A stretch of DNA of 64,000 nucleotides, taken from a virus. The notes under the pieces were generated by a model. The model did not search any database. It worked only from the letters and a program-made list of their open reading frames with translations, and was not told the DNA's origin. Positions within the stretch are counted from its first letter, which is position 1, and each line of letters starts with the position of its first letter. Positions 1 to 64,000 of this stretch are shown one piece after another. The DNA is taken from positions 27,342 through 91,341 of the IMG/VR virus record IMGVR_UViG_3300044615_000294. The stretch is one strand, 5' to 3'. Both the position numbers and the translations under genes were made by a program.

Positions 1-2
1 TA

Positions 3-1088
3 ATGGAGAGACAGGAAATACAAGATGAAGCTTTAAAGGCTACTGAGGGTAAACAGAAATGCACTATTGTACTTGGTACAGGTGTAGGTAAAACTCTTGT
101 AGGCTTAAAGCATATGGAGAAACATTATTCCCCATTGCAAAGTATTCTGATTGTTGCTCCCAAACTGTCTATCATTAGCTCATGGAGATATGAGGCTGAG
201 AAATTTGGATTAAGTAACGTATTAGAAAATGCTACTTTCTCTACTTATCTTAGCTTAAATAAACATAACCCTAATGACTTTGATGCAGTTTATTTTGATG
301 AAGTGCATAGTTTATTAGATAGTCATAGACCATTTCTAAATAGTTTTACAGGGAGAGTGCTGGGTTTAACCGGCACTCCACCTAAACATAAAAACTCTGA
401 GAAAGGTAGAATAGTATCTGAATATTGTCCAGTTGTCTTTACATTTAAGGCAGATGATGCAATAGAATCAGGTATTATTAATGATTATCAGATAATTGTG
501 CATGAAGTTGATATAAGTACAGAAAAGAACTATAAAGTAGAGACAAAGAATAAATCATTTATGACTTCTGAAGCTCTAAATTATACTTATTGGGGTACAA
601 GGATTGATACATCAGCGGGGCAAACTCACATACTTAGAGTAATGAGAATGAAAGCTATGATGGAGTATCCAAGTAAAGAAAGATATGCTAGAGAACTATT
701 AAAGAGTATTAATAGTAAGTGTATTGTATTTGCTAATACTCAAGATCAAGCAGATAGAATGTGTACACATAGTTATCATAGTAATAACCCTGATTCTGAA
801 ACAAATTTGCAGGATTTTAAGGCTGGTAATATTACAAAGCTCTCATGTGTATTGCAATTAAATGAGGGTGTAAATATTCCAGGATTAAAACAGGGAATTA
901 TTATGCATGCATATGGGAATGAGCGTAAGGCTAGTCAGAGAATAGGAAGACTTTTGCGCTTAAACCCAAATGATAAAGCTATTGTGCACATACTATGTTA
1001 TATAGGAACTGTAGATGAAAAGTGGGTTAAAGAAGCTTTGGAAGATTTTGATCAAAGCAAGATTGTGTGGCGGAAGTATAATCTATAA
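3..1088 (+). CDS. SF2 DEAD/DEAH-box helicase
   Basis: Superfamily 2 nucleic-acid helicase of 361 aa, compact for the family. Visible motifs: a Q-motif-like start (RQEIQDEAL, residues 3-11), Walker A GTGVGKT (25-31), motif II DEVH (99-102), motif III LTGTPP (about 121-126), and motif VI QRIGRLLR near the C-terminus. Both RecA-like lobes are therefore present. Family members unwind DNA or remodel replication and recombination intermediates (UvsW-like or SNF2-like roles); which one applies here cannot be told from the sequence. The first ATG is two bases inside the window, and the Q-motif directly after it suggests that this is the true or nearly true start. The ClpS-like gene follows after 15 bases, so the two are probably co-transcribed. 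Confidence 0.9.
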   Translation: MERQEIQDEALKATEGKQKCTIVLGTGVGKTLVGLKHMEKHYSPLQSILIVAPKLSIISSWRYEAEKFGLSNVLENATFSTYLSLNKHNPNDFDAVYFDEVHSLLDSHRPFLNSFTGRVLGLTGTPPKHKNSEKGRIVSEYCPVVFTFKADDAIESGIINDYQIIVHEVDISTEKNYKVETKNKSFMTSEALNYTYWGTRIDTSAGQTHILRVMRMKAMMEYPSKERYARELLKSINSKCIVFANTQDQADRMCTHSYHSNNPDSETNLQDFKAGNITKLSCVLQLNEGVNIPGLKQGIIMHAYGNERKASQRIGRLLRLNPNDKAIVHILCYIGTVDEKWVKEALEDFDQSKIVWRKYNL

Positions 1089-1103
1089 TTAGTATATTAT
1101 TAT

Positions 1104-1358
1104 ATGGAAGAAAGTGTAACACATAAGATTATTCTGCATAATGATGACAAGAACACATTTGCATATGTAATGGCTTGTCTTATAAGATTTTGTGAACACC
1201 ATCCTACACAGGCAGAGCAGTGTGCTTTGCTTGTGCATGAGATGGGAAAGTGTACAGTAAAGTATGGAGATTTTCTTACTATGTTGGAAATTTCACAAAG
1301 TCTGCGTAATTTAGATCTCAAAACAACAGTAGAGGAAAATGCGGGCAATATGTATTGA
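1104..1358 (+). CDS. clpS: ClpS-like N-degron adaptor protein
   Basis: An 84-aa protein that reads as a ClpS core domain. Visible: the NDD motif (residues 13-15) after a HKIIL strand, the LLVHEMGK helix and turn (42-49) with the conserved Val44-His45, and a final strand region. In bacterial ClpS the NDD residues and this His hold the N-terminal residue of N-end-rule substrates, which are handed to ClpA(P). The E. coli protein is about 106 aa; this one lacks most of the N-terminal extension that engages ClpA, keeping only about six residues before the core. It lies 15 bases after the helicase and overlaps the next gene by 20 bases. Family assignment is by motif. Its role, probably redirection of the host Clp protease, is inference. 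Confidence 0.85.
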   Translation: MEESVTHKIILHNDDKNTFAYVMACLIRFCEHHPTQAEQCALLVHEMGKCTVKYGDFLTMLEISQSLRNLDLKTTVEENAGNMY

Positions 1359-1614
1359 TGCTTCAAATAAACCAAGCAAGGTACCTGATAATGAGTGGGT
1401 TATAGAGGGTGAAGTATATACTATCACAAGAGTGGTAAGAATGGGATTACAGGATAACAAGTTTGGCGTACTTCTTAAAGAAGTTAAACTATCATCAAAC
1501 TCTTTTCCATATGAACTCTATGATGCAGAAAGATTCTTACCTATGGATTTATTATCACAGGCATTTGAAGAAACAAAAGAAACAGTTAAAGAAGCTGACT
1601 TAGAACTAATTTAA
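1339..1614 (+). CDS. Small conserved phage protein, unknown function
   Basis: A 91-aa protein of unrecognised function. It starts 20 bases inside the end of the clpS-like gene. The sequence predicts mainly beta strands in the first two thirds (alternating hydrophobic pattern around WVIEGEVYTITRVV, about residues 20-33), suggesting a small SH3-like or barrel fold, then an acidic helical C-terminus. There is no signal peptide or membrane segment. The tight overlap with neighbours on both sides supports it as a real gene in the early operon. No function is proposed. Confidence 0.7.
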   Translation: MRAICIDASNKPSKVPDNEWVIEGEVYTITRVVRMGLQDNKFGVLLKEVKLSSNSFPYELYDAERFLPMDLLSQAFEETKETVKEADLELI

Positions 1615-1619
1615 ATTTT

Positions 1620-2108
1620 ATGGGAGATGATGTGTTGGCACTTTATAAAGTTGCGAATAAAGATATTGTAGATATCATTGAGGAGTTTAATCTTACATCT
1701 ACTACAAGGGAAAGAGGGACAGTATATAAAAGATACTATCTATATGATGTTTTAACAAAGAGAAGACATCTTACAACTGGTATGACTGGTAAGTTTTTTG
1801 GAAAAGATCATTCATCTGTTATTCATGGAATTAAACAACATGAGTTTTGGTGGAAGGTAAAGGACAAAGGATATATTTCTCAAGTAAATACAATACATGA
1901 AGCATTAAAGAATGAAGTTATTCATGATGGCAAGTATGGTATTGAAATAAAACATCTTGGTGAAGAGGAAACCAAAGTTATCATTACTGGCAACTTTGAT
2001 TGGAGAGTATTGGAAAAACTTCCAAGTAGATTAACAAAAGAAGAATTAATTAAAATGTTTAAGGAACATGGGAAGAATGAAAGAAGCATTCATTCAAATA
2101 ATGAATGA
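1620..2108 (+). CDS. DnaA domain IV-like DNA-binding protein
   Basis: A 162-aa protein without an ATPase domain. Residues 57-72 (GKFFGKDHSSVIHGIK) closely match the signature helix-turn-helix of bacterial DnaA domain IV, whose typical form is GRFFGRDHSTVIHA. In DnaA this element reads the 9-bp DnaA boxes at oriC. Here the N-terminal half of the protein carries the DNA-binding element and the C-terminal half (about 95-150) is a separate unrecognised region. It could mark the phage origin, compete with host DnaA, or act as a transcription regulator. The gene begins 6 bases after the previous stop and is overlapped by the next gene. Confidence 0.75.
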   Translation: MGDDVLALYKVANKDIVDIIEEFNLTSTTRERGTVYKRYYLYDVLTKRRHLTTGMTGKFFGKDHSSVIHGIKQHEFWWKVKDKGYISQVNTIHEALKNEVIHDGKYGIEIKHLGEEETKVIITGNFDWRVLEKLPSRLTKEELIKMFKEHGKNERSIHSNNE

Positions 2109-2289
2109 TAATAATGGTATACCAGAGGATATGACTCTGGCTGATTTCTTGAAAATGAAAGAATTAAATATCTATAATTGGCAAGAGTATGAAAGAGCGC
2201 AAGAAAGAACCAGATTACAATCTAATAAACAAACAGATCTGGGAGAGACTGCAAAAGATTCTGAAGGAAAGTCCCTCAGAAGAAAGTAA
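2068..2289 (+). CDS. Small hypothetical protein
   Basis: Up to 73 aa, unrecognised. Candidate in-frame ATGs are at 2068, 2077 and 2101; the last gives 62 aa and only an 8-base overlap with the DnaA-like gene, which is more typical of this phage, so the true start is uncertain. The residues after 2101 read as a short acidic helix with a basic, Gln- and Lys-rich tail. It resembles the short helical proteins often found beside replication genes in Bacteroidota phages, but no function can be assigned. Confidence 0.55.
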   Translation: MGRMKEAFIQIMNDNNGIPEDMTLADFLKMKELNIYNWQEYERAQERTRLQSNKQTDLGETAKDSEGKSLRRK

Positions 2290-2292
2290 AAC

Positions 2293-2313
2293 AATTAAAA
2301 AACCAAAAAAATG
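2293..2313 (+). promoter_or_regulatory. A-rich translation leader
   Basis: The bases leading into the ATG at 2311 (ATTAAAAAACCAAAAAAATG) are repeated exactly at 20838-20857 in front of an unrelated gene. There is no Shine-Dalgarno sequence. A-rich leaders of this type are the usual translation-start context in Bacteroidota, so this is probably a strong initiation leader. Confidence 0.5.
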
Positions 2314-2757
2314 AAAAGTTTATTATTAAGTTTATCTTTAGTGTTAGTTAGTGTTTGTTATTCACAAACAAAAGTTGTTACCAAGGAAAAAGAATATCTT
2401 GAATTACAAACACTAAAATATGAAATTTATTACGGCAGTACCAATACAAAGTATTATACATATACTTTTATGTCTGGATATGAATACCCAACTATACGGG
2501 AGGGTTATTACAGTTATGGTATTTTTACAAGATTGAGTGATTTAACTAAATTTTACACTGAGCTTTCTAACTTAGAAACTCAAGAAGATGGTTTATATAA
2601 GTTATCTCTAGTAGTATCAGGATTGGGTAATATTTATGCAGATAAATCATCTGAAAGAATTACATTGCATAGTGAAAATAAAATCTTGAAATACAAAACA
2701 TTCACAATGAGTGATATAAAAGAAGATTTAGAATTATTAAGTTCAATGCAAGAATAA
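2311..2757 (+). CDS. Predicted exported protein with signal peptide
   Basis: A 148-aa protein starting with a clear type I signal peptide: Lys2, a Leu/Ser/Val hydrophobic core (residues 4-15), then VCYSQ, with cleavage likely before Gln19. The SQ junction is common in exported Flavobacteriia proteins. The mature part (about 130 aa) is Tyr-rich and probably beta-rich in the first half and ends in a helix. No lipobox Cys follows the core in the right place. Function is unknown; it would act in the periplasm or outer membrane. It precedes a membrane protein and an RlpA-like gene, so a role in envelope modification or lysis is possible. Confidence 0.7.
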   Translation: MKSLLLSLSLVLVSVCYSQTKVVTKEKEYLELQTLKYEIYYGSTNTKYYTYTFMSGYEYPTIREGYYSYGIFTRLSDLTKFYTELSNLETQEDGLYKLSLVVSGLGNIYADKSSERITLHSENKILKYKTFTMSDIKEDLELLSSMQE

Positions 2758-2759
2758 TT

Positions 2760-2954
2760 GTGAAACACTTTGTTAAATATCTTATGGTATGGATAAGCCA
2801 AAACTTGTCCATACCTTTTTGGATGGTAGGGCATATACATTTATCCGTGAATGTATATGCTGACATCCATGAGATATTAATGTCTTTAGGTATGAACATC
2901 ATAGTAGCTATAGGATTTACTATAGATTACTTAGAACAGAGAAAACAGAAATGA
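2760..2954 (+). CDS. Small membrane protein, possible lysis accessory
   Basis: A 64-aa protein starting at GTG, two bases after the upstream stop, and overlapping the RlpA-like gene by 4 bases (ATGA). It has a hydrophobic segment near residues 5-25 and a second clear one near 40-56, then a charged tail (YLEQRKQK). Small two-segment membrane proteins translationally coupled to a wall-degrading enzyme are typical of holins, and this is the best guess. Nothing in the sequence proves pore formation. Confidence 0.6.
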   Translation: MKHFVKYLMVWISQNLSIPFWMVGHIHLSVNVYADIHEILMSLGMNIIVAIGFTIDYLEQRKQK

Positions 2955-3313
2955 AAACAATTTTATTATTAGTAATGCTATTTAGTTTTGCTGATCCAAT
3001 CCCAACTGTTATTAAGGGTACGGTCAGCTATTATGGACAACATTGGACAGGTAGGAAAACAGCATCAGGAGAAACATTTTATGCAGATAGTTTAACATGT
3101 GCACACAAGACTTACAAGTTTGGAACTTTATTAAAGGTGACAAACCTAAAGAATGATTCAGTAATATTTGTAAAGGTTAATGATAGACTACCAAAGTCAT
3201 CACACTTTATTGCAGATTTAAGTTATGGATGTGCCAAGAAATTAAATTTTGTAAAGTCTGGAATAATATCTGTAACTTTAGAGATTGTTGATACAGTCAA
3301 AATAAACAAATGA
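2951..3313 (+). CDS. RlpA-like double-psi beta-barrel wall enzyme
   Basis: A 120-aa protein: a short N-terminal export signal (residues 1-14), then an RlpA-like double-psi beta-barrel (about 22-113). Landmarks are GTVSYYG, GRKTASGE (34-41), TCAHKT (49-54), FGTLLKVTN (57-65) and VNDRLP (76-81). RlpA proteins are septal or periplasmic lytic transglycosylases that cut peptidoglycan. Of the four residues I recall as important in the Pseudomonas enzyme (Glu, Asp, His, Asp), Glu41, His52 and Asp78 are present, but the first Asp aligns with Tyr44. It may be the endolysin of this phage or an exported wall-remodelling enzyme. It is coupled to the small membrane protein upstream. Confidence 0.85.
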   Translation: MKTILLLVMLFSFADPIPTVIKGTVSYYGQHWTGRKTASGETFYADSLTCAHKTYKFGTLLKVTNLKNDSVIFVKVNDRLPKSSHFIADLSYGCAKKLNFVKSGIISVTLEIVDTVKINK

Positions 3314-3546
3314 TTATGAGTGATATGACAATGTGCCATGGGTTTGATTGCCCGGTAAAAGAAAAATGTAAAAGATTCAGTTCTATACCTAATGAGCATT
3401 GGCAGGCATACTTCCTAAATCCACCATATACTATTACAGATAAGGTATTTGAATGTAATATGTTCTGGGGAGATACACAAGATGCTATTATGAAACAGCT
3501 AATGGGTATAGTTACTGGTAAAGATGGAGAAGAATTACCTGAATAA
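3310..3546 (+). CDS. Small Cys-containing phage protein
   Basis: A 78-aa protein with four cysteines in its first 50 residues (Cys9, Cys14, Cys20, Cys49) in a CxxxxC-x5-C arrangement, suggesting a small zinc site or disulfide knuckle. The first ATG overlaps the preceding stop by 4 bases; a second in-frame Met is at residue 3. Proteins of this type are common in Bacteroidota phages, but I cannot name a function. It ends the first transcription unit, as a non-coding regulatory stretch follows. Confidence 0.65.
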   Translation: MIMSDMTMCHGFDCPVKEKCKRFSSIPNEHWQAYFLNPPYTITDKVFECNMFWGDTQDAIMKQLMGIVTGKDGEELPE

Positions 3547-3674
3547 TATCAGGTTATAGGCTTATAAACTTAAAAAACTTGACAAATTTTAAGTCTATAA
3601 ACTTTTTATTTTGTCGCAAATATGGGAGATACTTGCGACATAATTAATTGAGAAACCTTTAAACAACAAGACAT
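3547..3674 (+). promoter_or_regulatory. Regulatory intergenic region with two inverted repeats
   Basis: One of the longest non-coding gaps in the plus-strand block. It holds ACTTAAAA (3568-3575) facing TTTTAAGT (3587-3594), flanked by the near-direct repeat CTTATAAACT and TCTATAAACT. Downstream is a perfect 8-bp inverted repeat, TGTCGCAA (3612-3619) and TTGCGACA (3633-3640), with a 13-base spacer. A TTGACA (3579-3584) and a TATTTTG element (3607-3613) lie between, loosely like a Bacteroidota promoter (TTG upstream of TAnnTTTG). The second repeat is not followed by a T-run, so it looks more like an operator or mRNA hairpin than a terminator. Confidence 0.45.
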
Positions 3675-3923
3675 ATGAAAAAACAAACAGCAGTAGAGTG
3701 GTTAAGACGAGAAACTATACAATTACTTGCTCAAGCTATGCAAGGAACATTAAATATAGATACACTTAAAGGTGATGTTTATAGAATAGTAACTCAAGCC
3801 AAAGAAATGGAGAAAGAGCAAATTGTAAATGCTTATAACGATTGTGAATGGACTGGGGACCATGAAGATGGAGAACAATACTACAATGAAACCTTTAACA
3901 AATCAATTAATAATAAGGGGTAA
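3675..3923 (+). CDS. Small conserved phage protein
   Basis: An 82-aa protein whose pattern (AVEWL near the start, then KEMEKEQIVNAY, about residues 42-54) I recognise as a very common small protein of Bacteroidota phages, without known function. It is predicted all helical with an acidic C-terminus. It is the first gene after the regulatory gap. Its stop codon sits in the loop of a G4/C4 hairpin. Confidence 0.75.
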   Translation: MKKQTAVEWLRRETIQLLAQAMQGTLNIDTLKGDVYRIVTQAKEMEKEQIVNAYNDCEWTGDHEDGEQYYNETFNKSINNKG

Positions 3924-3937
3924 AAGTTGCCCCATTA
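3911..3937 (+). terminator. G4/C4 hairpin after the 82-aa gene
   Basis: GGGG (3917-3920) pairs with CCCC (3930-3933), and TAAT (3911-3914) with ATTA (3934-3937), with two unpaired bases on the left arm. The stop codon is in the loop. There is no clear T-run, so this is a weak or attenuating terminator at best. It belongs to the recurring hairpin family of this genome. Confidence 0.4.
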
Positions 3938-3953
3938 ATAAAATAGAAATGAT

Positions 3954-4175
3954 ATGAAAGCAAAATTAACATTCAATCTACCGGAAGATCAAGCAGAATT
4001 TGATTTTGCTACACAAGGTAGTAATATGTACTCAGCATTATGGGATATATCTCAAGAGCTGAGAACACTATGGAAGTATGAAGAACTTAAGCAAGAAGAA
4101 TGGGATATGGTAGAAAGAATCCGGAATAAGTTTTTTGAGATACTAGATGATAACCAGATAAAATTAGATAAGTAA
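3954..4175 (+). CDS. Small conserved phage protein
   Basis: A 73-aa protein. The start (MKAKLTFNLPEDQAEF) and the central helix with SALWDISQELR are typical of a small acidic protein family found in many phages, often beside replication genes. No catalytic motif, signal or membrane segment is present. The ATG is preceded by an A-rich leader. Function is unknown. Confidence 0.75.
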   Translation: MKAKLTFNLPEDQAEFDFATQGSNMYSALWDISQELRTLWKYEELKQEEWDMVERIRNKFFEILDDNQIKLDK

Positions 4176-4193
4176 CTAAATAAACCAACACAT

Positions 4194-4412
4194 ATGATTA
4201 TTTTAAGGAAAGGAGAGGACAAGCAGGGTTACAGAGTATTAATGGTAAAACTTACACCAATGTCAGAGACAAGATTCTCTGTACAGAAGAAAGTTAAATT
4301 CTTATGGTTCTTTACTAGATGGGAAGATGTGTTAGATAAACACGGAATGCCCAAGATATTTGATTCCAATAAGAATGCATCAGCTTTTATTAACTTTCAG
4401 AAACGTTGGTAG
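4194..4412 (+). CDS. Small hypothetical basic protein
   Basis: A 72-aa basic protein, probably beta-rich in its first half. No motif is recognised. It starts 18 bases after the previous gene and its end overlaps the radical SAM gene by 7 bases, which suggests translational coupling to that enzyme. A role as its partner is possible but only inferred from position. Confidence 0.6.
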   Translation: MIILRKGEDKQGYRVLMVKLTPMSETRFSVQKKVKFLWFFTRWEDVLDKHGMPKIFDSNKNASAFINFQKRW

Positions 4413-5269
4413 AGAAAGTTACTAGAAAAACTATGAAGATTAGACCAAGCGGGAGGAGCACTGATTTCATTGCTCCTTCTTTTGGTCATGGCTGTTTGTA
4501 TAACTGTTCTTACTGTTATATGAAGAGACATAAGCCGGAAGGATTATCTATAGCAACAAATCCTATGGATATTCTGACAGCAATTAACAATCATGTTTGG
4601 TTTGCTGATGTTGAGAAGCCTAATCAAACAGGAGAATATATTACTTATGACATCTCATGCAATGAAGACTTTGCTTTACATGCTAAGTATCATGACTGGG
4701 AAAGAATATTTGAGTATTTTAGAGATCATCCACTTGCTATGGGTTCATTTGCTACTAAGTATGTGAATAAAGAATTTCTTAAGTTTAATCCACAAGGTAA
4801 GATTAGAATAAGGTTTAGTCTTATGCCTGAGCATTTAAGACAAATCTTAGAACCTAATACTTCAACTATACCAGAAAGAATTAAGGCTGTTAAAAAATTT
4901 CAAGATGCTGGTTACGATGTTCATTTAAATTTTAGTCCGGTTATAGTAGAAAAAGATTGGTTGTTTTACTATGGATTTTTATTTAAAGAAATTGCAATTG
5001 CTGCTAAAGATATATTTAAGTGGAATGAAGGTGTCAAAGCAGAAGTAATATTTCTTACACATAATGCAAAAAAACATGAGTATAATTTGGAACATAAAAT
5101 TCCTGGCGAGGACCTTATTTGGAAGCCAGAAATCCAAGAAACCAAAATATCCCAGTATGGAGGAGAGAACATTAGATATGTATCATCAGACAAATCCAGA
5201 TATATTGAAGAATTTAGAAAACTTCATGCTGATATTATACCCTGGAACACCATTAGGTATATTTTCTAA
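4406..5269 (+). CDS. Radical SAM protein, spore photoproduct lyase-like
   Basis: A 287-aa radical SAM enzyme. The 4Fe-4S cluster motif is C30-x3-C34-x2-C37 in GCLYNCSYCYMKRH, a form typical of the spore photoproduct lyase (SplB) group, which reverses the thymine dimer of UV-damaged spore DNA by direct repair. Cys85 (ISCNEDF) lies where the hydrogen-donor Cys of the Bacillus enzyme would be expected (about 50 residues after the first cluster Cys), though I place it by memory of the family. A TIM-barrel-like pattern continues to the end. A DNA-repair role for the phage genome is likely but not proven; the wider SPL-like group includes uncharacterised members. It follows the small basic gene with a 7-base overlap. 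Confidence 0.8.
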   Translation: MVEKVTRKTMKIRPSGRSTDFIAPSFGHGCLYNCSYCYMKRHKPEGLSIATNPMDILTAINNHVWFADVEKPNQTGEYITYDISCNEDFALHAKYHDWERIFEYFRDHPLAMGSFATKYVNKEFLKFNPQGKIRIRFSLMPEHLRQILEPNTSTIPERIKAVKKFQDAGYDVHLNFSPVIVEKDWLFYYGFLFKEIAIAAKDIFKWNEGVKAEVIFLTHNAKKHEYNLEHKIPGEDLIWKPEIQETKISQYGGENIRYVSSDKSRYIEEFRKLHADIIPWNTIRYIF

Positions 5270-5279
5270 ACTAAAATTT

Positions 5280-5687
5280 ATGAGAGATACAAAAGAAATG
5301 CTAAAACTTGTGGCAGCAATTGCCGAAGAACATTATAATATTACTGATGGTGCAGATGGTAATCTGAACTACCTATGGTATATGTACCATAAAGGGTCTA
5401 AGAAGGATGAGTTCCGCCCTTTTGTATATATGGCCGAGTTAATGTTACTTAATAAGTATAATTATCTAAATGATGCTGAGATAAGAAACATCATAAGCAT
5501 GATGAAATCAGAAGATGGAGACAATCTTGCTATAGTAACATTAAGCATACAGAATCTAAGAGATTTAAGAATCAAAGAACACGGGATATATTCTAAAGAG
5601 AATGAAGTATACAAAGATTTAAAATATACATATGCTTTTGAAATTTTGAATCATACTGTGTTTATGCAAACAATGGCAGAAAAATAA
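5280..5687 (+). CDS. Hypothetical helical protein
   Basis: A 135-aa protein. The open frame extends upstream into the radical SAM gene, but the ATG at 5280, 10 bases after that gene ends, is the sensible start. It is predicted almost wholly helical, with no recognised motif, signal or membrane segment. It is probably co-transcribed with its neighbours. Function is unknown. Confidence 0.7.
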   Translation: MRDTKEMLKLVAAIAEEHYNITDGADGNLNYLWYMYHKGSKKDEFRPFVYMAELMLLNKYNYLNDAEIRNIISMMKSEDGDNLAIVTLSIQNLRDLRIKEHGIYSKENEVYKDLKYTYAFEILNHTVFMQTMAEK

Positions 5688-5692
5688 ATAGA

Positions 5693-5869
5693 ATGGCAAA
5701 TTTAAAAAAAGAGTATGTCATCAGGGAGATGAGACTTAAGAACAAAAATATAGCTGACATGGTTCCAAGAGTAATTGAGGACTATGTTAAAACTAAATAT
5801 AAGTGTTCAACTTATTTGGCCAAACAAATTTCTAAAGAATTAACAAATGACGGAACAAGAACTAGTTGA
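5693..5869 (+). CDS. Very small basic protein (58 aa)
   Basis: A 58-aa frame starting at ATG 5693, five bases after the previous stop, and ending at TGA 5867-5869, 23 bases inside the next gene. The product is Lys-rich and helical (KKEYVIREMRLK near the start, a second helix near residues 40-50). It fills the only gap in this run of genes, its codon use resembles its neighbours, and its spacing and overlap are typical of this phage, so it is probably real despite its size. Two short helices joined by a turn could form a DNA-binding or protein-binding hairpin; this is a guess. Confidence 0.55.
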   Translation: MANLKKEYVIREMRLKNKNIADMVPRVIEDYVKTKYKCSTYLAKQISKELTNDGTRTS

Positions 5870-6110
5870 CTTTGGCTTTGATAAAGTAGAAGTCACAGAT
5901 AATGAAAGCCAGAACGGCTATGATTATTATTATTATATATTAGATTTATTACCAGGTCTAAGTTTAATTTCATCAGCAAGTGATGAAAGCCTAGATGGTG
6001 AATGGAAGGTATATAACTTTGATTGGGATACTAAATCAGAATTAGCTAAACCTGCTATAGAGCATCTGATCCAGGTTGCAGTCCATCAAGGGTATCAACG
6101 TCATCAGTAA
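5847..6110 (+). CDS. Small acidic phage protein
   Basis: An 87-aa acidic, Tyr/Asp-rich protein of unknown function (YDYYYYILDLLPG around residues 25-37). Its last 56 bases overlap the 3' end of a gene on the opposite strand (6055-6366), so the two transcripts would be antisense to each other over this stretch. No motif is recognised. Confidence 0.65.
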   Translation: MTEQELVDFGFDKVEVTDNESQNGYDYYYYILDLLPGLSLISSASDESLDGEWKVYNFDWDTKSELAKPAIEHLIQVAVHQGYQRHQ

Positions 6111-6366
6111 TTTTAGATAGCTGTGCTTTTTCTGCTAGGATGTTAAACATTATCATAGCAGCAGCAGACTTATAACAATCATCTATTTCAGTTTGAACTA
6201 TATCCATAGGAACGGGAGTTGTTAAAACTTCTCCTGTTCTTAAATGGATTCTAGTACCTGCATCAGTATTCCTTACATTAACAAATGAGGTTCTGGTAAT
6301 GTGAGTTATATTGAGATGCTCAATATACTCTCCATCTTTGTCTTTTAGTACTATTGGTAGGAACAT
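6055..6366 (-). CDS. Hypothetical small protein, minus-strand pocket
   Basis: A 103-aa protein on the minus strand, directly downstream of and touching the metallophosphoesterase gene (shared base at 6366), so the two form one small operon. The N-terminal 60 residues look beta-rich, with ITHI and a RIHLRTGEVL strand pair, somewhat like an SH3-like or LytTR-type DNA-binding fold; this similarity is weak. The C-terminus is helical, then polar. Its 3' end overlaps the convergent 87-aa gene by 56 bases. Confidence 0.65.
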   Translation of the reverse strand: MFLPIVLKDKDGEYIEHLNITHITRTSFVNVRNTDAGTRIHLRTGEVLTTPVPMDIVQTEIDDCYKSAAAMIMFNILAEKAQLSKITDDVDTLDGLQPGSDAL

Positions 6367-7391
6367 TAGATAATTGTGTTGTCTTCTATTTTGTAATTAT
6401 TTACGGACACTAAATTATCAATTTTTGTTAGAATAGCAAACCCATGGTTCCATTCATTTATTTCCATGTAATCTGGTGCTAGTTCACATAGACATCCAAG
6501 ACTGTATGCTCTTATTGTACTAGACTCACCAGTTCCATAAACTCTTTGTGAGCTTTGAGAACTTTTATGAAAGTGATTTACAATACAATTGGTTTTAAGT
6601 CTCATTAAAGCAGTTCTTGCTGGTACTACACCACCTGCTCCAGGAATCTTATCACCATGCTCTATAAGGAAGTCACCAAAGATAACTTTGGTTCTGAATG
6701 GAAGATACTCTATTTTGTATTCAGCAACATGTAAGATTACATCTAACCTGAATTCATCCATGTCAAGTAACTCAGATGCTTTTATTCTAAGATATCTTTC
6801 AAACCTGTTCTCATGGTTACCTGGTATAAAGTAAATGGGAATGTCTGGGAATCTAGAGCGAATATATTCAAAGAACTGTTTACCGGCTTCTATTTCATTT
6901 TTAAAGTGAACCTTTCTAGGATCTTTCTCATGGAAAGAAAGCTGATAGAAGTCTAATAAGTCTCCATTGATTAAGATGCTGTCCACGCCTTCTGCTTCCA
7001 TTTTATCACAAGCAGTTTCTATAGCATCTTCATCATGGTATGGTATATGGAGATCACCAATAACACCAAGTTTTCTACATCCTGTAGGGAATGTAAATGT
7101 TCCTCTTTTTTCTGATAAGGATGTAGGTAGGGATACAAAATTTTGCATTACTTTTGTTTTAAGTTCTTTTTGAAACTCTTTATTGTTTAAATGTTTTCTG
7201 TGATAATTTCCCATTTGACCTCTATAGTATCTTACTCTACTGTATACATTTTCAAAGGCTATAAAGTAAGCTTCATTTTCAGAATAGATTTTTTTTGCTA
7301 GAGTTTTACTTGGTGATTTAGGAAATTTTTCAAGATATTCTAAAATAATTTTAGTTGTCTCTTTAGCATTGTTGGATAATTTGTTTTCCAT
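6366..7391 (-). CDS. Calcineurin-like metallophosphoesterase
   Basis: A 341-aa protein with the full set of metallophosphoesterase metal motifs: DLHIPYHD, GDLLDFYQ, PGNHENR, a lone His in IEHGDK, and a C-terminal NHFHKSS in place of the usual GHxH. The catalytic domain spans about residues 105-320. The first 95 residues are helical and basic and look like a DNA-binding or scaffold region. Family members hydrolyse phosphodiesters or phosphomonoesters, including nucleic acids and nucleotides; the substrate here is unknown. Such enzymes are regular in crAss-like and other Bacteroidota phages. It is transcribed against the surrounding genes and its start faces the next plus-strand gene across 31 bases. 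Confidence 0.88.
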   Translation of the reverse strand: MENKLSNNAKETTKIILEYLEKFPKSPSKTLAKKIYSENEAYFIAFENVYSRVRYYRGQMGNYHRKHLNNKEFQKELKTKVMQNFVSLPTSLSEKRGTFTFPTGCRKLGVIGDLHIPYHDEDAIETACDKMEAEGVDSILINGDLLDFYQLSFHEKDPRKVHFKNEIEAGKQFFEYIRSRFPDIPIYFIPGNHENRFERYLRIKASELLDMDEFRLDVILHVAEYKIEYLPFRTKVIFGDFLIEHGDKIPGAGGVVPARTALMRLKTNCIVNHFHKSSQSSQRVYGTGESSTIRAYSLGCLCELAPDYMEINEWNHGFAILTKIDNLVSVNNYKIEDNTII

Positions 7392-7422
7392 AAGTACATT
7401 ATAATATACAAAAAATAATCAT
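7392..7422. promoter_or_regulatory. Divergent intergenic spacer
   Basis: Only 31 bases separate the starts of the minus-strand phosphoesterase gene and the plus-strand 124-aa gene. The spacer is almost all A/T. It must contain both leaders, so at least one promoter probably overlaps a coding region or lies further upstream. No clear promoter boxes are seen. Confidence 0.3.
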
Positions 7423-7797
7423 ATGTTTAGTTTCAAACTTACAAAGAAGAATGGAAATTTAGTGCATATTAATGAAAGCACAAAGATTTCTTATCAATTA
7501 TTTCTTGATAAACTTCAAGAGGGTCAGGAAGTTGAGGTCTTTATGGGACTGACTTCAGACAATGGTAGCTTAGCACAACTAGCTAAGATACATGCATGCA
7601 TTAGAGAATTAGCCAAAGAATCAGGCTATACATTTGATGAGATGAAATTTATAGTTAAAAAGCATTCAGGCCTCTGTTATGATGGAGGTGGTGCAGAATA
7701 CTGTAAATCTTTTAAAGAATGTAGTAAAGATGAATTAGCAATGGCAATAGAATCTGCTATTGAAATTGGAAGAGATTTAAATATTAATCTTGCTTAA
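7423..7797 (+). CDS. Phage protein, possibly NinB-like recombination factor
   Basis: A 124-aa protein. The N-terminal strand region is followed by helices: an AQLAKIHACIRELA helix (about 51-64), SGYTFDEMKFIVKK, and a C-terminal block (CSKDELAMAIESAIEIGRDLNINL). This layout, including a final helix ending just before a short hydrophobic tail, resembles phage recombination proteins of the NinB type, but the similarity is only by eye and could be to another common phage family. Its 3' end overlaps the convergent minus-strand gene by 14 bases. Confidence 0.65.
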   Translation: MFSFKLTKKNGNLVHINESTKISYQLFLDKLQEGQEVEVFMGLTSDNGSLAQLAKIHACIRELAKESGYTFDEMKFIVKKHSGLCYDGGGAEYCKSFKECSKDELAMAIESAIEIGRDLNINLA

Positions 7798-8095
7798 CAG
7801 CAGACTTAATTACGTCATCTATATCTTTTTCTTCAAATTGATTTGTTTTATCAGCTTGAGCTTCTATTTCAGCTAATAAAAGAAAAATAGTTTTAAATGC
7901 AAACTCTTGTTCTGTATGTGGATCATTATCTGAATTTTTATCTGTTACTTTTTTGATAAGTTCAGTAATTTTTTCATTATCAAGCTCTTGCTTAAAAATG
8001 TACATCAGAGTTTTCTTTAACATTAGATAAAACACTTTATTGATTTTGATTTCAATAATTGCATTATCTTTTATTTCTTTAACCTTTTCACCCAT
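7784..8095 (-). CDS. Small conserved phage protein on minus strand
   Basis: A 103-aa protein. The start (EIKDNAIIEIKINKVFYLMLKKTL) and a later FAFKTIFLLLAEIEAQA-like helix match a small protein often seen in Bacteroidota phages, including crAss-like ones; function unknown. The helix near residues 65-78 is quite hydrophobic but is more likely a packed helix than a membrane segment. It overlaps the upstream convergent gene by 14 bases and starts 31 bases from the divergent ung gene. Confidence 0.7.
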   Translation of the reverse strand: MGEKVKEIKDNAIIEIKINKVFYLMLKKTLMYIFKQELDNEKITELIKKVTDKNSDNDPHTEQEFAFKTIFLLLAEIEAQADKTNQFEEKDIDDVIKSAVKQD

Positions 8096-8126
8096 AGTAT
8101 TAATCTTTTAACAAATTTAATAAAAA

Positions 8127-8840
8127 ATGAAGATAGAATTAGAAATTGATAGTTTTAAACAAAAAATATTTGAAAAACTACAACCAAGTGGTTGGGGTAC
8201 TGTGTTTAAATCTTATATATTTAGTAGTGATTTTGAAGAGTTACTTACTAGATTATATAAAATGTCAAGCAGTGGAGAAAGATTCACTCCAGGATTGAAA
8301 GATGTGTTTAGAGCATTTGAAGAATGTCCTTATGATGAATTAAAGCTAGTAGTTGTGGGTCAAGATCCATATCCTACATTAGGTGTGGCAGATGGTATTG
8401 CATTTAGTTGTAGTAAGACAAATGCATTGCAGCCTAGTCTACGGTATATGCTTGATGAGATTAATAGAACTATCTATAATGGTGAACAGCTATCTACAGA
8501 TGTTGATTTAACCAGATGGTCAAACCAGGGTATACTAATGCTTAATACATCTCTCACAACTGAAGTGGGTAAAATAGGAAAGCACTATCATGTATGGGAA
8601 GGATTTGTTGGATTTTTATTTGACCATCTTAATCATAATAAAAAAGAACTTACATATCTTTACCTGGGTAAAAAAGCACAAGAGTGGGCAGAATATGTTG
8701 GAGATAATAACCACAAAGTATTTGCAAGCCATCCAGCAAGTGCAGCTTACAACAAACAGAGAGAGTGGAATTCAGATAATGCATTCTTAAAGGTGCAACA
8801 TCTAGTTGCAGAAACAACAGGATATAATATTAATTGGTAG
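8127..8840 (+). CDS. ung: Uracil-DNA glycosylase (family 1)
   Basis: A 237-aa family 1 uracil-DNA glycosylase, the usual length for this family. Motifs: GQDPYP (78-83) with catalytic Asp80, Asn140 in LMLNTSL which selects uracil, and SHPAS (201-205) with the catalytic His202. It removes uracil from DNA to start base-excision repair. Its presence implies that the phage genome uses thymine, not uracil. Crass-like phages commonly carry this gene. The next gene starts one base after its stop. Confidence 0.95.
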   Translation: MKIELEIDSFKQKIFEKLQPSGWGTVFKSYIFSSDFEELLTRLYKMSSSGERFTPGLKDVFRAFEECPYDELKLVVVGQDPYPTLGVADGIAFSCSKTNALQPSLRYMLDEINRTIYNGEQLSTDVDLTRWSNQGILMLNTSLTTEVGKIGKHYHVWEGFVGFLFDHLNHNKKELTYLYLGKKAQEWAEYVGDNNHKVFASHPASAAYNKQREWNSDNAFLKVQHLVAETTGYNINW

Positions 8841-8841
8841 T

Positions 8842-9429
8842 ATGGAAGATATATTTTTAAAATTTGTTAGGGAGAAAATAACACCCAATAGTTATTATGT
8901 TTTGCATTGTATAAAGAATAAGATGGTACCATCTTCATTTGTAAACAAGGAATTAGAAACTAAAAGATTAATATCTGAAAATTGGATAAATGATGACTTG
9001 TCATTAACAGATAAAAGTATTATCTTTACTACTGAAATTGAAGGCTTCTTTAAGAAGTCTAAAAAGAAAACATCTAGAAACTTACTGGGAGATAATTTTG
9101 AAGACAGCATTAAGAAGTATACTGAAATATTTCCTGCCGTCAAGTTATCTAGTGGTAAGTACGCAAGATCTAATCCTAAAAACTTAGAGAATGCATTTAG
9201 ATGGTTCTTTGAAACTTATGATTATGACTGGGAAATAGTTTTGTTAGCAACAAAGAAATATGTTTTGGAATACAGAGAGATTAGTTATCAATATATGAGA
9301 ACATCTCAATATTTTATTAGAAAGCAAAACACAGACAAAACTTGGGACTCAGATTTAGCTGATTATTGTGAAATGATTATAAACAAACCAGATGATGAGA
9401 TAATATTTATTAAAGAAAGACTATTTTGA
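8842..9429 (+). CDS. Conserved phage protein with winged-helix-like N-terminus
   Basis: A 195-aa protein. The open frame reaches upstream into ung, but ATG 8842 directly after the ung stop is the likely start. The first 70 residues (MEDIFLKFVREKITPNSYYV, then SLTDKSIIFTTE) look like a winged helix. A basic linker follows, then a helical C-terminal domain with aromatic and charged residues (WFFETYDYDWEIVLLATKKYV). This resembles proteins lying just before the replicative helicase in related phages, where a helicase loader or initiator would be expected. That role is a positional guess. Confidence 0.7.
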   Translation: MEDIFLKFVREKITPNSYYVLHCIKNKMVPSSFVNKELETKRLISENWINDDLSLTDKSIIFTTEIEGFFKKSKKKTSRNLLGDNFEDSIKKYTEIFPAVKLSSGKYARSNPKNLENAFRWFFETYDYDWEIVLLATKKYVLEYREISYQYMRTSQYFIRKQNTDKTWDSDLADYCEMIINKPDDEIIFIKERLF

Positions 9430-9614
9430 TACATATAAATTTAAAGAAGTTACTTATTGGGATTATTGGGAGTGTGTGTTTGTATCTAATAATTAACAAT
9501 TACATTATAGAAGTGAGCATTTTACAGTATGTAGCTATAGAAGCTATAATTACTTTGTCTCACTATTTATATGAAAGAATTCAACCTTCAATAGAAGGTA
9601 CTCCAGAAGATTAA
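9426..9614 (+). CDS. Small membrane protein, TTG start
   Basis: A 62-aa protein starting at TTG 9426, overlapping the stop of the previous gene by 4 bases. It has two hydrophobic segments (about residues 8-26 and 30-48) and a short polar C-terminus. It could be an inner-membrane protein, perhaps holin-like or a membrane anchor for the replication complex. The start codon is inferred from coupling; no in-frame ATG gives a reasonable protein. Confidence 0.5.
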   Translation: MIHINLKKLLIGIIGSVCLYLIINNYIIEVSILQYVAIEAIITLSHYLYERIQPSIEGTPED

Positions 9615-9624
9615 TCTATAGAAT

Positions 9625-10599
9625 ATGTATAATAATGCGAGCCCTTTAAAGGCTGTGAGTGAAAGAGATGCTCTTAAAAAAGCTCTCTACAAAATGAAAG
9701 CTAGACACAATGGTGAATTAAAATCATTGAAGACAGCTTGGGTGAATTTTAATAATGCTTTTTGTGATGGTCTAGAATGGAGAACTATTACAGTTGTTGG
9801 TGCAAGACCAGGAACAGGTAAAACTTTATTTATGGAACAATTGGTTAATGATGTCATAAAGATTAATCCTGACCAAAAGTTCAGAATACTAAAGTTTCAG
9901 TTTGAGATGCTGGATGAGACAAATGGTATTAGAAAATTGTCTATGAATGTTGGTTCTGATTACAATACTCTGATGAGTAAGGAGAAGCCTGTGGACAAAG
10001 GTGTTTTTCAAAAGTGTGTGCAGTTTTATGAAAGTACTGCAAGTTATGACATAGTAGATGTGGTGTATGATCCATGTACAGTGGATGAGATGTGTGCTAC
10101 TATTCATGCTTATATGGAGAAGCATAAAAGTGAAGATGGATTTACAAACACTTTAGTTACTATAGATCACTCAGCTTTATTTAAAGTTGGTAAGGGGCAG
10201 AAGGATAAGTTTGAGATGCTCTATGGTTTAGGTGAAGCCCTTACAGAAATGAAGAAGAAGTTTCCTGTGGCATTCTTAGTTCTTAGTCAGTTAAACAGAA
10301 ATGTTGAAACTATAGAAAGGGCTAAAGATGGTACATATGGAAACTATATTCTAGATTCTGATTTATATGGTTCTGATGCTTTATTACAACATGCAGATGT
10401 AGTGCTTGGTATTAACCGTCCCTTTAATAGAAGGATTAAATTCTATGGACCTGAGAAGTATATTATCAATGACCCAGATTTGTTAGTATTTCACATACTA
10501 AAGTCTAGAAATGGCTACATGGGCATGAACTTCTTCAAGTTAGATAGAGATGTCATGAGGATTATGGAAGTTGATGCACCACCTACATCATCGCATTAA
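9625..10599 (+). CDS. DnaB-like replicative helicase (ATPase domain)
   Basis: A 324-aa RecA-fold hexameric helicase core. Walker A is GARPGTGKT (59-67), Walker B is TLVTIDHSAL (about 172-181), followed by VLSQLNRNVE (H3-like motif) and HADVVLGINRP, which are typical of the DnaB C-terminal domain. It lacks the DnaB N-terminal primase-interacting domain, so loading and primase contact must differ from E. coli; the preceding protein might supply this. It would unwind the fork 5'-3'. It heads the replication cluster with Sak4, SSB and primase genes just downstream. Confidence 0.9.
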   Translation: MYNNASPLKAVSERDALKKALYKMKARHNGELKSLKTAWVNFNNAFCDGLEWRTITVVGARPGTGKTLFMEQLVNDVIKINPDQKFRILKFQFEMLDETNGIRKLSMNVGSDYNTLMSKEKPVDKGVFQKCVQFYESTASYDIVDVVYDPCTVDEMCATIHAYMEKHKSEDGFTNTLVTIDHSALFKVGKGQKDKFEMLYGLGEALTEMKKKFPVAFLVLSQLNRNVETIERAKDGTYGNYILDSDLYGSDALLQHADVVLGINRPFNRRIKFYGPEKYIINDPDLLVFHILKSRNGYMGMNFFKLDRDVMRIMEVDAPPTSSH

Positions 10600-10610
10600 A
10601 ATTAAAAATT

Positions 10611-11186
10611 ATGTATAACAGAAAAGACAAAGAAAGAGAGTTGATGGAACATCACTCTAAGTTTTTAGAAAAACTAACCGGTGGTTATCAGTTTACAGCT
10701 AAGACTGCATTCTATAGCAAGGGTAAGTTTGGAAGACAGATTCAGTTTTTTGAGAATGAATTAAACAAGGGAACTGATATCTATGTAGAATTAGTGGACA
10801 TTGAGAGGGATGCAAGAGGAGCTGAGATAAATATGGTTCCTATGTTTTGGGAGAGACCACTATTCAAGTATAGATACAATCCCTATTTTAAGGAAGAGTA
10901 TGAAGTTAAGACTTCTACAAATTCTAGAGGCGAGGAGTATTCTGCATATGTTATTCCAACTTCAGAACTTGTTTGTGTAAACAAAGGGTCTGAAGAAATT
11001 CCTTATAATAGCTATGAGACACAGAGAACTGAAGAGCCAAAAGAACAAAAGAAGCTAAGTGTCTTTCCAGATTTTGAGGAAGAGTTTGTTCCTAAGCTCA
11101 AGACTCAAGAAACTGATGAAGATGTATCTAGCATTCTTTTGCAAATTGCTGAAGGTTTTCAAAAACTAGCACAAAAATTTAAGTAA
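10611..11186 (+). CDS. Conserved crAss-like phage protein, unknown function
   Basis: A 191-aa protein between the helicase and the Sak4-like gene. The N-terminal part (to about 125) is probably a compact alpha/beta domain with many aromatic and basic residues; the rest is an acidic linker (EEPKEQKK region) and a C-terminal amphipathic helix (SSILLQIAEGFQKLAQKF). Such a tail could bind another replication protein. It is spaced 11 bases from the helicase and 1 base from the next gene, so it is part of the operon. No enzymatic motif is seen. Confidence 0.7.
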   Translation: MYNRKDKERELMEHHSKFLEKLTGGYQFTAKTAFYSKGKFGRQIQFFENELNKGTDIYVELVDIERDARGAEINMVPMFWERPLFKYRYNPYFKEEYEVKTSTNSRGEEYSAYVIPTSELVCVNKGSEEIPYNSYETQRTEEPKEQKKLSVFPDFEEEFVPKLKTQETDEDVSSILLQIAEGFQKLAQKFK

Positions 11187-11187
11187 A

Positions 11188-11907
11188 ATGGGTATAGTAC
11201 TTCCAACTAAAAAAGTAAAAGCTAACAGGGTTAATCCTAAAAGATTAATTGTGTATTCAAAGCCTAAAACAGGTAAGACAACTGCATTTGCAGGTCTTGA
11301 AGATAATTTAATTATTGACTTAGAAAATGGTGCAGACTATGTGGAAGCACTTAAAGTCAAAGCTAATAATCTTCAGGAGTTAAAAGAAGTTGGCAAAGCA
11401 ATCAAAGATGCTGGTTATCCATATCAATATATTACTATTGATACTGTGACAGCTTTGGAAGATATGGTTATGCCACTTGCAATTAACTTATATAAGCAAA
11501 CGCCAATGGGTAAGAATTATTCTGGAGACAGTATTCTTACATTGCCTAATGGTGCGGGTTACTTATATGTTAGGCAAGCATTCTTTCAAGTTTTAGATTT
11601 TATTGATACCTTAGCTCCCCATATTATTTTATCTGGTCACATTAAGGACAAGCAGGTAGATGATAAAGGAGAGATGGTTATGTCTGCAAACATAGATTTG
11701 ACGGGCAAGATAAAATCTCTAATTTGTGCTAACGCAGATGCAATTGGTTATATGTATAGAAAGGGTAATGAAACCATTCTTAGCTTTAAAACTAATGAAG
11801 AAGTGACTTGTGGCGCAAGGCCAGAGCACTTGCAGAATGAAGAAATAGTAATTTCTGAGATGAAAGATGGTAAGTTAAAGACTTACTGGAATAAAGTGTA
11901 TAAATAA
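11188..11907 (+). CDS. Sak4-like recombinase / AAA_24 ATPase
   Basis: A 239-aa RecA-fold ATPase of the phage Sak4 (AAA_24) type. Walker A is SKPKTGKTT (about 25-33), then a DLENGADYVEAL strand-helix and a YITIDTVTALE Walker B region (about 85-95). HIILSGHIKDKQ follows, as in family members. Sak4 proteins anneal single-stranded DNA and work with a cognate SSB; the gene directly downstream is such an SSB-like protein, which fits. It would serve genome recombination and replication restart. Confidence 0.85.
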   Translation: MGIVLPTKKVKANRVNPKRLIVYSKPKTGKTTAFAGLEDNLIIDLENGADYVEALKVKANNLQELKEVGKAIKDAGYPYQYITIDTVTALEDMVMPLAINLYKQTPMGKNYSGDSILTLPNGAGYLYVRQAFFQVLDFIDTLAPHIILSGHIKDKQVDDKGEMVMSANIDLTGKIKSLICANADAIGYMYRKGNETILSFKTNEEVTCGARPEHLQNEEIVISEMKDGKLKTYWNKVYK

Positions 11908-11921
11908 TAAAAACAAACAAA

Positions 11922-12614
11922 ATGGGTTTAAGTACAAAAGATCTAGTAAATGAGAATGGTGGTGGTGGAATGGCAAAAACTATTGCTCCAGGAAACCACA
12001 CATTAAAAATCAACAGTGTAGTGTTAGAAGACTTTCAATTTATTGATGGTGCAAAACACTTAGTACTAAATGTTGAAACAGAACCAATTGAAGGATTTGA
12101 AGGTTTTCTGATTGATAAAGATGATGAAAGCAAAGGAAAATATAAAGGTCAAATTGGTCGGGTAAAAGCTAGTCAATATGCATTTGCTGATGGACAAACA
12201 AAGTCTGGAATTAAAATTCAAAGAGATAGATCTTTGATGATGTTCTTGGCTAACTTGTCTAAGGCAACTGGAATAATGAAATGGTTTGAGGAGCAAGATA
12301 ACAAGTTTAATACAATTGAAGATTTTGTAAAGAACTTTAGTAACAATGCTCCACTTAAAGATAAGTATCTAGATTTTTGTGTTGCCGGTAAGGAATATGA
12401 AAACAAGTCTGGCTATACTGCATATGACATGTGGTTACCAAAAGCAGAAAACAATAAGTATGCTTATGGTGAAGAAGGTTCTGATAGAATTCTTAAGTAT
12501 GATGAAGCAAAGTATCTTAAGAAACTTGAGGTAAAGCCAGTAGATAACTTTGGTGATGATGATGATGACTTTCCAACACCAGGTAAAACATCTTCAGATT
12601 TTAGTTTAGATTAA
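11922..12614 (+). CDS. SSB-like single-stranded DNA-binding protein
   Basis: A 230-aa protein with a probable OB-fold (about residues 20-190) and a highly acidic tail ending in DDDDDFPTPGKTSSDFSLD, the usual arrangement of phage SSBs, whose acidic tip binds partner enzymes. It follows the Sak4-like gene by 14 bases with an A-rich leader. Sequence divergence in the OB domain prevents certain assignment, but the acidic tail plus the Sak4 neighbour support an SSB. A strong hairpin terminator follows. Confidence 0.75.
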   Translation: MGLSTKDLVNENGGGGMAKTIAPGNHTLKINSVVLEDFQFIDGAKHLVLNVETEPIEGFEGFLIDKDDESKGKYKGQIGRVKASQYAFADGQTKSGIKIQRDRSLMMFLANLSKATGIMKWFEEQDNKFNTIEDFVKNFSNNAPLKDKYLDFCVAGKEYENKSGYTAYDMWLPKAENNKYAYGEEGSDRILKYDEAKYLKKLEVKPVDNFGDDDDDFPTPGKTSSDFSLD

Positions 12615-12625
12615 CAACTCCTAGA

Positions 12626-12656
12626 TAAAGGGGTTGTAATGGCCCCTTTATTTACT
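12626..12656 (+). terminator. G4/C4 hairpin terminator after the SSB-like gene
   Basis: TAAAGGGG (12626-12633) pairs perfectly with CCCCTTTA (12643-12650) around a 9-base loop, followed by TTTACTT. It sits between the SSB-like gene and the primase gene. It matches the other G4/C4-stem hairpins in this genome and probably ends the helicase-SSB transcription unit or sets its read-through level. Confidence 0.7.
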
Positions 12657-12670
12657 TAAATTGGGTTGCT

Positions 12671-13654
12671 ATGATTTCTACAAAGAATTTAATATATGAT
12701 TTAGCTGATGTCCCAAGAGAATGGGCATTTGAACATTATCTTAACCTAACAGAAAAGCTTACAGGACAAGATATTAAAATGAAATCAATATTTAATCCAC
12801 GGGAGAAGACACCTTCTATGTGTATTTATATTGACAGAAATAATATCTATAGGTTCAAAGATTTTTCTTCAGGTAATGGTGGTGATTCTATTGCTCTTGT
12901 CCAAAGTCTATTTAATTTACCCACTAGAGGTTCCGCAAGTTATAAGATTATAGAAGACTATAACCAGTATGTTTTAAACAATGGTCATAATCCTATAAAG
13001 TCTTATAAGCAACACAGTAAGTTTAAAGTTACTGATTATGAAATGCGGCACTGGAATACTCTTGATCAGAAGTATTGGATGGGATATCACATTGGTTCTA
13101 GATTATTGTCTAGATATAATGTGGTTCCACTAGAATATTATGTGATGACAAAGACAGATGAAAATGATGTTGTGTCAAATATAACTATTAAGGGTAACTA
13201 TATCTATGGTTATTTTAGAGAGGACGGGAATCTTTATAAGATTTATCAGCCAAAAGTAAAAGACAGTAAATTTATCAAGGTAAGAGATTATATACAAGGT
13301 ACTGAGCAATTAGTATTTGATAAACCCTATTTGATTATTACATCTTCACTTAAAGATTTAATGGCATATCAAAAACTAAAGATTAGTAATTCAGAAGCAA
13401 TTGCACCAGATAGTGAGAATACTATGATACCAGAGAATATAATGAGTAGCATTAGTTCTAAGTATCAGAAAGTATGTGTGTTGTTTGATAATGATGAGGC
13501 TGGTATAAAAGCTGCGGAGAAGTACAAATCTAGATATGGTTTTGAGTATGTTGTTCTAGAGATGGAGAAGGATTTATCAGATGCTATTAAAGTACATGGT
13601 ATAGATAAAGTTAGAGACAATCTATTACCGTTATTAAAACAAGCATTATTATGA
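12671..13654 (+). CDS. DnaG-like primase (Toprim)
   Basis: A 327-aa DnaG-type primase. Residues about 38-75 match the zinc-ribbon region in shape (PREKTPSMCIYI, RFKDFSSGNGGDSIALVQ), but the metal-binding Cys/His are missing apart from one Cys. The Toprim domain (about 215-325) has LFDNDEAG (about 272-279), the DxD-type metal motif, and SSLKDLMAY where DnaG has EGYMD, so the usual Toprim Glu is replaced by Ser. It would lay RNA primers for the DnaB-like helicase and PolB. Such divergent primases are usual in Bacteroidota phages; whether it is active cannot be read from sequence. Confidence 0.85.
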   Translation: MISTKNLIYDLADVPREWAFEHYLNLTEKLTGQDIKMKSIFNPREKTPSMCIYIDRNNIYRFKDFSSGNGGDSIALVQSLFNLPTRGSASYKIIEDYNQYVLNNGHNPIKSYKQHSKFKVTDYEMRHWNTLDQKYWMGYHIGSRLLSRYNVVPLEYYVMTKTDENDVVSNITIKGNYIYGYFREDGNLYKIYQPKVKDSKFIKVRDYIQGTEQLVFDKPYLIITSSLKDLMAYQKLKISNSEAIAPDSENTMIPENIMSSISSKYQKVCVLFDNDEAGIKAAEKYKSRYGFEYVVLEMEKDLSDAIKVHGIDKVRDNLLPLLKQALL

Positions 13655-14079
13655 GTAAATGGTCATACCAAGGACAAGACTTTGAAAGCTCCATGATTCC
13701 AGAAGGAGCAGAAGGTTTTGTGTATGAGATGCAGGCTATAATAAATGGAAAGCTTGTAAGGTATGTTGGAAAGAAGAACTTTTATTCTACGACAAAGAAG
13801 AGAATGGGTAAGAGAGCTGTAGCACAATTACAGGATAAGAGAACTAAGAAATATACCATACAAAAGAAGCTATCATATATAGATTATTATAGTAGCAATG
13901 CAGAATTAAAGGCTGCACATAAAGCCGGAATAGAAATTAGAAGATATATCATTAAGATATGTTTCTCTAAGACTGAACTTACTTATTATGAGACTAAGTA
14001 TCAGTTTATAAGAGAAGTACTTGAGAGTGATGAGTTTCTAAATGGAAATATTCTAGGCAGGTTTTACAAATTCAAATAA
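13651..14079 (+). CDS. GIY-YIG-like nuclease family protein
   Basis: A 142-aa protein overlapping the primase by 4 bases. It resembles small phage GIY-YIG-fold endonucleases: GFVYEMQAI (about 22-30) with RYVGKKNFYS (38-47) in place of the GIY...YIG strands, a helix with basic residues, then TYYETKYQFIREVLES with the Glu expected for metal binding, and LNGNILGRFYK with the final Asn. Family members cut or nick DNA, often as homing or repair nucleases. The first strand motif is degenerate, so activity is uncertain. Confidence 0.7.
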   Translation: MSKWSYQGQDFESSMIPEGAEGFVYEMQAIINGKLVRYVGKKNFYSTTKKRMGKRAVAQLQDKRTKKYTIQKKLSYIDYYSSNAELKAAHKAGIEIRRYIIKICFSKTELTYYETKYQFIREVLESDEFLNGNILGRFYKFK

Positions 14080-14081
14080 TT

Positions 14082-14483
14082 ATGACAGAAGAACAATTAA
14101 TGGAAGTCTTGATCCAATTGGCGGATCAGGGGGTTACTGGTATTAAGGTACATTATGATGGTAGTGGAGATAGTGGAGCTATTGAAGGTATAGTATATAC
14201 AGATATAGAAGATGCAAACTTTTCTGATATTGATCTTGTAAGTGCATGGGATCAAGACAAGAATCTTGCAGAATTAAACTCTAGTGCATATGCAACTATT
14301 CAGAATTTTGCTCATGAAACAATACTTGATAATATTGAAGATTGGTGGAATAATGAAGGTGGTTATGGGGAGTTGTTAATTAAAGTTCCTTCAGGTGAGT
14401 ATCTTGTAAATAACAATATCAGAAGCATGAAAGTTGAAGAGTATAATCATCATGGTAACTTATTTAAAAAAACAGAAGAATAA
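14082..14483 (+). CDS. DUF6878-like phage protein
   Basis: A 133-aa protein with two characteristic blocks: IKVHYDGSGDSGAIEGI (about 21-37) and DWWNNEGGYGELLIKVPSG (about 87-105). I recognise these as a conserved family of bacterial and phage proteins (DUF6878 as best I recall) of unknown function. The conserved Asp, Gly and Trp residues suggest an enzyme or ligand-binding fold. The next gene (DUF6915-like) overlaps it by one base; the two may act together. Confidence 0.65.
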   Translation: MTEEQLMEVLIQLADQGVTGIKVHYDGSGDSGAIEGIVYTDIEDANFSDIDLVSAWDQDKNLAELNSSAYATIQNFAHETILDNIEDWWNNEGGYGELLIKVPSGEYLVNNNIRSMKVEEYNHHGNLFKKTEE

Positions 14484-14824
14484 TGTCACATCCTTGGCAA
14501 CATGCAAGATCTTCAGCTAGAAAGTTTGGAGGTTTTCCAATTGATTACATAAAAATTCATGAGTGGTTTGATGAAACTAAGGCTTGGATAGGACATAGTA
14601 AGCATAGAATGTTCCGTCACCATAGTGAGGGAATATTTGAATGTGAGAAAAAGTTTGGGCCAAGTTTTGAAAATTCAGAGGGTAAAACAGTATATACAAG
14701 ATATGTTGGAGAACAACATGTAAAAGAGGATTGCAATGGTTATATACCAAGTGCAAAAGAGTGGGTGGATAATATAAATACACCTACAGAATGGATGATA
14801 AAAACTTTAAAAATTGAAGACTAA
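14483..14824 (+). CDS. DUF6915-like phage protein
   Basis: A 113-aa protein strongly patterned as a conserved family found in phages and bacteria (DUF6915 as best I recall): HPWQHARSSARKFGG at the start, IHEWFDETKA, a His-rich HRMFRHHSEGIFECEKKFG (about 42-60), and RYVGEQHVKEDCNGYIP (about 73-89). The many conserved His, Asp and Glu residues suggest a metal site. Function is unknown. It is coupled to the upstream gene by a shared base. Confidence 0.7.
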   Translation: MSHPWQHARSSARKFGGFPIDYIKIHEWFDETKAWIGHSKHRMFRHHSEGIFECEKKFGPSFENSEGKTVYTRYVGEQHVKEDCNGYIPSAKEWVDNINTPTEWMIKTLKIED

Positions 14825-15153
14825 TGGAAGATGTAAAGACAATTGAATTAAAAAATGAGAAAATCAGAATTGTTTTCACAAATGAAGAAAATCCTGATGA
14901 ATCACAATTAGTGATGACATTTACTGTAACAAAAGATGGAGAAAAAAAGATAACCTCAGTAGGATTAGACACTTCTCTTATTAATAGAGAAGTATCATTT
15001 ATGGGTGAAATGTATATGAAAACTATTGATCTTTTATATACTGTGAAAGAAATATTTGATTTAGGTCAAACATATGAGGGACTACATGTATTAACTAGAG
15101 CAGAATATAAAGAATATGTAACAAAAGTATTGGGACATAAAATTGAAGACTAA
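14824..15153 (+). CDS. Hypothetical phage protein
   Basis: A 109-aa protein. The N-terminal half looks like a beta-sheet domain (alternating Ile/Val/Thr), the C-terminal half is helical. No motif recognised. It shares one base with the genes on both sides, consistent with a tightly coupled operon of small proteins between the primase and the VWA gene. Confidence 0.65.
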   Translation: MEDVKTIELKNEKIRIVFTNEENPDESQLVMTFTVTKDGEKKITSVGLDTSLINREVSFMGEMYMKTIDLLYTVKEIFDLGQTYEGLHVLTRAEYKEYVTKVLGHKIED

Positions 15154-15581
15154 TGATTTTAAGTAGAGATGAAGTTAAAAATTTAGTAAATATGATGAAG
15201 TCATCAGATAAAGAGAATCACTATCTGGTGTATAAAGTTTTAGAAGATTTAGATTTAGAAACAAATCTTGGAGAAGTACTAGTTATTTTTAGATATGGTA
15301 ACTATAGGTTAGATGAGTGGGAAGAGGATTGTCCAAAGGTTTATGATTTTATAATAAATAAACTACATGATTACAATGGTGGATGGGATTCAAAACCTAC
15401 TACAAGTGATATCTTATCATTACTGACCAAGAATAATGCTTCTAAAGATTCTATAGAATTGTTTCTAGAGTACTTTATGATGAATCTTGGTAGAATGTTG
15501 GACAATATGGGATATCCAACAGACAAGTTTGAATTAACAGTTAAATTAAAAGACAATGGACAAACAGCAAAGTCTAAGTAA
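15153..15581 (+). CDS. Hypothetical phage protein
   Basis: A 142-aa acidic, mostly helical protein of unknown function. Its last 26 bases overlap the VWA/metallopeptidase gene, so expression of the two is likely linked. There is no signal peptide, membrane segment or catalytic motif that I recognise. Confidence 0.65.
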   Translation: MILSRDEVKNLVNMMKSSDKENHYLVYKVLEDLDLETNLGEVLVIFRYGNYRLDEWEEDCPKVYDFIINKLHDYNGGWDSKPTTSDILSLLTKNNASKDSIELFLEYFMMNLGRMLDNMGYPTDKFELTVKLKDNGQTAKSK

Positions 15582-16734
15582 AATTAGTAAAGAGCTAATG
15601 TTGAGAGAGCCCTATTATGGGTTCTTTCTTATTATGCTCAACAAAATGTGGAGAAAAGATCTTCCTACGGCAGGTGTGAGTAAGAATGGTATCAACTATC
15701 AGTTGGCTATCAATGAGGAGTTTTGGACAAGTCTTAGTGAGAAGCATCAAATGGGATTGCTTAAGCATGAGTTATTGCATATTGCTTTTGGACATTTAGT
15801 GAGTTTTGGTTCTTTTAGAAACAAGAAACTTGCTAATGTTGCAATGGACATGGAGATCAATCAGTATATTGATCCAGAATATTTGCCAGATGGAGGTATA
15901 GATATAAATAACTATGAAGATCTTGATCTTGATATTAAAGCAGGTTGTAGATATTATTATGATAAACTACAACAGCTTAAAGATGAGAAAGACAAGAACG
16001 GTACATGTGGAAATGAGGAGATGGATAAGTTGCTAGACAACATAGACAATGGAGATGTTCCTGATCATAGTACATGGGAAGAGTTTGATGATCTTAGTGA
16101 AGCTGAGAAAAAACTAATTGAGAAGCAAATTCAAAAAGTTTTAGCAGATGCTAAAGAACAAACTATTAAGAAGCGGGGGAATGTTCCAGGTGAGATAGAA
16201 GGTGTTATAATTATTGAAGAAATAGTTAAACCTAAATTTGACTGGAGAAGTTATGTCAGAAGATTTTCTGGTACAAGTACTAAAGTATTTACCAAGAAGA
16301 TTAGAAGAAAAGAGAATAGAAGGTATGATGAAAATCCTGGCCTTAAAATTAAAATGAAACAGCATATGTTGTTGGCCATTGATACTTCAGGTTCTGTAAG
16401 TGATGCAGAGTTAAATGAATTTATGAATGAGATACACCATATCTATAAAGCTGGAGTAGATATTACAATAGTTCAATGTGACACAAGTATTAATTCTATA
16501 GAAGAATACAAAGGTAAGAATGAACTAAATGTAAAAGGTAGAGGTGGGACTGAGTTTGATCCAGTTCTAGATTATTATAATGCTAACCAAAAGAAATATA
16601 CAAGCCTGGTGTATTTTACTGACGGAGAGTGTTATACATCTGTAAAGCCAAAAGGACGTATCCTGTGGGTTTTGTCAGAGAGATCAAGTATGAATGAAAG
16701 TTTACCAGGTCATGTAATTAAATTAGAACTATAA
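15556..16734 (+). CDS. VWA domain protein with HELLH metallopeptidase-like region
   Basis: A 392-aa protein with two parts. The N-terminal region has KHELLHIAFGH (HELLH at 71-75), a zinc-metallopeptidase-like motif as in the DUF2201 family. The C-terminal region (about 265-392) is a von Willebrand A domain with the MIDAS motif DTSGSVS (276-282) and a later FTDGE. A charged linker joins them. Proteins of this build are encoded next to MoxR AAA+ ATPases, and the next gene here is one, 11 bases away. Known MoxR-VWA pairs act as chaperones for metal insertion or complex assembly; the target here is unknown. Confidence 0.85.
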   Translation: MDKQQSLSKISKELMLREPYYGFFLIMLNKMWRKDLPTAGVSKNGINYQLAINEEFWTSLSEKHQMGLLKHELLHIAFGHLVSFGSFRNKKLANVAMDMEINQYIDPEYLPDGGIDINNYEDLDLDIKAGCRYYYDKLQQLKDEKDKNGTCGNEEMDKLLDNIDNGDVPDHSTWEEFDDLSEAEKKLIEKQIQKVLADAKEQTIKKRGNVPGEIEGVIIIEEIVKPKFDWRSYVRRFSGTSTKVFTKKIRRKENRRYDENPGLKIKMKQHMLLAIDTSGSVSDAELNEFMNEIHHIYKAGVDITIVQCDTSINSIEEYKGKNELNVKGRGGTEFDPVLDYYNANQKKYTSLVYFTDGECYTSVKPKGRILWVLSERSSMNESLPGHVIKLEL

Positions 16735-16745
16735 AAAGAAAAACT

Positions 16746-17915
16746 ATGAGCACAGTACAATTAAACGTAGAAGAGTTAAAAGGATTTATCCGCCATATGG
16801 TTGCAAACAACCAGTATATCCAAAGCCAAGGAAAAGTTCCAGTGGCAATTAATATTGAAGGTGATGCCGGTCTTGGTAAGACTTCAGCTATCATGCAGTT
16901 AGGTAAAGAACTTGACATGGATGTAGTAAAGCTTAATTTATCTCAGATAGAAGAATTAGGTGACTTAGTTGGTTTTCCTGTTAAAGAATTCTTGGTAAGA
17001 AATCAAGAAGGTAAAGAGCGTTGGATAAATGAAGCTCAGATTCAAGGAGCTCTTAATGCTAAGTTTACTGTTGTAGATAAGAGAATGGCTCATGCTGCTC
17101 CAGAGTGGATTCAAGGTAAAGGTGAAGGTGGTTTCTTGGTATTGGATGACTATACTCGTGCAGACCATAGATTTATGCAAGCCACTATGGAGATCTTAGA
17201 TAGACAAGAATATGTTTCTTGGAAGCTACCTAAGAACTGGCACGTAATCTTAACCACTAATCCAGACAATGGTGACTATAATGTTACTTCTTTGGATGTT
17301 GCTCAGAAGACCAGATTTATTTCTGTAGAGATGAAGTATGATGTTAATGTGTGGGGTAAATGGGCTGAGACAGCAGGAATAGATGGTAGATGTATTAACT
17401 TTATGTTGATGCACCCAGAGCTTGTAACTCAAAGAGTTAATCCAAGAGCTATTACTACGTTCTTTAATGCTATCAGTTCTATTCCAAAGTTTGAAGATAA
17501 TCTTCCACTAATCCAAATGATTGGTGAAGGTTCTGTTGGTGCTGACTTTAGTTCTATGTTTACTATGTTTATTAACAATAAACTAGATAAGATTATCTCT
17601 CCGGATGATATTCTTAACAAGGATGAAGCATATGTAATGGGAGCTTTGACAAGTGCAGTTGGTAAAGATGATGATTTCAGGGCAGATATTTCAAGTGTAA
17701 TTGCAACCAGATTGGTTAATTATTCACTTGTTATGGCTGAGAAAGGTTCTGTTGCTGCACCTATTATTGACAGATTAGCTAAGCTTACTACAGACTGTGA
17801 AGCATTTACAAATGACTTGAGATATTATATGATCAAAGAGATTGTAAATGGAAACAAGGTGAAGTTTGCTAAACTCATGCAGAATACTAATGTGGTGAAG
17901 ATGGCTATCAGCTAA
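16746..17915 (+). CDS. MoxR-family AAA+ ATPase
   Basis: A 389-aa MoxR-type AAA+ ATPase: Walker A GDAGLGKT (39-46), Walker B FLVLDDYTRAD (about 130-140), a sensor 1 region ILTTNPDNGDYN (about 168-179), and a C-terminal helical lid with a VNPRAITTF sensor 2-like motif. It pairs with the VWA/metallopeptidase gene just upstream (11-base gap). Such rings remodel a client, with the VWA protein as adaptor. In a phage, assembly of a large virion or replication complex is a reasonable role, but no client is shown. Confidence 0.88.
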   Translation: MSTVQLNVEELKGFIRHMVANNQYIQSQGKVPVAINIEGDAGLGKTSAIMQLGKELDMDVVKLNLSQIEELGDLVGFPVKEFLVRNQEGKERWINEAQIQGALNAKFTVVDKRMAHAAPEWIQGKGEGGFLVLDDYTRADHRFMQATMEILDRQEYVSWKLPKNWHVILTTNPDNGDYNVTSLDVAQKTRFISVEMKYDVNVWGKWAETAGIDGRCINFMLMHPELVTQRVNPRAITTFFNAISSIPKFEDNLPLIQMIGEGSVGADFSSMFTMFINNKLDKIISPDDILNKDEAYVMGALTSAVGKDDDFRADISSVIATRLVNYSLVMAEKGSVAAPIIDRLAKLTTDCEAFTNDLRYYMIKEIVNGNKVKFAKLMQNTNVVKMAIS

Positions 17916-17971
17916 AACAGTGATAGAACATTTACCCCTTTAATCAAACATCAAACAAATTAATAACTAAG

Positions 17972-18000
17972 ATGGGGGAAGGTAATGCTTCCCCTATTCT
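17972..18000 (+). terminator. G4/C4 hairpin in the leader of the 416-aa gene
   Basis: GGGGAAG (17975-17981) pairs with CTTCCCC (17988-17994) around a 6-base loop, followed by TATTCTTTAT. An ATG lies at the base of the left arm and would start an in-frame extension of the downstream gene, but the hairpin is better read as a terminator or leader element after the MoxR gene. Compare the similar hairpins at 21229 and 24464, which also begin GATGGGG. Confidence 0.55.
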
Positions 18001-18013
18001 TTATAAAACAAGT

Positions 18014-19264
18014 ATGGAAAAATACGTTCATATAGAATTACATGGTGAGAATCACCATAGTCATATTAGTGGATTCAATGTAAAAGTTATAGAAGCATTA
18101 GGAACAGATGTTCCGGATTTTGTAAATTCAAAAGGATATGTTCCTAAACAAGGAGACATGATATATTTATTACCTGGCGTAAATATTCCCCGGGTAAAAC
18201 TAAAAGATTTAGCTTTAAATCTTGGTATTAGAGTTGTCAGAGATCCAGAGAAAGCCAATATTATATTCAGTGGTAAGAGCAGTATGGGCAAGATGACAGG
18301 TTCTAGTTGGTATTATATTGCAGATGCAGAACTTATTCTTAATCGTGTTAAAGAAATTTGTGATGACGGGTATTATATTGAGAAATTAGAAACAGCTATT
18401 GAAGGATCAGGTGCTACTAAAATTTGTTCAGATTGGTCAGACATGAGAAATTGTTTAGCAAGTAATCATAGTCACTATGACAGTGGTTATATCTATGCTG
18501 TTGAAGAAGACCATGCAGATACATATAATGCAATGCAAGGTAAACCAATTTATAATGAGACAGAGTTAATTACTAATATCAATGGTGATGACTCTACTAT
18601 AATAGATGAAGAAGTTTTTCAGCAATTGAAAAATATGTTTGAGAGCTCAGACAGTGACAATCATATTTTAGCTATGGAGATTATGGCAAACTCTCATTAT
18701 GAGAAGAGTGTTCTTTATCTGCAAATGCTATTGAGCAATTATTGTTATCAGATCAGTAACTCTCATACTAAGAGTCATGTGAACTTTAAATCAATGCTTA
18801 GTTATTTTAATTGGATTCCAAGAAATATTGGTAACAGAAATGCAGAGAAGATTGTTGAGATCATTGATGAGAAAGGTTTACTTACTGTAGATATGATAAA
18901 GAGATTGTATAAAGAATATACTCATTCTATTCATGGGAATATTAATTATAGTGATGTATTTGAGGCTAAAGAGATTACTATCAAACAAGAGTATCTTGAT
19001 AAGCTTAATCTATCTTCTCTAAATTTAATTAATCCTGAGCCTGAAGAAAATCTTGAGGTCACAGATCCGGTGGATGAAATAGTTACAGATGAACTTATAG
19101 AAGCTGCATTAACTAATATTAACCGCAATGAACTCAAGTCAGAGTTAATAACTCTTGAAGAAGAAATATTAGCTGAAAAAGATTTGGCCACTTTTAAAGA
19201 AGAAGAATCAAATAACAATCAAATAGAAGAAACAAATGACGGGAATGACCTTGACTGGTTCTGA
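18014..19264 (+). CDS. Conserved crAss-like phage protein, unknown function
   Basis: A 416-aa protein. An ATG at 17972 would add 14 residues, but it sits in a stable hairpin, so ATG 18014 (MEKYVHIELHG) is preferred. The first 150 residues form a likely alpha/beta domain, with a GMIYLLPGVNIPRVKLKDLA-like stretch and IIFSGKSSMG that recalls a BRCT- or P-loop-like turn but does not make a Walker A motif. The middle is helical with HEAT-like pairs. The C-terminal 80 residues are highly acidic (Glu/Asp/Asn) and probably disordered, as in proteins that bind replication partners. The RecB-like gene overlaps its end by 29 bases. Confidence 0.7.
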   Translation: MEKYVHIELHGENHHSHISGFNVKVIEALGTDVPDFVNSKGYVPKQGDMIYLLPGVNIPRVKLKDLALNLGIRVVRDPEKANIIFSGKSSMGKMTGSSWYYIADAELILNRVKEICDDGYYIEKLETAIEGSGATKICSDWSDMRNCLASNHSHYDSGYIYAVEEDHADTYNAMQGKPIYNETELITNINGDDSTIIDEEVFQQLKNMFESSDSDNHILAMEIMANSHYEKSVLYLQMLLSNYCYQISNSHTKSHVNFKSMLSYFNWIPRNIGNRNAEKIVEIIDEKGLLTVDMIKRLYKEYTHSIHGNINYSDVFEAKEITIKQEYLDKLNLSSLNLINPEPEENLEVTDPVDEIVTDELIEAALTNINRNELKSELITLEEEILAEKDLATFKEEESNNNQIEETNDGNDLDWF

Positions 19265-20255
19265 GGAACTAGAGAAGTTTTATAAAGAGAAGTTTTATTT
19301 CAGCTATAGTAGTCTGAGTAAACTTCTTTATTCTCCCGTGGCATTCTATAATCATTATGTGCTCAAGAAGAAAGAAGACATTGTGGGACCCCATCTGGTA
19401 GCAGGTAGGGTTCTGCACTGTCTCTTATTTGAAGAGGATAAGTATGATGATTATTTTACAAGCCTTCCGGGAAAACTACCAACTGATAGTCAGAAAAAAA
19501 TTATTGATAATATTTTCAAGATACACTTGTCAGTAGAAAATAATACATTATCTTTGGAAGACTATTCAGCAGATATACTCACAGAGCTACTCACAGCTAA
19601 TCTTTATCAGACACTCAAGACAGACCAACAGAGACTTGATAAAATACTCACAGAAGAAAACAAAAATTACTTTAAGTTCTTAAAAGAAAGTCAAGACAAA
19701 CTAGTAGTTGATGAACCTACTCTAAGTGGCTGTAGAGAAGGTGTTATGGTTCTAAAATCCAATCCGGAAATTAGACAGCTACTACAACTTGACAGGACAG
19801 AGGAAGATACTCATCTAGAAGTTTACAGTGAGTTGCTTGTAAATATAGATGTAGATTATCTACCTTATGGTTTTAAGGGAATTATAGATAATCTTGTGAT
19901 AGATAAAGAATCTAAGACAGTCTTTATTAATGACCTTAAGACAACGGGTAAATCTCTTTTAGAATTCCCGGACTCTGTGCAGTATTACAAGTATTGGTTA
20001 CAAGCCGTGGTATATGAGAAACTTGTGTTTCATAAATTTCTAAAAGACTTACCTGATCTGGATGAGTGGAAATTGTATTTTACATTTATTGTAATAGACA
20101 AGTACAACCAAGCTTATCCATTCCAAGTCTCAGGAGAGACAATGGCCATATGGCAACAAGACTTTGATGACATAATGGATATGGCAAAGTATCATTATGA
20201 AAGCAAAGACTTTACACTGCCATATGATTTAATTATGGGTAATGTAAAATTGTAG
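19236..20255 (+). CDS. RecB/Cas4-like PD-(D/E)XK exonuclease
   Basis: A 339-aa nuclease of the PD-(D/E)XK type. Motifs: a conserved helix start (FSYSSLSKLLYSPVAFYNHY), a GRVLHCLLFE helix with His, then GFKGIIDNLVI with the first Asp, INDLKTTGKS with the D-x-K (about 230-240), and QYYKYWLQAVVYEK, the QxxxY helix of RecB-family enzymes. This is typical of phage exonucleases that make 3' single strands for annealing by Sak4. Met4 is an alternative start. It overlaps the preceding gene by 29 bases. Confidence 0.85.
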   Translation: MTGMTLTGSEELEKFYKEKFYFSYSSLSKLLYSPVAFYNHYVLKKKEDIVGPHLVAGRVLHCLLFEEDKYDDYFTSLPGKLPTDSQKKIIDNIFKIHLSVENNTLSLEDYSADILTELLTANLYQTLKTDQQRLDKILTEENKNYFKFLKESQDKLVVDEPTLSGCREGVMVLKSNPEIRQLLQLDRTEEDTHLEVYSELLVNIDVDYLPYGFKGIIDNLVIDKESKTVFINDLKTTGKSLLEFPDSVQYYKYWLQAVVYEKLVFHKFLKDLPDLDEWKLYFTFIVIDKYNQAYPFQVSGETMAIWQQDFDDIMDMAKYHYESKDFTLPYDLIMGNVKL

Positions 20256-20260
20256 AAATT

Positions 20261-20827
20261 ATGGTAATTAATGCACTGTATAGTAAATACTTTCAAAAGT
20301 CCAAGATATTCTTATATCCGCTCTTGGGCATTAAAAGGGGGACAAGTGTAACTCCAGATGAGACTTATCTCAGTTGGAATGAAAAATATTCTCCCGAGGA
20401 TATGAAGTTGGTGTGTGTTTATAAAACAAGAACAGATTCAGAGTATATAAACTTTGAAGCTAATGTTTTACTTAAGCACAACAGATTATATGATTATGTG
20501 AAAGTTAATGAGTCAAGCAGTGTATTTATATTTGATTTTTCAGATCTTAAAAATGATTGGGATTATTTCTCTAGCGGAAAATATAGTAAGCTAGACAATA
20601 AGATCAAAAACAAAATCTTAGATTTCTTTGAGAAGAACAGCGGTAATTATGTTTATGTCCACAGCTTTTTGTATCCAAATAAATGGTATCAAAGATATGC
20701 TGAGTTATTAAATGTAAGTAAAGATCTGCTAGAAGAAGTTGGTGAGTTGTGTGATATACCAGATTTAGATAAAGAAAATTTACTAATTATGGTTGCAGAT
20801 TTGGAAAATATAAGAATTCTAGAGTAA
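20261..20827 (+). CDS. Conserved phage protein, unknown function
   Basis: A 188-aa protein five bases after the nuclease gene. It is mixed alpha/beta, aromatic-rich, with FIFDFSDLKNDWDYFSSGKYS (about 88-107) as its most distinctive stretch. No catalytic motif or membrane segment is recognised. Proteins of this type occur in the replication operons of related phages without assigned function. Confidence 0.65.
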   Translation: MVINALYSKYFQKSKIFLYPLLGIKRGTSVTPDETYLSWNEKYSPEDMKLVCVYKTRTDSEYINFEANVLLKHNRLYDYVKVNESSSVFIFDFSDLKNDWDYFSSGKYSKLDNKIKNKILDFFEKNSGNYVYVHSFLYPNKWYQRYAELLNVSKDLLEEVGELCDIPDLDKENLLIMVADLENIRILE

Positions 20828-20836
20828 ATTTGTAAT

Positions 20837-20857
20837 AATTAAAAAACCAAAAAAATG
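20837..20857 (+). promoter_or_regulatory. A-rich translation leader (copy 2)
   Basis: Second exact copy of the leader ATTAAAAAACCAAAAAAATG, directly before the ATG at 20855. See the copy at 2293-2313. Two unrelated genes sharing the same 20 bases suggests selection for strong initiation. Confidence 0.5.
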
Positions 20858-21217
20858 AGTGAAAAATCAATGATGCTAGTTCAATCAAGCTGGCAAGAAA
20901 ACCAAACCTTTAGACTTATCCCTATCACGGATAATTGTCCTTATGTAGAATGTATCTTTGATCCAGGTACAAAAGTATTTGTTATTATCTCTAAAACTAC
21001 AAAGCAGAGTTTACACATGCTTCCTAAGTTAGATGATTACGGACAAGTAATTACTGGTTCAAAAGGAACTAAACAAGACAGACATAAGATTGAAGTATTT
21101 CAGGAGTTCTATATTGAGAATGCTGAAGCTATCACAGAGATAGTAGAGCATTTTGCAATTAACGCCAAGAAATTTAACTACAAGTCTTTCATGGCTGAAG
21201 AAACAAAATCTAAGTAA
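20855..21217 (+). CDS. Small conserved crAss-like phage protein
   Basis: A 120-aa protein of unknown function. The N-terminal part looks like a small beta-rich domain (FRLIPITDNCPYVECIFD, then KVFVIISKTT, about 20-50); the C-terminal part is a basic helical region. The strong A-rich leader and the terminator just after it suggest high expression, as for an abundant DNA-binding protein. That role is a guess. Confidence 0.7.
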   Translation: MSEKSMMLVQSSWQENQTFRLIPITDNCPYVECIFDPGTKVFVIISKTTKQSLHMLPKLDDYGQVITGSKGTKQDRHKIEVFQEFYIENAEAITEIVEHFAINAKKFNYKSFMAEETKSK

Positions 21218-21228
21218 TTTAGGTCACG

Positions 21229-21258
21229 ATGGGGTGGCTTAGGTTGCCCCATTTTTTT
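21229..21258 (+). terminator. G4/C4 hairpin terminator with T-run
   Basis: ATGGGG (21229-21234) pairs with CCCCAT (21247-21252), followed by TTTTTTT: a typical intrinsic terminator between the 120-aa gene and the DNA polymerase gene. Its loop, TGGCTTAGGTTG, is nearly identical to that of the hairpin at 24464 (TGGCTTAGGCTG). Confidence 0.8.
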
Positions 21259-21289
21259 ATACACGGGGAAACAGCTTAACTGAATTATT

Positions 21290-23188
21290 ATGAGGCAACA
21301 CTATGTAATGGACTATGAAACTTTATGCTCTTGTTTCATAGCAGTCTTTGAAGGAGTAAAATCTGAAGAGCCAATAATCTTTACTATTCACGAAAGCAAA
21401 AATGAGATTCTAGAACTGGTAACTTTTCTAGAAAGGAACATTGCATATGATGAATGGCATGTAAGTTTTAATGGTATTGGATTTGATAGCCAAATAACTG
21501 AACACATCTTAAGAAATAAAGAGCAGCTTCTTGAGCAATCTGGTGATACTATTGCTAGATTCATCTATAGAAAAGCACAAGATGTAATTAATAGAAGTAA
21601 CAATGGTGAGTTCCAGGAGTATTCTCCCAGGGACCTAAGCATCAGACAACTTGATGTATTTAAACTAAACCATTGGGACAACAATGCAAAAAGATCTAGC
21701 TTAAAGTGGATACAGTATACTATGGACTGGCACAACATTATTGATATGCCCATTCATCATACTACTGAAGTTACTACAGAACAAATACCTGAGATAATCA
21801 GATACTGTATTAATGATGTTAAGTCTACTAAGCAGATCATGTTTCTGTGTAAAGATCAAATAGATCTGCGGAGACAACTAACAGATGAGTATGGAATAGA
21901 TCTATACTCAGCATCTGAACCAAGAATATCTAAAGAGTTGTTTTTATTGTTCCTTAGTAAGCAAACTGGAATCAAGAAATATGAGCTCAGACAGATGAGA
22001 ACTAATAGGTTAAAGATCACAGTCCGTGATATTATACTACCTTATATAGAATTTAAGACAGCTACTTTTCAAAATCTTTTGAAGAAGTTTCAGGATGTGG
22101 TTATATATCCAGGTGAAACTAAAGGTGGTTTTAAATATTCTGTAAGGTATAAAGGTGTACAGACAGACTTTGGTCTTGGTGGTGTTCATGGTGCACGCTC
22201 TACTAAAGTATATGAGGCTAATCAGGAGATGATAATAATGACGTCTGACGTTACTAGTTTCTATCCCAATCTAGCTATTAGAAATAAGTGGGCTCCTGCA
22301 CATTTACCTAAAGAAGAATTTTGTAATCTGTATGAATGGTTCTTTGAGGAAAGGAAAAAGATTCCTAAGAAAGACCCGAAGAATTATGTGTACAAGATTA
22401 TCTTGAACTCTACCTATGGTTTATCTAATGATGAGAACAGTTTCTTGTATGACCCAGAGTTTACTATGAGAATCACTATTAATGGTCAGCTTAGTCTTAC
22501 TATGTTGTATGAGATGATCTGTGAAGAGATTCCTAATGCACTTCCACTTATGCAAAACACAGATGGTTTGGAGACAATGATCCCTAAACATTATGAAGAT
22601 AAGTATATGGAAATCTGCAGAAGGTGGGAGAAGCTAACCAATCTACAGCTGGAGCATGATAAGTATTCTAAGATTATCCTAGGTGATGTGAATAATTACA
22701 TTGCTATTACAGAAGATGCTAAATCTAAATGTAAGGGTAGGTTTGAGTTTGCTAATCTTGCTATGCATAAGAACAAGAGTTTTCTTGTTATTCCTAAAGC
22801 AATACATGCTTATTTTGTAGATGGTATCAAGCCTGAAGACTTTATTAAATCTAACACAAATATATTTGACTTCTGTGGTGGTGTAAAAATCAAGGGAGAC
22901 TGGAATTTTTATGAGCACAAGGTGGTTAGTGGAGAGTATTTAATTGAAAAAGTACAACATACTATCAGATATTTTATATCTAACACAGGTAGTAAGGTGA
23001 TTAAGAAGAACAATACTGACAACAGAGAAATACAAATTGAGGCTGGCAAATGGTTACAGACTCTGATGATAGACTATAAGGATAAACCTTTTAGTGAATA
23101 TGATATTAATTATGATTATTATTTGGACAAGATCAATAAGGAGATCCGTGATCTTGAACCTATTGTAACACAACTTAGTTTATTTTAA
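21290..23188 (+). CDS. Family B DNA polymerase with 3'-5' exonuclease
   Basis: A 632-aa family B replicative polymerase. The exonuclease domain is intact: Exo I DYE (8-10), Exo II NGIGFDSQ, Exo III YCINDVKST. The polymerase domain has motif A SDVTSFYPN (about 319-327), motif B KIILNSTYGL (about 368-378), and motif C QNTDG (422-426), where the usual DTD is NTD. A HDKYSKII...VNNY block follows. It is shorter than cellular PolB but has all active modules. It would copy the genome together with the helicase and primase. The use of family B rather than family A polymerase varies among crAss-like groups. It lies just after a terminator, so it probably has its own promoter. Confidence 0.93.
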   Translation: MRQHYVMDYETLCSCFIAVFEGVKSEEPIIFTIHESKNEILELVTFLERNIAYDEWHVSFNGIGFDSQITEHILRNKEQLLEQSGDTIARFIYRKAQDVINRSNNGEFQEYSPRDLSIRQLDVFKLNHWDNNAKRSSLKWIQYTMDWHNIIDMPIHHTTEVTTEQIPEIIRYCINDVKSTKQIMFLCKDQIDLRRQLTDEYGIDLYSASEPRISKELFLLFLSKQTGIKKYELRQMRTNRLKITVRDIILPYIEFKTATFQNLLKKFQDVVIYPGETKGGFKYSVRYKGVQTDFGLGGVHGARSTKVYEANQEMIIMTSDVTSFYPNLAIRNKWAPAHLPKEEFCNLYEWFFEERKKIPKKDPKNYVYKIILNSTYGLSNDENSFLYDPEFTMRITINGQLSLTMLYEMICEEIPNALPLMQNTDGLETMIPKHYEDKYMEICRRWEKLTNLQLEHDKYSKIILGDVNNYIAITEDAKSKCKGRFEFANLAMHKNKSFLVIPKAIHAYFVDGIKPEDFIKSNTNIFDFCGGVKIKGDWNFYEHKVVSGEYLIEKVQHTIRYFISNTGSKVIKKNNTDNREIQIEAGKWLQTLMIDYKDKPFSEYDINYDYYLDKINKEIRDLEPIVTQLSLF

Positions 23189-23190
23189 TT

Positions 23191-24426
23191 ATGCCAAAGA
23201 AAATTGCTGAATGTACAAAGGCGCACTTAGTTAGTGTGCCTTTACCAAACCATGGTGCTACTTATACTGTAATTAGTCACCAATCTGTAATGGATTATGT
23301 ATATACTGAGCTTGCTGCTGCAGGCTTTGGAGTTGTTAGTGAAGAGTACAGATGTACTGCTGATGGACAAATTGCTCATGGGATTTACAAGTTGAATTTC
23401 AACAATGACCCTGAGCTATCAATGATGTTTGCATGGACAAACAGTTATAACAAACAAGTAAGATTTAAGTGTGGTGTGGGTGGTTATATCAACCTAACAG
23501 GTACTACTATGGTATGTGGGGATATGGGAAGCTGGGCCAGAAAACATACTGGTACTGCGGATGAAGAGACAGTTAAAACCATACAAGAGCAAATAGCTAA
23601 TGCACACATGTATTATAATCAGCTATGTTCTGACAAAGAATCTATGAAAGGTATTACTCTAAACAAGAGAAAACAAGCTCAGCTACTAGGTATCCTATTT
23701 GCGGAGTATCAGATTCTTACTACAGAGCAGGCTAGTATTGTAAGACAACAAATGGATAGACCAAGTCATGTTTATGCTGATAGTAATAGCTTATGGGCAT
23801 TCTATAACTATGTGACTATTGCATTACAGCATTCACATCCTAAGACTTGGATGGAAGACCAACGTGTCTTGCATTATTTTATTTCTACCGTAAATAATTT
23901 TCAGCAGTGCAGTGCACCTGCACAGGTAGTTCCTGTAGTTGCACCTCAAGAGGAAGAAGTTATTGAAGCTACAGAAGCTTTTACTGACCCTAATCAGATA
24001 ACAATCTTTGATGTTATAGCTGAAGAAGAGGCAAAAGAAGCTGAGGCAACTCAAATAACTTATACTGACCCTGCTGGTAATACTTTTGAATCAATAGATT
24101 TTCACAATGAAGTTGTTAATAACTACACTGAAGATCCAGAAGATGAAGAAGATTTAAATGATTGGATGAATCTACCACTAGAATCAGATGATGCAGATAA
24201 TGCACCTATGTATATTCCAGATGAGAATCAAGAGTATACAGGTGAGAATGCTTCTCATATGAGTTTGGAAGTTTCTCCTGAAGAAAGAGATAAAGCAGAA
24301 CTGGATATTATAAATGCTGAAGAAGCTAAAGAATATCAAGAAGATGCAGTAAGAGCTGCTAACTTTGATGATTTAATTTTTAACATTAATGATGAAGAAG
24401 ATGATGATACATCTGACTTCTTCTAA
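23191..24426 (+). CDS. DUF932-like phage protein with acidic tail
   Basis: A 411-aa protein. The first 240 residues resemble the DUF932 family common in phages and plasmids (YTVISHQSVMDYV near residue 25, GFGVVSEEYRCTADGQIAHG, then KVRFKCGVGGYINLTG and GDMGSWARKHTG). The C-terminal 170 residues are highly acidic and probably disordered, ending DEEDDDTSDFF, which recalls SSB-type partner-binding tails. Function is unknown. It starts two bases after the polymerase stop and is followed by a terminator. Confidence 0.75.
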   Translation: MPKKIAECTKAHLVSVPLPNHGATYTVISHQSVMDYVYTELAAAGFGVVSEEYRCTADGQIAHGIYKLNFNNDPELSMMFAWTNSYNKQVRFKCGVGGYINLTGTTMVCGDMGSWARKHTGTADEETVKTIQEQIANAHMYYNQLCSDKESMKGITLNKRKQAQLLGILFAEYQILTTEQASIVRQQMDRPSHVYADSNSLWAFYNYVTIALQHSHPKTWMEDQRVLHYFISTVNNFQQCSAPAQVVPVVAPQEEEVIEATEAFTDPNQITIFDVIAEEEAKEAEATQITYTDPAGNTFESIDFHNEVVNNYTEDPEDEEDLNDWMNLPLESDDADNAPMYIPDENQEYTGENASHMSLEVSPEERDKAELDIINAEEAKEYQEDAVRAANFDDLIFNINDEEDDDTSDFF

Positions 24427-24463
24427 AGATACCTGTATGGGTAAATAAACAACAACGAAAAGA

Positions 24464-24502
24464 TGGGGGAATGGCTTAGGCTGTTCCCCTATTTTTTTTT
24501 TA
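24464..24502 (+). terminator. G4/C4 hairpin terminator with long T-run
   Basis: GGGGAA (24466-24471) pairs with TTCCCC (24484-24489) and is followed by a long T-run (from about 24492). It ends the PolB/DUF932 unit. The loop TGGCTTAGGCTG matches that of the hairpin at 21229 in 11 of 12 bases. Confidence 0.8.
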
Positions 24503-24512
24503 ATTTTACAAC

Positions 24513-24923
24513 ATGAAAGAACAATTAAAAGCAGTGGCAGAGTTCCACAAAGCATTCAAACAAAAAGATGGTAAGTGGCCACAACCACTTGAGCAGAGTG
24601 AGTATGTATTAAGACATGCTCTAATGAAAGAGGAAAATGATGAATACCTAGAAGCCTGTGAGAAGAACTCTCTTGTAGAAATAGCAGATGCTCTTGGGGA
24701 TCAGTTATATATTCTCTGCGGTACTATTCTAAAACATGGTATGCAAGATGTAATAATAGATGTATTTAATGAGATACAAGCTAGTAACATGAGTAAATTA
24801 GGTGATGATGGTAAGCCTGTGCTTAGAGAAGATGGAAAAATACTTAAGGGTCCTGGTTATTTCAGACCAAATCTTAGTAAATTTATAAACCAATCATATG
24901 AAAAAAAAGAAAATGAAAATTGA
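24513..24923 (+). CDS. MazG/PRA-PH-like NTP pyrophosphohydrolase
   Basis: A 136-aa all-alpha NTP pyrophosphatase. The metal-binding motif is present as E40-E41-xx-E44 with E56-xx-D59 (EIADALGD). Later LGDDGKPVLREDGKILKGP and YFRPNL are typical of the HisE-like phage subgroup. Enzymes of this kind hydrolyse NTPs or dNTPs to monophosphate and pyrophosphate, cleaning nucleotide pools or lowering alarmone-type signals. The exact substrate is unknown. It follows a terminator, so it probably has its own promoter. Confidence 0.85.
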   Translation: MKEQLKAVAEFHKAFKQKDGKWPQPLEQSEYVLRHALMKEENDEYLEACEKNSLVEIADALGDQLYILCGTILKHGMQDVIIDVFNEIQASNMSKLGDDGKPVLREDGKILKGPGYFRPNLSKFINQSYEKKENEN

Positions 24924-25089
24924 ATTTAATGGTCAGGAGCTATATATCAACTTTGTATCAGAAGATAGTAGCTATGTTCTTGTAAGCAAAGACAAAGAAG
25001 GTACACTTGGTAAGTTTAAACTTGATACAAGTGAACTTGTAGGAGTTGATGTAAGTAAACTTAAAAAAGTTAAAAAGGGGAAGAGATAA
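24898..25089 (+). CDS. Small basic hypothetical protein
   Basis: A 63-aa, Lys-rich protein overlapping the NTP pyrophosphatase gene by 26 bases. The middle is probably a small beta-sheet (YINFVSEDSSYVLVSKD), with basic ends. It is the last plus-strand gene; its stop codon lies in the bidirectional terminator hairpin. A second start candidate (Met6) is present. Function is unknown. Confidence 0.6.
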   Translation: MKKKKMKIEFNGQELYINFVSEDSSYVLVSKDKEGTLGKFKLDTSELVGVDVSKLKKVKKGKR

Positions 25090-25109
25090 TCTTCCCCTTA
25101 TTTTTTTAC
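25075..25109. terminator. Bidirectional terminator between convergent blocks
   Basis: AAGGGGAAGA (25075-25084) pairs perfectly with TCTTCCCCTT (25090-25099). It is followed by a T-run on the plus strand (25101-25107) and preceded by an A-run (25072-25076) that gives a U-run to transcripts from the minus strand. It ends both the replication block and the virion block. Confidence 0.85.
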
Positions 25110-28100
25110 TTTAAATTTTCAAACATTTGGTATTTCTTAATAGCCCAAATAGCACCTTCATCAAAGTTTTCTTGACCTTCAATACCAAGATCTATTACAT
25201 TTTTACCTTTAAGACCATACATTGAACCAAGGTGATTCCAAAGCTTGTATTGTCCTTGTCTTTGCCACTTATATGGTCCAACATCTTGGCTATATCTTGC
25301 TTCTCCCTCATTACCCGCTCCAATATTATAAAGATCTTGACCTATCTTAGTGTACAATACAACTGTATTATCTAATGCTATTGTCGTTGTTTTAAAATAT
25401 TTTGTTCCTTGCTCTGGAAGATAGACAGGTATAAAAGATTCATTTTCCATTTTAGTCATTATCAAAAGATAAAGTAAATGATTCTCAAGTTGACCTTGTG
25501 TTGTAGTTGCTCTTGCTTTTAATTTTTTCCACTTATCTTCATCATCTGGATCATAACCAAAATACCATGAACCAATAATCATTGCTAATAAGAAGTATCC
25601 AACATTTTCAATAATTACTTTTTTGGCTGCAGCTTTTTCATCTTCAGTCATTATTGCGGTATCTTTACCTACTGATCTAATGAGTCTTAATGCATTTTGC
25701 ATAGTATTCATGTAATAACCTTTATCTAAAGTATTAGTGTCCCAGTTATATACATACCCACCTAGATTACCTTTATCAGTATCTATTTGGTATTTATCAA
25801 GAAACATTCCTGTAGCAAATCTTTTATAAAAAGTAAATGCGCGGTACCCTAAATATTTTTCAGCTTGTGGTGTATCAAATACATCCATTAAACCTGTTGT
25901 CTTTTTCTGTGCAGATTGTAATAAGAATTTCATATTTAAAAATCCTTCCATGTTACCCACAGTGATTTTATCTCCAGGCTCAAGTTTTGATATATCAGTT
26001 ATACCACTTCTTTTTTTAACTTGTTCAGCTGTTATATTATATCTTTTAGCAATGCTTTCAAAAGTATCTCCTCTCTTATACTCATGCTCTACTTTTTTAT
26101 AGTCATACATTGGATCAATACCATCTTTTAATTTTAAAATTCCTCTATCATCTGTTTCCCATGCATCAGCATAAGCTATATCTTCAGAAGAACCAGCTTG
26201 TGGAATGTATTTGTTATACATCATGCCCCAGAACATCTCTAGAGCAGCCTCAAGTTCCATTGTTCTTCTAAAGTCATAAGCATATGTTAAATCTGCTAAG
26301 TCTTTTAGTTTTGATCTTGATGATGATTTACCAAAGTTTTTACCAAACATTGCTGTAGGATCCATCCTTTCTACTAACTGTATGTCAGCTGATTTAATTC
26401 CTTGCTCATATACATCTTTAAATACCCAGAACATTGCAGATTGTTTGGCTTTTGCATACCCCTTTGCTAATGACATTGGTGTAACATTTTTACCACCTGC
26501 TGCATATATAGCATTTTGATAAAGCATCCCCCAACGGTTTTTAATAGCTGACTGTGGATCAAATGCAATAAATGCTCTTGAAGATCTTCTAAATAATCCT
26601 TGAATAATTTTAGTTAACCATGCATTTTCTTCATCAAATGTTCCAGTAGTTTTACCATAAAAGATTTTTTTAACTTGATGTTTTACTGCACCTAATCTTC
26701 TATTATCATCTTTAGATAAGAACTTCCTTTTACGTGTTCTTTGAAATTCTTGTTGATCAATATTTGTTAAATCTTTAATACCATTTTGAGAAAGGACACT
26801 TTCCAAAGCTTTAGCAATTGGTTCATTTTCCAATAATACTTTTTGTTCTTCTAAGGATAAAAGATAATCATACATCCCCCGTAATACATCTTTAGAAACA
26901 CGTTTTTGATCTAAATTGTATAAGCCTCTAATTCTAACTTTATTAACTGGTCTTCCATCTAAGTCTGTTGGAACCAAATTAAAATTAACATCATGATTAA
27001 ATCCAAACTCTGCATCATCTACATCTTTACCAAACCATGTTTTCCATAAACCTTTAAATCCACCAACTCTATCTATCAAATTTTCTTTAGCTTCTCCAGA
27101 CGCAACATATTCTAAATTACCTCTTTTTCTAAACCTTGGCATTTCTAAGTACAATCTACTTGAAACAGGTTTATTTTTTTGAATTTGAATCATAGATTCA
27201 GTTATAGCATTTAATAAATCAAATTCTGGCCCACCAGCATTTTTCATTTCTTCATATTCTTCATTTTGATATTTTTTATCAAATGCTGAATTTGGATCAC
27301 CAATATTATACTCTCTAGGTAAATAGTTACCTTTATTATCTACAATAGTACCTACATAATTATCCCAACTTTCACCTCTTGGTATTGTTAAAAATTCACT
27401 TTTTATTCTACTCTTAGTATATTTACCAGCTGGTCTTCCTATAATTTTTCTTTCTGTCTTAGTTAAAGGGTCAATGATTTCTGTTACAACATAATGATCA
27501 GGATTGTTTGGAATCTTCATTGTCCAGGCTGCAATTCTAAAGTTTTTAATTACATTCCTATTTAAGTCCACATCATATACTTCCTTTTGATAATGATTTC
27601 TACCATACCATTTTGCAAACTCTGGATTTTCTAAAGCTTTAACTAAATTTTCTCCATTTATCCATTTATCTGCATTATCTGTAGTCATTTCAGGAAGTTC
27701 CATATCTCTTATAGCATAATTAAATGCTTCAAGATAATAGTCTGTTGGAATTTTACTTTCAAGTTCTCTTAATTCTGCAAATCTTGATTTAAGTGCTGCT
27801 AATTCTGCAGGAGTTAAACCCATCTCATTTTTAATAGAAAGGATTTCTGCATAATCTTTTCTTTCTTCTGGAGTTAATTGAGTTCCAGCAGCGGCTTTTG
27901 CAATATAAGAGTCATATCTAGATGTTTGATCTTTTGTTAATCCAGTTTTTCTATCAAACTGTTCTTCCAATCTTACTATTTCATCTTCTATTTTCTTTAA
28001 AAGATTAATTTGTTCAGGAGAAAGGTTTAATCCATTAGGTTGCCCGTTAGCATCTGATGTAGAGGTAGATAAATTAAATCTAGTTTTATAAAGTTCAGCT

Positions 28101-31100
28101 AAGTCTAATGCTATTTGAGATTTTTTATCAGCAACCTTTGCAGTTATTTTTCTGATCTCCTCTAATATTCTTTTTCTTTCAGCATAAAACTTAGATGTAT
28201 ACGCTGTTTTAAAATTAGACCTTAAGAATTTATCAATCTGCTTTTGATATTCATTTTTAGTTTCCCCTTCTTTAGGTTCAGCTTCCGGGTCTATACCTTT
28301 GGCTATCAATCTATTATGAAAATTATCTAGATCTTTTTGTACTCTATCTGAATCTATATCATAGTCATACATGTTTCTTGACAGCTCTCTGTGTTTTTTT
28401 CTTAGCAAAACTCTTTGAAGTTCTTCACCTTCTTTTGGCTCACCTTGTAAATTGTATATATCAAATAATCTGTTGTACTCTAATCTTGCTTGTTCTTCTG
28501 AATCATTAAAGTCATATAAGTCTTCTAAGTCTAAAAAGTTTACATTCTTTAATGTATTCATTTTAGATAAAGCATTTTGCCTTTCTACATATGAATCAAA
28601 AGCAATTTTAGGAGAAATTGTTATTTCTTGTCCTGTAAAAGGATCTGTTACTACAGCTCCTGTATTCCAAATTTTTTGAATGTCATAGAATTCTTTTGTA
28701 TATCTTCTATGCATATACTTTTCTTCAAAGTCTTGAATAGCTTGATAAGCATCTTTCATAGCCTGCTTATCATTTTTAGCCCTAGCTTCTTGAAAATTAT
28801 TTTGAAGTTTAGCTAAATCATATCTATAGTTTTTAAACTTATTCTTAAATGTCCAAACTTCTTTTTCTTGAAAGTCTCCATTGTTATCCACATAACCAAC
28901 TTTATCTAAAAACAATAGCATGTCACCAAGCTGATTTGTTTTATATGGTTGATAACCAACAGCATTTAATAATGGTAGTAACTTATATGTTATTTCATCT
29001 GCCTGATCTTGTGCAGCTTGTTGAGCTTCAAATATTTTAGTCTTTACAAATCTTGTAAATGAACCAGCAATTGGATCATCCATGTTTGCATACGGAGTAA
29101 TAAATGCTGTGTAGAATGATAAATCTCCTCTCTCCCCTCTTAAGTATTCTTCAATTTGTTTTTTACCTAAGCGTTTAAACATATACTCATTTACTGCTTT
29201 AACAACTAGCTTAGCTCTTCTAGGAGTTATATCAGTTAACTTAAGGTCTTTCAATGTATAGGTCTCTCTATCTTCAGTGTTAATTACATTTTCTATAAAG
29301 TTATTTACATCTTCTTCAGAGTAACCTTCTGCTTTTAAAATTATACCAACTCTTTCTTTTAAACTTTTTTCAATAGAATCTTGCATTAACTCTGTTTCAT
29401 CTGCAAAGAAGTCAGAGATAAACTTAAATTCTATTTCCGCTATTTTTTTATTAGCATTTTCAACTGAGTTTTGTATTGAGTTAAGAGTCTTATAAAACAA
29501 AGTTTCCTTATCAAGAGGTAAATCTTTTAACTTATCAAGCAGAACCTGTTGATTTTGTAAAGATGTTTTATAATAAATAACTCTTGAAATATTTTCATTA
29601 GTTTGACTTTCTACTTTTGTCAAGTCATCAAGAATTTTTTCAATGCTTTCAACAAATGTTTCTATTTCATTTAATGAGTTTGTAAGTGCTAATGCTCTAA
29701 GTCTTGTTTCAGATTCTATATCTTCTACAGCTCTAATAACATTTTCTGGATCTATATCTTCTGCTTTTACATTTACTGTTTGATACTTAGAAAGTTCTTC
29801 ACGGATGTAATTTAAAATTTTTGTTCCGCCACTTTTAACTAATAGGTCCTTTACTTTAAATGGAACTTGCTTCAAACTATTAAGCTGACGCATGTTATTA
29901 TCATAGATTCTATTAATCTCTTCTTGTAATCTTTCAACTGGAATACCTTTAAGCTCATTAATCCTTCTAGCTACTTCACTTTCTAGTTTTTTAAACTCAG
30001 GATTATTAACATTAAAAATTTCAAAAGATTCAATCTGAAACTCCTCATTAGCAAGCATATTGGCTAATTGATCTAAAGTAGTACTTTGACTTAGTTTATT
30101 TAAATTAATCTTTGCTGCCACCTTTGGACTAAATGCTTTTCTAATAACTTTCTTAATAGCAAACATTAGTTTATCTAAGAACTTTTTAAAAGCTGAAGAT
30201 GGAGCTGTCCCCTTTCTTTCAATAGAGGTAACTAATGCTTCCCTCATAAATGCTTTTGATCCCTTTTGAAGTTTGGGATATAGTCTTTCTATATATGCTA
30301 TAACATCCATACCTTCTGGAGTCATACTTAATTCAGCATATAGATTATTAAATAGCTCAGGGTTTTCTTGTTCAATACCTTTTATTAAAGGATGTGCAAA
30401 TTCGTGTAGTACATTATCTACTGATAGATTACCTTCTACAAAATATACTTTATTGCCAAAGAAGAATGCTGGTTCTCCATCATATTCTGTTGCAGTATTT
30501 TTTAATAATATTTCTGCAGCTTCAGGAGTTACTAACTCCCATTCTACATTCATGGCATCTGATAATTTATCAGCAAGCGTAGTAGCAATTTCTATTGCTC
30601 TTTCACTTTCAGCATTATATGTATCTGCAGAAGCTTCTTCAGCTGTCATTCTTGTTACAATAGCAGCTTGTCTTCTAAACTCTGCTTCTGTAATGTTTGG
30701 ATCCACACCTAATGTTTCTTCAGAGTTTCTGCCAAATAAATAATCATCTGTATAATCTACACCTGCTCTTTTAGCATCTTCCTCTTGTATCTTTCTAGCC
30801 TCCTCTTCATATAATTCTTGTTCAGGAGTTTTCTCTTTAAACTCTGGTTTTATATAAGCCCCTGTCTTAATTATATTTTCTAAATCTGACACAGGTTTAT
30901 TTGATTGAGTAGCATCTACAATTCTAGACTGCGCTCTTTCTATTTTACCTTCAATGTCTAATTTACCTTTAACCTTTCTAAGACCCCAAGTATTTAAATC
31001 TGCTTGACCAATTTGTTCTAGATTGTATAACATGTATACTGTCGAAATATTATTGGCTTTGTTATAGTTATTTTTTGTAGAGACAGCTTTCATCAAACTA

Positions 31101-31333
31101 ATCTTTTGACTGTAGCTTATCTCTTTAGGGAAACTTTTACCAATTTCTTCTTTAACTTTAGAAATTGGAACTAAACCTAATGCTTCTTTAACATTTTTAT
31201 TTTTAATGAAATCATTATAGCTAGGTGTTTCACTATTAAAAAATTCCTGAATAAGATTAGAGACTTTTGTTTCTCCAAAATCTTTTACCATTTTTTGTAC
31301 ATCAGGATCACCAAAGTTTAAACAGAATGACAT
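25106..31333 (-). CDS. Giant virion protein with zincin and LysM modules
   Basis: A 2075-aa protein, last of the three giant genes and probably an ejected virion protein, as in crAss-like phages where such proteins travel with the virion RNA polymerase. Residues 310-314 are HEFAH, a zinc-peptidase motif, with a downstream MREALVTSIE helix that may supply the third ligand. Long helical and coiled-coil regions fill the middle (about 450-1300). A LysM repeat (RGDTFESIAKRYN ... LEPGDKITV, about 1745-1795) should bind peptidoglycan or chitin-like glycans. A membrane-type segment (ENVGYFLLAMIIGSWYFG, about 1903-1925) follows. It could thus open or cross the cell envelope during DNA entry. No RNA polymerase motif was found in it. 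It is 5 bases from the next gene upstream. Confidence 0.85.
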   Translation of the reverse strand: MSFCLNFGDPDVQKMVKDFGETKVSNLIQEFFNSETPSYNDFIKNKNVKEALGLVPISKVKEEIGKSFPKEISYSQKISLMKAVSTKNNYNKANNISTVYMLYNLEQIGQADLNTWGLRKVKGKLDIEGKIERAQSRIVDATQSNKPVSDLENIIKTGAYIKPEFKEKTPEQELYEEEARKIQEEDAKRAGVDYTDDYLFGRNSEETLGVDPNITEAEFRRQAAIVTRMTAEEASADTYNAESERAIEIATTLADKLSDAMNVEWELVTPEAAEILLKNTATEYDGEPAFFFGNKVYFVEGNLSVDNVLHEFAHPLIKGIEQENPELFNNLYAELSMTPEGMDVIAYIERLYPKLQKGSKAFMREALVTSIERKGTAPSSAFKKFLDKLMFAIKKVIRKAFSPKVAAKINLNKLSQSTTLDQLANMLANEEFQIESFEIFNVNNPEFKKLESEVARRINELKGIPVERLQEEINRIYDNNMRQLNSLKQVPFKVKDLLVKSGGTKILNYIREELSKYQTVNVKAEDIDPENVIRAVEDIESETRLRALALTNSLNEIETFVESIEKILDDLTKVESQTNENISRVIYYKTSLQNQQVLLDKLKDLPLDKETLFYKTLNSIQNSVENANKKIAEIEFKFISDFFADETELMQDSIEKSLKERVGIILKAEGYSEEDVNNFIENVINTEDRETYTLKDLKLTDITPRRAKLVVKAVNEYMFKRLGKKQIEEYLRGERGDLSFYTAFITPYANMDDPIAGSFTRFVKTKIFEAQQAAQDQADEITYKLLPLLNAVGYQPYKTNQLGDMLLFLDKVGYVDNNGDFQEKEVWTFKNKFKNYRYDLAKLQNNFQEARAKNDKQAMKDAYQAIQDFEEKYMHRRYTKEFYDIQKIWNTGAVVTDPFTGQEITISPKIAFDSYVERQNALSKMNTLKNVNFLDLEDLYDFNDSEEQARLEYNRLFDIYNLQGEPKEGEELQRVLLRKKHRELSRNMYDYDIDSDRVQKDLDNFHNRLIAKGIDPEAEPKEGETKNEYQKQIDKFLRSNFKTAYTSKFYAERKRILEEIRKITAKVADKKSQIALDLAELYKTRFNLSTSTSDANGQPNGLNLSPEQINLLKKIEDEIVRLEEQFDRKTGLTKDQTSRYDSYIAKAAAGTQLTPEERKDYAEILSIKNEMGLTPAELAALKSRFAELRELESKIPTDYYLEAFNYAIRDMELPEMTTDNADKWINGENLVKALENPEFAKWYGRNHYQKEVYDVDLNRNVIKNFRIAAWTMKIPNNPDHYVVTEIIDPLTKTERKIIGRPAGKYTKSRIKSEFLTIPRGESWDNYVGTIVDNKGNYLPREYNIGDPNSAFDKKYQNEEYEEMKNAGGPEFDLLNAITESMIQIQKNKPVSSRLYLEMPRFRKRGNLEYVASGEAKENLIDRVGGFKGLWKTWFGKDVDDAEFGFNHDVNFNLVPTDLDGRPVNKVRIRGLYNLDQKRVSKDVLRGMYDYLLSLEEQKVLLENEPIAKALESVLSQNGIKDLTNIDQQEFQRTRKRKFLSKDDNRRLGAVKHQVKKIFYGKTTGTFDEENAWLTKIIQGLFRRSSRAFIAFDPQSAIKNRWGMLYQNAIYAAGGKNVTPMSLAKGYAKAKQSAMFWVFKDVYEQGIKSADIQLVERMDPTAMFGKNFGKSSSRSKLKDLADLTYAYDFRRTMELEAALEMFWGMMYNKYIPQAGSSEDIAYADAWETDDRGILKLKDGIDPMYDYKKVEHEYKRGDTFESIAKRYNITAEQVKKRSGITDISKLEPGDKITVGNMEGFLNMKFLLQSAQKKTTGLMDVFDTPQAEKYLGYRAFTFYKRFATGMFLDKYQIDTDKGNLGGYVYNWDTNTLDKGYYMNTMQNALRLIRSVGKDTAIMTEDEKAAAKKVIIENVGYFLLAMIIGSWYFGYDPDDEDKWKKLKARATTTQGQLENHLLYLLIMTKMENESFIPVYLPEQGTKYFKTTTIALDNTVVLYTKIGQDLYNIGAGNEGEARYSQDVGPYKWQRQGQYKLWNHLGSMYGLKGKNVIDLGIEGQENFDEGAIWAIKKYQMFENLK

Positions 31334-31338
31334 AATCT

Positions 31339-34300
31339 TTATCTTTTACATTTCATATAATAATCTAGAGCATCCATTATATCTAGATCTGGATTTTTAA
31401 CTTCTTCATTTGCAAACCAATCTTTAAACTCTTTTGAATTTAATACAATGGTTTTATTTTGATTTTCCAAAGTTAAATTATTTTCTTCTTCTTCTTGACT
31501 AAATAAATCTAATTGTTCTCCTGGTCCAGGTTTTTGAGTACCTCTAAGCTCTTCTCTAACTTCCATAAGTAATTTTGGAAACTCTTTACCCCATTTAGTT
31601 TTATCTTGAGTATGTGTAAGAGTAGCATTACCTGTAGCAAGTAATTTAGCAAGGGCATCTGGATTTTGTTCAAAAGAAAGTGTAAGTATATTTTTCATTA
31701 CTCCTGATGAATCTCTATCCCAAGTTGCAGTTGATAAATCTTTAATTTTAGCTCCTAAACTTTTTGCTTGAGCTCCAGTTGCAGTTTTTAATTTTTCAAG
31801 TATCTCTAAATTTTCTTTACTTGCAGGAGCACCTAATAAAACAGCATTTGTAAAAAATATTTTCATAGCTTGGAAAGCACCTTCAGGAGTTCTGAATGTT
31901 TGACCATTAAGCGTTACAGCTCTGTCAGCAAAATTACTTAACTCAGCATTTTCTCCTGTACCAGCATAAATATTGATTTTAATATCAGATCCTGGTAAAT
32001 TAGTACTAGGTTGAGTAGTAATTAGTTTATCAAAATTCTCATTAAATACTATATTAGAAGGTATTGGTCCTGCATTAATAAACATATCTGCCATTTCTTG
32101 ACCTGTATAACCATTAAGATTAGTTCCAGAGTAATCAGATACTAAAAATTCTTTAGTTGGATTTTCTTTAGCATACTCATACAACTTTTTAACACCCTCT
32201 ATAATTTCTTGAGGAGTTTTACTTTTCTTTTTTCCAGGACTAGTTACAGTAGTTATACCCCATGCTTTTCCTGAATCAGACAATCTATTATCCATTTTTT
32301 CACCTTGCTTAACACCAGCAATTCTGTATGCAACTAATGCTGCTCCTCCTGTACCTTTAGAAGGATTTCCATTAATACCAAGTGGATTAGAACCAAATAC
32401 AAATATTTGATTAGGCTGTAAACTTGTTACTTTTCCTGAATAAGTTTTTCTTTCAGTAGGTTGAGTAGTAGGTGCAGTAGCTTTTCTCCAAGTACCGATA
32501 GGTTGACCATCAATTTTTATCTCAGAATAATTATATCCTTTAGCTTCAAGATTTTGATACAATCTTTTTTCACCAGTATTATAACTACTTGAATCTATGT
32601 AAGCTTTATTATCTGTAAGAATAGTAGCTCCAGCTTCTATGGCTTTAATTGCTTCTCTGATAGTTTTATCTTGTTCTCTTTTAACAACGGTTGCATCACC
32701 TCTTAGTCCAGGAACAGATACAAAGATTACATCTGTACCACTATATTTACCAGTATTTGCTAAAGTACCAGCTTGTTCTCTATAGATCTGTGTAGTACTA
32801 CGTTTACCATCTTTACCAACTATACCTTCTCCAAAACCAATAAACTGTGTAGCTATGCTCGCTTTTGTTACAGCTTTAGCATCTTTAACTCCCGCTTGAG
32901 GAATAACTGTAAATCTGTCTTTCTTTTCAAATGTTGGAGTAGTAGATACAAATGCAGCTGATACAAAGTTTTTAAAGATTCTATTTCTAGGATTCATACT
33001 TATATTAAATACTCTATCCATGTATCTTTGTTTATCTTCAAAGTTTTGGTTGTTAAAGTCTACTGCTGCATTATTCATAATTGCAACATAGTCTTCAAAT
33101 GGTAAGATTTCATTAAAACCAAATCTACTATACCCTACTCCATTCTGATATACTGCAACAAGTGGTAGTGCACGGAACATGTCACTGATGTACTTATTTT
33201 GTATTGGATCAGCTACTTTAGATACATTAGGATCAGCTAGATCTTTAATGTTTTGATAGTATTGTTCTGCCACATTTCCTTTACTTAATAATCTAGAATT
33301 ATTTAAAGTAAGAATTTTCTGACCATCTTTAACTTCTGGAATAGATAGTTGTGATAATAAACTATATTTATCTTTTAACTCAGGATGTTGATTTATAATA
33401 TCAAAAATATCTTCTGCAAATGAGTATCCTGTATTTTGGAAGAACACATCTTTTGTAAAGTATTTAGCTAAAATATCTGAAGGAATGTTTAACAAATCTT
33501 TTTCAGATTGTACATACCCCACCATATAATTTTGGAACACAGAATTAACCATGTTATTTTTTATATCAGATATGAATGTTTCAGTATCACCAAATCTTTT
33601 TACTATTTGAAAACTATTAGTCTTTATAAGACTTATAATGATATCACTTATGTCTTTTGAATTTCTTAATGGAAACACTGGCTGTACTAAATCCTGAACA
33701 ATTTGATTGTCAAAAAATGTAGATAAGATAGATTCTTTTCTTAAAGCTTTTACTACTTTACCTTCTACTCTTGAGTCATTTTCAATTTCATCAAGAAGTA
33801 CATTTCTATTAATTACTTGCTGTAAAGTTTTAGATATTGCAGTATCCGGATTAGATAATCTCATTAACTCTTGGTATCCTGAGAACTGTTTTTCTAATTC
33901 TAATACATGAAGTAATGTAGCAATTTGATGATCTCTAAATTTAGGGTCATTTGGATTATCAAGAATTTTATTTAAATCTTCAATATTAAATTGCCCATCT
34001 TCATTTAAGATGTTACCTTTTTCTATAAGAGCGTCTAATGCTTTTTGTTCTTCTCTAACTAACTTTGGTGCTTCTTTTGAATCAACAATAAATTTTGATA
34101 ACACTCTAGCTGCTGCAACTTCTTTATCAGGAATTTTTATTTCTAGACCACTTTGACTAATTTTAGTTCTAGGTATACCGCTGTTGTCAGTAATAAGATC
34201 TGAGTAAGAACTTTTTAAAAGTCTTTGTTCTTTTGCATACTCCCTTACTAATGGTTGTGACAAAAACTTAATTGCATATTCTCTTGTAACTCCTGACTTA

Positions 34301-37300
34301 AATAACATAGCCATTAACCCAATCATTTCTTCATTACCTTGGATAAAGAATATCCATGCATTTTTCTCAACATCCACAGAACCATTCATTAATTGTGAAT
34401 ATAGTTCTGATATTAAATCTCCATCTACTGTAGTAATATCTGAAAGTGATATTCTACCATCTTTAGTTTTATTATGAGGTAATAATATTCTTGATTCTCT
34501 TCCTTTTTGTTTTTTATAGGTGTATGTTTTAGGCATTGCTGCACCTAAAGTATTTAGTACCGGGTGTAAAGCATTGTAGATAGCTACAATACCCAATACC
34601 CTCTTACCAATCATATTTGCTTCATGCTTGTGTAAGTTGTATAATGGCTCTAATACTCTAGTGGGGCTAATAGCTTTTTCACCTTTTGTGTTTAGTCTTC
34701 TATCTTCACCATGATAGTTTTTAAATCTATCATAGTCTGTTACCTTGTCTTCTAATTTATCTGCCAATTCATCTTTCAAAAGATATGTAGCATTTGGTCT
34801 AACAAGAGATGCATAGTTCTCTGGTAAACTAAGTATGTTAGATAGGCTAGTAATTAGTTTATTCTCTAAAGCTGCCTTTTGAGTACTCAGTAATCTAGCA
34901 GTCATTTGCTTTCCTTCTTCTGTATCTTTATTTTGATCAATAAGATTTTGAAGTCTCTCATTAGACATTGCTGATTCTATAAACTTTCCAGATTTATCCA
35001 ATGATGGCATAAATGTAGTAAGTTTATCAACGTCAAAGTCAGCTCCTGACTTAGCAACTATTTCTGATGGTGGTATAATAATTGGACCAGCAGCCTCATC
35101 TAAGAACTCATATACTTCCATATATTCCATAGAGTTAAGGCCTTGCACAGGAATCCTAACAGCAATCATGGTAATTGCTTTTCTATTAGCTCCATCATTT
35201 GCATTTAACCATTCATCATCTTTAATAGCCTGGTTTAGCCTTTCTCTTGTACCAATTTTTTCCCCTTTGTAATCTAAGTTTAAAAGATTAACAAAGTCTC
35301 CCTGAAGAGCAATAGCAACTTTCATTGCTGAAGTTCTATCTTTATCATAGTTATAGAAAGGTAAGTTATTAGTTCCCATGAACTTTCTTACTTGTTCTAC
35401 ATCAGCTTTATCAAATTGAATTTGATTATCCCAGATACCATTAGTCATTGCACTAGATACCTGTACTAATGCTTCACCTTTGATTTTTTGTCTTACTAAT
35501 CTTTTTTCAATTAATGAAACAATAATTTTTTCAATCTCATCTGCTCTTAAATGGAAAGATAAATCTGTTTTCAAAGAGTTATCTGGATTCATATTGATAA
35601 ACTCAATATGGTGTTCTGGGATATTCTTTCTACCCAACTCTCTTTGTACAAGCTCTAAGAAGTTTTTAAAATTTCCAATGTATTTACCATCTTCAAACTT
35701 ATAACCAATCTCATTAAGTAGTTCCATTTTTAAGAACTCACCATATGCATCTACTGCATCTTCATAATCTTTAACTAAAACTTGATTTTTAACTGTAAGT
35801 TCACCATTTCTATATAAGTTAGATAGGATAAGTTTTCTTAACTGAGTAGCAAATACTGTTTTGTTTTTATAAGATACAGGAACTTTAGTAACATCTTTAA
35901 GATACTCAAGGTATACTGTGTTTGGAGTAAACTTAATATCTGTCTTTAATGATTTTTGTTCATCATCATTATAAATTTTATCAGCTACTGCTTTTCCTTT
36001 TTCATTAACCTCAGATGTAACACTACCAACTTTAGAACCAGTCTGGAAAGTAACATACTGAATGTTTTCCTTAATCATTTGCTTATGTAAAGATTCTAAA
36101 TCAGAATTCTTTATCATTGATGGAATAAGAGGAGCTAAGGCAAACTTATGCATTGCCATTACTGGTAGTGATGTATTAGCCAAGTGTCCAAAATTTTGCA
36201 CTTTATATACCGGGAATGCTTCAATAATATCAGAATACTTAACAGGTTCTTTTCTTATTACCTTTACATATAATTGTTCTTGTAAATCACTCCACTGGTT
36301 AGATGCAATTTTAAGATTTCTATAAGCATCAAATGTAATCCATCCTTGACCATCTCCTTCCTCCATTTTTCCATAAGGCTTAAGATCCTGAGCCACACGC
36401 ATTTCTACTTCCTCAGATAGTTTATCAGCTGGAACTTTTCCTTTAAGTCTCTCTGTATAATCTTTTCTTAATTCTCTTTCAATTATAGGAGAATAAACAG
36501 ATTCTCTCACAATATCTTGAATAATGGCAGAATTAAATTTACCTGTGTAAGCAAGAGTTTCTAATCCTTCTGCTTGTGCATAAGATAATTTACCATTCAA
36601 TCCAGTTAAATAATTTCTTATTGACTGATCTGTTCTAATCTTTAATCCACCAGAAGTTCCACCAGAGTTTCTCTTGTGCATCTCTTCTTTTTCATGATTG
36701 TATTGTACAATATCACCATAGAATAAAGTAGCAGTTTCAAAATTTTGTACCCAAGAATTTACTGCATAAGCAGAAATTAAAACTTCTTCAGCTTTCTCTT
36801 CACCAAGATTAAATACAGCTAGTTTATCTAAAAGATCTGGGCTCAAATATTTAGCTTCATTGTAATAGTTTTGTAAATCTTTAACTTGATCAGTAAAATA
36901 TGTAGTAACTTCATCTAAGATCTTTTTATATAGATCTGGATTAGTTTTAATGTAATCTTCAAATCTTACATTAGGATTTGTTACTGCAGCTAATATTTCT
37001 TCTTTAGTATCTTTTGTTAATACATTATCAAATGCAGTAAAGTTTTCACCGGCCATAGTACCATCTGCAAGTTCTCTATTGTATCCAGCATATGTCTTAA
37101 ATAAATCTCTATTTGTTTTAAATTTATTTATTCTTTCTAACTCACCAGCAATGTATGGGATCATGTGATTTTTAACAAGATACTCATATGCATTACCTGT
37201 TGCAAATTTATCTGTGTCTACCCATAATCTTGTATCTTCACCTTTACCAACACCACCTAAAATACCACCTTCTCCATCTATTCTAGCTCCAAAAGATGAT

Positions 37301-40300
37301 GACTTAGATGCATGTCTCATAAACTCTATCATACCACCTTTAAGCATACTGTGTAGTTCTTGTAAGAACTTACCTCTAGCATCTAATGAGGTTGTATTTG
37401 TTCCATCCTCAATTGCTTCTACCTGAGTACCTGAGTTTATAAATAGCTGTAAAGATTTTCCTGTTCTTTTAGCCCAGTTGTATACACCATCTTCTGTATC
37501 ATTTTTATCAAACAAAGTATTGATAATACCAAGTCTAGTAGTAAATGAATTAATTAATGGATTTAAATAACTCATATATTCAAACTCACTACCTGGTGTC
37601 CACGCCTCTGATAAATTTTGCATTTTATTCAGAGCATATGTTATATAACTTATAGTGTGATCATCTATATGTTCAAATACAAGATTTTTTTCTGCATTTA
37701 ATACTGCAAAGTTTGCAGAGTCAAAACCATACTTAGCTTGTAAACCAAGAATTCTATCTATAGCATTCTTTTGTCTTACTACTTTTTCAGAAATAGTACC
37801 TGCACTAAATCCAGAACTTAACTTACCAATTGGATCTAACAAAAATTCATTTATTTCATCTGCTGTTTTTTGTGTTGTCTTTGGATTCTTCATTGCTTGA
37901 TCTATATCATACATATTTCTATAAATATATATTAGACCATACATTTGTTTAGCTCTCTGATTTAGATTCAGTTCATTTTTAATAATTGATAAATCATCTA
38001 AATATAAACCTATTGCTCTTGCAAATTCATAAGCTCTATTAGAATCTAATTTTCCATCTTTACCAAATTCTTCTACAACATCTGCAACTTTTAAGAATGC
38101 AACATTTTCTGCAGTTCTTCCAATGAATTTATTTTCAAGATCACTTTTAAACTTAGATTGAAACTTACGCATTAAGCTCATTGTTTCAATTGAAGCTTTA
38201 GTAACTTCAGCAATGTTATTATCAAATACTGTAGTTTGTAAATAAGTTACTCTTGTTTTTTGAAAGTCTTGCCAGAATGAGGTTAGAGTATTTACTTCAA
38301 ATCTATTTCTCTCATTAATAACAATCTTACCATCTTGAATTGTGTATCCCGGAAGCTTTCTTAGTAACTGTTTGAATTCTGGATAAATTGTTTGTGCAGC
38401 AGTTCTAATATTTTCAAGCATTTTAGATGGATTCTTTTCTCCATTAATAGCCCGAATAGTATTATTCCATGTAGTTGCAAAATCTGCAAGCTCTGGGTAC
38501 CCTAATTCATTAAGTACTACTTTACCGTTTTGCATTTTATGTAAACTGGATAATAAAACAAGAGTCTCTGAACTTGCTAAATCCAATAAAGACTTAGTTT
38601 GAGTATCATCTTTTATACCTAAACTTTCACCTTCAGGAGTATTTGTTTTTGGATTGCTGTTTCCTGTTTGAGATTGTGTAGTTGTATCATCTGCCTCTTC
38701 ATCTACCGCTTCTTTAAACTTTTTGTTTAGGATTTTATAATCACTATTCTCATTATGATATGCAATTACTCCTGACTTTTTATCACCCCAGTTTTTAAGT
38801 GCAGTTTCAAATATTCTTATTTTATTTTCAAGCTTTTCAATTTCTAATGCCTTAGTAGGATCATCTTGTATTTTTTCTAATTCTTCTTTAGCCGTATCTA
38901 ATTTATTTTGAAAATCTACTTTAGCTTCAGCATATATTTTTTCTTTAGCGTTTTCATTTGTAAAGATTCTTATAGTTGCCTCTTTAGTACCAGCTTCTTC
39001 AGAGTATTGATCTGCTCTTAATGAGAAGAAAGAGTCAATACTTTGTGATACAAGATTACTATCCTGTTTATCTAAAGCATCAATTGAAGTTTCAGATATA
39101 TCTTCTATACCTCTATTAAGTTCCTGAAAGTTGAATGTATTAACAAGCGGAGAATATTTATTTAAAAACTTCTGGCTATTCTTTTTATTCTTACTTGCTA
39201 AGTATAACTCATTAAAGAGTTTATCTTTAGTACTTTTAGATTTAAATAGATTATTTAAGAAGTTTAAAATCTTTCTAAATATACTATTTCTTTTAGGTGA
39301 GTTAGCTTTAACACCTTGTTCTTTTGCATAAGTTCTAAATTCTTCTGCAAGATATTCCTCAAGTTGTCTATATGTAGCTTCACTAAATTTAACTTTGGTA
39401 CCATCTAATAGTGTAAAGCTTCCTTTTTGTTTTGCAACTTCATCATATAGTGCCTTTCTTTCAGTTGGATTTAAGAATAACTGAGTAAATCCGTGCCATG
39501 CTTCATGGTATACATCTACTATACTACTTCTCTGACTAATTTGAATTTCACCATATTTATTATTTAACACAGATCCGTATGCAATAAACTTTGCATAAAC
39601 ATCTGAGTTAACTATGTTCACCATTGTCTTGAAGTCAATGAATTTAGAAAGTGGAGAATTGTTCCACCAAGTCTCTGCATTCTTTATATCTTCTGGAGTT
39701 ATATTTTCTAAACCTAAATTTTTACCGGATCTGTACATTTTATCATCATCAAACAAACTACCAAGACCTCCTTTTTCTGGTTCTGGTGTATTTTCAGGCG
39801 CAATAATATTATCTCTTTCTTCTTTTGGTGTTTTAACAACTGGTTCTGTAGCTGTCTCTATTTCAGTATCTTCCACAGAAAGTTCAGAAGGAATGCTAAA
39901 CTTAATATATGTGTTATAAAATCCAGGATCTGTGCTTTCAGATATTTTAATGTTTGCACCATCTAATGTTTCTAATAATGGAATATAGGGTGCATTATAT
40001 TCATCACTAAGTTCTCCTGTTTCTAAATTATAATCTCTATAAGCGTTTCTTGATAAAACATCTACATTATAAGTCATTTTAGCGGGATAAGGTTTACCCT
40101 TTCTACTATCACCTTTTGCATATCTTAAAACATCATATACTAAATCATATTTGTTATTTAGTTCATCATTTAATAAGGTATATGTAGCACCTGTTCCATC
40201 ACTATATGTTTTTTCAGTATACTGAAAAGTAAGTGCGTCTGTTCCAGCATTATAAAGTAATGTGTGTCTTCTTGCTGTCATTGCAGCTTTATCAGAAAGA

Positions 40301-41655
40301 AATTGATTTACAAAATCATACTTTTGTTTATTAGATAGTTTAGGATTTGTAAGGACTGACGTTATCTTTTGTATTAAAACTTCAGATAAATCTGGTTTAT
40401 CTAAAGGGTATATTTTACCATTTAATGTAATTTCCGCAGATATATTAGATCCTTTTTCAATTACTGGTGTAATAGTTTTAAATGTTGCATTGTTTACAAA
40501 AGGAAGAGACCTTAAGTTTTTTAATGATATTTTCTTTTGTGCTAAGCTTTCTGGAACACCCGCACTTAATTCAACAACATTTAGAGGGTTAATCTTTTGT
40601 TTATTTATGACAGCTTGTTTTACTTCATACAATTGTTTTAATTCTTCTTGTTGAAGTTTCTTAGCTTCTTCTACAGTAATCTCTAATTTTTCTGCTACCA
40701 TTTCTGGTGTTTGAATTTGATTACCATAACCATATTGATTTAAAGCATCATATTCTCCAGCAGCATTTTTATTTACGTTTCTTAAAAACTGATATACTAT
40801 CTTACCACCTTCTTCTTTAGTAGTAAATTCCCCCTCTTCTGTAAAGTGATAGTAGTTTCCTTCTTCATCTGATAATACTAAAGCAATTCTGTTTTGTGTT
40901 TCAACACCCTCTGGTCTATTTACATTAGTTATTGATTTAGTTCTAACTACATCTTGAGCAGTAGTGTTATCAATATCTGCTTGGTTTGTATCATAAAGAT
41001 CTAATAATCTAACAGGAGTCAGCTTTAATACTTTACCGTCAACCACTAATGTACCATCAGTTACTACAGCTTGCTCAGCACTAATTTTACCTTGTATTTT
41101 TTCTATAGTACTATAGATTCTATTTTTATTAGCATCCGGCTTTTCACTTAATAATTTTAATTTATTATTTGGGTTAAGTTGTATAAGTTGCTGGAAGGTA
41201 GTACTAAGCCAACCAAATGGTCTAAATCTAAAAGGATCTTTTATCTCTTTAGGATTTTCAATTTCAGTAGGTAAGCTTGAGATAAATTGGTTTGCTACAA
41301 GTAATTCCAGTTTGTCTTTATCAGACATCTCTGGTTTAAAATAGTTTAGTACATTCTTGAAACCATCCTTTTCATTTTTAAAATCTACAGCTAATGATTT
41401 TAATGCATCCACAGAAAAATCTAAAGCATCAAACTGTGATTTTACACCAACAGCTCTCATAATACCAGGTGCTTGCTGTAAAAATTTCATTGCTGTTGCA
41501 ACATCTTTTTTCTCAGCAATTTGTGTAAATAAATTTTTCATGTAGTTATTAGCATTAAAAGGCTCATTAGCCTCTAATGAATTCAACATGTTTTTATATA
41601 CATCTTTATATAAGTTCTCTACTTGAGTTGGTGATAATGCGCAAACTATTTTCAT
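31339..41655 (-). CDS. Giant virion RNA polymerase with ADP-ribose-linked C-terminal modules
   Basis: A 3438-aa protein. The double-psi barrel signature is at residues about 2175-2220: RIPVQGLNSMEYM, then KSGADFDVDKL with D2206, D2208 and D2210 as the metal-binding loop (classical form DFDGD). This identifies the crAss-like virion RNA polymerase, delivered into the cell to transcribe early genes. HEAWH (717-721) with a later LEEYLAEEF is a zincin-like module. After the polymerase, about residues 2960-3060 form a Rossmann/SLOG-like region (VIFVSVPGLRGDATVV, IEAGATILTD), 3065-3210 a macro-like phage domain (FVFGSNPLG, GTGGAALVA), and 3225-3375 a NADAR domain (ELSNFADR, TPEGAFQAMK, LLATGNATLTHT, LLMEVREEL). 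NADAR proteins remove or bind ADP-ribose. Cargo delivery is inferred from the family. Confidence 0.88.
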   Translation of the reverse strand: MKIVCALSPTQVENLYKDVYKNMLNSLEANEPFNANNYMKNLFTQIAEKKDVATAMKFLQQAPGIMRAVGVKSQFDALDFSVDALKSLAVDFKNEKDGFKNVLNYFKPEMSDKDKLELLVANQFISSLPTEIENPKEIKDPFRFRPFGWLSTTFQQLIQLNPNNKLKLLSEKPDANKNRIYSTIEKIQGKISAEQAVVTDGTLVVDGKVLKLTPVRLLDLYDTNQADIDNTTAQDVVRTKSITNVNRPEGVETQNRIALVLSDEEGNYYHFTEEGEFTTKEEGGKIVYQFLRNVNKNAAGEYDALNQYGYGNQIQTPEMVAEKLEITVEEAKKLQQEELKQLYEVKQAVINKQKINPLNVVELSAGVPESLAQKKISLKNLRSLPFVNNATFKTITPVIEKGSNISAEITLNGKIYPLDKPDLSEVLIQKITSVLTNPKLSNKQKYDFVNQFLSDKAAMTARRHTLLYNAGTDALTFQYTEKTYSDGTGATYTLLNDELNNKYDLVYDVLRYAKGDSRKGKPYPAKMTYNVDVLSRNAYRDYNLETGELSDEYNAPYIPLLETLDGANIKISESTDPGFYNTYIKFSIPSELSVEDTEIETATEPVVKTPKEERDNIIAPENTPEPEKGGLGSLFDDDKMYRSGKNLGLENITPEDIKNAETWWNNSPLSKFIDFKTMVNIVNSDVYAKFIAYGSVLNNKYGEIQISQRSSIVDVYHEAWHGFTQLFLNPTERKALYDEVAKQKGSFTLLDGTKVKFSEATYRQLEEYLAEEFRTYAKEQGVKANSPKRNSIFRKILNFLNNLFKSKSTKDKLFNELYLASKNKKNSQKFLNKYSPLVNTFNFQELNRGIEDISETSIDALDKQDSNLVSQSIDSFFSLRADQYSEEAGTKEATIRIFTNENAKEKIYAEAKVDFQNKLDTAKEELEKIQDDPTKALEIEKLENKIRIFETALKNWGDKKSGVIAYHNENSDYKILNKKFKEAVDEEADDTTTQSQTGNSNPKTNTPEGESLGIKDDTQTKSLLDLASSETLVLLSSLHKMQNGKVVLNELGYPELADFATTWNNTIRAINGEKNPSKMLENIRTAAQTIYPEFKQLLRKLPGYTIQDGKIVINERNRFEVNTLTSFWQDFQKTRVTYLQTTVFDNNIAEVTKASIETMSLMRKFQSKFKSDLENKFIGRTAENVAFLKVADVVEEFGKDGKLDSNRAYEFARAIGLYLDDLSIIKNELNLNQRAKQMYGLIYIYRNMYDIDQAMKNPKTTQKTADEINEFLLDPIGKLSSGFSAGTISEKVVRQKNAIDRILGLQAKYGFDSANFAVLNAEKNLVFEHIDDHTISYITYALNKMQNLSEAWTPGSEFEYMSYLNPLINSFTTRLGIINTLFDKNDTEDGVYNWAKRTGKSLQLFINSGTQVEAIEDGTNTTSLDARGKFLQELHSMLKGGMIEFMRHASKSSSFGARIDGEGGILGGVGKGEDTRLWVDTDKFATGNAYEYLVKNHMIPYIAGELERINKFKTNRDLFKTYAGYNRELADGTMAGENFTAFDNVLTKDTKEEILAAVTNPNVRFEDYIKTNPDLYKKILDEVTTYFTDQVKDLQNYYNEAKYLSPDLLDKLAVFNLGEEKAEEVLISAYAVNSWVQNFETATLFYGDIVQYNHEKEEMHKRNSGGTSGGLKIRTDQSIRNYLTGLNGKLSYAQAEGLETLAYTGKFNSAIIQDIVRESVYSPIIERELRKDYTERLKGKVPADKLSEEVEMRVAQDLKPYGKMEEGDGQGWITFDAYRNLKIASNQWSDLQEQLYVKVIRKEPVKYSDIIEAFPVYKVQNFGHLANTSLPVMAMHKFALAPLIPSMIKNSDLESLHKQMIKENIQYVTFQTGSKVGSVTSEVNEKGKAVADKIYNDDEQKSLKTDIKFTPNTVYLEYLKDVTKVPVSYKNKTVFATQLRKLILSNLYRNGELTVKNQVLVKDYEDAVDAYGEFLKMELLNEIGYKFEDGKYIGNFKNFLELVQRELGRKNIPEHHIEFINMNPDNSLKTDLSFHLRADEIEKIIVSLIEKRLVRQKIKGEALVQVSSAMTNGIWDNQIQFDKADVEQVRKFMGTNNLPFYNYDKDRTSAMKVAIALQGDFVNLLNLDYKGEKIGTRERLNQAIKDDEWLNANDGANRKAITMIAVRIPVQGLNSMEYMEVYEFLDEAAGPIIIPPSEIVAKSGADFDVDKLTTFMPSLDKSGKFIESAMSNERLQNLIDQNKDTEEGKQMTARLLSTQKAALENKLITSLSNILSLPENYASLVRPNATYLLKDELADKLEDKVTDYDRFKNYHGEDRRLNTKGEKAISPTRVLEPLYNLHKHEANMIGKRVLGIVAIYNALHPVLNTLGAAMPKTYTYKKQKGRESRILLPHNKTKDGRISLSDITTVDGDLISELYSQLMNGSVDVEKNAWIFFIQGNEEMIGLMAMLFKSGVTREYAIKFLSQPLVREYAKEQRLLKSSYSDLITDNSGIPRTKISQSGLEIKIPDKEVAAARVLSKFIVDSKEAPKLVREEQKALDALIEKGNILNEDGQFNIEDLNKILDNPNDPKFRDHQIATLLHVLELEKQFSGYQELMRLSNPDTAISKTLQQVINRNVLLDEIENDSRVEGKVVKALRKESILSTFFDNQIVQDLVQPVFPLRNSKDISDIIISLIKTNSFQIVKRFGDTETFISDIKNNMVNSVFQNYMVGYVQSEKDLLNIPSDILAKYFTKDVFFQNTGYSFAEDIFDIINQHPELKDKYSLLSQLSIPEVKDGQKILTLNNSRLLSKGNVAEQYYQNIKDLADPNVSKVADPIQNKYISDMFRALPLVAVYQNGVGYSRFGFNEILPFEDYVAIMNNAAVDFNNQNFEDKQRYMDRVFNISMNPRNRIFKNFVSAAFVSTTPTFEKKDRFTVIPQAGVKDAKAVTKASIATQFIGFGEGIVGKDGKRSTTQIYREQAGTLANTGKYSGTDVIFVSVPGLRGDATVVKREQDKTIREAIKAIEAGATILTDNKAYIDSSSYNTGEKRLYQNLEAKGYNYSEIKIDGQPIGTWRKATAPTTQPTERKTYSGKVTSLQPNQIFVFGSNPLGINGNPSKGTGGAALVAYRIAGVKQGEKMDNRLSDSGKAWGITTVTSPGKKKSKTPQEIIEGVKKLYEYAKENPTKEFLVSDYSGTNLNGYTGQEMADMFINAGPIPSNIVFNENFDKLITTQPSTNLPGSDIKINIYAGTGENAELSNFADRAVTLNGQTFRTPEGAFQAMKIFFTNAVLLGAPASKENLEILEKLKTATGAQAKSLGAKIKDLSTATWDRDSSGVMKNILTLSFEQNPDALAKLLATGNATLTHTQDKTKWGKEFPKLLMEVREELRGTQKPGPGEQLDLFSQEEEENNLTLENQNKTIVLNSKEFKDWFANEEVKNPDLDIMDALDYYMKCKR

Positions 41656-41659
41656 CTTC

Positions 41660-44600
41660 TTAACAATCTAAGTCATCTAATAAATTATCTCTTGTATCTT
41701 CTTTTTTAGCTTGATCTTCTAAATCTTGTTGTCTAGAAGCAGCATCTTTGCCATATAATAAATCTGAAACAGTATCTGTAGATTCTTGAGTAACTCCTTC
41801 ACTCTCATCAACTACAGGACCATCTGTTTCTTCTCCACTAAACAATGTAGCTGCTGGTTTAAATTTCTTTTTAAATTCTTCTACACTCATTTCCATTTTA
41901 GTTCTTTTACCTTCTGGTTTAACAGTTATTCTATCTCCGGAAATTTGTGATATAACTGCTGTTTGATTAGCACTTAAAAACTTCCTTCCATTAGCTGTAA
42001 AGATATCACTTTCTGAGTAAACTTGATCACCTTCATTGTAAGTAATTATTTCCCCCTCTTCAGTTTCATCCTGTACTTTTAGAGATTCTTTTCTTGCTTC
42101 TATTAAATTATTTAATTCTGCAATCTGTTCTGCTGAATATTTTAAACTATTCATTGCAAGATCAACCATAAGAAGTTGTAACTCATCAAAGTCTGCTTTT
42201 TCAATTTTAGATTTTAAAGCATTAAACTCTTTTAAATTATTTGTTTCTCCACCTTCTTCCCCTTCTGGGTTTTCATCTTCATAATCTGTGTTTTCTACAT
42301 CATCTAGATTAGGATCAGTGATTATATCCTCAACAGTATTAGATGGTACTGTACCATTAAACTTAGGTGCTGTCTCAGGTATCTCAGCATTAAGCTTATC
42401 ATACATTTCTTGAGTTGGCTCTAAAGGAAATATAGTTTTACCTTTCTTTAATAGAGTTGGAGCACTAGGTCTTTTTGCAGTAAGAATTTTACCAGTTGTT
42501 ATATCTGAAGTAGTTTCAATAGGTATGATAGCTATCTCAGCATCTATACCAAACATATTTTTCAATAGTCTAGCATATACCATTTGTTGATAAGTATTCT
42601 CAATTTGTTTTGCGTAGTTCTTATTTTCAGAATTATTATAACCATTCCATTTGGCTGCCTCTCCTGTTTTAATATCAACAATTGTAAAATTACCTTCTCT
42701 ATCAACAAGAAGTAAGTCAATTTCTCCGGCTACATTTGCATCTTCATCATATACTATAAGACCATTTGCAACAACAATAAAATCACCTGTATCTATATAG
42801 TCTTGTATAGATTGATAAATACCATTTCTTCCATATAAACTATCAAATGCTTCTTGTGAAATTTTATTTAGATCTGGTTGAACTTTTTCACCACTAAAAT
42901 ATTTTTTAGTTAAGTCATCAATTACATTACCTCTATCTCTACCCCACTGGTAAGTAGCTTGTTCTGTAATAAAATTAATTGTTGCATCTCTTAAACCTTC
43001 TAAATCATCTTCTGGAGCTTTTGTTGTTTCAGGTAGTTTAACAAGTTCTTCATTAATCCATTTTTGTTGATTTGGAGTAATTTTATTTGGATTACCATTA
43101 TAAGCAGATCTTTCATTCCACTCTTCAAGTATATTGTTTAACTGTTCTTTAGAAGTTATTTTTTTAAGTCTAATTGCCTCAGTTAAAGCATTAAAGAATG
43201 CGAAGTTTAATCCCATAGTTGTACCACCAGAGATAGAAGAGTTTCTTATATTTTCCTCTGCCTTTCCTAATAACTCATTATAAGTTACTTCTTCTACATC
43301 AGCTTTAGTATCTGTAGAACTTTCCTTACTAGCTCTTTCAGAATCTAATCTTTGTTTTTGTTCTGGAGAAAGTCTATCCCACAGCTTAGGATTTTGTATT
43401 TTAGTATAATCTTCTGTTTCAATTAACTCTACAGTATCCCCTTCTTTTTCATATATTTCAGTTAACTCTTCAATATTTTTAGCTTTCAGTCTATCAAATG
43501 GACTCCAATTTCCTTTTTCATTTTTAATTTCCCATGTAGCAGAACCATCAAGAGAAGTTGTTACTCTAAGTTCACTAGTGTCTCCAGATGAATTAGTTAT
43601 TTTTACAGTTTCTCTTTTAACTGATATACGGCCATTATAATCATTTCTAGATGTAGCATCTGTAGAAGCAGGGGCCCTATTTGATCTAAAGTCATTTACA
43701 AACTTCTCTATAGCTTCATAAGATTTCTCATTAAATCCTGGAAGATTACTTGCTTTTAAAACATCAATAAAATCTTTAACAGATTGTCCTTCACCTATTG
43801 TTAAATTATAAGCAGCTAAAAGAACATCTTTTTTATCATATTCATATTTTTTACCCAAGAACTTTTGAATAACATTTGTTACCCTTCTAAGAATCTTCTG
43901 ACCAATTTTATATCCGGTTGGTAATGCTTCTATTCTTTCTTGTTCTTTCTGTAATTGATCAATTAATGCAAGAGCATTTTGCATTTCAGGTGTAAGAGAT
44001 TTACTAACTCTGCTCTTAACATAAGCTTCTAATATTGAATACTTTTCTTGTAGCTCTTTTAATCTTACCTCATCATTTATAGATTTGTTTTTAGTATTCT
44101 CTATAGCATTGATTTCAAAATTATATTGTTGTAGTACAGATTGAATTTGTTTATCAGTAGCATTCTCTGCTGATATTTTTTTACCATTAGTTAAAGTAAT
44201 CAATGGTGCAGCGGCAGTACCACCAGTTGTTGCAGCTTTTAACTTTTGTTCTTTTATGTACTCGTTAATAAGATCTAAAGCTTGCGGTTCACTTTTAATA
44301 AAGTTTACAAACTTATTTTCTAACTCATCATTAGTAAGGTTGTCTGGAAATAAATATTCATTATTTGGATCATCCCTATAGTCTTCAAATGCTGCTTTAA
44401 GTTGTTCTCTAAGTTCTTCAGGCATGTTTGCAATAGGAGTATCTGGAGTAAGTTCATCTATAGAAACTATACCACCTTCTACAATAACATTAGATGTTGC
44501 TGCTATTGATCCTTCTGCTGCCTCTGCTCTAAGTTGATCATACTTATCCTTAATTGCTTTAACTTCTACTGGATCTGGTTCTTCTCTATATGCAAAAAGT

Positions 44601-47600
44601 TTCCCGTCAGTAAGTTTAGCACCTATGTTTCCAGCTATTTGTCCTTGATTATTATTAAACTTAATGTTCCCATCACGATCTTTATAGAAAATAAGTTTCT
44701 CTTGAATACCATCTGGATTTATATAAGTAGCTTCTAAGTACTGATCAATCCCAATTTTGTCTTTAACAGAGTTAAGTGTAAATTCTTTATTTTCAATTAC
44801 ACCAAGTTCTTTTCTTACATTATACTTTTGAAGCTCATTAATTTCTTGTTGCTCCAATGCATTTAACATCTTTAAGTTTTCTGCAAGTTTTTGTTCTGGA
44901 GATTTTCTTTTTTCTTCTTGATTATTAAGATAATCCAATAACTTAAATTGCCCTACTGCTTGATTATATAATATACTACCTTTAGGAACTACTCTTTTAT
45001 TAATTGCATCATAAAACTCTGTAGGAAGTTCACCGTTTAATTTCCAGTTTGCAAACTCTTCAAGATCAACATATATACCTTCAGAAGCCAAAGAATTTAA
45101 TAAGTTGTTATACTGAATTCTTTTTGTTTGCTCTAGTATATTTTTTCTAAGCATGTCTTCTCTGTTGCTCCAGAGATCAGACATCCAAGCAAAATTATTT
45201 TCTACATGTTCTTCAAAACCTGCAGGGTCATTTAATATATTAATAGCTTCTGCAGTTTTCTGCGCTTCTTTACCTAATCTATAATAGTCTACAAGCATCT
45301 CAAATGCTTGATCCATATTACCCTCTAATAAAGTTTCATTGCTTTGATTAGCTAGAGACTTCATATACTTTTTGAATGAGCCTTCTAGATTAGCTAACAT
45401 CTTCTCATTAGTAAAATCCATAGTAGATTCTACATCAGTATTAAGATCTTCTATTTCTTTTTCTAAATCAGAAATGTTTCTTTCTATTCTTTCAATTTCT
45501 ACTTCTCTAAACCGAGTATCTTTTGTGTACTGATCATAGTACTCAGGAGATGAAATATTATTTTTTCTTTCATTTAACTCATCAATCTTATTGTTAAGTT
45601 CAATGATTCTACCCTTTTTATTTTTTAACTCTTGTCTTTCTTGAGTTCTTGCTTCATTTTTTTCAAACTGTTGAAGTCTAGTTTCAAGTCTTTGCTTTTC
45701 TCTTGTAAGTCTTACCTTCTCAGCGTTTCTTGGCTTAGCTTTTAACTTAGCATCAATGTCAGAAATTTGTGATTCTATAAACTGTACTTCATCATCTTCT
45801 TGAGACCTTGCAGTCTTATAGAAATGATTCATGAATGTGTTATAGTTTTCTCTAAACTCTTCCAAAGCTTTTAAAGATTCTTTTCTTCCAGCCAGTTGTT
45901 TTTTAGAACCTGGATCTGTTGAACCTTCTAGAGCTTCAATTTCTGTTTTAAGCATTCCTATTTCCCCATCTAAATCATTTTCATCAAATAGGGGTTGTAC
46001 TCTTAATGGATCTACTTTACCTATTAGTTCATTAGATGTCATATATCTATAGACTTTTTGCATTCTGTCTAAAGTACCTTTATAGTTATCATTATAGAAT
46101 ATAACATTCCTTACTGCCTCATCCCAAGCTGTTGAGAATAATGCTGCTTTTTGATATTCTACTGAACCTTTCTTATAGTCATTTAGATCTACTGGGTTAG
46201 GATACATTTCCTTAACCTCATCATAGTTCTTAACAATGTTTTTTGTTTTATCTATTATGCGATCTATTTTCTCTGTGTGCCCTTCTGCTTGCTCTAAGGT
46301 TATTCCTTGATATTCAGCATACTCTTCTGTTGTAAGAGTTTTGATATTCTCTAAATGGTCTAACCAAATGTCTGTAGCACCTAGCTCAATCATTTGAGAT
46401 ATTTGTTTTACAGTAGCTTCTTCAATAGCATCTTGTTTTGCTTTTGTATCTGGATCAGCAATTTGATCAGCAAGTTTAGATTGTACACCAAGATTATATA
46501 ATCTTGCGTTGTACATGTTTAAAGGGTCATTAGCAAAACTATCACTAACCTGTTTTGCCATTTGCTCATTATATTCAGCAAGCTTTTTTCTAGCAGCATC
46601 ATACTTGGCTTTATTTCTAAATCTACCAGCTTGTTCTTGAATAAATGGTAATGCTTTATTTAATGGGGTCGCTAATGTACCCATTGCAAAACCTGAAAGA
46701 AATGTCTCAAAACCTCTTCCACTAAGTTGTTTTTTACCTTCCATATCTAAAACAAATTCTCCTCTTGCATTTGTTTCATATACTTGTGCTTGAAAGCCTT
46801 CACCTAAATGCTCCCAAAAAGATTTATCTTCTTTGTTTTTTTTATTTAAGAATGCTTCTGTATAGTAATAAGATGAAACAGGTTCTGAGTAAAATGCTTC
46901 AGTATAATAATCCTTAGAGGTTTTTGAAATCACATCTTGTAATGATTCTTGTACACCCTCCATTATATTTGCCTTGGTGTAACCAATTACTTTTCCAGCA
47001 GTTTTTTGAAAGCCTTGTTTCTTTATTGCTTGTACAGTTCCTTTCCAACCTTTCCAACCTCTTTTAATTGTTGAAAGTTTAGGAGTAAGAACTTCTTTAC
47101 CTGTCTTAAGTGTTTTCTTTGTAAACTCTCTCACAGTTCTACCCGCCATATTTTTTTTAACATCAGTAATTTTCTTATTTAATATTCTGTTCAATCCTTT
47201 TTTAGGAGACATGATATTATCAAAAGCAACTTTGTTTGATGCATATATTAAAATTCCATTAGCAAGCAAAGCACCTTCTGATGCTTCTTTTGCTTTTCTG
47301 CGCATTTCATCTTGAATTTCTTCTGGTGGATCTTGCCCACCATGAGTTTCTCTATACTCATCATATAACTGATCAAAGGTATCTTTTCTAACAAAACCAG
47401 CTTCTAGTCTTGCTTCTGAAAGAGCCATATTAACATTTCTAACATCTCTATATAAACCTCCTACAGTTTTAAATGTAGCTGCACTTGCTTTTTCTAATCC
47501 AGTTAGATTTTTAGAATTTTTTGCAATATCTATTATAGCTTCAGTTGTATTACTCAATGGATTAAAAAAATCTAAAACTTTTCCACCTGTCGTCTTTCCA

Positions 47601-48355
47601 ACCTTTTCTGCATTTCTTGCAACATTACCTATTGATCTATCAACTTTTAATGACTGCCAATAATTTCTTGCATCAGTAATATTATCTAATTTTTTTAATG
47701 TTGACCCCAACTGATTAGTTCTTTGTAAAATGCTTTCAGTAGCTAAAATACCTTTACCAACTTTTGGTGCACGACCAACATATTTAATACCTCTTGTTAA
47801 ATTTTTACCAGCATTAAAGATAGTATACTCACTACTCAAACCTAATGTTAAAGCTTCTTCAGCTACAGCTTCTAACATTATACCTGCAGTATATCCAAAG
47901 TTTGTTAATAGGTTAGTACCAAATCCAGTTAATCCCCCTTTGGTAGATGATGCAATTGCTGATGCTTCAGCATATGCAGCAGCTTCTTCCGGGTCATCAC
48001 TAAAATCACCCTTCATCATTCTTGCTAAACTATTTGGTCCAGAAGCAAAGCCTCTTGCAAATAGCGGGGCAAAACCATGCACAATAGATCTTTGAAATTC
48101 AGCAGCAGTTCCTGTACCTTCATTAAAGATTTTTTCATTGCTTTTAAATGGTGAAAATCCTATTCTTTCAAATGTCTCAGGACCATAAGCGTAATACCTT
48201 TTAAAATATGAATCACCTTTACTTCCAGCATTATAAGCATATGGAGTTAATTGGTCATTAGGATTATATAAACGCATTTCATTATCAAGTATTTTACCTG
48301 ATGATTTATCTGCTATCTGCTCAAATTTTTTATTAAAATCTTCAATACCCGGCAT
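41660..48355 (-). CDS. Giant virion protein with RecB-like nuclease domain
   Basis: A 2231-aa protein, part of the giant trio. The N-terminal region (about 60-350) is Gly/Ala-rich with hydrophobic helices, suited to membrane contact during ejection. A long coiled-coil block spans about 800-980. Near the C-terminus is a PD-(D/E)XK nuclease of the RecB type (about 1788-1938): GEIDLLL with D1880, IVDIKTG with D1894 and K1896 (D-x13-D-x-K), then YQQMVYARLLKN as the QxxxY helix. The C-terminal tail is Glu/Asp-rich. The nuclease would enter with the genome and may attack host DNA or process phage DNA ends. Four bases separate it from the RNA polymerase gene. Confidence 0.83.
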   Translation of the reverse strand: MPGIEDFNKKFEQIADKSSGKILDNEMRLYNPNDQLTPYAYNAGSKGDSYFKRYYAYGPETFERIGFSPFKSNEKIFNEGTGTAAEFQRSIVHGFAPLFARGFASGPNSLARMMKGDFSDDPEEAAAYAEASAIASSTKGGLTGFGTNLLTNFGYTAGIMLEAVAEEALTLGLSSEYTIFNAGKNLTRGIKYVGRAPKVGKGILATESILQRTNQLGSTLKKLDNITDARNYWQSLKVDRSIGNVARNAEKVGKTTGGKVLDFFNPLSNTTEAIIDIAKNSKNLTGLEKASAATFKTVGGLYRDVRNVNMALSEARLEAGFVRKDTFDQLYDEYRETHGGQDPPEEIQDEMRRKAKEASEGALLANGILIYASNKVAFDNIMSPKKGLNRILNKKITDVKKNMAGRTVREFTKKTLKTGKEVLTPKLSTIKRGWKGWKGTVQAIKKQGFQKTAGKVIGYTKANIMEGVQESLQDVISKTSKDYYTEAFYSEPVSSYYYTEAFLNKKNKEDKSFWEHLGEGFQAQVYETNARGEFVLDMEGKKQLSGRGFETFLSGFAMGTLATPLNKALPFIQEQAGRFRNKAKYDAARKKLAEYNEQMAKQVSDSFANDPLNMYNARLYNLGVQSKLADQIADPDTKAKQDAIEEATVKQISQMIELGATDIWLDHLENIKTLTTEEYAEYQGITLEQAEGHTEKIDRIIDKTKNIVKNYDEVKEMYPNPVDLNDYKKGSVEYQKAALFSTAWDEAVRNVIFYNDNYKGTLDRMQKVYRYMTSNELIGKVDPLRVQPLFDENDLDGEIGMLKTEIEALEGSTDPGSKKQLAGRKESLKALEEFRENYNTFMNHFYKTARSQEDDEVQFIESQISDIDAKLKAKPRNAEKVRLTREKQRLETRLQQFEKNEARTQERQELKNKKGRIIELNNKIDELNERKNNISSPEYYDQYTKDTRFREVEIERIERNISDLEKEIEDLNTDVESTMDFTNEKMLANLEGSFKKYMKSLANQSNETLLEGNMDQAFEMLVDYYRLGKEAQKTAEAINILNDPAGFEEHVENNFAWMSDLWSNREDMLRKNILEQTKRIQYNNLLNSLASEGIYVDLEEFANWKLNGELPTEFYDAINKRVVPKGSILYNQAVGQFKLLDYLNNQEEKRKSPEQKLAENLKMLNALEQQEINELQKYNVRKELGVIENKEFTLNSVKDKIGIDQYLEATYINPDGIQEKLIFYKDRDGNIKFNNNQGQIAGNIGAKLTDGKLFAYREEPDPVEVKAIKDKYDQLRAEAAEGSIAATSNVIVEGGIVSIDELTPDTPIANMPEELREQLKAAFEDYRDDPNNEYLFPDNLTNDELENKFVNFIKSEPQALDLINEYIKEQKLKAATTGGTAAAPLITLTNGKKISAENATDKQIQSVLQQYNFEINAIENTKNKSINDEVRLKELQEKYSILEAYVKSRVSKSLTPEMQNALALIDQLQKEQERIEALPTGYKIGQKILRRVTNVIQKFLGKKYEYDKKDVLLAAYNLTIGEGQSVKDFIDVLKASNLPGFNEKSYEAIEKFVNDFRSNRAPASTDATSRNDYNGRISVKRETVKITNSSGDTSELRVTTSLDGSATWEIKNEKGNWSPFDRLKAKNIEELTEIYEKEGDTVELIETEDYTKIQNPKLWDRLSPEQKQRLDSERASKESSTDTKADVEEVTYNELLGKAEENIRNSSISGGTTMGLNFAFFNALTEAIRLKKITSKEQLNNILEEWNERSAYNGNPNKITPNQQKWINEELVKLPETTKAPEDDLEGLRDATINFITEQATYQWGRDRGNVIDDLTKKYFSGEKVQPDLNKISQEAFDSLYGRNGIYQSIQDYIDTGDFIVVANGLIVYDEDANVAGEIDLLLVDREGNFTIVDIKTGEAAKWNGYNNSENKNYAKQIENTYQQMVYARLLKNMFGIDAEIAIIPIETTSDITTGKILTAKRPSAPTLLKKGKTIFPLEPTQEMYDKLNAEIPETAPKFNGTVPSNTVEDIITDPNLDDVENTDYEDENPEGEEGGETNNLKEFNALKSKIEKADFDELQLLMVDLAMNSLKYSAEQIAELNNLIEARKESLKVQDETEEGEIITYNEGDQVYSESDIFTANGRKFLSANQTAVISQISGDRITVKPEGKRTKMEMSVEEFKKKFKPAATLFSGEETDGPVVDESEGVTQESTDTVSDLLYGKDAASRQQDLEDQAKKEDTRDNLLDDLDC

Positions 48356-48365
48356 GCTATATTAA

Positions 48366-50645
48366 TTAGTCATTTAACATTATATTGACATCTTCACTTA
48401 ACCCATTAATGGCATCATTTAATGCTTTATCTATATTATCCCCAAACTTGGTAATAGAATTTTTTTGTTGTCTTAAAATTTTAAGACGTCCAGGATTTTC
48501 TTCATCAAATCCATACCAGGTTGCAGTAGTTTTATAATCTCCACTTCTATCACCACTTCTTTCAATTGTGTATGACGTTAAATTAGAAGGATGTCTCCAA
48601 GTATAGTTTCCTCTATAATCAATGTGTGCTTGTAAAGGTGTTCTTTGTGCAAGCATTAGTTCATTATTAAAGTCTCCTTGATCACCAATTATTGTTGCAC
48701 CATTTTTTAAAATTAGTTCTTTATCTGTATCATCAATAACACCAGTTTTAACTTGTTCTTTTAAAAACTTTTCTGGAAAATCTAAACGCATAGCTGATTT
48801 ATCAAAACTGCCTGCAGCATATTTATATGCTTCTATATCAAACTCAGTATCTTTATGGCTTTTTATCCACTCTAAAAAGTTATTAACTAATTTGATTCCT
48901 TTTTCACTTGACTCTCCAACATCTTCATCTGAACCAAGAGAAGCTTCATAACCTACTTGACCAGGGCCTTCAAAGCTAATTAATCTATCTGCACCATTAA
49001 CTTTATTTTTTATATCATTACCATCCCAATCATTTATAAAAGATTTCCAAATAACAATAGCATCACTATTTTTTCCAGCAGATAGTTTAATTTTTTTACT
49101 TAAAGCATTAGACCCAATACCTGTTCCACCAGCACCCACGCTTTGCAAAAATGGAATATTATTATACCCCAATCCTAATGTATTTCTATCATCCTTATCT
49201 GTATAAATATTTTCTACAGCTTTTTCAAATTCATCTGCAAAAACCTTCCCCATTGTATTTCCAGAATAAGCTACTGAAAAAGTTGGATTACTACCCATTA
49301 AATTTCCAGTTTGTGGATTTGATTGTTCATCCCAAGTTTTACTATGTTGAATTACTGGTAAGTTTGTTAAATTATTTCTTTTTCTATAATCTTCTAATTC
49401 TTCAAAACTCATTTCTTTTGGGTCTGCAAATTGATAAGGAAAATCCATATCATAATCTGTTGCATTCTGTTTGCTATGAACAAAAAAATCTAATTCATCA
49501 AAATCTGTATTTGTTGGAACTTCATTTTTAAAACCTAATTCTCCAAGTGCTTCCCTTCTTTTCCTTTCATTATAGTCATATTTACTTAATGACTCTTTAT
49601 AATTAGTATAAGGTATATAATCTGGGTCAAAGTTTCCTGCTTCATCAAATGACTTATCTAATTGAAATCTTAAATTTTGTGTGTTATATTTAACAAACTT
49701 ATTATTCTCATCAAATACTGGTATTCCAAATTCTCTTAATACATCATCTCTATCTTTTAAACTGTTATACATTGAATTAACAATTTTTTCTTTAGTCTTT
49801 ATTCTAAAGTCTTTTACATCTTGCATATTCATACTATAGATCTGGGCAGATGCCATCAAAGGACCTAGACTTTGTTTGCTAATAGCATTACTAACTGGAC
49901 TTAATGAATAATTATTTTTTGCATAGTCTGCAATTCTATTTAAAACTTGACTTGTATAGTTTTCTTTTTGTGTAGCTTCTAAATTCCAATCTTGCGGAAC
50001 TGTAGATAACATATCTTCTGCTGATCCATATTTTGGTGGTGAAATAACATTTCCATTAGCATCATACTTAACCTGTCTATTTATATTAGTTCTTGAAATA
50101 AAAAAATCTGCTCCTTTTTCACTAACAGCTTTTTTATAATTCTTTACACTATTATAAACATTCTTATCATGTATTGTTCCTTTAAAATAATCTGGGTCAT
50201 ATTTTTTAACCCATTCATCTACAGCAGAATTATTTGAAAAAGGATCATCACTTTTTGGTTTTGGACTTAAAATATTATAAACTTCATCTTTACTTATTGT
50301 ACCTGCATTTTCTAGTGATTCTAACATATCTAAAGCTACAGTAAAAGCAGGTTGCACATATGATTGATATCCTTGATCTACTGCAAGTTTAACACCTTTT
50401 GAAACATCTTGTTTATCTAAAACAGATTCTGTTCTATCTACAGATTTTCTTGGATGATCAACATCCCATTGAGTTAAGCTACCACTTAATTGACCTTTAT
50501 ATGGATTAGTTAATCTAGATATTGTATCTGAAACAACTTTGTTTGGAGCTTTTTCTACTATATATTTTTTACCATTAGGTCCAATTACAGTATCCCCCTT
50601 TTGAATTGTTGGATCATCAAAACTTTTATATTTAGAATTAGGCAT
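48366..50645 (-). CDS. Virion-block protein, unknown function
   Basis: A 759-aa protein, unrecognised. The N-terminal 35 residues look like a small SH3-like turn (KGDTVIGPNGKKYIVEKAP). The middle is helical and charged, with many Asp/Lys/Tyr. The last 200 residues are richer in beta strands and Gly (SVGAGGTGIGSNALS near 520; ATIIGDQGDFNNELM near 660). No enzymatic motif is seen. Its place between the giant proteins and the other structural genes suggests a virion or cargo role. Confidence 0.75.
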   Translation of the reverse strand: MPNSKYKSFDDPTIQKGDTVIGPNGKKYIVEKAPNKVVSDTISRLTNPYKGQLSGSLTQWDVDHPRKSVDRTESVLDKQDVSKGVKLAVDQGYQSYVQPAFTVALDMLESLENAGTISKDEVYNILSPKPKSDDPFSNNSAVDEWVKKYDPDYFKGTIHDKNVYNSVKNYKKAVSEKGADFFISRTNINRQVKYDANGNVISPPKYGSAEDMLSTVPQDWNLEATQKENYTSQVLNRIADYAKNNYSLSPVSNAISKQSLGPLMASAQIYSMNMQDVKDFRIKTKEKIVNSMYNSLKDRDDVLREFGIPVFDENNKFVKYNTQNLRFQLDKSFDEAGNFDPDYIPYTNYKESLSKYDYNERKRREALGELGFKNEVPTNTDFDELDFFVHSKQNATDYDMDFPYQFADPKEMSFEELEDYRKRNNLTNLPVIQHSKTWDEQSNPQTGNLMGSNPTFSVAYSGNTMGKVFADEFEKAVENIYTDKDDRNTLGLGYNNIPFLQSVGAGGTGIGSNALSKKIKLSAGKNSDAIVIWKSFINDWDGNDIKNKVNGADRLISFEGPGQVGYEASLGSDEDVGESSEKGIKLVNNFLEWIKSHKDTEFDIEAYKYAAGSFDKSAMRLDFPEKFLKEQVKTGVIDDTDKELILKNGATIIGDQGDFNNELMLAQRTPLQAHIDYRGNYTWRHPSNLTSYTIERSGDRSGDYKTTATWYGFDEENPGRLKILRQQKNSITKFGDNIDKALNDAINGLSEDVNIMLND

Positions 50646-50678
50646 TGTGTTATAAGTTAAATTAAATTATTTACCTGT

Positions 50679-52181
50679 TTATATCGGTTTTATACGTGTA
50701 CCATTATCCAAGGTAATTTTACCGGTTTTTTTATCTTGTTTATAATTAGTATTATTGTTAGTATTATTATTAGTATTATTGTTTGATTTATTCCCACCAG
50801 TATTCTTATTATTTCCGCTACCTTTAAATGGATCTAATGCATTATTATTTCCACCGGAATTATTGTTTCCACCAGAATTATTTTTATTACCACTAGACTT
50901 AACTGGTTTTAAATTTCCATCATAATCATACTTATCATAATAAGCTTGCTTATTAATTTCTGCCATTCTATTTGCATGTCTTACTTCTATTATAGCAAAT
51001 GGATCTGGTTCAATATCTCTGACCATTTCTCTTTTAGAAAGATCAGTTGCTGCTCTCATAACATCATCTGAAAATAAATCATTAGACATACTGTTGTCAA
51101 CAATATATCTTAAGGTATTAATATCCTTATATGGGTTATGCCATCCTGTAGAAGTATTACCGCTACTTGAATATGCATTATTAAATCTTTCTACTTGCTC
51201 AGATAAACTTGCTAAGACCTCATCATTAATTTGCTTATTACTTTCATATTGACGCAACTGATTTTCTAATAAAGGATTTGAACCTTTTGTAGCTATTTGA
51301 TTTTTTATATCTTTAATTTTAGCATCATATACTTTAGAAATATTTTGAGAATCAGCATGTCTGTCTTCTGTGGTCTTTTTCATTTTACCATAAGCATCTT
51401 CAAGATACTTCATCTCAGCTTGTTTTTCTCCTCCAAACTTTTCAGCATTAGTAGCTGCAAATTGTTTTCTATTTAAATAAGCTTTAGTATCATAAACAGC
51501 TTTAACCATAGGATCTGCAGACAACTGAGATTGTAGTAATTTACTTAATGGTTCAGTTAGTATGTCTCCATTCTTTTGTCTTATAATATATTTACCATCT
51601 GTATCACTTATATCCATAGAGATACCTGAGTCTTTAAATATTTCAGCAGACTTTTTTTGAACATTTACATATGGTGTGTATACTGGATTTTCAAAAGACA
51701 TTGCTTCTTCAGGAGTAGCTTCCATAAACTCCTTTCTTTTATATTGAAGTGCCTGAATACCTTCATCCCAATATTGTTCTTTTTGTTTTAGATCGGTACT
51801 TTTATTCAAACCTTCTGCCGAACCAAGAGTATTATTAAAGTTCTTAGTCCAAGCCATATCTTTCATTAAAGAAGTGTCTTCATAAAATGGTCTAAATACT
51901 TGCATTGCTTGTTGAACATTTTGCTCTAGAGATAGATCTAATCCTGCAATTCTTTTTAAATCAAAATCTATTTGCTTGATAGTATTATCTCTTTTTTCAA
52001 TGTTATCTTTTCTTGTTAAATCTGCATAGTAATACTGACCATAAAACTTATTTAATGATTTGTAATTACTATCATACTGAGATTGTTTTAACTGTAAAAG
52101 ATTAGCAACAACATTAAGACCATTATCATGCGGCTGCAGTGATGGTATTATTGATTGTACACCCTGTAAGTAAGTTCCCAT
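50679..52181 (-). CDS. Conserved crAss-like virion protein with Asn-rich tail
   Basis: A 500-aa protein, helical for the first 420 residues with long heptad-like stretches (about 30-110 and 255-340). The last 75 residues are low-complexity: NNNSGGNNN, then NNNTNNNTNNNT, followed by a short ordered end. Its N-terminus (QGVQSIIPSLQPHDNGLNVV) follows the pattern of a crAss-like structural or cargo protein. The tail may be a flexible linker that lets it pack in or leave the capsid. Confidence 0.75.
   Translation of the reverse strand: MGTYLQGVQSIIPSLQPHDNGLNVVANLLQLKQSQYDSNYKSLNKFYGQYYYADLTRKDNIEKRDNTIKQIDFDLKRIAGLDLSLEQNVQQAMQVFRPFYEDTSLMKDMAWTKNFNNTLGSAEGLNKSTDLKQKEQYWDEGIQALQYKRKEFMEATPEEAMSFENPVYTPYVNVQKKSAEIFKDSGISMDISDTDGKYIIRQKNGDILTEPLSKLLQSQLSADPMVKAVYDTKAYLNRKQFAATNAEKFGGEKQAEMKYLEDAYGKMKKTTEDRHADSQNISKVYDAKIKDIKNQIATKGSNPLLENQLRQYESNKQINDEVLASLSEQVERFNNAYSSSGNTSTGWHNPYKDINTLRYIVDNSMSNDLFSDDVMRAATDLSKREMVRDIEPDPFAIIEVRHANRMAEINKQAYYDKYDYDGNLKPVKSSGNKNNSGGNNNSGGNNNALDPFKGSGNNKNTGGNKSNNNTNNNTNNNTNYKQDKKTGKITLDNGTRIKPI
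50745..50895 (-). repeat. Low-complexity Asn-rich coding repeat
   Basis: Repeats of TAGTATTATTGT-like units in the 3' part of the 500-aa gene encode NNNTNNNT and GGNNNSGG. This is probably an unstructured tail. Confidence 0.7.
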
Positions 52182-52232
52182 ATATTGTAAATATATTAAA
52201 ATTTTATAAGTTTAATAAACTTAAGAAGTTTA

Positions 52233-54941
52233 TCAATACTCAAATGGATATGTATTAGTACCATAAACATAACCGCCATTAGCCATATAAATCACTCCAC
52301 CAAACTTAGCTTCATCTCCTGACTTAGTATTTTTATTCTGTAGTCCAACGGCTCTAAGTGCTTGATCTCTTGTGTACCCAGCTGCTTCATAATCTGCAAC
52401 TTGTTGTTGAATAGTTTTATCTGGTGCTTCTGGAGTAATTTGTTTGTTATTAGTATTAACAATATACTCTTCACCTTTAGGACCCATCATCCATTTCATT
52501 CCTTGTGCAGCATTTGTTGCAGCAAGTTGTCTTGCATTACCTCGCATAATTGCATTTTTGTTACCTACATTAGCCCAGTAGTTTGCATTGTCTTGAGCTA
52601 CATTTGAATCAAATGTTGCTTTTCTTGTATTATACAAATCTGCTTGTTGCATTCCTGTTGTCAACTGTTTATCTTGCCATCCTGTATTTGTTGCATTAAT
52701 AGAACTTGCTTGCCCAGCATTAAATTGATTTGCTCTTGCAGCAGATCCCATAATGTTTTGTTGAGCAGCTTGATTACCAGCAAACATTGCAGCCATTGCT
52801 CCTCCAGGATTATTTTGTAACATTGGAGCCATGTTCTTTTGCATTCCCTGATTCATACCAGATGCTAACATAGCTTCATTTAAATAATCAACACCAAAGA
52901 TCTGTTGTCTTACACCAGGAGATTTACCCATGATAGGTGGAGTATTAACTGGTCTAGAAGCTAAAGCAATACCTAGATTAAGTTCATCTTCTGGTAAATT
53001 TTGAATTGGTGTAGGCTCTGGATTTTTAACATACTCTTGACAATTAGTTCCACATTCTACAATTACATCTTCTCCTGTTACAGGATCTGGACAGTAGCAT
53101 TCTTTTTCTGGTGGAATTATTGGTGGAGGACATGGTGAACATTCACCTGTTGCAGGATCTTTAGTACTTACTACAGGTTGTCCATTAGCATCAAGAATTG
53201 GTTTTCCATCTTTATCTAAACATTGTGGACAGTCTTCACCAGGAGGTGTATCTTCTAATTCAAAGAATTCTGTTACATCACTTTCAGATTTAGTTTCACA
53301 TTCTTTTAATTTTGAAACTACAGATGGAACAATCCAATTTTTTGCTAGAATATCTTCAGCAGTATAACCTCTTAAATCTCCATTTTTCATTCTTTCACAA
53401 ATGCCTTTTATGTAAGCTTTTTCTTTAGCTTCATCCCGAACATAAGGTGTTTTTCTTTTGTCATAAGTTAAATTTTTATTTTGTTCATCTGATGTACCTC
53501 TTGCTCCAATCTTTTTTCCATTTACATCAAAAATTTCAACATCTTCATCAAACTTCTTAACTTTGTGAATATTATTCTCATATTTTTTTGCATCAATTTC
53601 TTTTTGCAATTGTTCTTTACTTTTCTTTTGTCCACCACCTGGATACTTATCTATGTATCCTCCACCACTCATTATTACCGGCATACCTAACATGCCACCA
53701 GCAATTATTCCATATTTACCCATAGGTGGTTCTTGCATCTGTTGTTGTTGCTGAGCTGCCATCATTTGCATCATTCTAGGATCCATTTGTTGTGGTGGCA
53801 TTCCTTGTCCTTGAGGACCAACCATAGGCATCTGTTGTTGCTGTTGCTGTTGTTGTCTTTGAGCTGCTACCATTTGTTGGTATTTCTCCAAACCTTGTAA
53901 TGCAAATCTCTTTGCTTGTTGTTCTGGAATTCTCAAACTAACAAATACATCTTGTATATCTTCTAGATTTACACCACCTTTAATTAAAGCTACAACAATA
54001 TCATCTGCAGGAACATCATTCTCCAACTGCATTCTTACTCTTTCTTTAATTTTGTTTAGAGTAACTTCTTCGCCGTCTCTTGCTTTTCTTAAATAGATAC
54101 CACCATATCCCATTGCCGGTTGTTCTTGTGCCATTGGTTGACCTTGAGATAATTCTTCTGGCATAGCAACTGGAGAACCATCAGGCATTGTTGGAGCTTC
54201 ACCTTGCATCATTTGTTCTTGTGGCATAGGTTGTTGCCCTTCTTGAGGCATTTGTTGTTCCATACCTTCTTGTGGTTGTTCAGCATTTGGTAATATATCT
54301 TGTTCAGATATACCTGCTTCTTCCATATAGTATTTTGCAACTGTAGGAATTCCTTGAGGAAAACCTTTTTTAGATTCCTGAGCTAATGCTAATGCACCTA
54401 ATTTATAGATGCTCTTTTTAATCATTAACTGTGCAGTCTTTACTTCTATCTTATCTGAGTCTTTATCTTGTAGAACTTCTCTATACTTATTTATGTTTAG
54501 ATATTGTTTAGATAAATCTGCCGGGGTATAACCACCTTTCTTAGCTTTCTTACCAAACATCTCTAAAATGTTTGGATCAGATAATCTCATAGAAGCTGTG
54601 TCACTAAAAATAAAACTATCATCAGGAAGATTTAAAGGAACACCATTCTGACTATGTCTTGGTCCTTTAATCTCATAGAATAATGGATAACCACTTGGAT
54701 CAAATGTTAATACAGTTTCTCCACCTTCAGCTTCTAGATTAGCTTCCTCTCTTGGAACTTTAGTTATTGTTTTTCTAGCAACTGCTTTTGGCTCACTAAG
54801 TTTTAAGTTTCCTCCACCAAATGCTGTAATATCATTTGCCAAGGATCCATCAATTTGATATCCTGTTTTAGCTTTTGGAAGATCAGTAACTCTTACTTTA
54901 TATATCTCCGGCTGCTCAACTATCTTTACTTTATACTGCAT
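52233..54941 (-). CDS. Conserved crAss-like virion/cargo protein with Gln- and Cys-rich segments
   Basis: A 902-aa protein. The first 160 residues hold a domain conserved in crAss-like structural proteins (VPREEANLEAEGGETVLTFD, then GPRHSQNGVPLNLPDDSFIF). Next come Met/Gln/Pro-rich linkers (about 225-280 and 350-400, with eight Gln in a row near 360), a Cys-rich segment (about 570-640, with paired CPxC-type repeats), and a C-terminal Ala/Asn/Gln-rich helical part. It ends in Gly-Gly-Tyr tags (FGGVIYMANGGYVYG). The likely role is cargo or scaffold-like virion protein. It has no enzyme motif. Confidence 0.75.
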   Translation of the reverse strand: MQYKVKIVEQPEIYKVRVTDLPKAKTGYQIDGSLANDITAFGGGNLKLSEPKAVARKTITKVPREEANLEAEGGETVLTFDPSGYPLFYEIKGPRHSQNGVPLNLPDDSFIFSDTASMRLSDPNILEMFGKKAKKGGYTPADLSKQYLNINKYREVLQDKDSDKIEVKTAQLMIKKSIYKLGALALAQESKKGFPQGIPTVAKYYMEEAGISEQDILPNAEQPQEGMEQQMPQEGQQPMPQEQMMQGEAPTMPDGSPVAMPEELSQGQPMAQEQPAMGYGGIYLRKARDGEEVTLNKIKERVRMQLENDVPADDIVVALIKGGVNLEDIQDVFVSLRIPEQQAKRFALQGLEKYQQMVAAQRQQQQQQQQMPMVGPQGQGMPPQQMDPRMMQMMAAQQQQQMQEPPMGKYGIIAGGMLGMPVIMSGGGYIDKYPGGGQKKSKEQLQKEIDAKKYENNIHKVKKFDEDVEIFDVNGKKIGARGTSDEQNKNLTYDKRKTPYVRDEAKEKAYIKGICERMKNGDLRGYTAEDILAKNWIVPSVVSKLKECETKSESDVTEFFELEDTPPGEDCPQCLDKDGKPILDANGQPVVSTKDPATGECSPCPPPIIPPEKECYCPDPVTGEDVIVECGTNCQEYVKNPEPTPIQNLPEDELNLGIALASRPVNTPPIMGKSPGVRQQIFGVDYLNEAMLASGMNQGMQKNMAPMLQNNPGGAMAAMFAGNQAAQQNIMGSAARANQFNAGQASSINATNTGWQDKQLTTGMQQADLYNTRKATFDSNVAQDNANYWANVGNKNAIMRGNARQLAATNAAQGMKWMMGPKGEEYIVNTNNKQITPEAPDKTIQQQVADYEAAGYTRDQALRAVGLQNKNTKSGDEAKFGGVIYMANGGYVYGTNTYPFEY
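53750..53880 (-). repeat. CAG/CAA repeats coding poly-Gln linkers
   Basis: Two clusters of TTG/CTG repeats (plus strand) within the 902-aa gene encode Gln runs: one of eight Gln, another of five. These are probably flexible linkers. Confidence 0.65.
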
Positions 54942-54946
54942 GTTAG

Positions 54947-57900
54947 TTATTTTATATATTCTACTTTACCACCTGCGGCAACAATCTCTTGAATCTGCTT
55001 AGCTGTTAATGTGTAAACACTTCCTTTTTTATATCTAGAACCTAATTGTCCACCTTTCTTAGTAATTACTTCATTACCTTCAAAACCGATACCTTGAATA
55101 TTTCTTCCAGAGTTTGAAGCAAGCCAACCTCTATCACCCATATTACTTCCAACTACTTCAGCAGAACCAAATCCACCTTGACCAGTATTTGGTGAAGCAG
55201 CATCAGATGATCTATTTTGTTTACGGTATTGATCAAAGTTTTTCTCATTCTTAATTGCATTACCAATTGTACTAGCAATTCCAGTTAAACTACCTTTACC
55301 AGCAAATAGATCTGCACCAAGTTGTTTGGGATTCCAGCTAAATGCTGATTCCTCAACTACTTTACCAATATAATTTGGATCACTAAATTCTGGTTGATCT
55401 ACAGTAATACCATCTTTACCCATAGGGATATAACCACCATAAGCCATATACTCTGGCATATAATCCATCTCCCCACCATACTCTTGTCTTATTACACCAA
55501 ACTGATTACGTGGTGCTTGTTTATTAAAGACATTTTGTTGTGCATCTGCAAATGGATTACCCATCAATCTTGTATTAGATTGAGACATTGCTTCTGGTGT
55601 TGTTGGACCTGAACCAAGTTCAGTAATACCTTGTGTTGCTCCAACTCTAGGACCTTGACCATTTGCCATTGGATCATTTGCAGATGACGCAAAGGCAGCT
55701 TGTGCTGCTTGTTCTTGTGTCATTGGACCAGCTGCAGAACCTAAAGGTTGTGCAACAGGTTGAGATGATGTCATTCCAACAGGACCAAGATTGCTTTGTG
55801 GGGCATTTGAAGCACTTGTATTAGGAACTATATTATTTGGATCCCAAACACTTTTTGGTGATTGAAATGTAACTGGGTTTTGACTTACTGCTTGTGAAGC
55901 ATCTGGTCTATTTAAATATCCTGGAAACGAACTAGAACTTGATGTAGTATTAGGAACACCTTCCTCTTGTTGCTCATCTTCATTTCCATGTCTTCTTTGG
56001 TATCTTCTGTCTTGTCTGTTCCTTTTTCTATCATCAGTAAAATCTCCGGAAACTAATCTACCCTTACTATCTATACCTCTTGCTTCATTACCATCAACAT
56101 TAGTAATAGTCATGCCAGAAACATTTCTACCACTTTTTGGTACAGTTTCATTTATAGCAGAAGGTGTAGTTCCTGGTTGTGTTGCAGTACTTCCCGGTTG
56201 TGTAGCATTAGCTGCTGGTTGACCAGGTGTTCCTGCAGGTTGCCCTGGAGTTCCAGGAGCTCCCATTGCATAGTACTCTCTAACTCTTTTAGTATCAAAT
56301 GGATTATACCATTTACCTCTATCTTTATAAGCAACCTCTCTAATACCTGTTGTTCCTTCAGGTGTTTGCCAATTAACAGGAGAAGAAACTGAACCATAAT
56401 TAAAATCTCTATTGAAACCAAAAAGACCTGGTCTTGATGGAGGAGCAATAAAATTATAACTTCCAGGAGCTTGTTGAGTATTAGTTCCTTGCGTTGTATT
56501 AGTAGTGGTTGTAGTAGGCTGTGTAGTAGTAGGTTGGGCAGTAGTGGTAGTAGGTTGAGTAGCAGTAGGTTGAGTGGTTGTAGATTTATTTAATAAATTT
56601 TGAGTAGCATTCTGTTTCCAACCATCTGCCGCAAATGGATTCATAATATTTGGATCAAGACTTAACTTTTCTCTTTGCTTATTATATCTTGGTTGGAATC
56701 CTGTATTAAATCTATTTTGTGACCATTGTTCAAAACCATCTAGTGCTTTAGGTAAGTATCCCCCTTCTTCATAGATATCATCTCCACCATATATGAATTT
56801 GTATAGATCTGGATTGTCTGAATCTATAAAACCACCTGATTGGAAACCGGGAACTGTTAAACCTAAACTTTTCATTACCTGGTCATTATAATCCCTTAAC
56901 GCAACCTGTGGGTTAAATGCATTCAAAGCTGGATTATATACTTGTTCCGCATAGTCAGGAGCAGCACCCATAGATGAATACTCATTGCCTTCTTTATCCA
57001 TTGATAAATTTGAGTTTTGATTCCTAGCACCTAACTGTTCTTGTTGTTCTGGAGTATAATCTTCAAACTTATTTATATTATTAGCTTTTCTATAATCTTC
57101 GTCTAATAAATAAGAGTAAGGACTTGACGGAAAGTAATCTTGGAAATATGCTGACCCTCTATAAATATTTTTTAAGTCCTCTCCTTGTTTATTCAATATT
57201 AGGTCATTATCCGCATCCTCATAAGGAAGTCCTGTTTTTGGATTTATTCCTTTTAAATTTGAGTAATTATATTGGAGTCCCATTTGGTCTGTAAATGGAG
57301 CCCAAGGTTTATTTGTATCTGGATAATAATATGGAGCGGCAGCTTTGTCAAAATTCAATAGCTCAGGTGTCCAAGTTTCTTTAAAATTGCGTGCATTAGA
57401 ACCCATCCATGCTATATTTGACATAGGCCCTGAATTAGCTTGTAATGGTTGTACTCCAGCATTACTTAACATTTCAGTTTTAGCTTGACCCTTTTTTAAA
57501 TTCTGATAGCTTCCTGGAATTTGATCAGCATATGGATTTACAAAAGGATTAGTTAAAAGTTCAGATGGATCTTGAGATAACATAGTAGATGGAGAGAATA
57601 CCATTCTACCATTAGCATCTACACAGTAACCTTTATTAGCATCATATGTTGCTCCTGGAGGACAGCTTAATTCTTTCTTCTTTCCTGTTGTATTATTTTG
57701 TGTAGCAGTTGATCCTGGTGTATTTGAAGCAACTTCATTTAATGCTTGGTTGTTTACAGTCTTAATAACTTTGTCCCGCATTCTTGCAGGAGTAGAAACC
57801 ATTGAGTATCCAGTATTAAATGGAGAACCTATATTACCACCTCTTTGTGGTAAGAACTTTACTAAGTCTCCAAGTACAGATACATCCCAATCTGCTGTTG

Positions 57901-58852
57901 CTTTTCTTAATCCACCTAAAGCACCAAACTCATAATTAACATCAACACCAGGTATTCCATATGGTGTTCCAAATAAAGCTTTGTTAGCTCTTCTTATTCT
58001 TCTATTACCACCCATTCCTTTTAATTTTTTTATTCCTCCAAATTGAAATTGATTATCTGTACCAGTTGTGGTATCTGTTAATTCATGCCCTAGGGATTCT
58101 CCGTATATATGTAAGTGCTCTAATGGATCATGTGGATCTTGTTGACTCATAACCCCTCCTAGTTGCATATAGTTATTGTAAGCTTCTTCTGCTTGTTTTT
58201 TATACATTGCTTCATTACCTACTTGCTGTACTGATTTAGCAAACATCTTTCCTTTCTGAGTATACTTACCCATAGGATCATTAATACTTCCAGTTGGCGG
58301 TAAATAAAATTCACTGTTTTGAACTTCATCACCTTCTGCAGCTTTTTTTAATTTTCTTATGTGAGATCTAATAAATGATCTTTTGCTAATTGCACCACCT
58401 TTCTTATATGCATTATCATATGGTTCAGCATCCATACCAACATAATATGGCTTTGTTACTTTTGGAAAGATACTGTCACTAGGAAATTGCCCACCATCTT
58501 GTGCTTCTTCTATTTCATCTTCTTGATCTTCTTCTACATATGGAGCTCCTCTATCATATGGTGCTCTTGGATCTACACTTGCAGTCTCTTGCGCTTTATA
58601 TTGTTTATATAATTCATATGTTGTATTTGCAACCTTCTCTCTTTTAACATTATATTTTTCTAAGGCAGAAATAATTTGTTCTGGAAATGATCCAGACTCA
58701 ATTTCATTTTTTATAAAACTTAATATCTCTTTATCAGAATACTGTGGTTCTTGTTCTTCAGTTTTCTTTTCAGTATACTTATTAAGTTTACTAATGAATC
58801 CTGGTTGTTCACCTTCATTTGGTTTGCGGATCCTAACTTTTTTTGTTGCCAT
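54947..58852 (-). CDS. Virion protein with Thr-rich linker and Gly-Gly tags
   Basis: A 1301-aa protein. The basic N-terminus (KKVRIRKPN) precedes an acidic helical region. Short tags with Gly-Gly recur (AQDGGQF, YKKGGAI, MQLGGVM, FQFGGIK, FQSGGFI, EYGGEMD, MAYGGYI). A Cys pair, CPPGATYDANKGYC, is near 393-408. A Thr/Gln/Pro repeat block (about 755-800) is coded by short DNA repeats. The C-terminus is VYTLTAKQIQEIVAAGGKVE, a motif shared with the 1477-aa protein. Probably a cargo or structural protein, with no recognised enzyme. Confidence 0.75.
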   Translation of the reverse strand: MATKKVRIRKPNEGEQPGFISKLNKYTEKKTEEQEPQYSDKEILSFIKNEIESGSFPEQIISALEKYNVKREKVANTTYELYKQYKAQETASVDPRAPYDRGAPYVEEDQEDEIEEAQDGGQFPSDSIFPKVTKPYYVGMDAEPYDNAYKKGGAISKRSFIRSHIRKLKKAAEGDEVQNSEFYLPPTGSINDPMGKYTQKGKMFAKSVQQVGNEAMYKKQAEEAYNNYMQLGGVMSQQDPHDPLEHLHIYGESLGHELTDTTTGTDNQFQFGGIKKLKGMGGNRRIRRANKALFGTPYGIPGVDVNYEFGALGGLRKATADWDVSVLGDLVKFLPQRGGNIGSPFNTGYSMVSTPARMRDKVIKTVNNQALNEVASNTPGSTATQNNTTGKKKELSCPPGATYDANKGYCVDANGRMVFSPSTMLSQDPSELLTNPFVNPYADQIPGSYQNLKKGQAKTEMLSNAGVQPLQANSGPMSNIAWMGSNARNFKETWTPELLNFDKAAAPYYYPDTNKPWAPFTDQMGLQYNYSNLKGINPKTGLPYEDADNDLILNKQGEDLKNIYRGSAYFQDYFPSSPYSYLLDEDYRKANNINKFEDYTPEQQEQLGARNQNSNLSMDKEGNEYSSMGAAPDYAEQVYNPALNAFNPQVALRDYNDQVMKSLGLTVPGFQSGGFIDSDNPDLYKFIYGGDDIYEEGGYLPKALDGFEQWSQNRFNTGFQPRYNKQREKLSLDPNIMNPFAADGWKQNATQNLLNKSTTTQPTATQPTTTTAQPTTTQPTTTTTNTTQGTNTQQAPGSYNFIAPPSRPGLFGFNRDFNYGSVSSPVNWQTPEGTTGIREVAYKDRGKWYNPFDTKRVREYYAMGAPGTPGQPAGTPGQPAANATQPGSTATQPGTTPSAINETVPKSGRNVSGMTITNVDGNEARGIDSKGRLVSGDFTDDRKRNRQDRRYQRRHGNEDEQQEEGVPNTTSSSSSFPGYLNRPDASQAVSQNPVTFQSPKSVWDPNNIVPNTSASNAPQSNLGPVGMTSSQPVAQPLGSAAGPMTQEQAAQAAFASSANDPMANGQGPRVGATQGITELGSGPTTPEAMSQSNTRLMGNPFADAQQNVFNKQAPRNQFGVIRQEYGGEMDYMPEYMAYGGYIPMGKDGITVDQPEFSDPNYIGKVVEESAFSWNPKQLGADLFAGKGSLTGIASTIGNAIKNEKNFDQYRKQNRSSDAASPNTGQGGFGSAEVVGSNMGDRGWLASNSGRNIQGIGFEGNEVITKKGGQLGSRYKKGSVYTLTAKQIQEIVAAGGKVEYIK
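56490..56600 (-). repeat. Short tandem-repeat block coding a Thr/Gln/Pro linker
   Basis: Degenerate repeats of GTAGTAGGTTG-like units inside the 1301-aa gene encode TQPTTTTAQPTTT-type sequence. This is a flexible linker and a likely site of length variation between related phages. Confidence 0.7.
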
Positions 58853-58910
58853 ATTACGCGTTATATATTAAATATACTAAAAATAAATCTATTAGTTAAA
58901 CCTATTAAGT

Positions 58911-61900
58911 TTAATCAATTTCCTCTATTATGTATCCTTGTTTAATAAGTTTATCAATTTCTTTTTTGGTAAGTTCAGATACTATACCACCTTTTGCATA
59001 ACCCATTTGATTATACTTACCAGCATTTCTATAATCTTGCATAAAATCCTCAATGGGTAAAACTTTTGTTTTTGTACCCAATTGTTGTTGAAGTTCTGCT
59101 ACTTTACTTTTTGGTACAAAAATAGAAGGTATTTCTTCAAAATTAATTTTACCAGAAATACCAACTTCATCTGATATATCTGTTCTTGGAATAGTAAATC
59201 TTTCAGCATTTCCTTTTGTAGGATTTATTCCAAACATAACAGGATAATTATCTTGAACTAAAGCTTTTTCAGCATCAGATAAATTTTGCCATTCTGTTAA
59301 TCTTTTATTTTTTAAATCATCATAAAAAGAAATATCTGGACTATAAGGTGACTCAACAAATGATTCTCTACCACCTCTTTCAAACCATTTTGCTAAATCA
59401 TCTTCTACATTAATTTTGTTTTTTCCAGATAAACCAATTGCATAATCTAATGCACCCTGATGCCCTCTTGCCATTGCAGTTGAGATATTTGCATTATTTA
59501 TACCTGCAACTCCTGCACCTAACTCACCTGTTAATGGAATTTTACCTTCTTTAATTAATTCACCAACAGGCAATAATCCTTCATTTTTAATTATACCAGG
59601 TAAAGAGGCAGATGTAGTTCCATGATAATATATAGGTATTCTAGGACTTTCTTGAAGTACAGGATATTTATTTGCCATGTTTTCTAAAAGATCAACACCC
59701 TCATCATATGTTATTGATGATCCCTTAGTTTTAAATGTTTTATAATCAGGTAAAAGTTCATCTGATATAACATATGGCGCATCTTTTGGAACACTCTCTA
59801 AAACTTTAGCTCTTAAATCAACATTATTTATTACAGGAGCTAACTCATCTGTTTTTGTTAAACTTCCAGCAACGTTATCTACAGAAGAAACTACATTAGG
59901 TTCTCTTGTGATAAATTTACCTAAATTAGATATGGCTTCTGGAGCCATAGTGATTCCTCTACCAATACCTTTTACTAAGTTAACGCCAAGTTCTGGTATT
60001 GCTTCTAAGCCAGCATATGTCAGTGGATTGAATGCCATTGCTTCTGTATCAGATACATTAGCCATTTTTTCTCCTGCAAAAACATTGGGTTGTTCTTTGT
60101 AATCTGATCCAGTTGATAATCCAGTATTCTTAGTTAAGTTAGCTATTGCTGCTCCTGGTATATCTATTGGAGCTAAAATTTCAAGAGCACTTAACTTAGA
60201 GTCTCTCATTTCTTTTTGCTCTTTTTTAGTAAGTCCTGGAATATTATATTGAAATGGTTGTCCTGGTAAAAGTGTATTACCAAGTTCTTGTACACCAGCT
60301 AATGATCTTGACCAATAACTAGGTTGTAGTTTAGAACCATATTTAGATTCTGCAACAGCATCTTTTTCTCCTGGTGTTAGTTCATCTACCCACTCACCTC
60401 TTCTTTTAGGATTCCAACCTTCTTTCTTACCAAGTTTATTTACAGCATAATTATTTGTTTTATAATTATACTCACTCATAAAGTTCTGAAGAACATCTTC
60501 TGGAAAATTCTCCATAGTAACTCCTGCAGCTTTATTTAATCCCTTATTCTTTTTTAGATATTGTCTTTTCTTTTCATCTAAGAAAATATCCATTGGATTT
60601 TTATCACGGTATTCTGCTCTGAGTTTACCAATATCTGAACCTTCTCTTCCCGTTGATACTTCAGGCTTATTTACAATTTGAGAATATACATCAGGATTTT
60701 CAGCTAAAAAGTTTGGATCAATTGGTGTATATGTAGATTCTGGAGCTTTTTCATATGAAGTTACAGTTTCATACTCTTTGTCTTTATTCTTATTTTTCCT
60801 TTTTCTTTTTTCTCCACCATTATCCCATCTAGTTAGTGAAGGTACAGAGATATCTTCTACTACATAACCTCCTTTAACATATTTTTGTATTTCATCTTCT
60901 GTAAGATCTAATTCAAAACCATATTTAGCAACTTGAACATCTTCATTGGAATTATTCTTGGCAACATTGTTCATGAAGTGTATAATGCTATCATCATCAT
61001 ATAACCTAAACATTCTGTTCCACATGTTATCCCAATTTCTTTCAGAAGACTTCATAATCTCTCTATACTTATTAAGATCTTTCTTTGTGAATTTTTTTCT
61101 TTTTGTAGAATCAAATACTCCAGCTTCTTGTAACTGTTGTCTAAGTTGAACTAAGTCAGCTCTATTTTCTTGAGGTTCCATATCATGTTGAAGATCAGAT
61201 TCAACACCTGTAACACCTGCTTGTTCTTTATTTATTCTATTAATGAACTCTTCTCTTTCCTTTGGTTTAAGAGGATTAGCTCCTGAGTCTACTCCTACAT
61301 GACCCCACTCATGTGCTGCTATCTGATCAAAACCAGGCCAGTCTCCGGGATCTGTTACATTGTAAGATATAAATTCATTTCCAGTATCTTCATTAGCACT
61401 TACCCAACTAGGACCTTCATCAATATATCTAAAGTCATTTATGTTCATGACAGAACTAATTCTATCTTTTATTTCTTCAGGTGTATATCCTTGTTTCTTT
61501 AAAAGTCTTTTATAGTTTTTAGACTGAGCATATAGCTTATTAAATTCTTGAGCTTTTCTATTTGATTCTGATACATCAAACTTCTGCTGAGAATATTGTT
61601 GATATGCGGGATCTATTTGATAGTTTCCATCTTTGTCCATATAAACAGCTGCTCTTTGACTTGGTCTTGTTTCAAATAGATTAGGAATACATTCTATACC
61701 ATTCCATTCATAACCTATAGGACATGGTTGTTGTGATCCACCAAACTGAGCCATTTTTAAATCATCCTGTAAGGCTGGAGTATATACCATATCATTTAAT
61801 AGATTTACTATGGATTTAGTTCCTTTAGTAACTCCTTTTAAATCTTCAATGTCCGGATCTAATTTACCACCAGAATCTTTTACAGCTTTAAAATAATCTT

Positions 61901-63344
61901 GTAAATCTTTTTCAGTAATAGTTTGATCTGGTCTAAATCCAGCTAATCTTCTAAGTGTCATTACTCTTGCATGGATCTCATTTGGATCTACTATGTCTTC
62001 GTAATTCTTCTTTAGATTTTTATCCCATTCTGGATTTCCTGTATTAATAGCTTTCGGCTCTACAATGTTTTGTTCCACAAGATATCCTTGTGGCTTTTCT
62101 AATGCGCTAGTAAACTTATCTCCAGCTTGAATATCATGTACTCTCTCATGATACTTTGTTGCTTGTATCTGAGCTTCTGGTAGAAACTTATTCAACATTA
62201 TTTGTCTAGTATCTACATCATAGTATCCTGCTTCATTTGGACCTAAGTTTTCATCAAAGATATATGGTACTGATGCTCTAGATCTTTCTAAAGCTTCTGG
62301 ACGAATTTTATCTAAAAGCTTTTGTCCTTCAGGCGTAGGCATTACTCTATTCTGAAACCAATTCTCATAAAATGTACTCGGGTCTTCTATTTTTACACAG
62401 CCTTGAACTGGATCATTATAGAAGCCTTCTGGGCATCCTGATTCTCCACCATCTTTTTGTTTAGGAAAAATTGATGGATTACCAGCTTCTATATATCCTT
62501 CATAGTTTCTAGCTTCACCTTCTGTTGTTGTTGGATTATTATATAAATCTTCTTCAGCTCTTGCATATGCTTCTTCTTCAGATATATCTGGATTTTCTTT
62601 TAGAATTCTATTTAGTTCTGTTTGAAATTCTGATCCTCTTCTATCATAATAGGAAGCCATTGATTCATCAGAAGCCACATATGGATTTGGTCTTAAACCA
62701 ACTGTACCATATGTACTCATTCCTCCAGCTTGATTTTGTAAATGATGCATTAACTCATGCTCATACCACCAAGGGTTATTTACATTTGTAATTGGATCAT
62801 TTGGATTTTGTTTAATAACTCCTAGTCCAGCATCATAACCTGTTTCTTCAGATGAATTTACTACTTCTGGATATACAAAGTTTTTTAATGCATCTGCATA
62901 TCTTGCAGGTAATTGATTGTAAGTTTCTCCCCCTGGTTGATAAGTATACTTGGCTTTAGGATTATAAATACCTCTTGCTCTTTTACCCTTCTTTCTTTTT
63001 TTAAATAATTTGTTTACAGCAAATAATTTATTAGTTGCAGTAATATTACTATTTTGAAATTGCCCTCCTCTTTTAGCTAATGGTGTTTCTGTAACCATAT
63101 TTCCAGGAAACTGATAATCTGCACCTGGAAACATTATTTGTGAGTTACCTAAATTATCAGTACCCATCAATGGTCCTTTTCTTAATGGTGTTCCATCTTT
63201 TTCTTTCATAGTAATATTACCTGAAGGAATAATATTGAATGGATTGTTTACATCAGGAGATGTGCTTCTATAACCATCTGTTGAAAATATTTTTTCATTT
63301 GGACCACCGGGCAAACCCTTAAGCTTTTTTAAAGACCTTTTCAT
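58911..63344 (-). CDS. Multi-domain virion effector: three zincins plus ADP-ribosyltransferase-like domain
   Basis: A 1477-aa mosaic. Zincin 1 is HELMH (196-200) with later GSEFQTE; zincin 2 is HERVH (399-403) with later NEIHARV; zincin 3 is HEWGH (678-682) with later QENRADL, so each has a candidate third ligand Glu. Cys-pair motifs (CPEGFYNDPVQGC near 302, CPIGYEWNGIEC near 538) lie between them. After a Lys/Arg-rich linker (about 840-860) and a hydrophobic region (about 1090-1200), residues about 1235-1440 form an ADP-ribosyltransferase-like domain: YYHGTTSASLPGIIKNEGLL with H1241, a Tyr-rich middle, and EEIPSIFVPKSKV with a candidate catalytic Glu. Such enzymes attach ADP-ribose from NAD to proteins or nucleic acids, like T4 Alt. 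The C-terminus repeats the L-T-x-x-E-I motif. Confidence 0.8.
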   Translation of the reverse strand: MKRSLKKLKGLPGGPNEKIFSTDGYRSTSPDVNNPFNIIPSGNITMKEKDGTPLRKGPLMGTDNLGNSQIMFPGADYQFPGNMVTETPLAKRGGQFQNSNITATNKLFAVNKLFKKRKKGKRARGIYNPKAKYTYQPGGETYNQLPARYADALKNFVYPEVVNSSEETGYDAGLGVIKQNPNDPITNVNNPWWYEHELMHHLQNQAGGMSTYGTVGLRPNPYVASDESMASYYDRRGSEFQTELNRILKENPDISEEEAYARAEEDLYNNPTTTEGEARNYEGYIEAGNPSIFPKQKDGGESGCPEGFYNDPVQGCVKIEDPSTFYENWFQNRVMPTPEGQKLLDKIRPEALERSRASVPYIFDENLGPNEAGYYDVDTRQIMLNKFLPEAQIQATKYHERVHDIQAGDKFTSALEKPQGYLVEQNIVEPKAINTGNPEWDKNLKKNYEDIVDPNEIHARVMTLRRLAGFRPDQTITEKDLQDYFKAVKDSGGKLDPDIEDLKGVTKGTKSIVNLLNDMVYTPALQDDLKMAQFGGSQQPCPIGYEWNGIECIPNLFETRPSQRAAVYMDKDGNYQIDPAYQQYSQQKFDVSESNRKAQEFNKLYAQSKNYKRLLKKQGYTPEEIKDRISSVMNINDFRYIDEGPSWVSANEDTGNEFISYNVTDPGDWPGFDQIAAHEWGHVGVDSGANPLKPKEREEFINRINKEQAGVTGVESDLQHDMEPQENRADLVQLRQQLQEAGVFDSTKRKKFTKKDLNKYREIMKSSERNWDNMWNRMFRLYDDDSIIHFMNNVAKNNSNEDVQVAKYGFELDLTEDEIQKYVKGGYVVEDISVPSLTRWDNGGEKRKRKNKNKDKEYETVTSYEKAPESTYTPIDPNFLAENPDVYSQIVNKPEVSTGREGSDIGKLRAEYRDKNPMDIFLDEKKRQYLKKNKGLNKAAGVTMENFPEDVLQNFMSEYNYKTNNYAVNKLGKKEGWNPKRRGEWVDELTPGEKDAVAESKYGSKLQPSYWSRSLAGVQELGNTLLPGQPFQYNIPGLTKKEQKEMRDSKLSALEILAPIDIPGAAIANLTKNTGLSTGSDYKEQPNVFAGEKMANVSDTEAMAFNPLTYAGLEAIPELGVNLVKGIGRGITMAPEAISNLGKFITREPNVVSSVDNVAGSLTKTDELAPVINNVDLRAKVLESVPKDAPYVISDELLPDYKTFKTKGSSITYDEGVDLLENMANKYPVLQESPRIPIYYHGTTSASLPGIIKNEGLLPVGELIKEGKIPLTGELGAGVAGINNANISTAMARGHQGALDYAIGLSGKNKINVEDDLAKWFERGGRESFVESPYSPDISFYDDLKNKRLTEWQNLSDAEKALVQDNYPVMFGINPTKGNAERFTIPRTDISDEVGISGKINFEEIPSIFVPKSKVAELQQQLGTKTKVLPIEDFMQDYRNAGKYNQMGYAKGGIVSELTKKEIDKLIKQGYIIEEID

Positions 63345-64000
63345 TATCTAAAAGAATATTGATTTTTGGTATTAAATAGTTTTAGAATCATGTTTGTATT
63401 TCTACTGTCTTGTTTGCTAAGATTTATGAAATTAACCATGTGTCTAAACTTCTTTCTTTGCATTTGAGCTTTATCATAGTTTACTGCATTTGGGTTAATT
63501 GATTTTTTATACCCGTTAGATTCAGTAATCCATAATAACTCTTGTGGATAGTTACCAAGTAATACAGTAGTATTTGGTATAAGTTGTCCAGTAGGAGGAT
63601 ATCCAGAACCTAAAGGAAACTCTCCTCTATCTTTTGTAATATCCCAAAACTGATTTACTCTATACTTTTGTTCTTCTTTTGAAAATAATATATCAAATGA
63701 AGATAAGTTAGATTGATTAAGCCTTGGATAATCAAGTGAAAGAGTAATATTATTCTTAGGGAATATATTAAGATTTAAATACCCTGAGATTTGTTCTGAG
63801 TTATAAATTACTGCCTGATCAAAATTGTAATCTAATACATGGAATTGATCCATACAGTTTATAGTATCTCTTCTATAACACTCAAGGATATACTCAATTG
63901 ATTTTAATGTGGTAACTGTTTGACCAGTAGTAACTGGAAACTCTACTTCAAAAGGATATTGATCTCCATAGAAATTACAATAATCATTACATGAATAATA
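63344..64000 (-). CDS. Structural protein, C-terminal part (cut by window edge)
   Basis: The frame stays open to the end of the window: codons before the Met at 63853 read on without a stop (for example VEFPVTTGQTVTTLKSIEY) up to base 64000. So this is the C-terminal 218 residues of a longer gene, not a 169-aa protein starting at 63853. It shares a base with the 1477-aa gene start. Features: a Tyr/Asn-rich beta pattern, a WDITKDRGEFPLG stretch, and a basic helical end (NTNMILKLFNTKNQYSF). It resembles a large crAss-like structural protein, perhaps tail or baseplate; the exact role is unknown. Confidence 0.75.
   Translation of the reverse strand, partial: YYSCNDYCNFYGDQYPFEVEFPVTTGQTVTTLKSIEYILECYRRDTINCMDQFHVLDYNFDQAVIYNSEQISGYLNLNIFPKNNITLSLDYPRLNQSNLSSFDILFSKEEQKYRVNQFWDITKDRGEFPLGSGYPPTGQLIPNTTVLLGNYPQELLWITESNGYKKSINPNAVNYDKAQMQRKKFRHMVNFINLSKQDSRNTNMILKLFNTKNQYSFR

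Follow-up and report, generated by a model that had tools for sequence, protein, structure and literature searches.

ClpS is an adaptor through which marked proteins are passed to the protease machinery of the cell, and, as Hou reportedly found in 2008, the minimum tail for delivery is about 14 residues. The available portion of a cryo-EM study of E. coli ClpAPS describes the N-terminal extension of ClpS threading the ClpA pore, with P24-P25-S26 near the pore top, and reports that barring the extension from the pore inhibits delivery (PMC9663308). According to the accessible part of a second study, E. coli ClpS lacking this extension (delta-NTE) escapes degradation in vivo (PMC12974527). Phage-encoded ClpS has been described in jumbo phages and suggested, in the sections of two papers open to us, to bring targets to host ClpAP (Iyer 2021, PMC7824862; Attai 2018, PMC6102473). 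Jumbo phages PA5oct, Atu_ph07, Phosso, GAP32, and Vibrio phage 2.275.O, which have genomes of 285–490 kb and are phages of other kinds than the one analyzed here, all encode ClpS. The proteins of PA5oct, Atu_ph07, and Phosso retain an extension of about 20 residues, and those of GAP32 and Kaldavass carry a long additional N-terminal part, unlike the protein described below. Phage ClpS has already been published, and the form described here is tail-less and belongs to a clade of crAss-like phages; in a literature search for which subscription papers were mostly beyond reach, neither a crAss-like ClpS nor a tail-less phage ClpS was found.

The DNA analyzed, referred to as the window, is a stretch of 64,000 nucleotides corresponding to bases 27342–91341 of a 91,341-base virus record. 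The open reading frame (ORF) at positions 1104–1358 on the plus strand starts with ATG and encodes an 84-aa protein that consists of a ClpS core domain, as judged from profile matches and the modelled fold. The Pfam hidden Markov model for ClpS (PF02617) matched this ORF with an E value of 4.8e-15 and 55.5 bits (cut-off 23), and all five clade relatives checked also passed, at 46.1–49.3 bits. An AF2 model of the protein (pLDDT 93.2) matched the ClpS fold in Foldseek (E 6.9e-7, probability 1.0), and its comparison with solved ClpS structures from E. coli, Caulobacter, Mycolicibacterium, Arabidopsis, and Agrobacterium gave Z scores of 12.9–15.3. An L7/L12-type fold or a chance ORF was rejected, as L7/L12 structures reached Z scores of only 7–10 compared to 13–15 for solved ClpS. 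Two engineered TPR proteins that headed the phmmer list of PDB matches were dropped because their repeats contributed 0–7 bits each, with no significant single stretch. The NCBIfam ClpS equivalog models gave the window protein 27.3 bits, below the curated cut-off of 117, but five of five Bacteroidota ClpS also failed this cut-off (best 42.1), such that these models do not separate host proteins from the phage copy. The NDD and VHEMGK motifs noted in the initial annotation are intact, with N13-D14-D15 and V44-H45-E46-M47-G48-K49 aligning to N34-D35-D36 and V65-H66 of E. coli ClpS, and the ClpS-like identity proposed there was borne out. It is virtually certain that the product is a true member of the ClpS family.

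The terminase, portal, and head genes were used to place the carrier phage. Its TerL matched 131 phage records, the best at about 26% identity, to crAss-like cr1_1 and others; the portal protein is 27.5% identical to that of csAssE-Sib and 33% identical to that of a Leptolyngbya phage; and the major head protein is crAss-like by PHROG match. Searches with tblastn recovered relatives of these proteins in crAss-like gut phages, Cellulophaga and Flavobacterium phages, and one Leptolyngbya phage at roughly 22–33% identity. Judged from these three genes, the phage belongs among the divergent relatives of the crAss-like phages (Crassvirales). From these phage relatives and a ClpS tree (below), we infer that its host is a member of the Bacteroidota.

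The immediate upstream neighbor of clpS (3–1088, plus strand) encodes a ResIII/Helicase_C DNA helicase (PHROG 16), for which PADLOC reported PbeA-type helicase matches. Downstream, an ORF at 1620–2108 on the same strand has a weak match to the DnaA C-terminal HTH (20.4 bits, under the cut-off of 31.5), and a ParB-like gene lies just 5' of the window start. A DnaB-like helicase and a DNA polymerase are encoded about 8 kb and about 20 kb from clpS, respectively. The initial placement of clpS beside replication genes stands in part: a phage helicase, a weakly DnaA-like ORF, and a ParB-like gene are nearby, but the DnaB-like helicase and the polymerase are not adjacent. Elsewhere, the window encodes a radical-SAM protein that matches the spore photoproduct lyase family (4406–5269), relatives of which are encoded close to clpS at 45 of 84 loci, and a SegE-type GIY-YIG putative homing endonuclease (PF19835; 13651–14079). 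In the region 15556–17915, a DUF2201 putative metallopeptidase with a VWA-like domain adjoins a Walker-A ORF that has no Pfam match; a phage protease such as this one could create new N-termini.

To define the distribution of the gene, viral loci were collected in several ways. A single-sequence scan identified 22 related viral clpS loci, and a profile scan identified 80 that largely included these 22. Together they comprise 81 distinct viral loci, from which one cut by a contig end (L161) and two from other phages that were counted apart (L159 and L162) were removed to give 78. A second set, independent of the ClpS sequence, was anchored on the neighboring helicase and consisted of the best 80 of its 551 relatives. 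Within these best 80, clpS is located downstream of the helicase in 78; the two loci without it (L385 and L389) also lack the partner gene discussed below, so clpS is dispensable in some relatives. Of the loci anchored on ClpS instead (79 of this clade, one of them partial), 78 have the helicase upstream, the one miss having no upstream sequence, and 77 have the partner downstream; one of the two partner misses is cut by a contig end and the other (L140) is apparently real. Of 80 contigs from the terminase scan, 17 were checked, and clpS was present in four of four contigs over 100 kb and in one of 13 fragments of 30–70 kb. We conclude that, in an environmental clade of crAss-like phages, clpS is nearly always present.

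A tree of 127 ClpS sequences groups the 51 distinct phage sequences into a single clade with support of 100/96 and the Bacteroidota proteins on the other side, although it is built from few columns, its inner forks are weak, and it does not give the direction of transfer. A single acquisition from a Bacteroidota-type ClpS is the probable source of the phage gene, the direction of transfer being our reading. The window ClpS, used to search the phage collection, matched only proteins of three uncultured phages of 635–642 kb (LR745206, LR756502, and LR756504), whose ClpS are 42–47% identical to it. These proteins (L163, L164, and L165, encoded at about 5001) are Bacteroidota-like, with an extension of normal length (22–25 residues before the column of E. 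coli V30), and fall outside the crAss-like phage clade in the tree. Chromosomal ClpS of Bacteroidota (e.g., Flavobacterium and Salinimicrobium, within L024–L103) share with the phage proteins the fold family and the NDD and His66 contacts (E. coli numbering, used throughout for aligned positions), as well as the QAEQC helix and a helix-3 region shorter than in E. coli.

The Clp machinery of candidate hosts was then considered. In ten ClpS-bearing Bacteroidota genomes, Clp_N and ClpP were found in all ten and Aat in nine. No protein in these ten genomes scored above the ClpA cut-off, and of six Bacteroidota unfoldases scanned, one is a ClpB and five fall below both the ClpA and ClpB cut-offs. 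All eight ClpC-like unfoldases compared have a KYR pore loop and a VGF motif late in the protein, and seven have GYVG; VGF is at the expected docking region and is presumably a ClpP-docking-like motif. ClpA, named in the initial annotation as the partner of the phage protein, thus gives way to what these genomes encode, namely ClpB and a ClpC-like unfoldase. The latter is the likely host partner, to which knowledge about ClpA is carried over by analogy.

The N-terminal extension had been described as almost absent, and this is confirmed. The codons at 1104–1118 (plus strand) encode MEESV, by sequence and alignment the sole remnant of the extension, and these five residues stand ahead of the core where Bacteroidota ClpS have about 19 and the E. 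coli protein has 26. Counted to the column of E. coli V30, 8 residues precede it in the window protein, 29 in E. coli, and 20–49 in 79 Bacteroidota ClpS (80 loci, with L045 left out because it is cut by a contig end and one long ORF trimmed to a later ATG). A mis-called start was excluded. The helicase stop codon at 1086–1088 closes the clpS frame 15 nt before the ATG at 1104, and the intervening codons, read directly (TTA GTA TAT TAT TAT), contain no ATG, GTG, or TTG, so the short N-terminus is real. In the helicase-anchored set, reading from the first ATG gives 7–10 residues ahead of the V30 column for 74 of the 78 phage proteins, and in the remaining four an ATG in the same frame lies at the usual position. 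In a wider sample drawn from cell genomes (30 loci, 2 unreadable from an ATG; L287 repeats L055), all 28 readable proteins have at least 22 residues before this column. None of the 79 Bacteroidota or 28 wider-sample proteins is as short as the phage ClpS, and the disordered, pore-entering extension of a delivery-competent adaptor is missing from the window protein.

The substrate-binding residues present a different picture. The codons at 1140–1148 (plus strand) encode N13-D14-D15, equivalent by alignment to N34-D35-D36, and the codon at 1236–1238 (plus strand) encodes H45, equivalent to H66, such that the window ClpS retains all predicted contacts to the α-amino group of an N-degron. In the available part of the relevant study, D35, D36, and H66 form the N-degron contact site, and alanine mutants fail to bind substrate (PMC9810338). 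Across the 78 helicase-anchored proteins, N34 and D35 are invariant, position 36 is D in 61, K in 6, E in 4, S in 4, and N in 3, and position 66 is H in 55, D in 22, and E in 1. Binding of N-termini thus probably still matters for the phage protein, given the invariant contacts. The rim of the pocket differs: helix 1 (A20-Y-V-M-A24; 1161–1175, plus strand) has A20 and A24 in place of the acids at positions 41 and 45. The acid at 41 is gone in 68 of the 78 proteins and that at 45 in all 78, with neutral residues mostly in their place, compared to 79 Bacteroidota ClpS in which H66 and the acid at 41 are present in 79 of 79 and the acid at 45 in 73. These residue counts depend on sampling. The set found with the patterns ND[DK][KQ]NTF and YVMACLI is biased (M44 invariant, no acid at 41, H66 lost in 37 of 78), and the recount on the helicase-anchored set, with which it has many contigs in common, gave M44 in 43 of 61 unique sequences, an acid at 41 in 10 of 78, and loss of H66 in 23 of 78.

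As D36 and E41 of E. coli flank the pocket and are thought, in the part of the source at hand, to disfavor acidic residues at P2–P5 (PMC12258705), the loss of rim acids suggests that phage ClpS may accept different N-termini, and its substrate choice has probably moved. The same residues bear on a rival explanation, in which the phage protein is a retargeted adaptor: a ClpC-like machine would need no long extension, and the phage ClpS would deliver a shifted set of N-degron proteins, from host or phage, to ClpCP. The invariant N34 and D35, the lost rim acids, and the Asp or Glu at position 66 in 23 of 78 proteins fit this explanation; the acid at 41 retained in 10 of 78 does not, nor does the clade-wide absence of the extension, given that pore entry of the tail drives delivery in the one studied system, according to the text available (PMC9663308). 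We regard such retargeting as unlikely, but a serious contender. Replacement of His66 by Asp characterizes a subclade with a VADL motif (L121, L125–L155, L117, L123, and L124) that is under strong purifying selection. Asp at this position is not exclusive to phages, as it was also found in 2 of 28 readable cell proteins of the wider sample (L305 and L309, both divergent). Atu_ph07 ClpS has E at position 66, and ClpS of Vibrio phage 2.275.O (L277, 349 kb), a different kind of phage, is likewise without the extension and carries D at position 66, possibly a parallel change. Low dN/dS values for the core indicate that phage ClpS is under purifying selection: the 17 sequences of the window group have a median of 0.16, from 128 usable pairs out of 136, and the 16 sequences of the D66 group one of 0.09, from 78 out of 120.

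The conserved contacts would also suit a Clp-independent N-degron cap or chaperone that shields particular proteins, of phage or host origin, whose hydrophobic N-termini are exposed. Searches of phage records, some of which may be fragments, yielded neither Clp_N (10 records) nor Aat or ClpP (11 records). The lack of Clp_N and ClpP is in keeping with such a role, which we consider quite unlikely. Together with the general presence of these proteins in the Bacteroidota genomes, the negative result also fits the blocking role discussed below.

Immediately downstream, a 91-aa protein termed the ICID partner, which belongs to no known family, is encoded at 1339–1614 (plus strand), and its gene is present in all 78 clpS-bearing helicase-anchored loci. 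Its start overlaps the 3' end of clpS by 20 nt (1339–1358, plus strand). The YESNMH tail of ClpS was rejected as a functional motif, since its conservation is largely due to this overlap; median dS in the tail is 0. No Pfam match was obtained for the window copy of the partner (best LPD16, E 0.027, found in two of 18 relatives), there was no match among PDB sequences or in the phage collection, and its best fold match, to SH3 domains at Z 5.3, is within noise. PADLOC reported nothing for either the window ClpS or the partner. The partner has an acidic C-terminus that frequently ends in LELI or LELV. In one locus (L010), a 245-codon open frame at about 1755–2490 separates clpS from the partner, an apparent insertion. 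The strict linkage of the partner, together with the clade-wide short N-terminus and rim changes, suggests a changed role and speaks against an ordinary accessory copy that tops up host ClpS and whose short N-terminus is neutral. The window protein does match the host pattern at the α-amino contacts, as such a copy would, yet we think this explanation improbable.

The reading we tentatively favor, while placing it somewhat short of an even chance, is that phage ClpS blocks rather than delivers, acting as a stable, delivery-defective competitor of host ClpS. The protein would bind proteins carrying N-degrons, the N-domain of the ClpC-like unfoldase of the host, or both, but could not insert a tail to trigger substrate transfer; its five-residue remnant would end near the pore top. 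The E. coli delta-NTE protein, likewise a core without a tail, is engineered and has ClpA as its partner, whereas the phage protein is natural; the former evades degradation by ClpAP in the published excerpt (PMC12974527), and the tail-less phage ClpS might similarly evade degradation and persist. It would then compete with host ClpS and block or delay N-degron proteolysis during infection, possibly acting together with the partner. Of the two roles suggested in the initial annotation, redirecting or blocking the host protease, the conserved lack of the extension favors blocking, and the conserved contacts and shifting rim keep redirection in play. Occupation of ClpC alone would not require an invariant N34 and D35, though sequestration of N-degrons would. 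Dependence on the tail, on which blocking rests, is known from E. coli ClpA and not from the ClpC-like partner of Bacteroidota. A more far-reaching proposal is a clade-wide natural dominant-negative N-recognin, in which a degradation-proof, tail-less ClpS and its linked partner would stall the host N-degron pathway and, in part of the clade, the pocket would be re-tuned for other N-termini (H66 to Asp/Glu, rim acids lost). This full version is speculative and, in our estimate, unlikely to hold in its entirety.

To our knowledge, few physiological roles of bacterial N-degron proteolysis have been established. A near-constant, tail-less phage ClpS would direct attention to some protein, of host or phage, for which turnover through N-degrons counts in infection, and would let the pore-pulling model for ClpS delivery be tested in a natural setting.

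Follow-up and report, generated by a model that had tools for sequence, protein, structure and literature searches.

Giant proteins of this locus combine a virion RNA polymerase with domains of ADP-ribose metabolism, raising the question of what such domains do on proteins that would enter the host at the very start of infection. A sequence-only reading had proposed that one virion delivers both a writer and an eraser of ADP-ribose. The window, i.e. the whole stretch of 64,000 nucleotides that was analysed, is the terminal part of a record of 91 kb from a crAss-like phage. The two open reading frames at issue, of 3438 and 1477 residues, agree with their earlier description (31339-41655 and 58911-63344, both on the minus strand). 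The best explanation, which we hold with moderate confidence, is that the virion polymerase has an exchangeable slot for early-infection effectors, filled here with a macrodomain and a NADAR domain directed against host defences based on ADP-ribose.

The virion RNA polymerase protein and its C-terminal modules

The polymerase block and the modules of its catalytic protein are as follows.

25106..31333, minus strand: P0004, polymerase-block protein downstream of P0001, 2075 aa, LysM at residues 1753-1792, role assigned by position only
31339..41655, minus strand: P0001, virion RNA polymerase catalytic protein with C-terminal module slot, 3438 aa, DFDVDK at residue 2206, similar to phi14:2 g066 and crAss001 gp50
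41660..48355, minus strand: P0003, RNA polymerase-associated protein upstream of P0001, 2231 aa, similar to crAss001 gp47
32467..32868, minus strand: SLOG-like module (name from the sequence-only reading), P0001 residues 2930-3063, recurring in related open reading frames
32014..32466, minus strand: macrodomain module (A1S_2505 family), P0001 residues 3064-3214, by NCBIfam, phrog_2072 and predicted fold
31579..31950, minus strand: NADAR domain (Pfam PF08719), P0001 residues 3236-3359, active-site columns conserved
31342..31530, minus strand: constant C-terminal tail of P0001, residues 3376-3438, ending in YYMKCKR, common to L011, L015 and L016

P0004 had no match in a crAss001 and phi14:2 comparison set from which phi14:2 g065 was left out. 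The NADAR domain is confirmed by Pfam, where it scores 42.8 bits (cut-off 35.1) at E 8.3e-11, and it matches YbiA in the PDB (2b3w, E 2.7e-6). In an alignment of 14 phage sequences, that of the window included, E40, K47 and H130 are invariant and W137 is present in at least 90%. The P0001 domain thus appears to keep the catalytic and binding set, composed of Glu and Lys in the first helix, His in the last strand and Trp, these roles being assigned by sequence rather than structure, through comparison with the available text of PMC11543638 and PMC11125620. The adjoining module scores 57.2 bits with NCBIfam A1S_2505 (cut-off 45), and its structure model (pLDDT 88) adopts a macrodomain fold, being closest in VIA to TARG1 (4j5q; Z 12.1, rmsd 2.9 over 132 residues), with DarG at Z 10.7; in Foldseek, macrodomains fill the top rows (best E 1.3e-3). 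The lysine at the TK position of the macro modules of relatives L007 and L038, which we take to be the position of the catalytic lysine of the TARG1/DarG type, has no aligned lysine in the window variant according to the sequence alignment, and its catalysis is therefore uncertain. Altogether, these profile matches and the predicted fold support the eraser half of the earlier proposal, with the macro-like and NADAR modules being placed at the P0001 C-terminus as had been claimed.

That both giant proteins are virion components had also been proposed, and what is established in this respect concerns homologues: phi14:2 g066 and g070, related to P0001 and to residues 603-797 of the 1477-aa protein respectively, are annotated from virion MS/MS, and crAss001 gp50, the P0001 homologue, was found in virions by mass spectrometry (PMC10172136, available text). 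The crAss001 and phi14:2 polymerases share with the window a homologous catalytic protein and the pattern of terminal cysteines described below, but g066, with 2180 aa, is 1258 aa shorter than P0001, and gp50 has no Pfam ADP-ribose module at E up to 0.01. For this reason, packaging of P0001 together with its extra modules, like the virion location of both proteins in the window phage itself, is something that we infer from these relatives.

Terminal cysteines of the polymerase subunits

The giant polymerase subunits are nearly devoid of cysteines except at their ends. P0001 has only two, both at junctions with its neighbours.

41641..41643, minus strand: Cys5 of P0001, N-terminal junction cysteine
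31348..31350, minus strand: Cys3436 of P0001, C-terminal junction cysteine

The sole cysteine of P0003 is its last residue (41663-41665, minus strand) and that of P0004 is residue 4 (31322-31324, minus strand). Among environmental relatives, which are not independent of each other, 48 of 50 subunit junctions have a cysteine on both facing termini, two have neither and none is one-sided, within windows (first 8 and last 10 residues) that were chosen after the pattern was seen. This count covers 31 records, without the near-duplicates L024 and L043 and without L019, L028, L031, L032 and L034. Named phages, counted apart from the 50, have both cysteines at 15 of 20 junctions, and at two more if a later start codon is taken. 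Cultured phages that show the pattern are phi14:2 (host Cellulophaga baltica), crAss001 (Bacteroides intestinalis) and DAC17 (B. thetaiotaomicron). First subunits have only the C-terminal cysteine, last subunits only the N-terminal one and middle subunits both; however, a chain was followed downstream up to a protein of at least 650 aa that had no cysteine near its end, the next gene being uncounted, so that the lack of a C-terminal cysteine in last subunits is partly by construction, and a few last proteins extend beyond the end of their contig piece (L013, L014, L033). Where subunits are fused (L017, L018, L033, L041) the former junction has no cysteine. Of 30 open reading frames, 28 have a cysteine within the last 8 residues, the exceptions being L029 and L044; this count leaves out near-duplicates and L038, which is open at its 3' end. 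The background set consisted of 109 mechanical ATG-to-stop frames of at least 250 aa, some of which may be spurious. The first subunit of crAss001 and of DAC17 is encoded on the other strand, which led us to reject causes at the level of gene overlap or codons.

On the observed pattern, the facing termini of neighbouring polymerase proteins are probably joined through their cysteines, with one disulfide per junction. We lean slightly towards a fuller view, in which the crAss-like virion RNA polymerase is a disulfide-stapled train of two to four giant proteins, oxidised in the virion and uncoupled in the host cytoplasm. The oxidised subunits would then form one chain, pulled through the tail in a fixed order with exchangeable effector modules (macro, NADAR, ART) travelling along, and the reducing host cytoplasm would separate them; fused genes lack the junction cysteines, and a new piece that arises by splitting or insertion has both. 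Among the matches listed in the literature, as judged by titles and the beginnings of abstracts, such a mechanism was not found. The N4-like virion RNA polymerase is likewise a giant injected polymerase without cysteines, an absence attributed to passage through tail and periplasm, but according to the available text it is one cysteine-free protein, whereas here there are several (two if fused, four if split) with cysteines at facing ends (PMC3715699, PMC3915230).

It is possible, if somewhat unlikely, that the terminal cysteines have another role, for example to tag proteins for packaging, to link homodimers, to bind a metal or to act as a redox switch. Near-terminal cysteines can serve several roles, and the proposed disulfide is a reading of the sequence pattern; in agreement with another role, L041 begins with a Cys2 that no upstream cysteine faces, such cysteines are absent from L029 and L044, and cr116_1, with annotated ends, has one one-sided junction. 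Against it stand the pairing of facing cysteines at the environmental junctions, where they never occur singly, the polarity of first and last subunits, and the missing cysteines at fused junctions; in addition, a single cysteine per end fits a disulfide and not a metal site.

Exchange and proposed role of the polymerase modules

The C-terminal region of P0001 varies between relatives: its constant tail sits behind different modules in L011, L015 and L016, and among 38 related open reading frames (near-duplicates included) NADAR occurs in 21, the macrodomain in 12 and the SLOG-like module in 8, none having all three. The SLOG-like module is thus a real recurring unit; Pfam matches to cpYpsA in L021 and L036 fall elsewhere in the respective tails and were rejected as backing for its name. 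Further modules on related tails are ART-PolyVal, an AlkB-like oxygenase, a helicase, cpYpsA and DUF7831. In Kolpuevirus 'frurule', isolated on Bacteroides cellulosilyticus, tblastn matches the macro module to a stretch within the polymerase gene. The mixed-module alignments A3 and A7 were misaligned and excluded, and A6, A8 and A9 were excluded from modelling. P0001 and the 1477-aa protein swap modules independently of each other, and both are assembled from exchangeable cassettes.

In the explanation that we favour, the effector slot would lie between the polymerase core and the constant tail, occupied here by the SLOG-like, macro and NADAR modules. If the polymerase is packaged and injected, these would consequently arrive alongside the first transcription machinery. 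Most likely they would remove or break down the ADP-ribose adducts and signals that host defences produce, during the first transcription of the incoming DNA, candidate targets being DarT-type marks on DNA and NAD-derived second messengers; reversing a mark set by a writer from their own virion would not be their task. Enzymatic activity and targets are proposed from domain similarity, and published work bears on them: the NADAR of an E. coli phage is able to hydrolyse guanosine-ADP-ribose in vitro but did not rescue cells from DarT1 (PMC11125620, available text), so that the target may be something other than guanine-ADP-ribose in DNA. The DarT1-NADAR and DarTG systems share with P0001 the NADAR fold and the macrodomain fold of the TARG1/DarG type, but the window NADAR has the His that marks phage NADARs and not the Asp of the DarT1-linked type.

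A role of the macro and NADAR modules in early processing of metabolites (riboflavin intermediates, NAD caps or by-products of RNA repair) instead of defence appears quite unlikely. NADARs of the YbiA type do act on riboflavin intermediates (PMC11543638, available text), and the best NCBIfam match of the NADAR stretch, below its cut-off, is riboflavin intermediates N-glycosidase; however, swapping with ART, AlkB-like and helicase modules resembles arms-race cargo, and a pathway enzyme would not need an injected polymerase as carrier.

What is new here is the swap slot on a crAss-like virion polymerase; ARTs packaged in virions had been proposed in 2017, and Macro/NADAR proteins in 2022. The available text on polyvalent proteins (PMC5512222) describes large injected multidomain proteins, among them a virion RNA polymerase with a fused ART, but has no NADAR, SLOG, macro domain or crAss, and the slot here belongs to a multi-protein crAss-like polymerase. 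That on viral NAD+-ADPr networks (PMC9503650) has SLOG-Macro-NADAR combinations, with the prediction that virions package them and that they act against ADP-ribose signals; unlike the modules here, which are fused to a virion polymerase and swapped, versions outside RNA-virus polyproteins are described there as typically standalone, and the word 'crass' was not found in that text.

The cassette protein P0002 and proposed delivery into the host

The 1477-aa protein, in which the writer had been placed, has the following composition.

58911..63344, minus strand: P0002, cassette protein, 1477 aa, with constant N-terminus, exchangeable modules and C-terminal tag
62745..62759, minus strand: zincin-like motif HELMH, residues 196-200
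62136..62150, minus strand: zincin-like motif HERVH, residues 399-403, in a stretch that resembles DUF6782 (E 4.9e-5, short of the Pfam cut-off)
61299..61313, minus strand: zincin-like motif HEWGH, residues 678-682, in the stretch similar to phi14:2 g070
60849..60905, minus strand: internal tag copy LTEDEIQKYVKGGYVVEDI, residues 814-832
59064..59648, minus strand: ART-like module core, residues 1233-1427, by motif only, with H1241 and candidate catalytic Glu 1393 or 1403/1404
58917..58973, minus strand: C-terminal tag LTKKEIDKLIKQGYIIEEI, residues 1458-1476

Zincin peptidases are a common theme of polyvalent proteins, and unlike domains are joined in each polypeptide: three HExxH motifs and the ART-like module in P0002, polymerase, macro and NADAR in P0001. 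Ends similar to the C-terminal tag follow different modules in L003, L004, L006 and L053.

The HGT described for the ART-like domain is present (YHGT, residues 1240-1243), and purifying selection acts on the module core, with dN/dS 0.18 against L003. The extended motif YHGT...I...GL, a pattern composed after its match was seen, occurs once in the five giant proteins, and shuffles give 0.0005. However, scans of Pfam and NCBIfam that accepted matches up to E 10 yielded no ART family, PDB searches by sequence and by profile found no ART, and profile-profile comparison with four ART-PolyVal domains yielded the YHGT word alone in common. The AlphaFold model, built from 2 sequences only (pLDDT 33), carries no fold information. 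ART identity was established neither by tblastn of phages and plasmids with the module, nor in viral contigs searched with the module, its core and the whole P0002, nor in genome contigs searched with two queries. Matches of degenerate DNA patterns beyond the known sibling (L046, L047, L048) were read and are unrelated. Weak matches of the ART-like query in G002, G029, G004 and G005 comprise the C-terminal tag and adjoining stretches and not the whole module, starting at query residue 210 in G029, whose locus was inspected, 239 in G004 and 242 in G005. On motif evidence, the module is therefore a candidate ART whose identity is not established; if it is an ART, it would be a separate swap-in effector.

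Among 36 phage records searched, the ART-like module was found in two, NADAR in 18 and both in the window only. A matched writer in P0002 and eraser on the polymerase tail, acting on the same targets or in self-protection, is highly improbable: one phage does encode both kinds of module and the ART-like core shows purifying selection, but the module is only a candidate ART, the sibling G001 carries it at 91% identity and lacks NADAR, relatives G002 and G004 have neither, and the two proteins swap their modules independently, so that a functional pair is not supported. An argument for it comes from ART-PolyVal, which shares one open frame with NADAR in all four related ART-PolyVal records, from three lineages, although these were partly chosen by NADAR similarity and only two pass the ART-PolyVal cut-off; L007 alone lies well above the Pfam threshold, whereas L040 and L041 fall short of it when scanned as single proteins. 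In cr116_1 one frame holds ART-PolyVal and a macro module. From such frames, a writer and an eraser may occur together in virions elsewhere in this phage group.

Among human gut viruses, crAss-like phages are reported to be the most abundant (PMC10172136, available text). If the effector slot is real, interchangeable ADP-ribose, DNA-repair and helicase modules would enter the cell on the polymerase, ahead of phage gene expression, an early counter-defence that could be tested in cultured Bacteroides and Cellulophaga phages. If the cysteine train is real, it would explain how a single narrow tail can release several giant proteins in a set order and in the same number of copies.

Modules of the polymerase and of the 1477-aa protein

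The window takes up positions 27342-91341 of a virus record of 91341 bases, and its minus strand bears eight large genes in succession, from 25106 to 63344. The 3438-aa protein (31339-41655, minus strand) contains a DFDVDK motif and resembles both g066 of Cellulophaga phage phi14:2, a catalytic RNA polymerase protein (E 7e-23), and gp50 of crAss001 (E 7e-14); the 2231-aa protein upstream of it resembles crAss001 gp47 (E 1e-8). Because of these similarities within the polymerase block, the phage is assigned by homology to the crAss-like phages.

Residues 2930-3438 of the polymerase comprise three modules and a constant tail. The first is a putative SLOG-like module, a name retained from the sequence-only reading. 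The module preceding NADAR is NCBIfam A1S_2505, and its AlphaFold model, built from 12 sequences (pLDDT 88), has a macrodomain fold: VIA gives Z 12.1 to TARG1, 10.7 to M. tuberculosis DarG and 10.6 to the DarG of T. aquaticus. In a Foldseek search of the PDB with this model macrodomains rank first with modest E-values (best 1.3e-3), and the best viral models are proteins of cr50_1 and cr116_1. The catalytic residues of this macrodomain are uncertain. The NADAR match lies above the Pfam cut-off, and among solved structures YbiA is the closest to it (E 2.7e-6). Across 14 aligned sequences a helix Glu and Lys and a last-strand His are invariant and a Trp is nearly so. Passages of PMC11543638 and PMC11125620 give the roles of these residues, state that phage NADARs carry the His, and describe an E. 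coli phage NADAR that hydrolyses guanosine-ADP-ribose in vitro and gives no protection from DarT1. Both eraser modules proposed in the sequence-only reading, macro (by family and model fold) and NADAR (by Pfam), are thus real.

The proposed writer, an ADP-ribosyltransferase (ART) on the 1477-aa protein (58911-63344, minus strand), is unproven. Residues 1233-1427 contain YHGT...I...GL, a pattern composed after the match had been seen and expected 0.0005 times in shuffles of five giant proteins, and the module is coding and constrained (core dN/dS 0.18 against the sole relative found). No link to a known ART emerged from any library or search run, and the structure model was unusable; on balance, we consider an ART-like fold of this region somewhat probable. 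Going by the layout of H-Y-E enzymes, Glu1393 (in DEVGISGKI) is probably a better candidate than the EEIPSIF first proposed.

Both proteins are built as cassettes. In the 1477-aa family the N-terminus (1-141) is constant, three HExxH motifs come and go among relatives, and a tag, LTxxEIxx(Y/L)xxxGYxxE(E/D)I, is repeated between modules and C-terminally (in a narrower form, LTxxEIxxYxxxGYxxEEI) and is perhaps a packaging or cleavage signal. The phi14:2 relative g070, annotated from MS/MS proteomics, has two HEFxH motifs. Among 38 polymerase-tail ORFs, near-duplicates included, NADAR occurs in 21, macro in 12, the SLOG-like module in 8 and all three together in 0. The tails scanned (16 of 31 distinct ones, 8 of these also against PHROGs) add ART-PolyVal, an AlkB-like 2OG-Fe(II) oxygenase, an SF1 helicase, cpYpsA and DUF7831. 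At L009, a related locus, positions 9719-10100 upstream of the macro module resemble, by eye in the alignment, a second, divergent NADAR. Paired Cys also occur in CP(E/I/P)G...(G/E)xxC-like stretches of non-polymerase virion proteins.

Repeated tags and paired cysteines in the window
58911-63344, minus strand: tag copies at residues 814-832 and 1458-1476 of the 1477-aa protein; also in its relative P0010 and in locus L053
58911-63344, minus strand: paired Cys, residues 304/316 and 541/552
54947-58852, minus strand: paired Cys, residues 397/410

Distribution of writer and eraser modules

The sequence-only reading had proposed that writer and eraser may be together in one virion. We have searched the 36 records behind the related loci, leaving out those of L019, L028, L031, L032, L034 and L046-L048 (the last three being pattern matches); these records were found via similarity to the same proteins and some may be fragments, and the fractions are not natural frequencies. 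NADAR is present in 18 of the 36 (16 over the cut-off) and the ART-like module in two, the window and G001, the window being the only record with both. In G001, whose polymerase gene is complete (4207 aa, L016), the ART-like module is 91% identical, and the polymerase tail keeps the SLOG-like module and ends in the same 50 residues as in the window, without macro or NADAR. The G002 homologue of the 1477-aa protein has 705 aa and no ART-like module, and in G004 (L006) residues 898-1008 of P0010 hold a VanY-type peptidase (Pfam E 7.8e-21) at the corresponding place. The pair as proposed is therefore not supported.

A different arrangement involves ART-PolyVal, found in 4 of the 36 records and always in one open frame with NADAR; 2 of these matches exceed the cut-off, and G032 and G034, which both belong to the four, are near-identical. 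In single-protein scans it exceeds the Pfam cut-off in L007 only (40.4 vs 31.2 bits) and falls under it in L040 (26.2 bits) and L041 (21.0 bits). Further, in the named phage cr116_1 a single 2507-aa protein matches ART-PolyVal with 49.6 bits and the macro module with 101 bits. Since ART-PolyVal shares a frame or protein with NADAR or macro, a recognised writer and an eraser are on one polypeptide in some relatives. Proteins at the polymerase position have NADAR (cr126_1) or the macro module (cr112_1) near their N-terminus.

The general idea is already published (PMC9503650, PMC5512222), the latter describing injected polyvalent proteins, one example being an ART attached to the RNA polymerase of an N4-like phage. 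Neither of these two texts contains a match to crAss, and the titles and abstract openings of the matching papers listed describe no ADP-ribose modules in this setting; on that basis, the setting on a crAss-like polymerase is new. The newest part of the findings is the pattern of terminal cysteines.

Terminal cysteines of the polymerase-block proteins

Inside the polymerase-block proteins of the environmental records, Cys is nearly absent, with 16 in 164784 aa or 0.00010 per residue; the value for the 109 other ORFs on these stretches is 0.0043. In the window, the few cysteines lie at facing protein ends.

Cysteines of three successive window proteins
41663-41665, minus strand: last residue of the 2231-aa protein, its one Cys
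41641-41643, minus strand: residue 5 of the 3438-aa polymerase, first of its two Cys
31348-31350, minus strand: third residue from the polymerase end, its second Cys
31322-31324, minus strand: residue 4 of the downstream 2075-aa protein, its one Cys

We have examined 50 junctions, that is, facing ends of successive block proteins, from 31 environmental records, using the last 10 residues upstream and the first 8 downstream, windows chosen after the fact. Both sides have a Cys at 48 of them, one side only at 0 and neither at 2 (L029, L044). Among background ORFs an N-terminal Cys occurs in 2/109 and a C-terminal Cys in 4/109, and Fisher tests give 1e-35 and 2e-33, to be read with the relatedness of the records and the post hoc windows in mind. 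The first proteins, preceding the polymerase, have no N-terminal Cys, and the last protein of the block has no C-terminal Cys, partly by how the chains were ended. Where first protein and polymerase are fused, as recognised by homology to first proteins (L017, L033, L041, and L018, which departs from the exact DFDxD pattern), the former junction has no Cys. Extra genes within the block carry both terminal Cys (655 aa in L013, 859 aa in L023, 307 aa in L027, 304 aa in L040).

Cysteine positions in named phages (negative numbers count from the C-terminus)
phi14:2: g067 (-1), g066 (3, -2), g065 (3); four Cys in 5398 residues, all three proteins annotated from virion MS/MS
crAss001: gp47 (-3), gp50 (5, -1079, -9), gp49 (5)
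DAC17: first (-3), second (5, -997, -973, -594, -1), third (4, 619)

The gene of the first protein lies on the opposite strand in crAss001 and DAC17; therefore, it is the order of the proteins that matters, not gene adjacency. Internal Cys are also found in the gut phages cr7_1, cr130_1, cr131_1, cr116_1, cr126_1, frurule, crAss002 and C0526BW15, so that Cys depletion does not extend to every member of the group. With gene ends as annotated (n=20), 15 named-phage junctions have both Cys, two each in phi14:2, crAss001 and DAC17 and one each in frurule, cr126_1, cr112_1, cr130_1, cr131_1, cr50_1, cr7_1, cr108_1 and cr116_1. For another 2/20, in crAss002 and C0526BW15 (p-crAss genus), a Cys on each side requires that a downstream ATG be the true start, giving MSC; these polymerase starts (L091 16074 and L093 15774, respectively) may be annotated too far upstream. 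One junction, between the 2507-aa and 833-aa proteins of cr116_1, has a Cys on one side only, and two have no Cys on either side (cr131_1, cr108_1). Because these breaks fall within the polymerase catalytic motif (e.g. AGSD / DIDKM in cr108_1), they are probably intron-type interruptions rather than protein ends.

Apparent breaks of the polymerase gene at or near the catalytic motif
L094 21824-22115: cr108_1
L055 12662-13503: cr116_1
L059 4779-5574: cr131_1

The gap in cr116_1 and cr131_1 holds an ORF whose annotation points to similarity with Salmonella phage PVPSE1 gp17, and the break is likely due to an intron that carries a gene.

A candidate disulfide at each junction

The injected polymerase of N4-like phages lacks Cys, which PMC3715699 and PMC3915230, in the passages concerned, explain by its passage through the tail and the oxidising periplasm. 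The crAss-like polymerase proteins are similarly depleted, but have one Cys at each facing end; this pattern suggests one disulfide per junction. Inter-subunit disulfides exist elsewhere in crAss001 virions, according to a passage of PMC10172136. Among the matches listed, no title or abstract opening mentions a train of disulfide-linked proteins, and the phi14:2 polymerase structure paper (PDB 6vr4) could mention one. At L093 (C0526BW15) and L094 (cr108_1), annotated thioredoxin genes lie only a few kb from those of the polymerase, and could bear on disulfide opening. The junction disulfides would join the polymerase proteins into a train that keeps their order and stoichiometry, and the reducing cytoplasm would uncouple it.

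Follow-up and report, generated by a model that had tools for sequence, protein, structure and literature searches.

The window analyzed here is a 64,000-nucleotide stretch of viral DNA that encodes a giant RNA polymerase of the crAss-like phages, which rank among the most abundant gut viruses. The polymerase gene lies on the minus strand between the genes for two further giant proteins, A and C, and the end of its product carries a series of small modules. The relevant features are as follows.

41660..48355, minus strand: protein A, 2231 aa; its only cysteine is the last residue
41663..41665, minus strand: Cys2231 of protein A, facing polymerase Cys5
31339..41655, minus strand: giant crAss-like RNA polymerase, protein B of the chain, 3438 aa (ORF; DFDVD; tblastn)
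41641..41643, minus strand: polymerase Cys5, the N-terminal junction cysteine
35026..35040, minus strand: catalytic DFDVD motif, aa 2206-2210
32506..32922, minus strand: SLOG-like module (Rossmann-like, identity unproven), aa 2912-3050; conserved, fold searches not significant
32014..32445, minus strand: macro domain, aa 3071-3214 (phrog_2072, NF049995; fold match)
31534..31980, minus strand: NADAR domain, aa 3226-3374, with E3258, K3265 (+7), and H3348 conserved (PF08719; alignments)
31342..31455, minus strand: conserved C-terminal element, aa 3401-3438 (..KNPDLDIMDALDYYMKCKR), retained even where the preceding modules are replaced
31348..31350, minus strand: polymerase Cys3436, the C-terminal junction cysteine; Cys5 is the only other cysteine in 3438 aa
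25106..31333, minus strand: protein C, 2075 aa (LysM); its only cysteine is residue 4
31322..31324, minus strand: Cys4 of protein C, facing polymerase Cys3436

The polymerase ORF matches crAss-like RNA polymerase genes (tblastn), and it belongs with the crAss-like polymerase core: ten columns, including the DxDxD motif (here DFDVD), are invariant across 24 aligned relatives. The initial annotation had placed the end of this protein at 31339-32770, and both coordinates and frame are right, as this interval codes for the last ∼477 aa of the 3,438-aa ORF 31339-41655(-). Within the last ∼530 aa, the order is a Rossmann-like module (∼2912-3050), a macro domain (3071-3214), a NADAR domain (3226-3374), and the conserved end (3401-3438). 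Delivery of the polymerase in the virion, also proposed earlier, is probable by analogy, because the homologs in phi14:2 (gp66, the annotation of which derives from virion proteomics) and crAss001 (gp47, gp49, and gp50, which are virion cargo; PMC10172136) are virion proteins.

The NADAR domain claimed from the bare sequence is recovered by Pfam (PF08719, 42.8 bits over aa 3236-3359; curated cut-off 35.1 bits), by phrog_1017 (E 8.5e-16), and by a match to E. coli YbiA (PDB 2b3w; E 3.6e-6). Its catalytic residues are in place, with a Glu and a Lys seven apart (E3258, K3265) and H3348 of the last strand aligned with T4 gp30.3. Glu, Asp, or, in phages, His have been described at the NADAR position (PMC11543638, PMC11125620), and His is known as a replacement for Glu in phage NADARs (PMC11543638). 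The T-H-T sequence at this site had been read as a Glu-to-Thr change; that reading was wrong, and a degenerate NADAR is rejected with it, because the window spacing, L-x-H-[ST], is the same as in the “VLKHS” of T4 gp30.3, which makes T-H-T the site of a phage-type catalytic histidine and not a mark of decay. The putative activity of the window NADAR is the removal of ADP-ribose from guanine. NADARs, including one from a phage, strip ADP-ribose off guanine in DNA in vitro (PMC11125620); NADAR thereby undoes guanine ADP-ribosylation, and DarT stops phage DNA and RNA synthesis (PMC11543638, PMC11125620). The T4-type and YbiA NADARs are active, yet E. coli was not rescued by them from DarT1 (PMC11125620). 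A genome scan for a bacterial source of the window NADAR type gave three loci only. The NADAR encoded at one locus (L153, 1501-1953) shares 56% identity with the phage type; its contig is labeled as a Pseudomonadales MAG and may be a phage contig.

The macro-like module likewise holds up, as it is found by two family models over aa 3075-3214, phrog_2072 (E 4e-18) and NCBIfam NF049995 (54.5 bits; cut-off 45 bits), although these libraries label the family just “A1S_2505” (NF049995) or “unknown,” not “macro.” Its AlphaFold model (pLDDT 90) matches macro domains in Foldseek, including TARG1 and DarG, with a probability of mostly 0.97-1.0 but a modest E (2e-3) and a TM of 0.4-0.6. The module may bind or hydrolyze ADP-ribose. 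The preceding SLOG-like module is a real conserved unit (11 copies aligned) and is modeled confidently, but its identification as SLOG is not confirmed: for aa ∼2912-3050, Pfam and PHROG searches returned no match, fold searches gave nothing significant (best E 0.035 in the PDB and 0.018 among viral models, methyltransferase-like), and an hhalign profile comparison with a cpYpsA-type SLOG module was also without a match. At best, the module can be termed Rossmann-like.

A total of 131 loci, some of which share a contig, came from IMG/VR searches that used the tail, the core, or the NADAR domain as query. The initial annotation regarded the tail as accessory, and this view is sustained, because the polymerase core persists in relatives while modules come, go, or swap. 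The tail is not universal in crAss-like polymerases: the 75 tails recovered by core-based searches span 64-1,539 aa (median 262). In the NADAR-only search, the domain shares an ORF with the polymerase core at 22 of 26 loci and lies in the adjoining piece of a split polymerase at one more. Across pairs of relatives, core identity and module identity are nearly uncorrelated (r 0.17 for NADAR, 0.18 for macro). The window macro domain, for example, shares 92% identity with its counterpart in L008, with cores just 22% identical, and the window NADAR is 90% identical to that of L114 at a core identity of 30%. Conversely, L022 has a core 96% identical to that of the window and a tail that diverges after the first module until the last ∼40 aa.

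Exchange at a defined site is visible in several close pairs. L095 has an AlkB-like 2OG-Fe(II) oxygenase at the site where L096 has a NADAR, and the two are 92-97% identical elsewhere; L114 and L126 are ∼99% identical outside the NADAR domain, to which the difference is essentially confined. The cr112_1 protein corresponds to crAss001 gp50 (97-100% identical) plus a macro domain of ∼150 aa that follows aa 60. A macro insert is present in the isolate Kolpuevirus “frurule” but not at the corresponding place in cr126_1 (proteins 87% identical), whereas cr126_1 has an N-terminal NADAR absent from frurule. The site varies among relatives between N-terminus, middle, and C-terminus, and two close relatives (L024, L031) lack all of the modules. 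A Pfam census of 67 tails, chosen irrespective of modules, found SF1 helicase (∼9), AlkB-like (6), cpYpsA SLOG (4), kinase (2), NADAR (2), RNase H (1), and ART (1) modules; NADAR, with two tails, is therefore in the minority, and the majority of short tails carry none of these modules. ART-PolyVal was seen in polymerases that also carry NADAR or AlkB, in the L119 tail (9065-12088) above the cut-off and in L095 (3311-4228) below it, and may be a toxin-like counterpart to the erasers.

The polymerase is accordingly a scaffold: its catalytic core and terminal residues remain constant, while small enzyme domains enter, disappear, or replace one another at the C-terminus and at a handful of further positions. 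An end of the form ..KNPxLDxxxALDYYxxCK is shared even with the distant polymerase of L010 (core identity ∼23-25%). This element (..ALDYYxxCK) was considered as a general packaging tag and rejected, being present in a subset of polymerases only. The sole invariant column among the 67 tails is the terminal Cys.

In the window, protein A, the polymerase, and protein C together contain four cysteines in 7,744 aa, all at facing ends. The other listed proteins of the window have 87 cysteines in 11,875 aa, a rate at which ∼57 would be expected in 7,744 aa. Protein A (41660-48355) also has a match to a PD-(D/E)XK nuclease near aa 1870-1934, weak and below the cut-off (19.6 bits).

The same arrangement recurs among relatives. 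A Cys lies within the last nine residues in all 104 polymerases of a set with complete ends, thinned of repeats, in which Cys makes up just 0.058% of residues; complete polymerases mostly have exactly two, one at residue 3-6 and one at the end. At the junctions between neighboring proteins in IMG/VR relatives, 179 of 183 are paired, two have neither Cys, and two are apparent mismatches, counts that represent non-independent events, given the relatedness of the loci. By type, Cys is present on both sides at 65 A|B junctions (neither side at 2), at 98 between B and the next protein (1 mismatch), and at 16 between a link protein and the next (1 mismatch). One mismatch, in L110, involves a 190-aa ORF that is perhaps not the true neighbor; in the other, in L065, the Cys sits at position 10. 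Exactly two cysteines, one per end, are present in each of 15 additional link proteins (165-859 aa). For several of these, the homologous stretch in other phages is part of the polymerase itself, and a new break therefore brings a new Cys pair. Link proteins between the polymerase and C are encoded, for example, at L028 13683-14456, L037 14055-14852, L104 18080-18577, and L017 8066-10654.

Named phages follow the pattern. In phi14:2, the cysteines are C1797 of 1797 in gp67, C3 and C2179 of 2180 in gp66, and C3 in gp65; in crAss001, they are C2339 of 2341 in gp47 (the gene for which is on the opposite strand), C5, C1334, and C2404 of 2412 in gp50, and C5 in gp49. In the Suoliviridae cr118_1, cr10_1, cr4_1, and cr56_1, A and B seem to be one protein, the N-terminal Cys is absent, and the C-terminal Cys is kept; C starts with Cys in cr118_1, cr4_1, and cr56_1, the three of these in which a C protein was located. 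In the Intestiviridae cr11_1, jaberico, and cr271_1, the first protein ends in Cys, and the polymerase has Cys3 and no C-terminal Cys. Apparent A-B and B-C fusions, as read from gene size and order, thus lack the corresponding Cys pair. An exception is cr273_1, with its last Cys ∼50 residues from the end, and certain members of the Steigviridae and Suoliviridae also have internal cysteines. The embedded SLOG-like, macro, and NADAR modules conform as well, with no Cys in 6,646 aa (48 modules). The polymerase and its giant partners are therefore Cys-poor with one Cys per facing end, however many pieces the chain has. The unrelated virion polymerase of phage N4, gp50 (3,500 aa; L157 24-10526), and the N4 proteins gp51 and gp52 have zero Cys, so low cysteine content alone is not specific, and junction cysteines are ruled out as a generic trait of ejected polymerases. 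A Cys-free body may be general for ejected polymerase cargo; junction pairs are not.

On balance, we lean toward a reading in which these proteins form a disulfide-linked cargo train, the polymerase carrying exchangeable erasers of nucleic-acid lesions inflicted by defense. The end cysteines would link A, polymerase, and C head to tail by disulfides in the virion, and the linked proteins would exit through the tail as one ordered train. The nearly Cys-free body would cross the envelope without mispairing, and the reducing cytoplasm would release the linked proteins. Erasers borne by the polymerase would be present before phage gene expression and next to the template, allowing transcription-coupled lesion removal: NADAR would take ADP-ribose off guanine, macro might take it off thymine or another acceptor, and AlkB-like modules may remove alkyl groups from phage nucleic acid. 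Such lesions would be placed by host defenses such as DarT, and the modules would swap as the defenses encountered change.

The gut is anoxic, which counts against a disulfide train. In crAss001, the cargo is expected to traverse a channel under 50 Å partly unfolded, and disulfides are present in the tail; the text of that paper does not mention a disulfide between gp47, gp49, and gp50 (PMC10172136). The tail disulfides might have arisen in purified virions. Thioredoxin is annotated in some Crassvirales records (“TRX” in jaberico, and cr108_1; L146 29818-30093, L147 31990-32259), an annotation potentially relevant to the proposed redox linkage.

Other functions for the modules and the cysteines can be weighed against the same observations. 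It is possible, if somewhat unlikely, that the modules are anti-signaling enzymes that destroy NAD-derived messengers or toxins (cADPR variants, ADPr-1''P), with the polymerase merely a vehicle. Anti-signaling has been proposed for phage Macro, NADAR, SLOG, and Nudix proteins, with head-packaged versions noted, and Iyer et al. argue that phage Macro and NADAR mostly act on small ADP-ribose derivatives (PMC9503650); delivery as virion cargo would be consistent with such a role. However, AlkB-like, helicase, RNase H, and kinase modules occupy the same slots, with AlkB (L095) and NADAR (L096) at one slot, which would favor nucleic-acid substrates over small messengers.

We doubt that the terminal cysteines are metal ligands or packaging or anchoring tags instead of disulfide partners. 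A conserved end residue might bind metal with its neighbor, or dock the cargo in the capsid, but the cysteines occur pairwise and at facing ends only, with none at the outer ends of the chain; fusions lose the pair and link proteins gain one Cys per end, whereas a tag would be independent of the number of pieces. A service to transcription itself, such as the processing of NAD-capped or ADP-ribosylated 5' ends of phage RNA, would suit modules covalently joined to a polymerase, and we consider it quite improbable: L024, L031, and crAss001 gp50 (compared with cr112_1) do without them, so that they are dispensable for transcription, and their position in the protein varies. That the terminal Cys codons are a nucleotide signal at gene junctions, where genes usually adjoin with short gaps, is barely credible, since the A genes of crAss001 and frurule are on the opposite strand with the C-terminal Cys still present, the codon may be TGT or TGC (87/12 for the C-terminal Cys of the polymerase), and the position is variable.

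The disulfide-linked train, if it exists, would have wider consequences. There is perhaps an even chance that the Crassvirales virion carries its transcription proteins joined covalently in a train that reduction can cleave, an undescribed modular injection system to which wagons, be they link proteins or eraser modules such as NADAR and macro, can be added if the end Cys and the Cys-free body are kept. The cysteine rule bears on how crAss-like phages move giant proteins through a narrow tail, and yields a direct prediction for the existing isolates phi14:2 and crAss001. Module exchange, in turn, supplies natural near-isogenic pairs (crAss001/cr112_1 and frurule/cr126_1) for the putative role of virion-borne ADP-ribose erasers in overcoming host defense.

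The novelty rests on the cysteine-junction pattern, not on the module tail by itself. To our knowledge, a chain with cysteine junctions matches no known system. We found no report of the polymerase fusion or the cysteine rule in the literature searched, mostly non-subscription papers. One account, in which crAss is unmentioned, has phage Macro, NADAR, and SLOG domains typically occurring on their own, with SLOG also fused to helicases and other partners (PMC9503650); Yutin 2021 treats large multidomain transcription proteins, and its text names neither NADAR nor macro (PMC7886860).

Among known systems, the closest are phi14:2 gp66 (PDB 6vr4) and crAss001 gp50, which share with the window polymerase the DxDxD motif, giant size, and partner proteins; phi14:2 gp66 has 2,180 aa, whereas the window polymerase has 3,438 aa with macro, NADAR, and Rossmann-like modules. 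The N4 virion RNA polymerase is a single-chain enzyme of the T7-like family. As a ∼3,500-aa polymerase ejected into the host, N4 gp50 resembles the window type, but it is without junction cysteines. DarG has the macro fold in common with the window module, which differs in being fused to a polymerase. The NADAR antitoxins linked to DarT1 share the NADAR fold and the Glu/Lys spacing with the window domain, which, unlike them, is fused to a polymerase and has a last-strand His in place of Asp/Glu, as in phage gp30.3. Polyvalent proteins of phages and conjugative elements, a class attributed to Iyer et al. in 2017, are reportedly long, co-delivered with DNA, and composed of ART, helicase, and other enzyme modules. 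The crAss-like polymerases likewise present a multi-enzyme array, with several unrelated enzyme modules per protein and the ART-PolyVal family in some tails, and their co-delivery is suggested by the homologs; what sets them apart is the scaffold, here a virion RNA polymerase in which filled sites have homologous empty counterparts.
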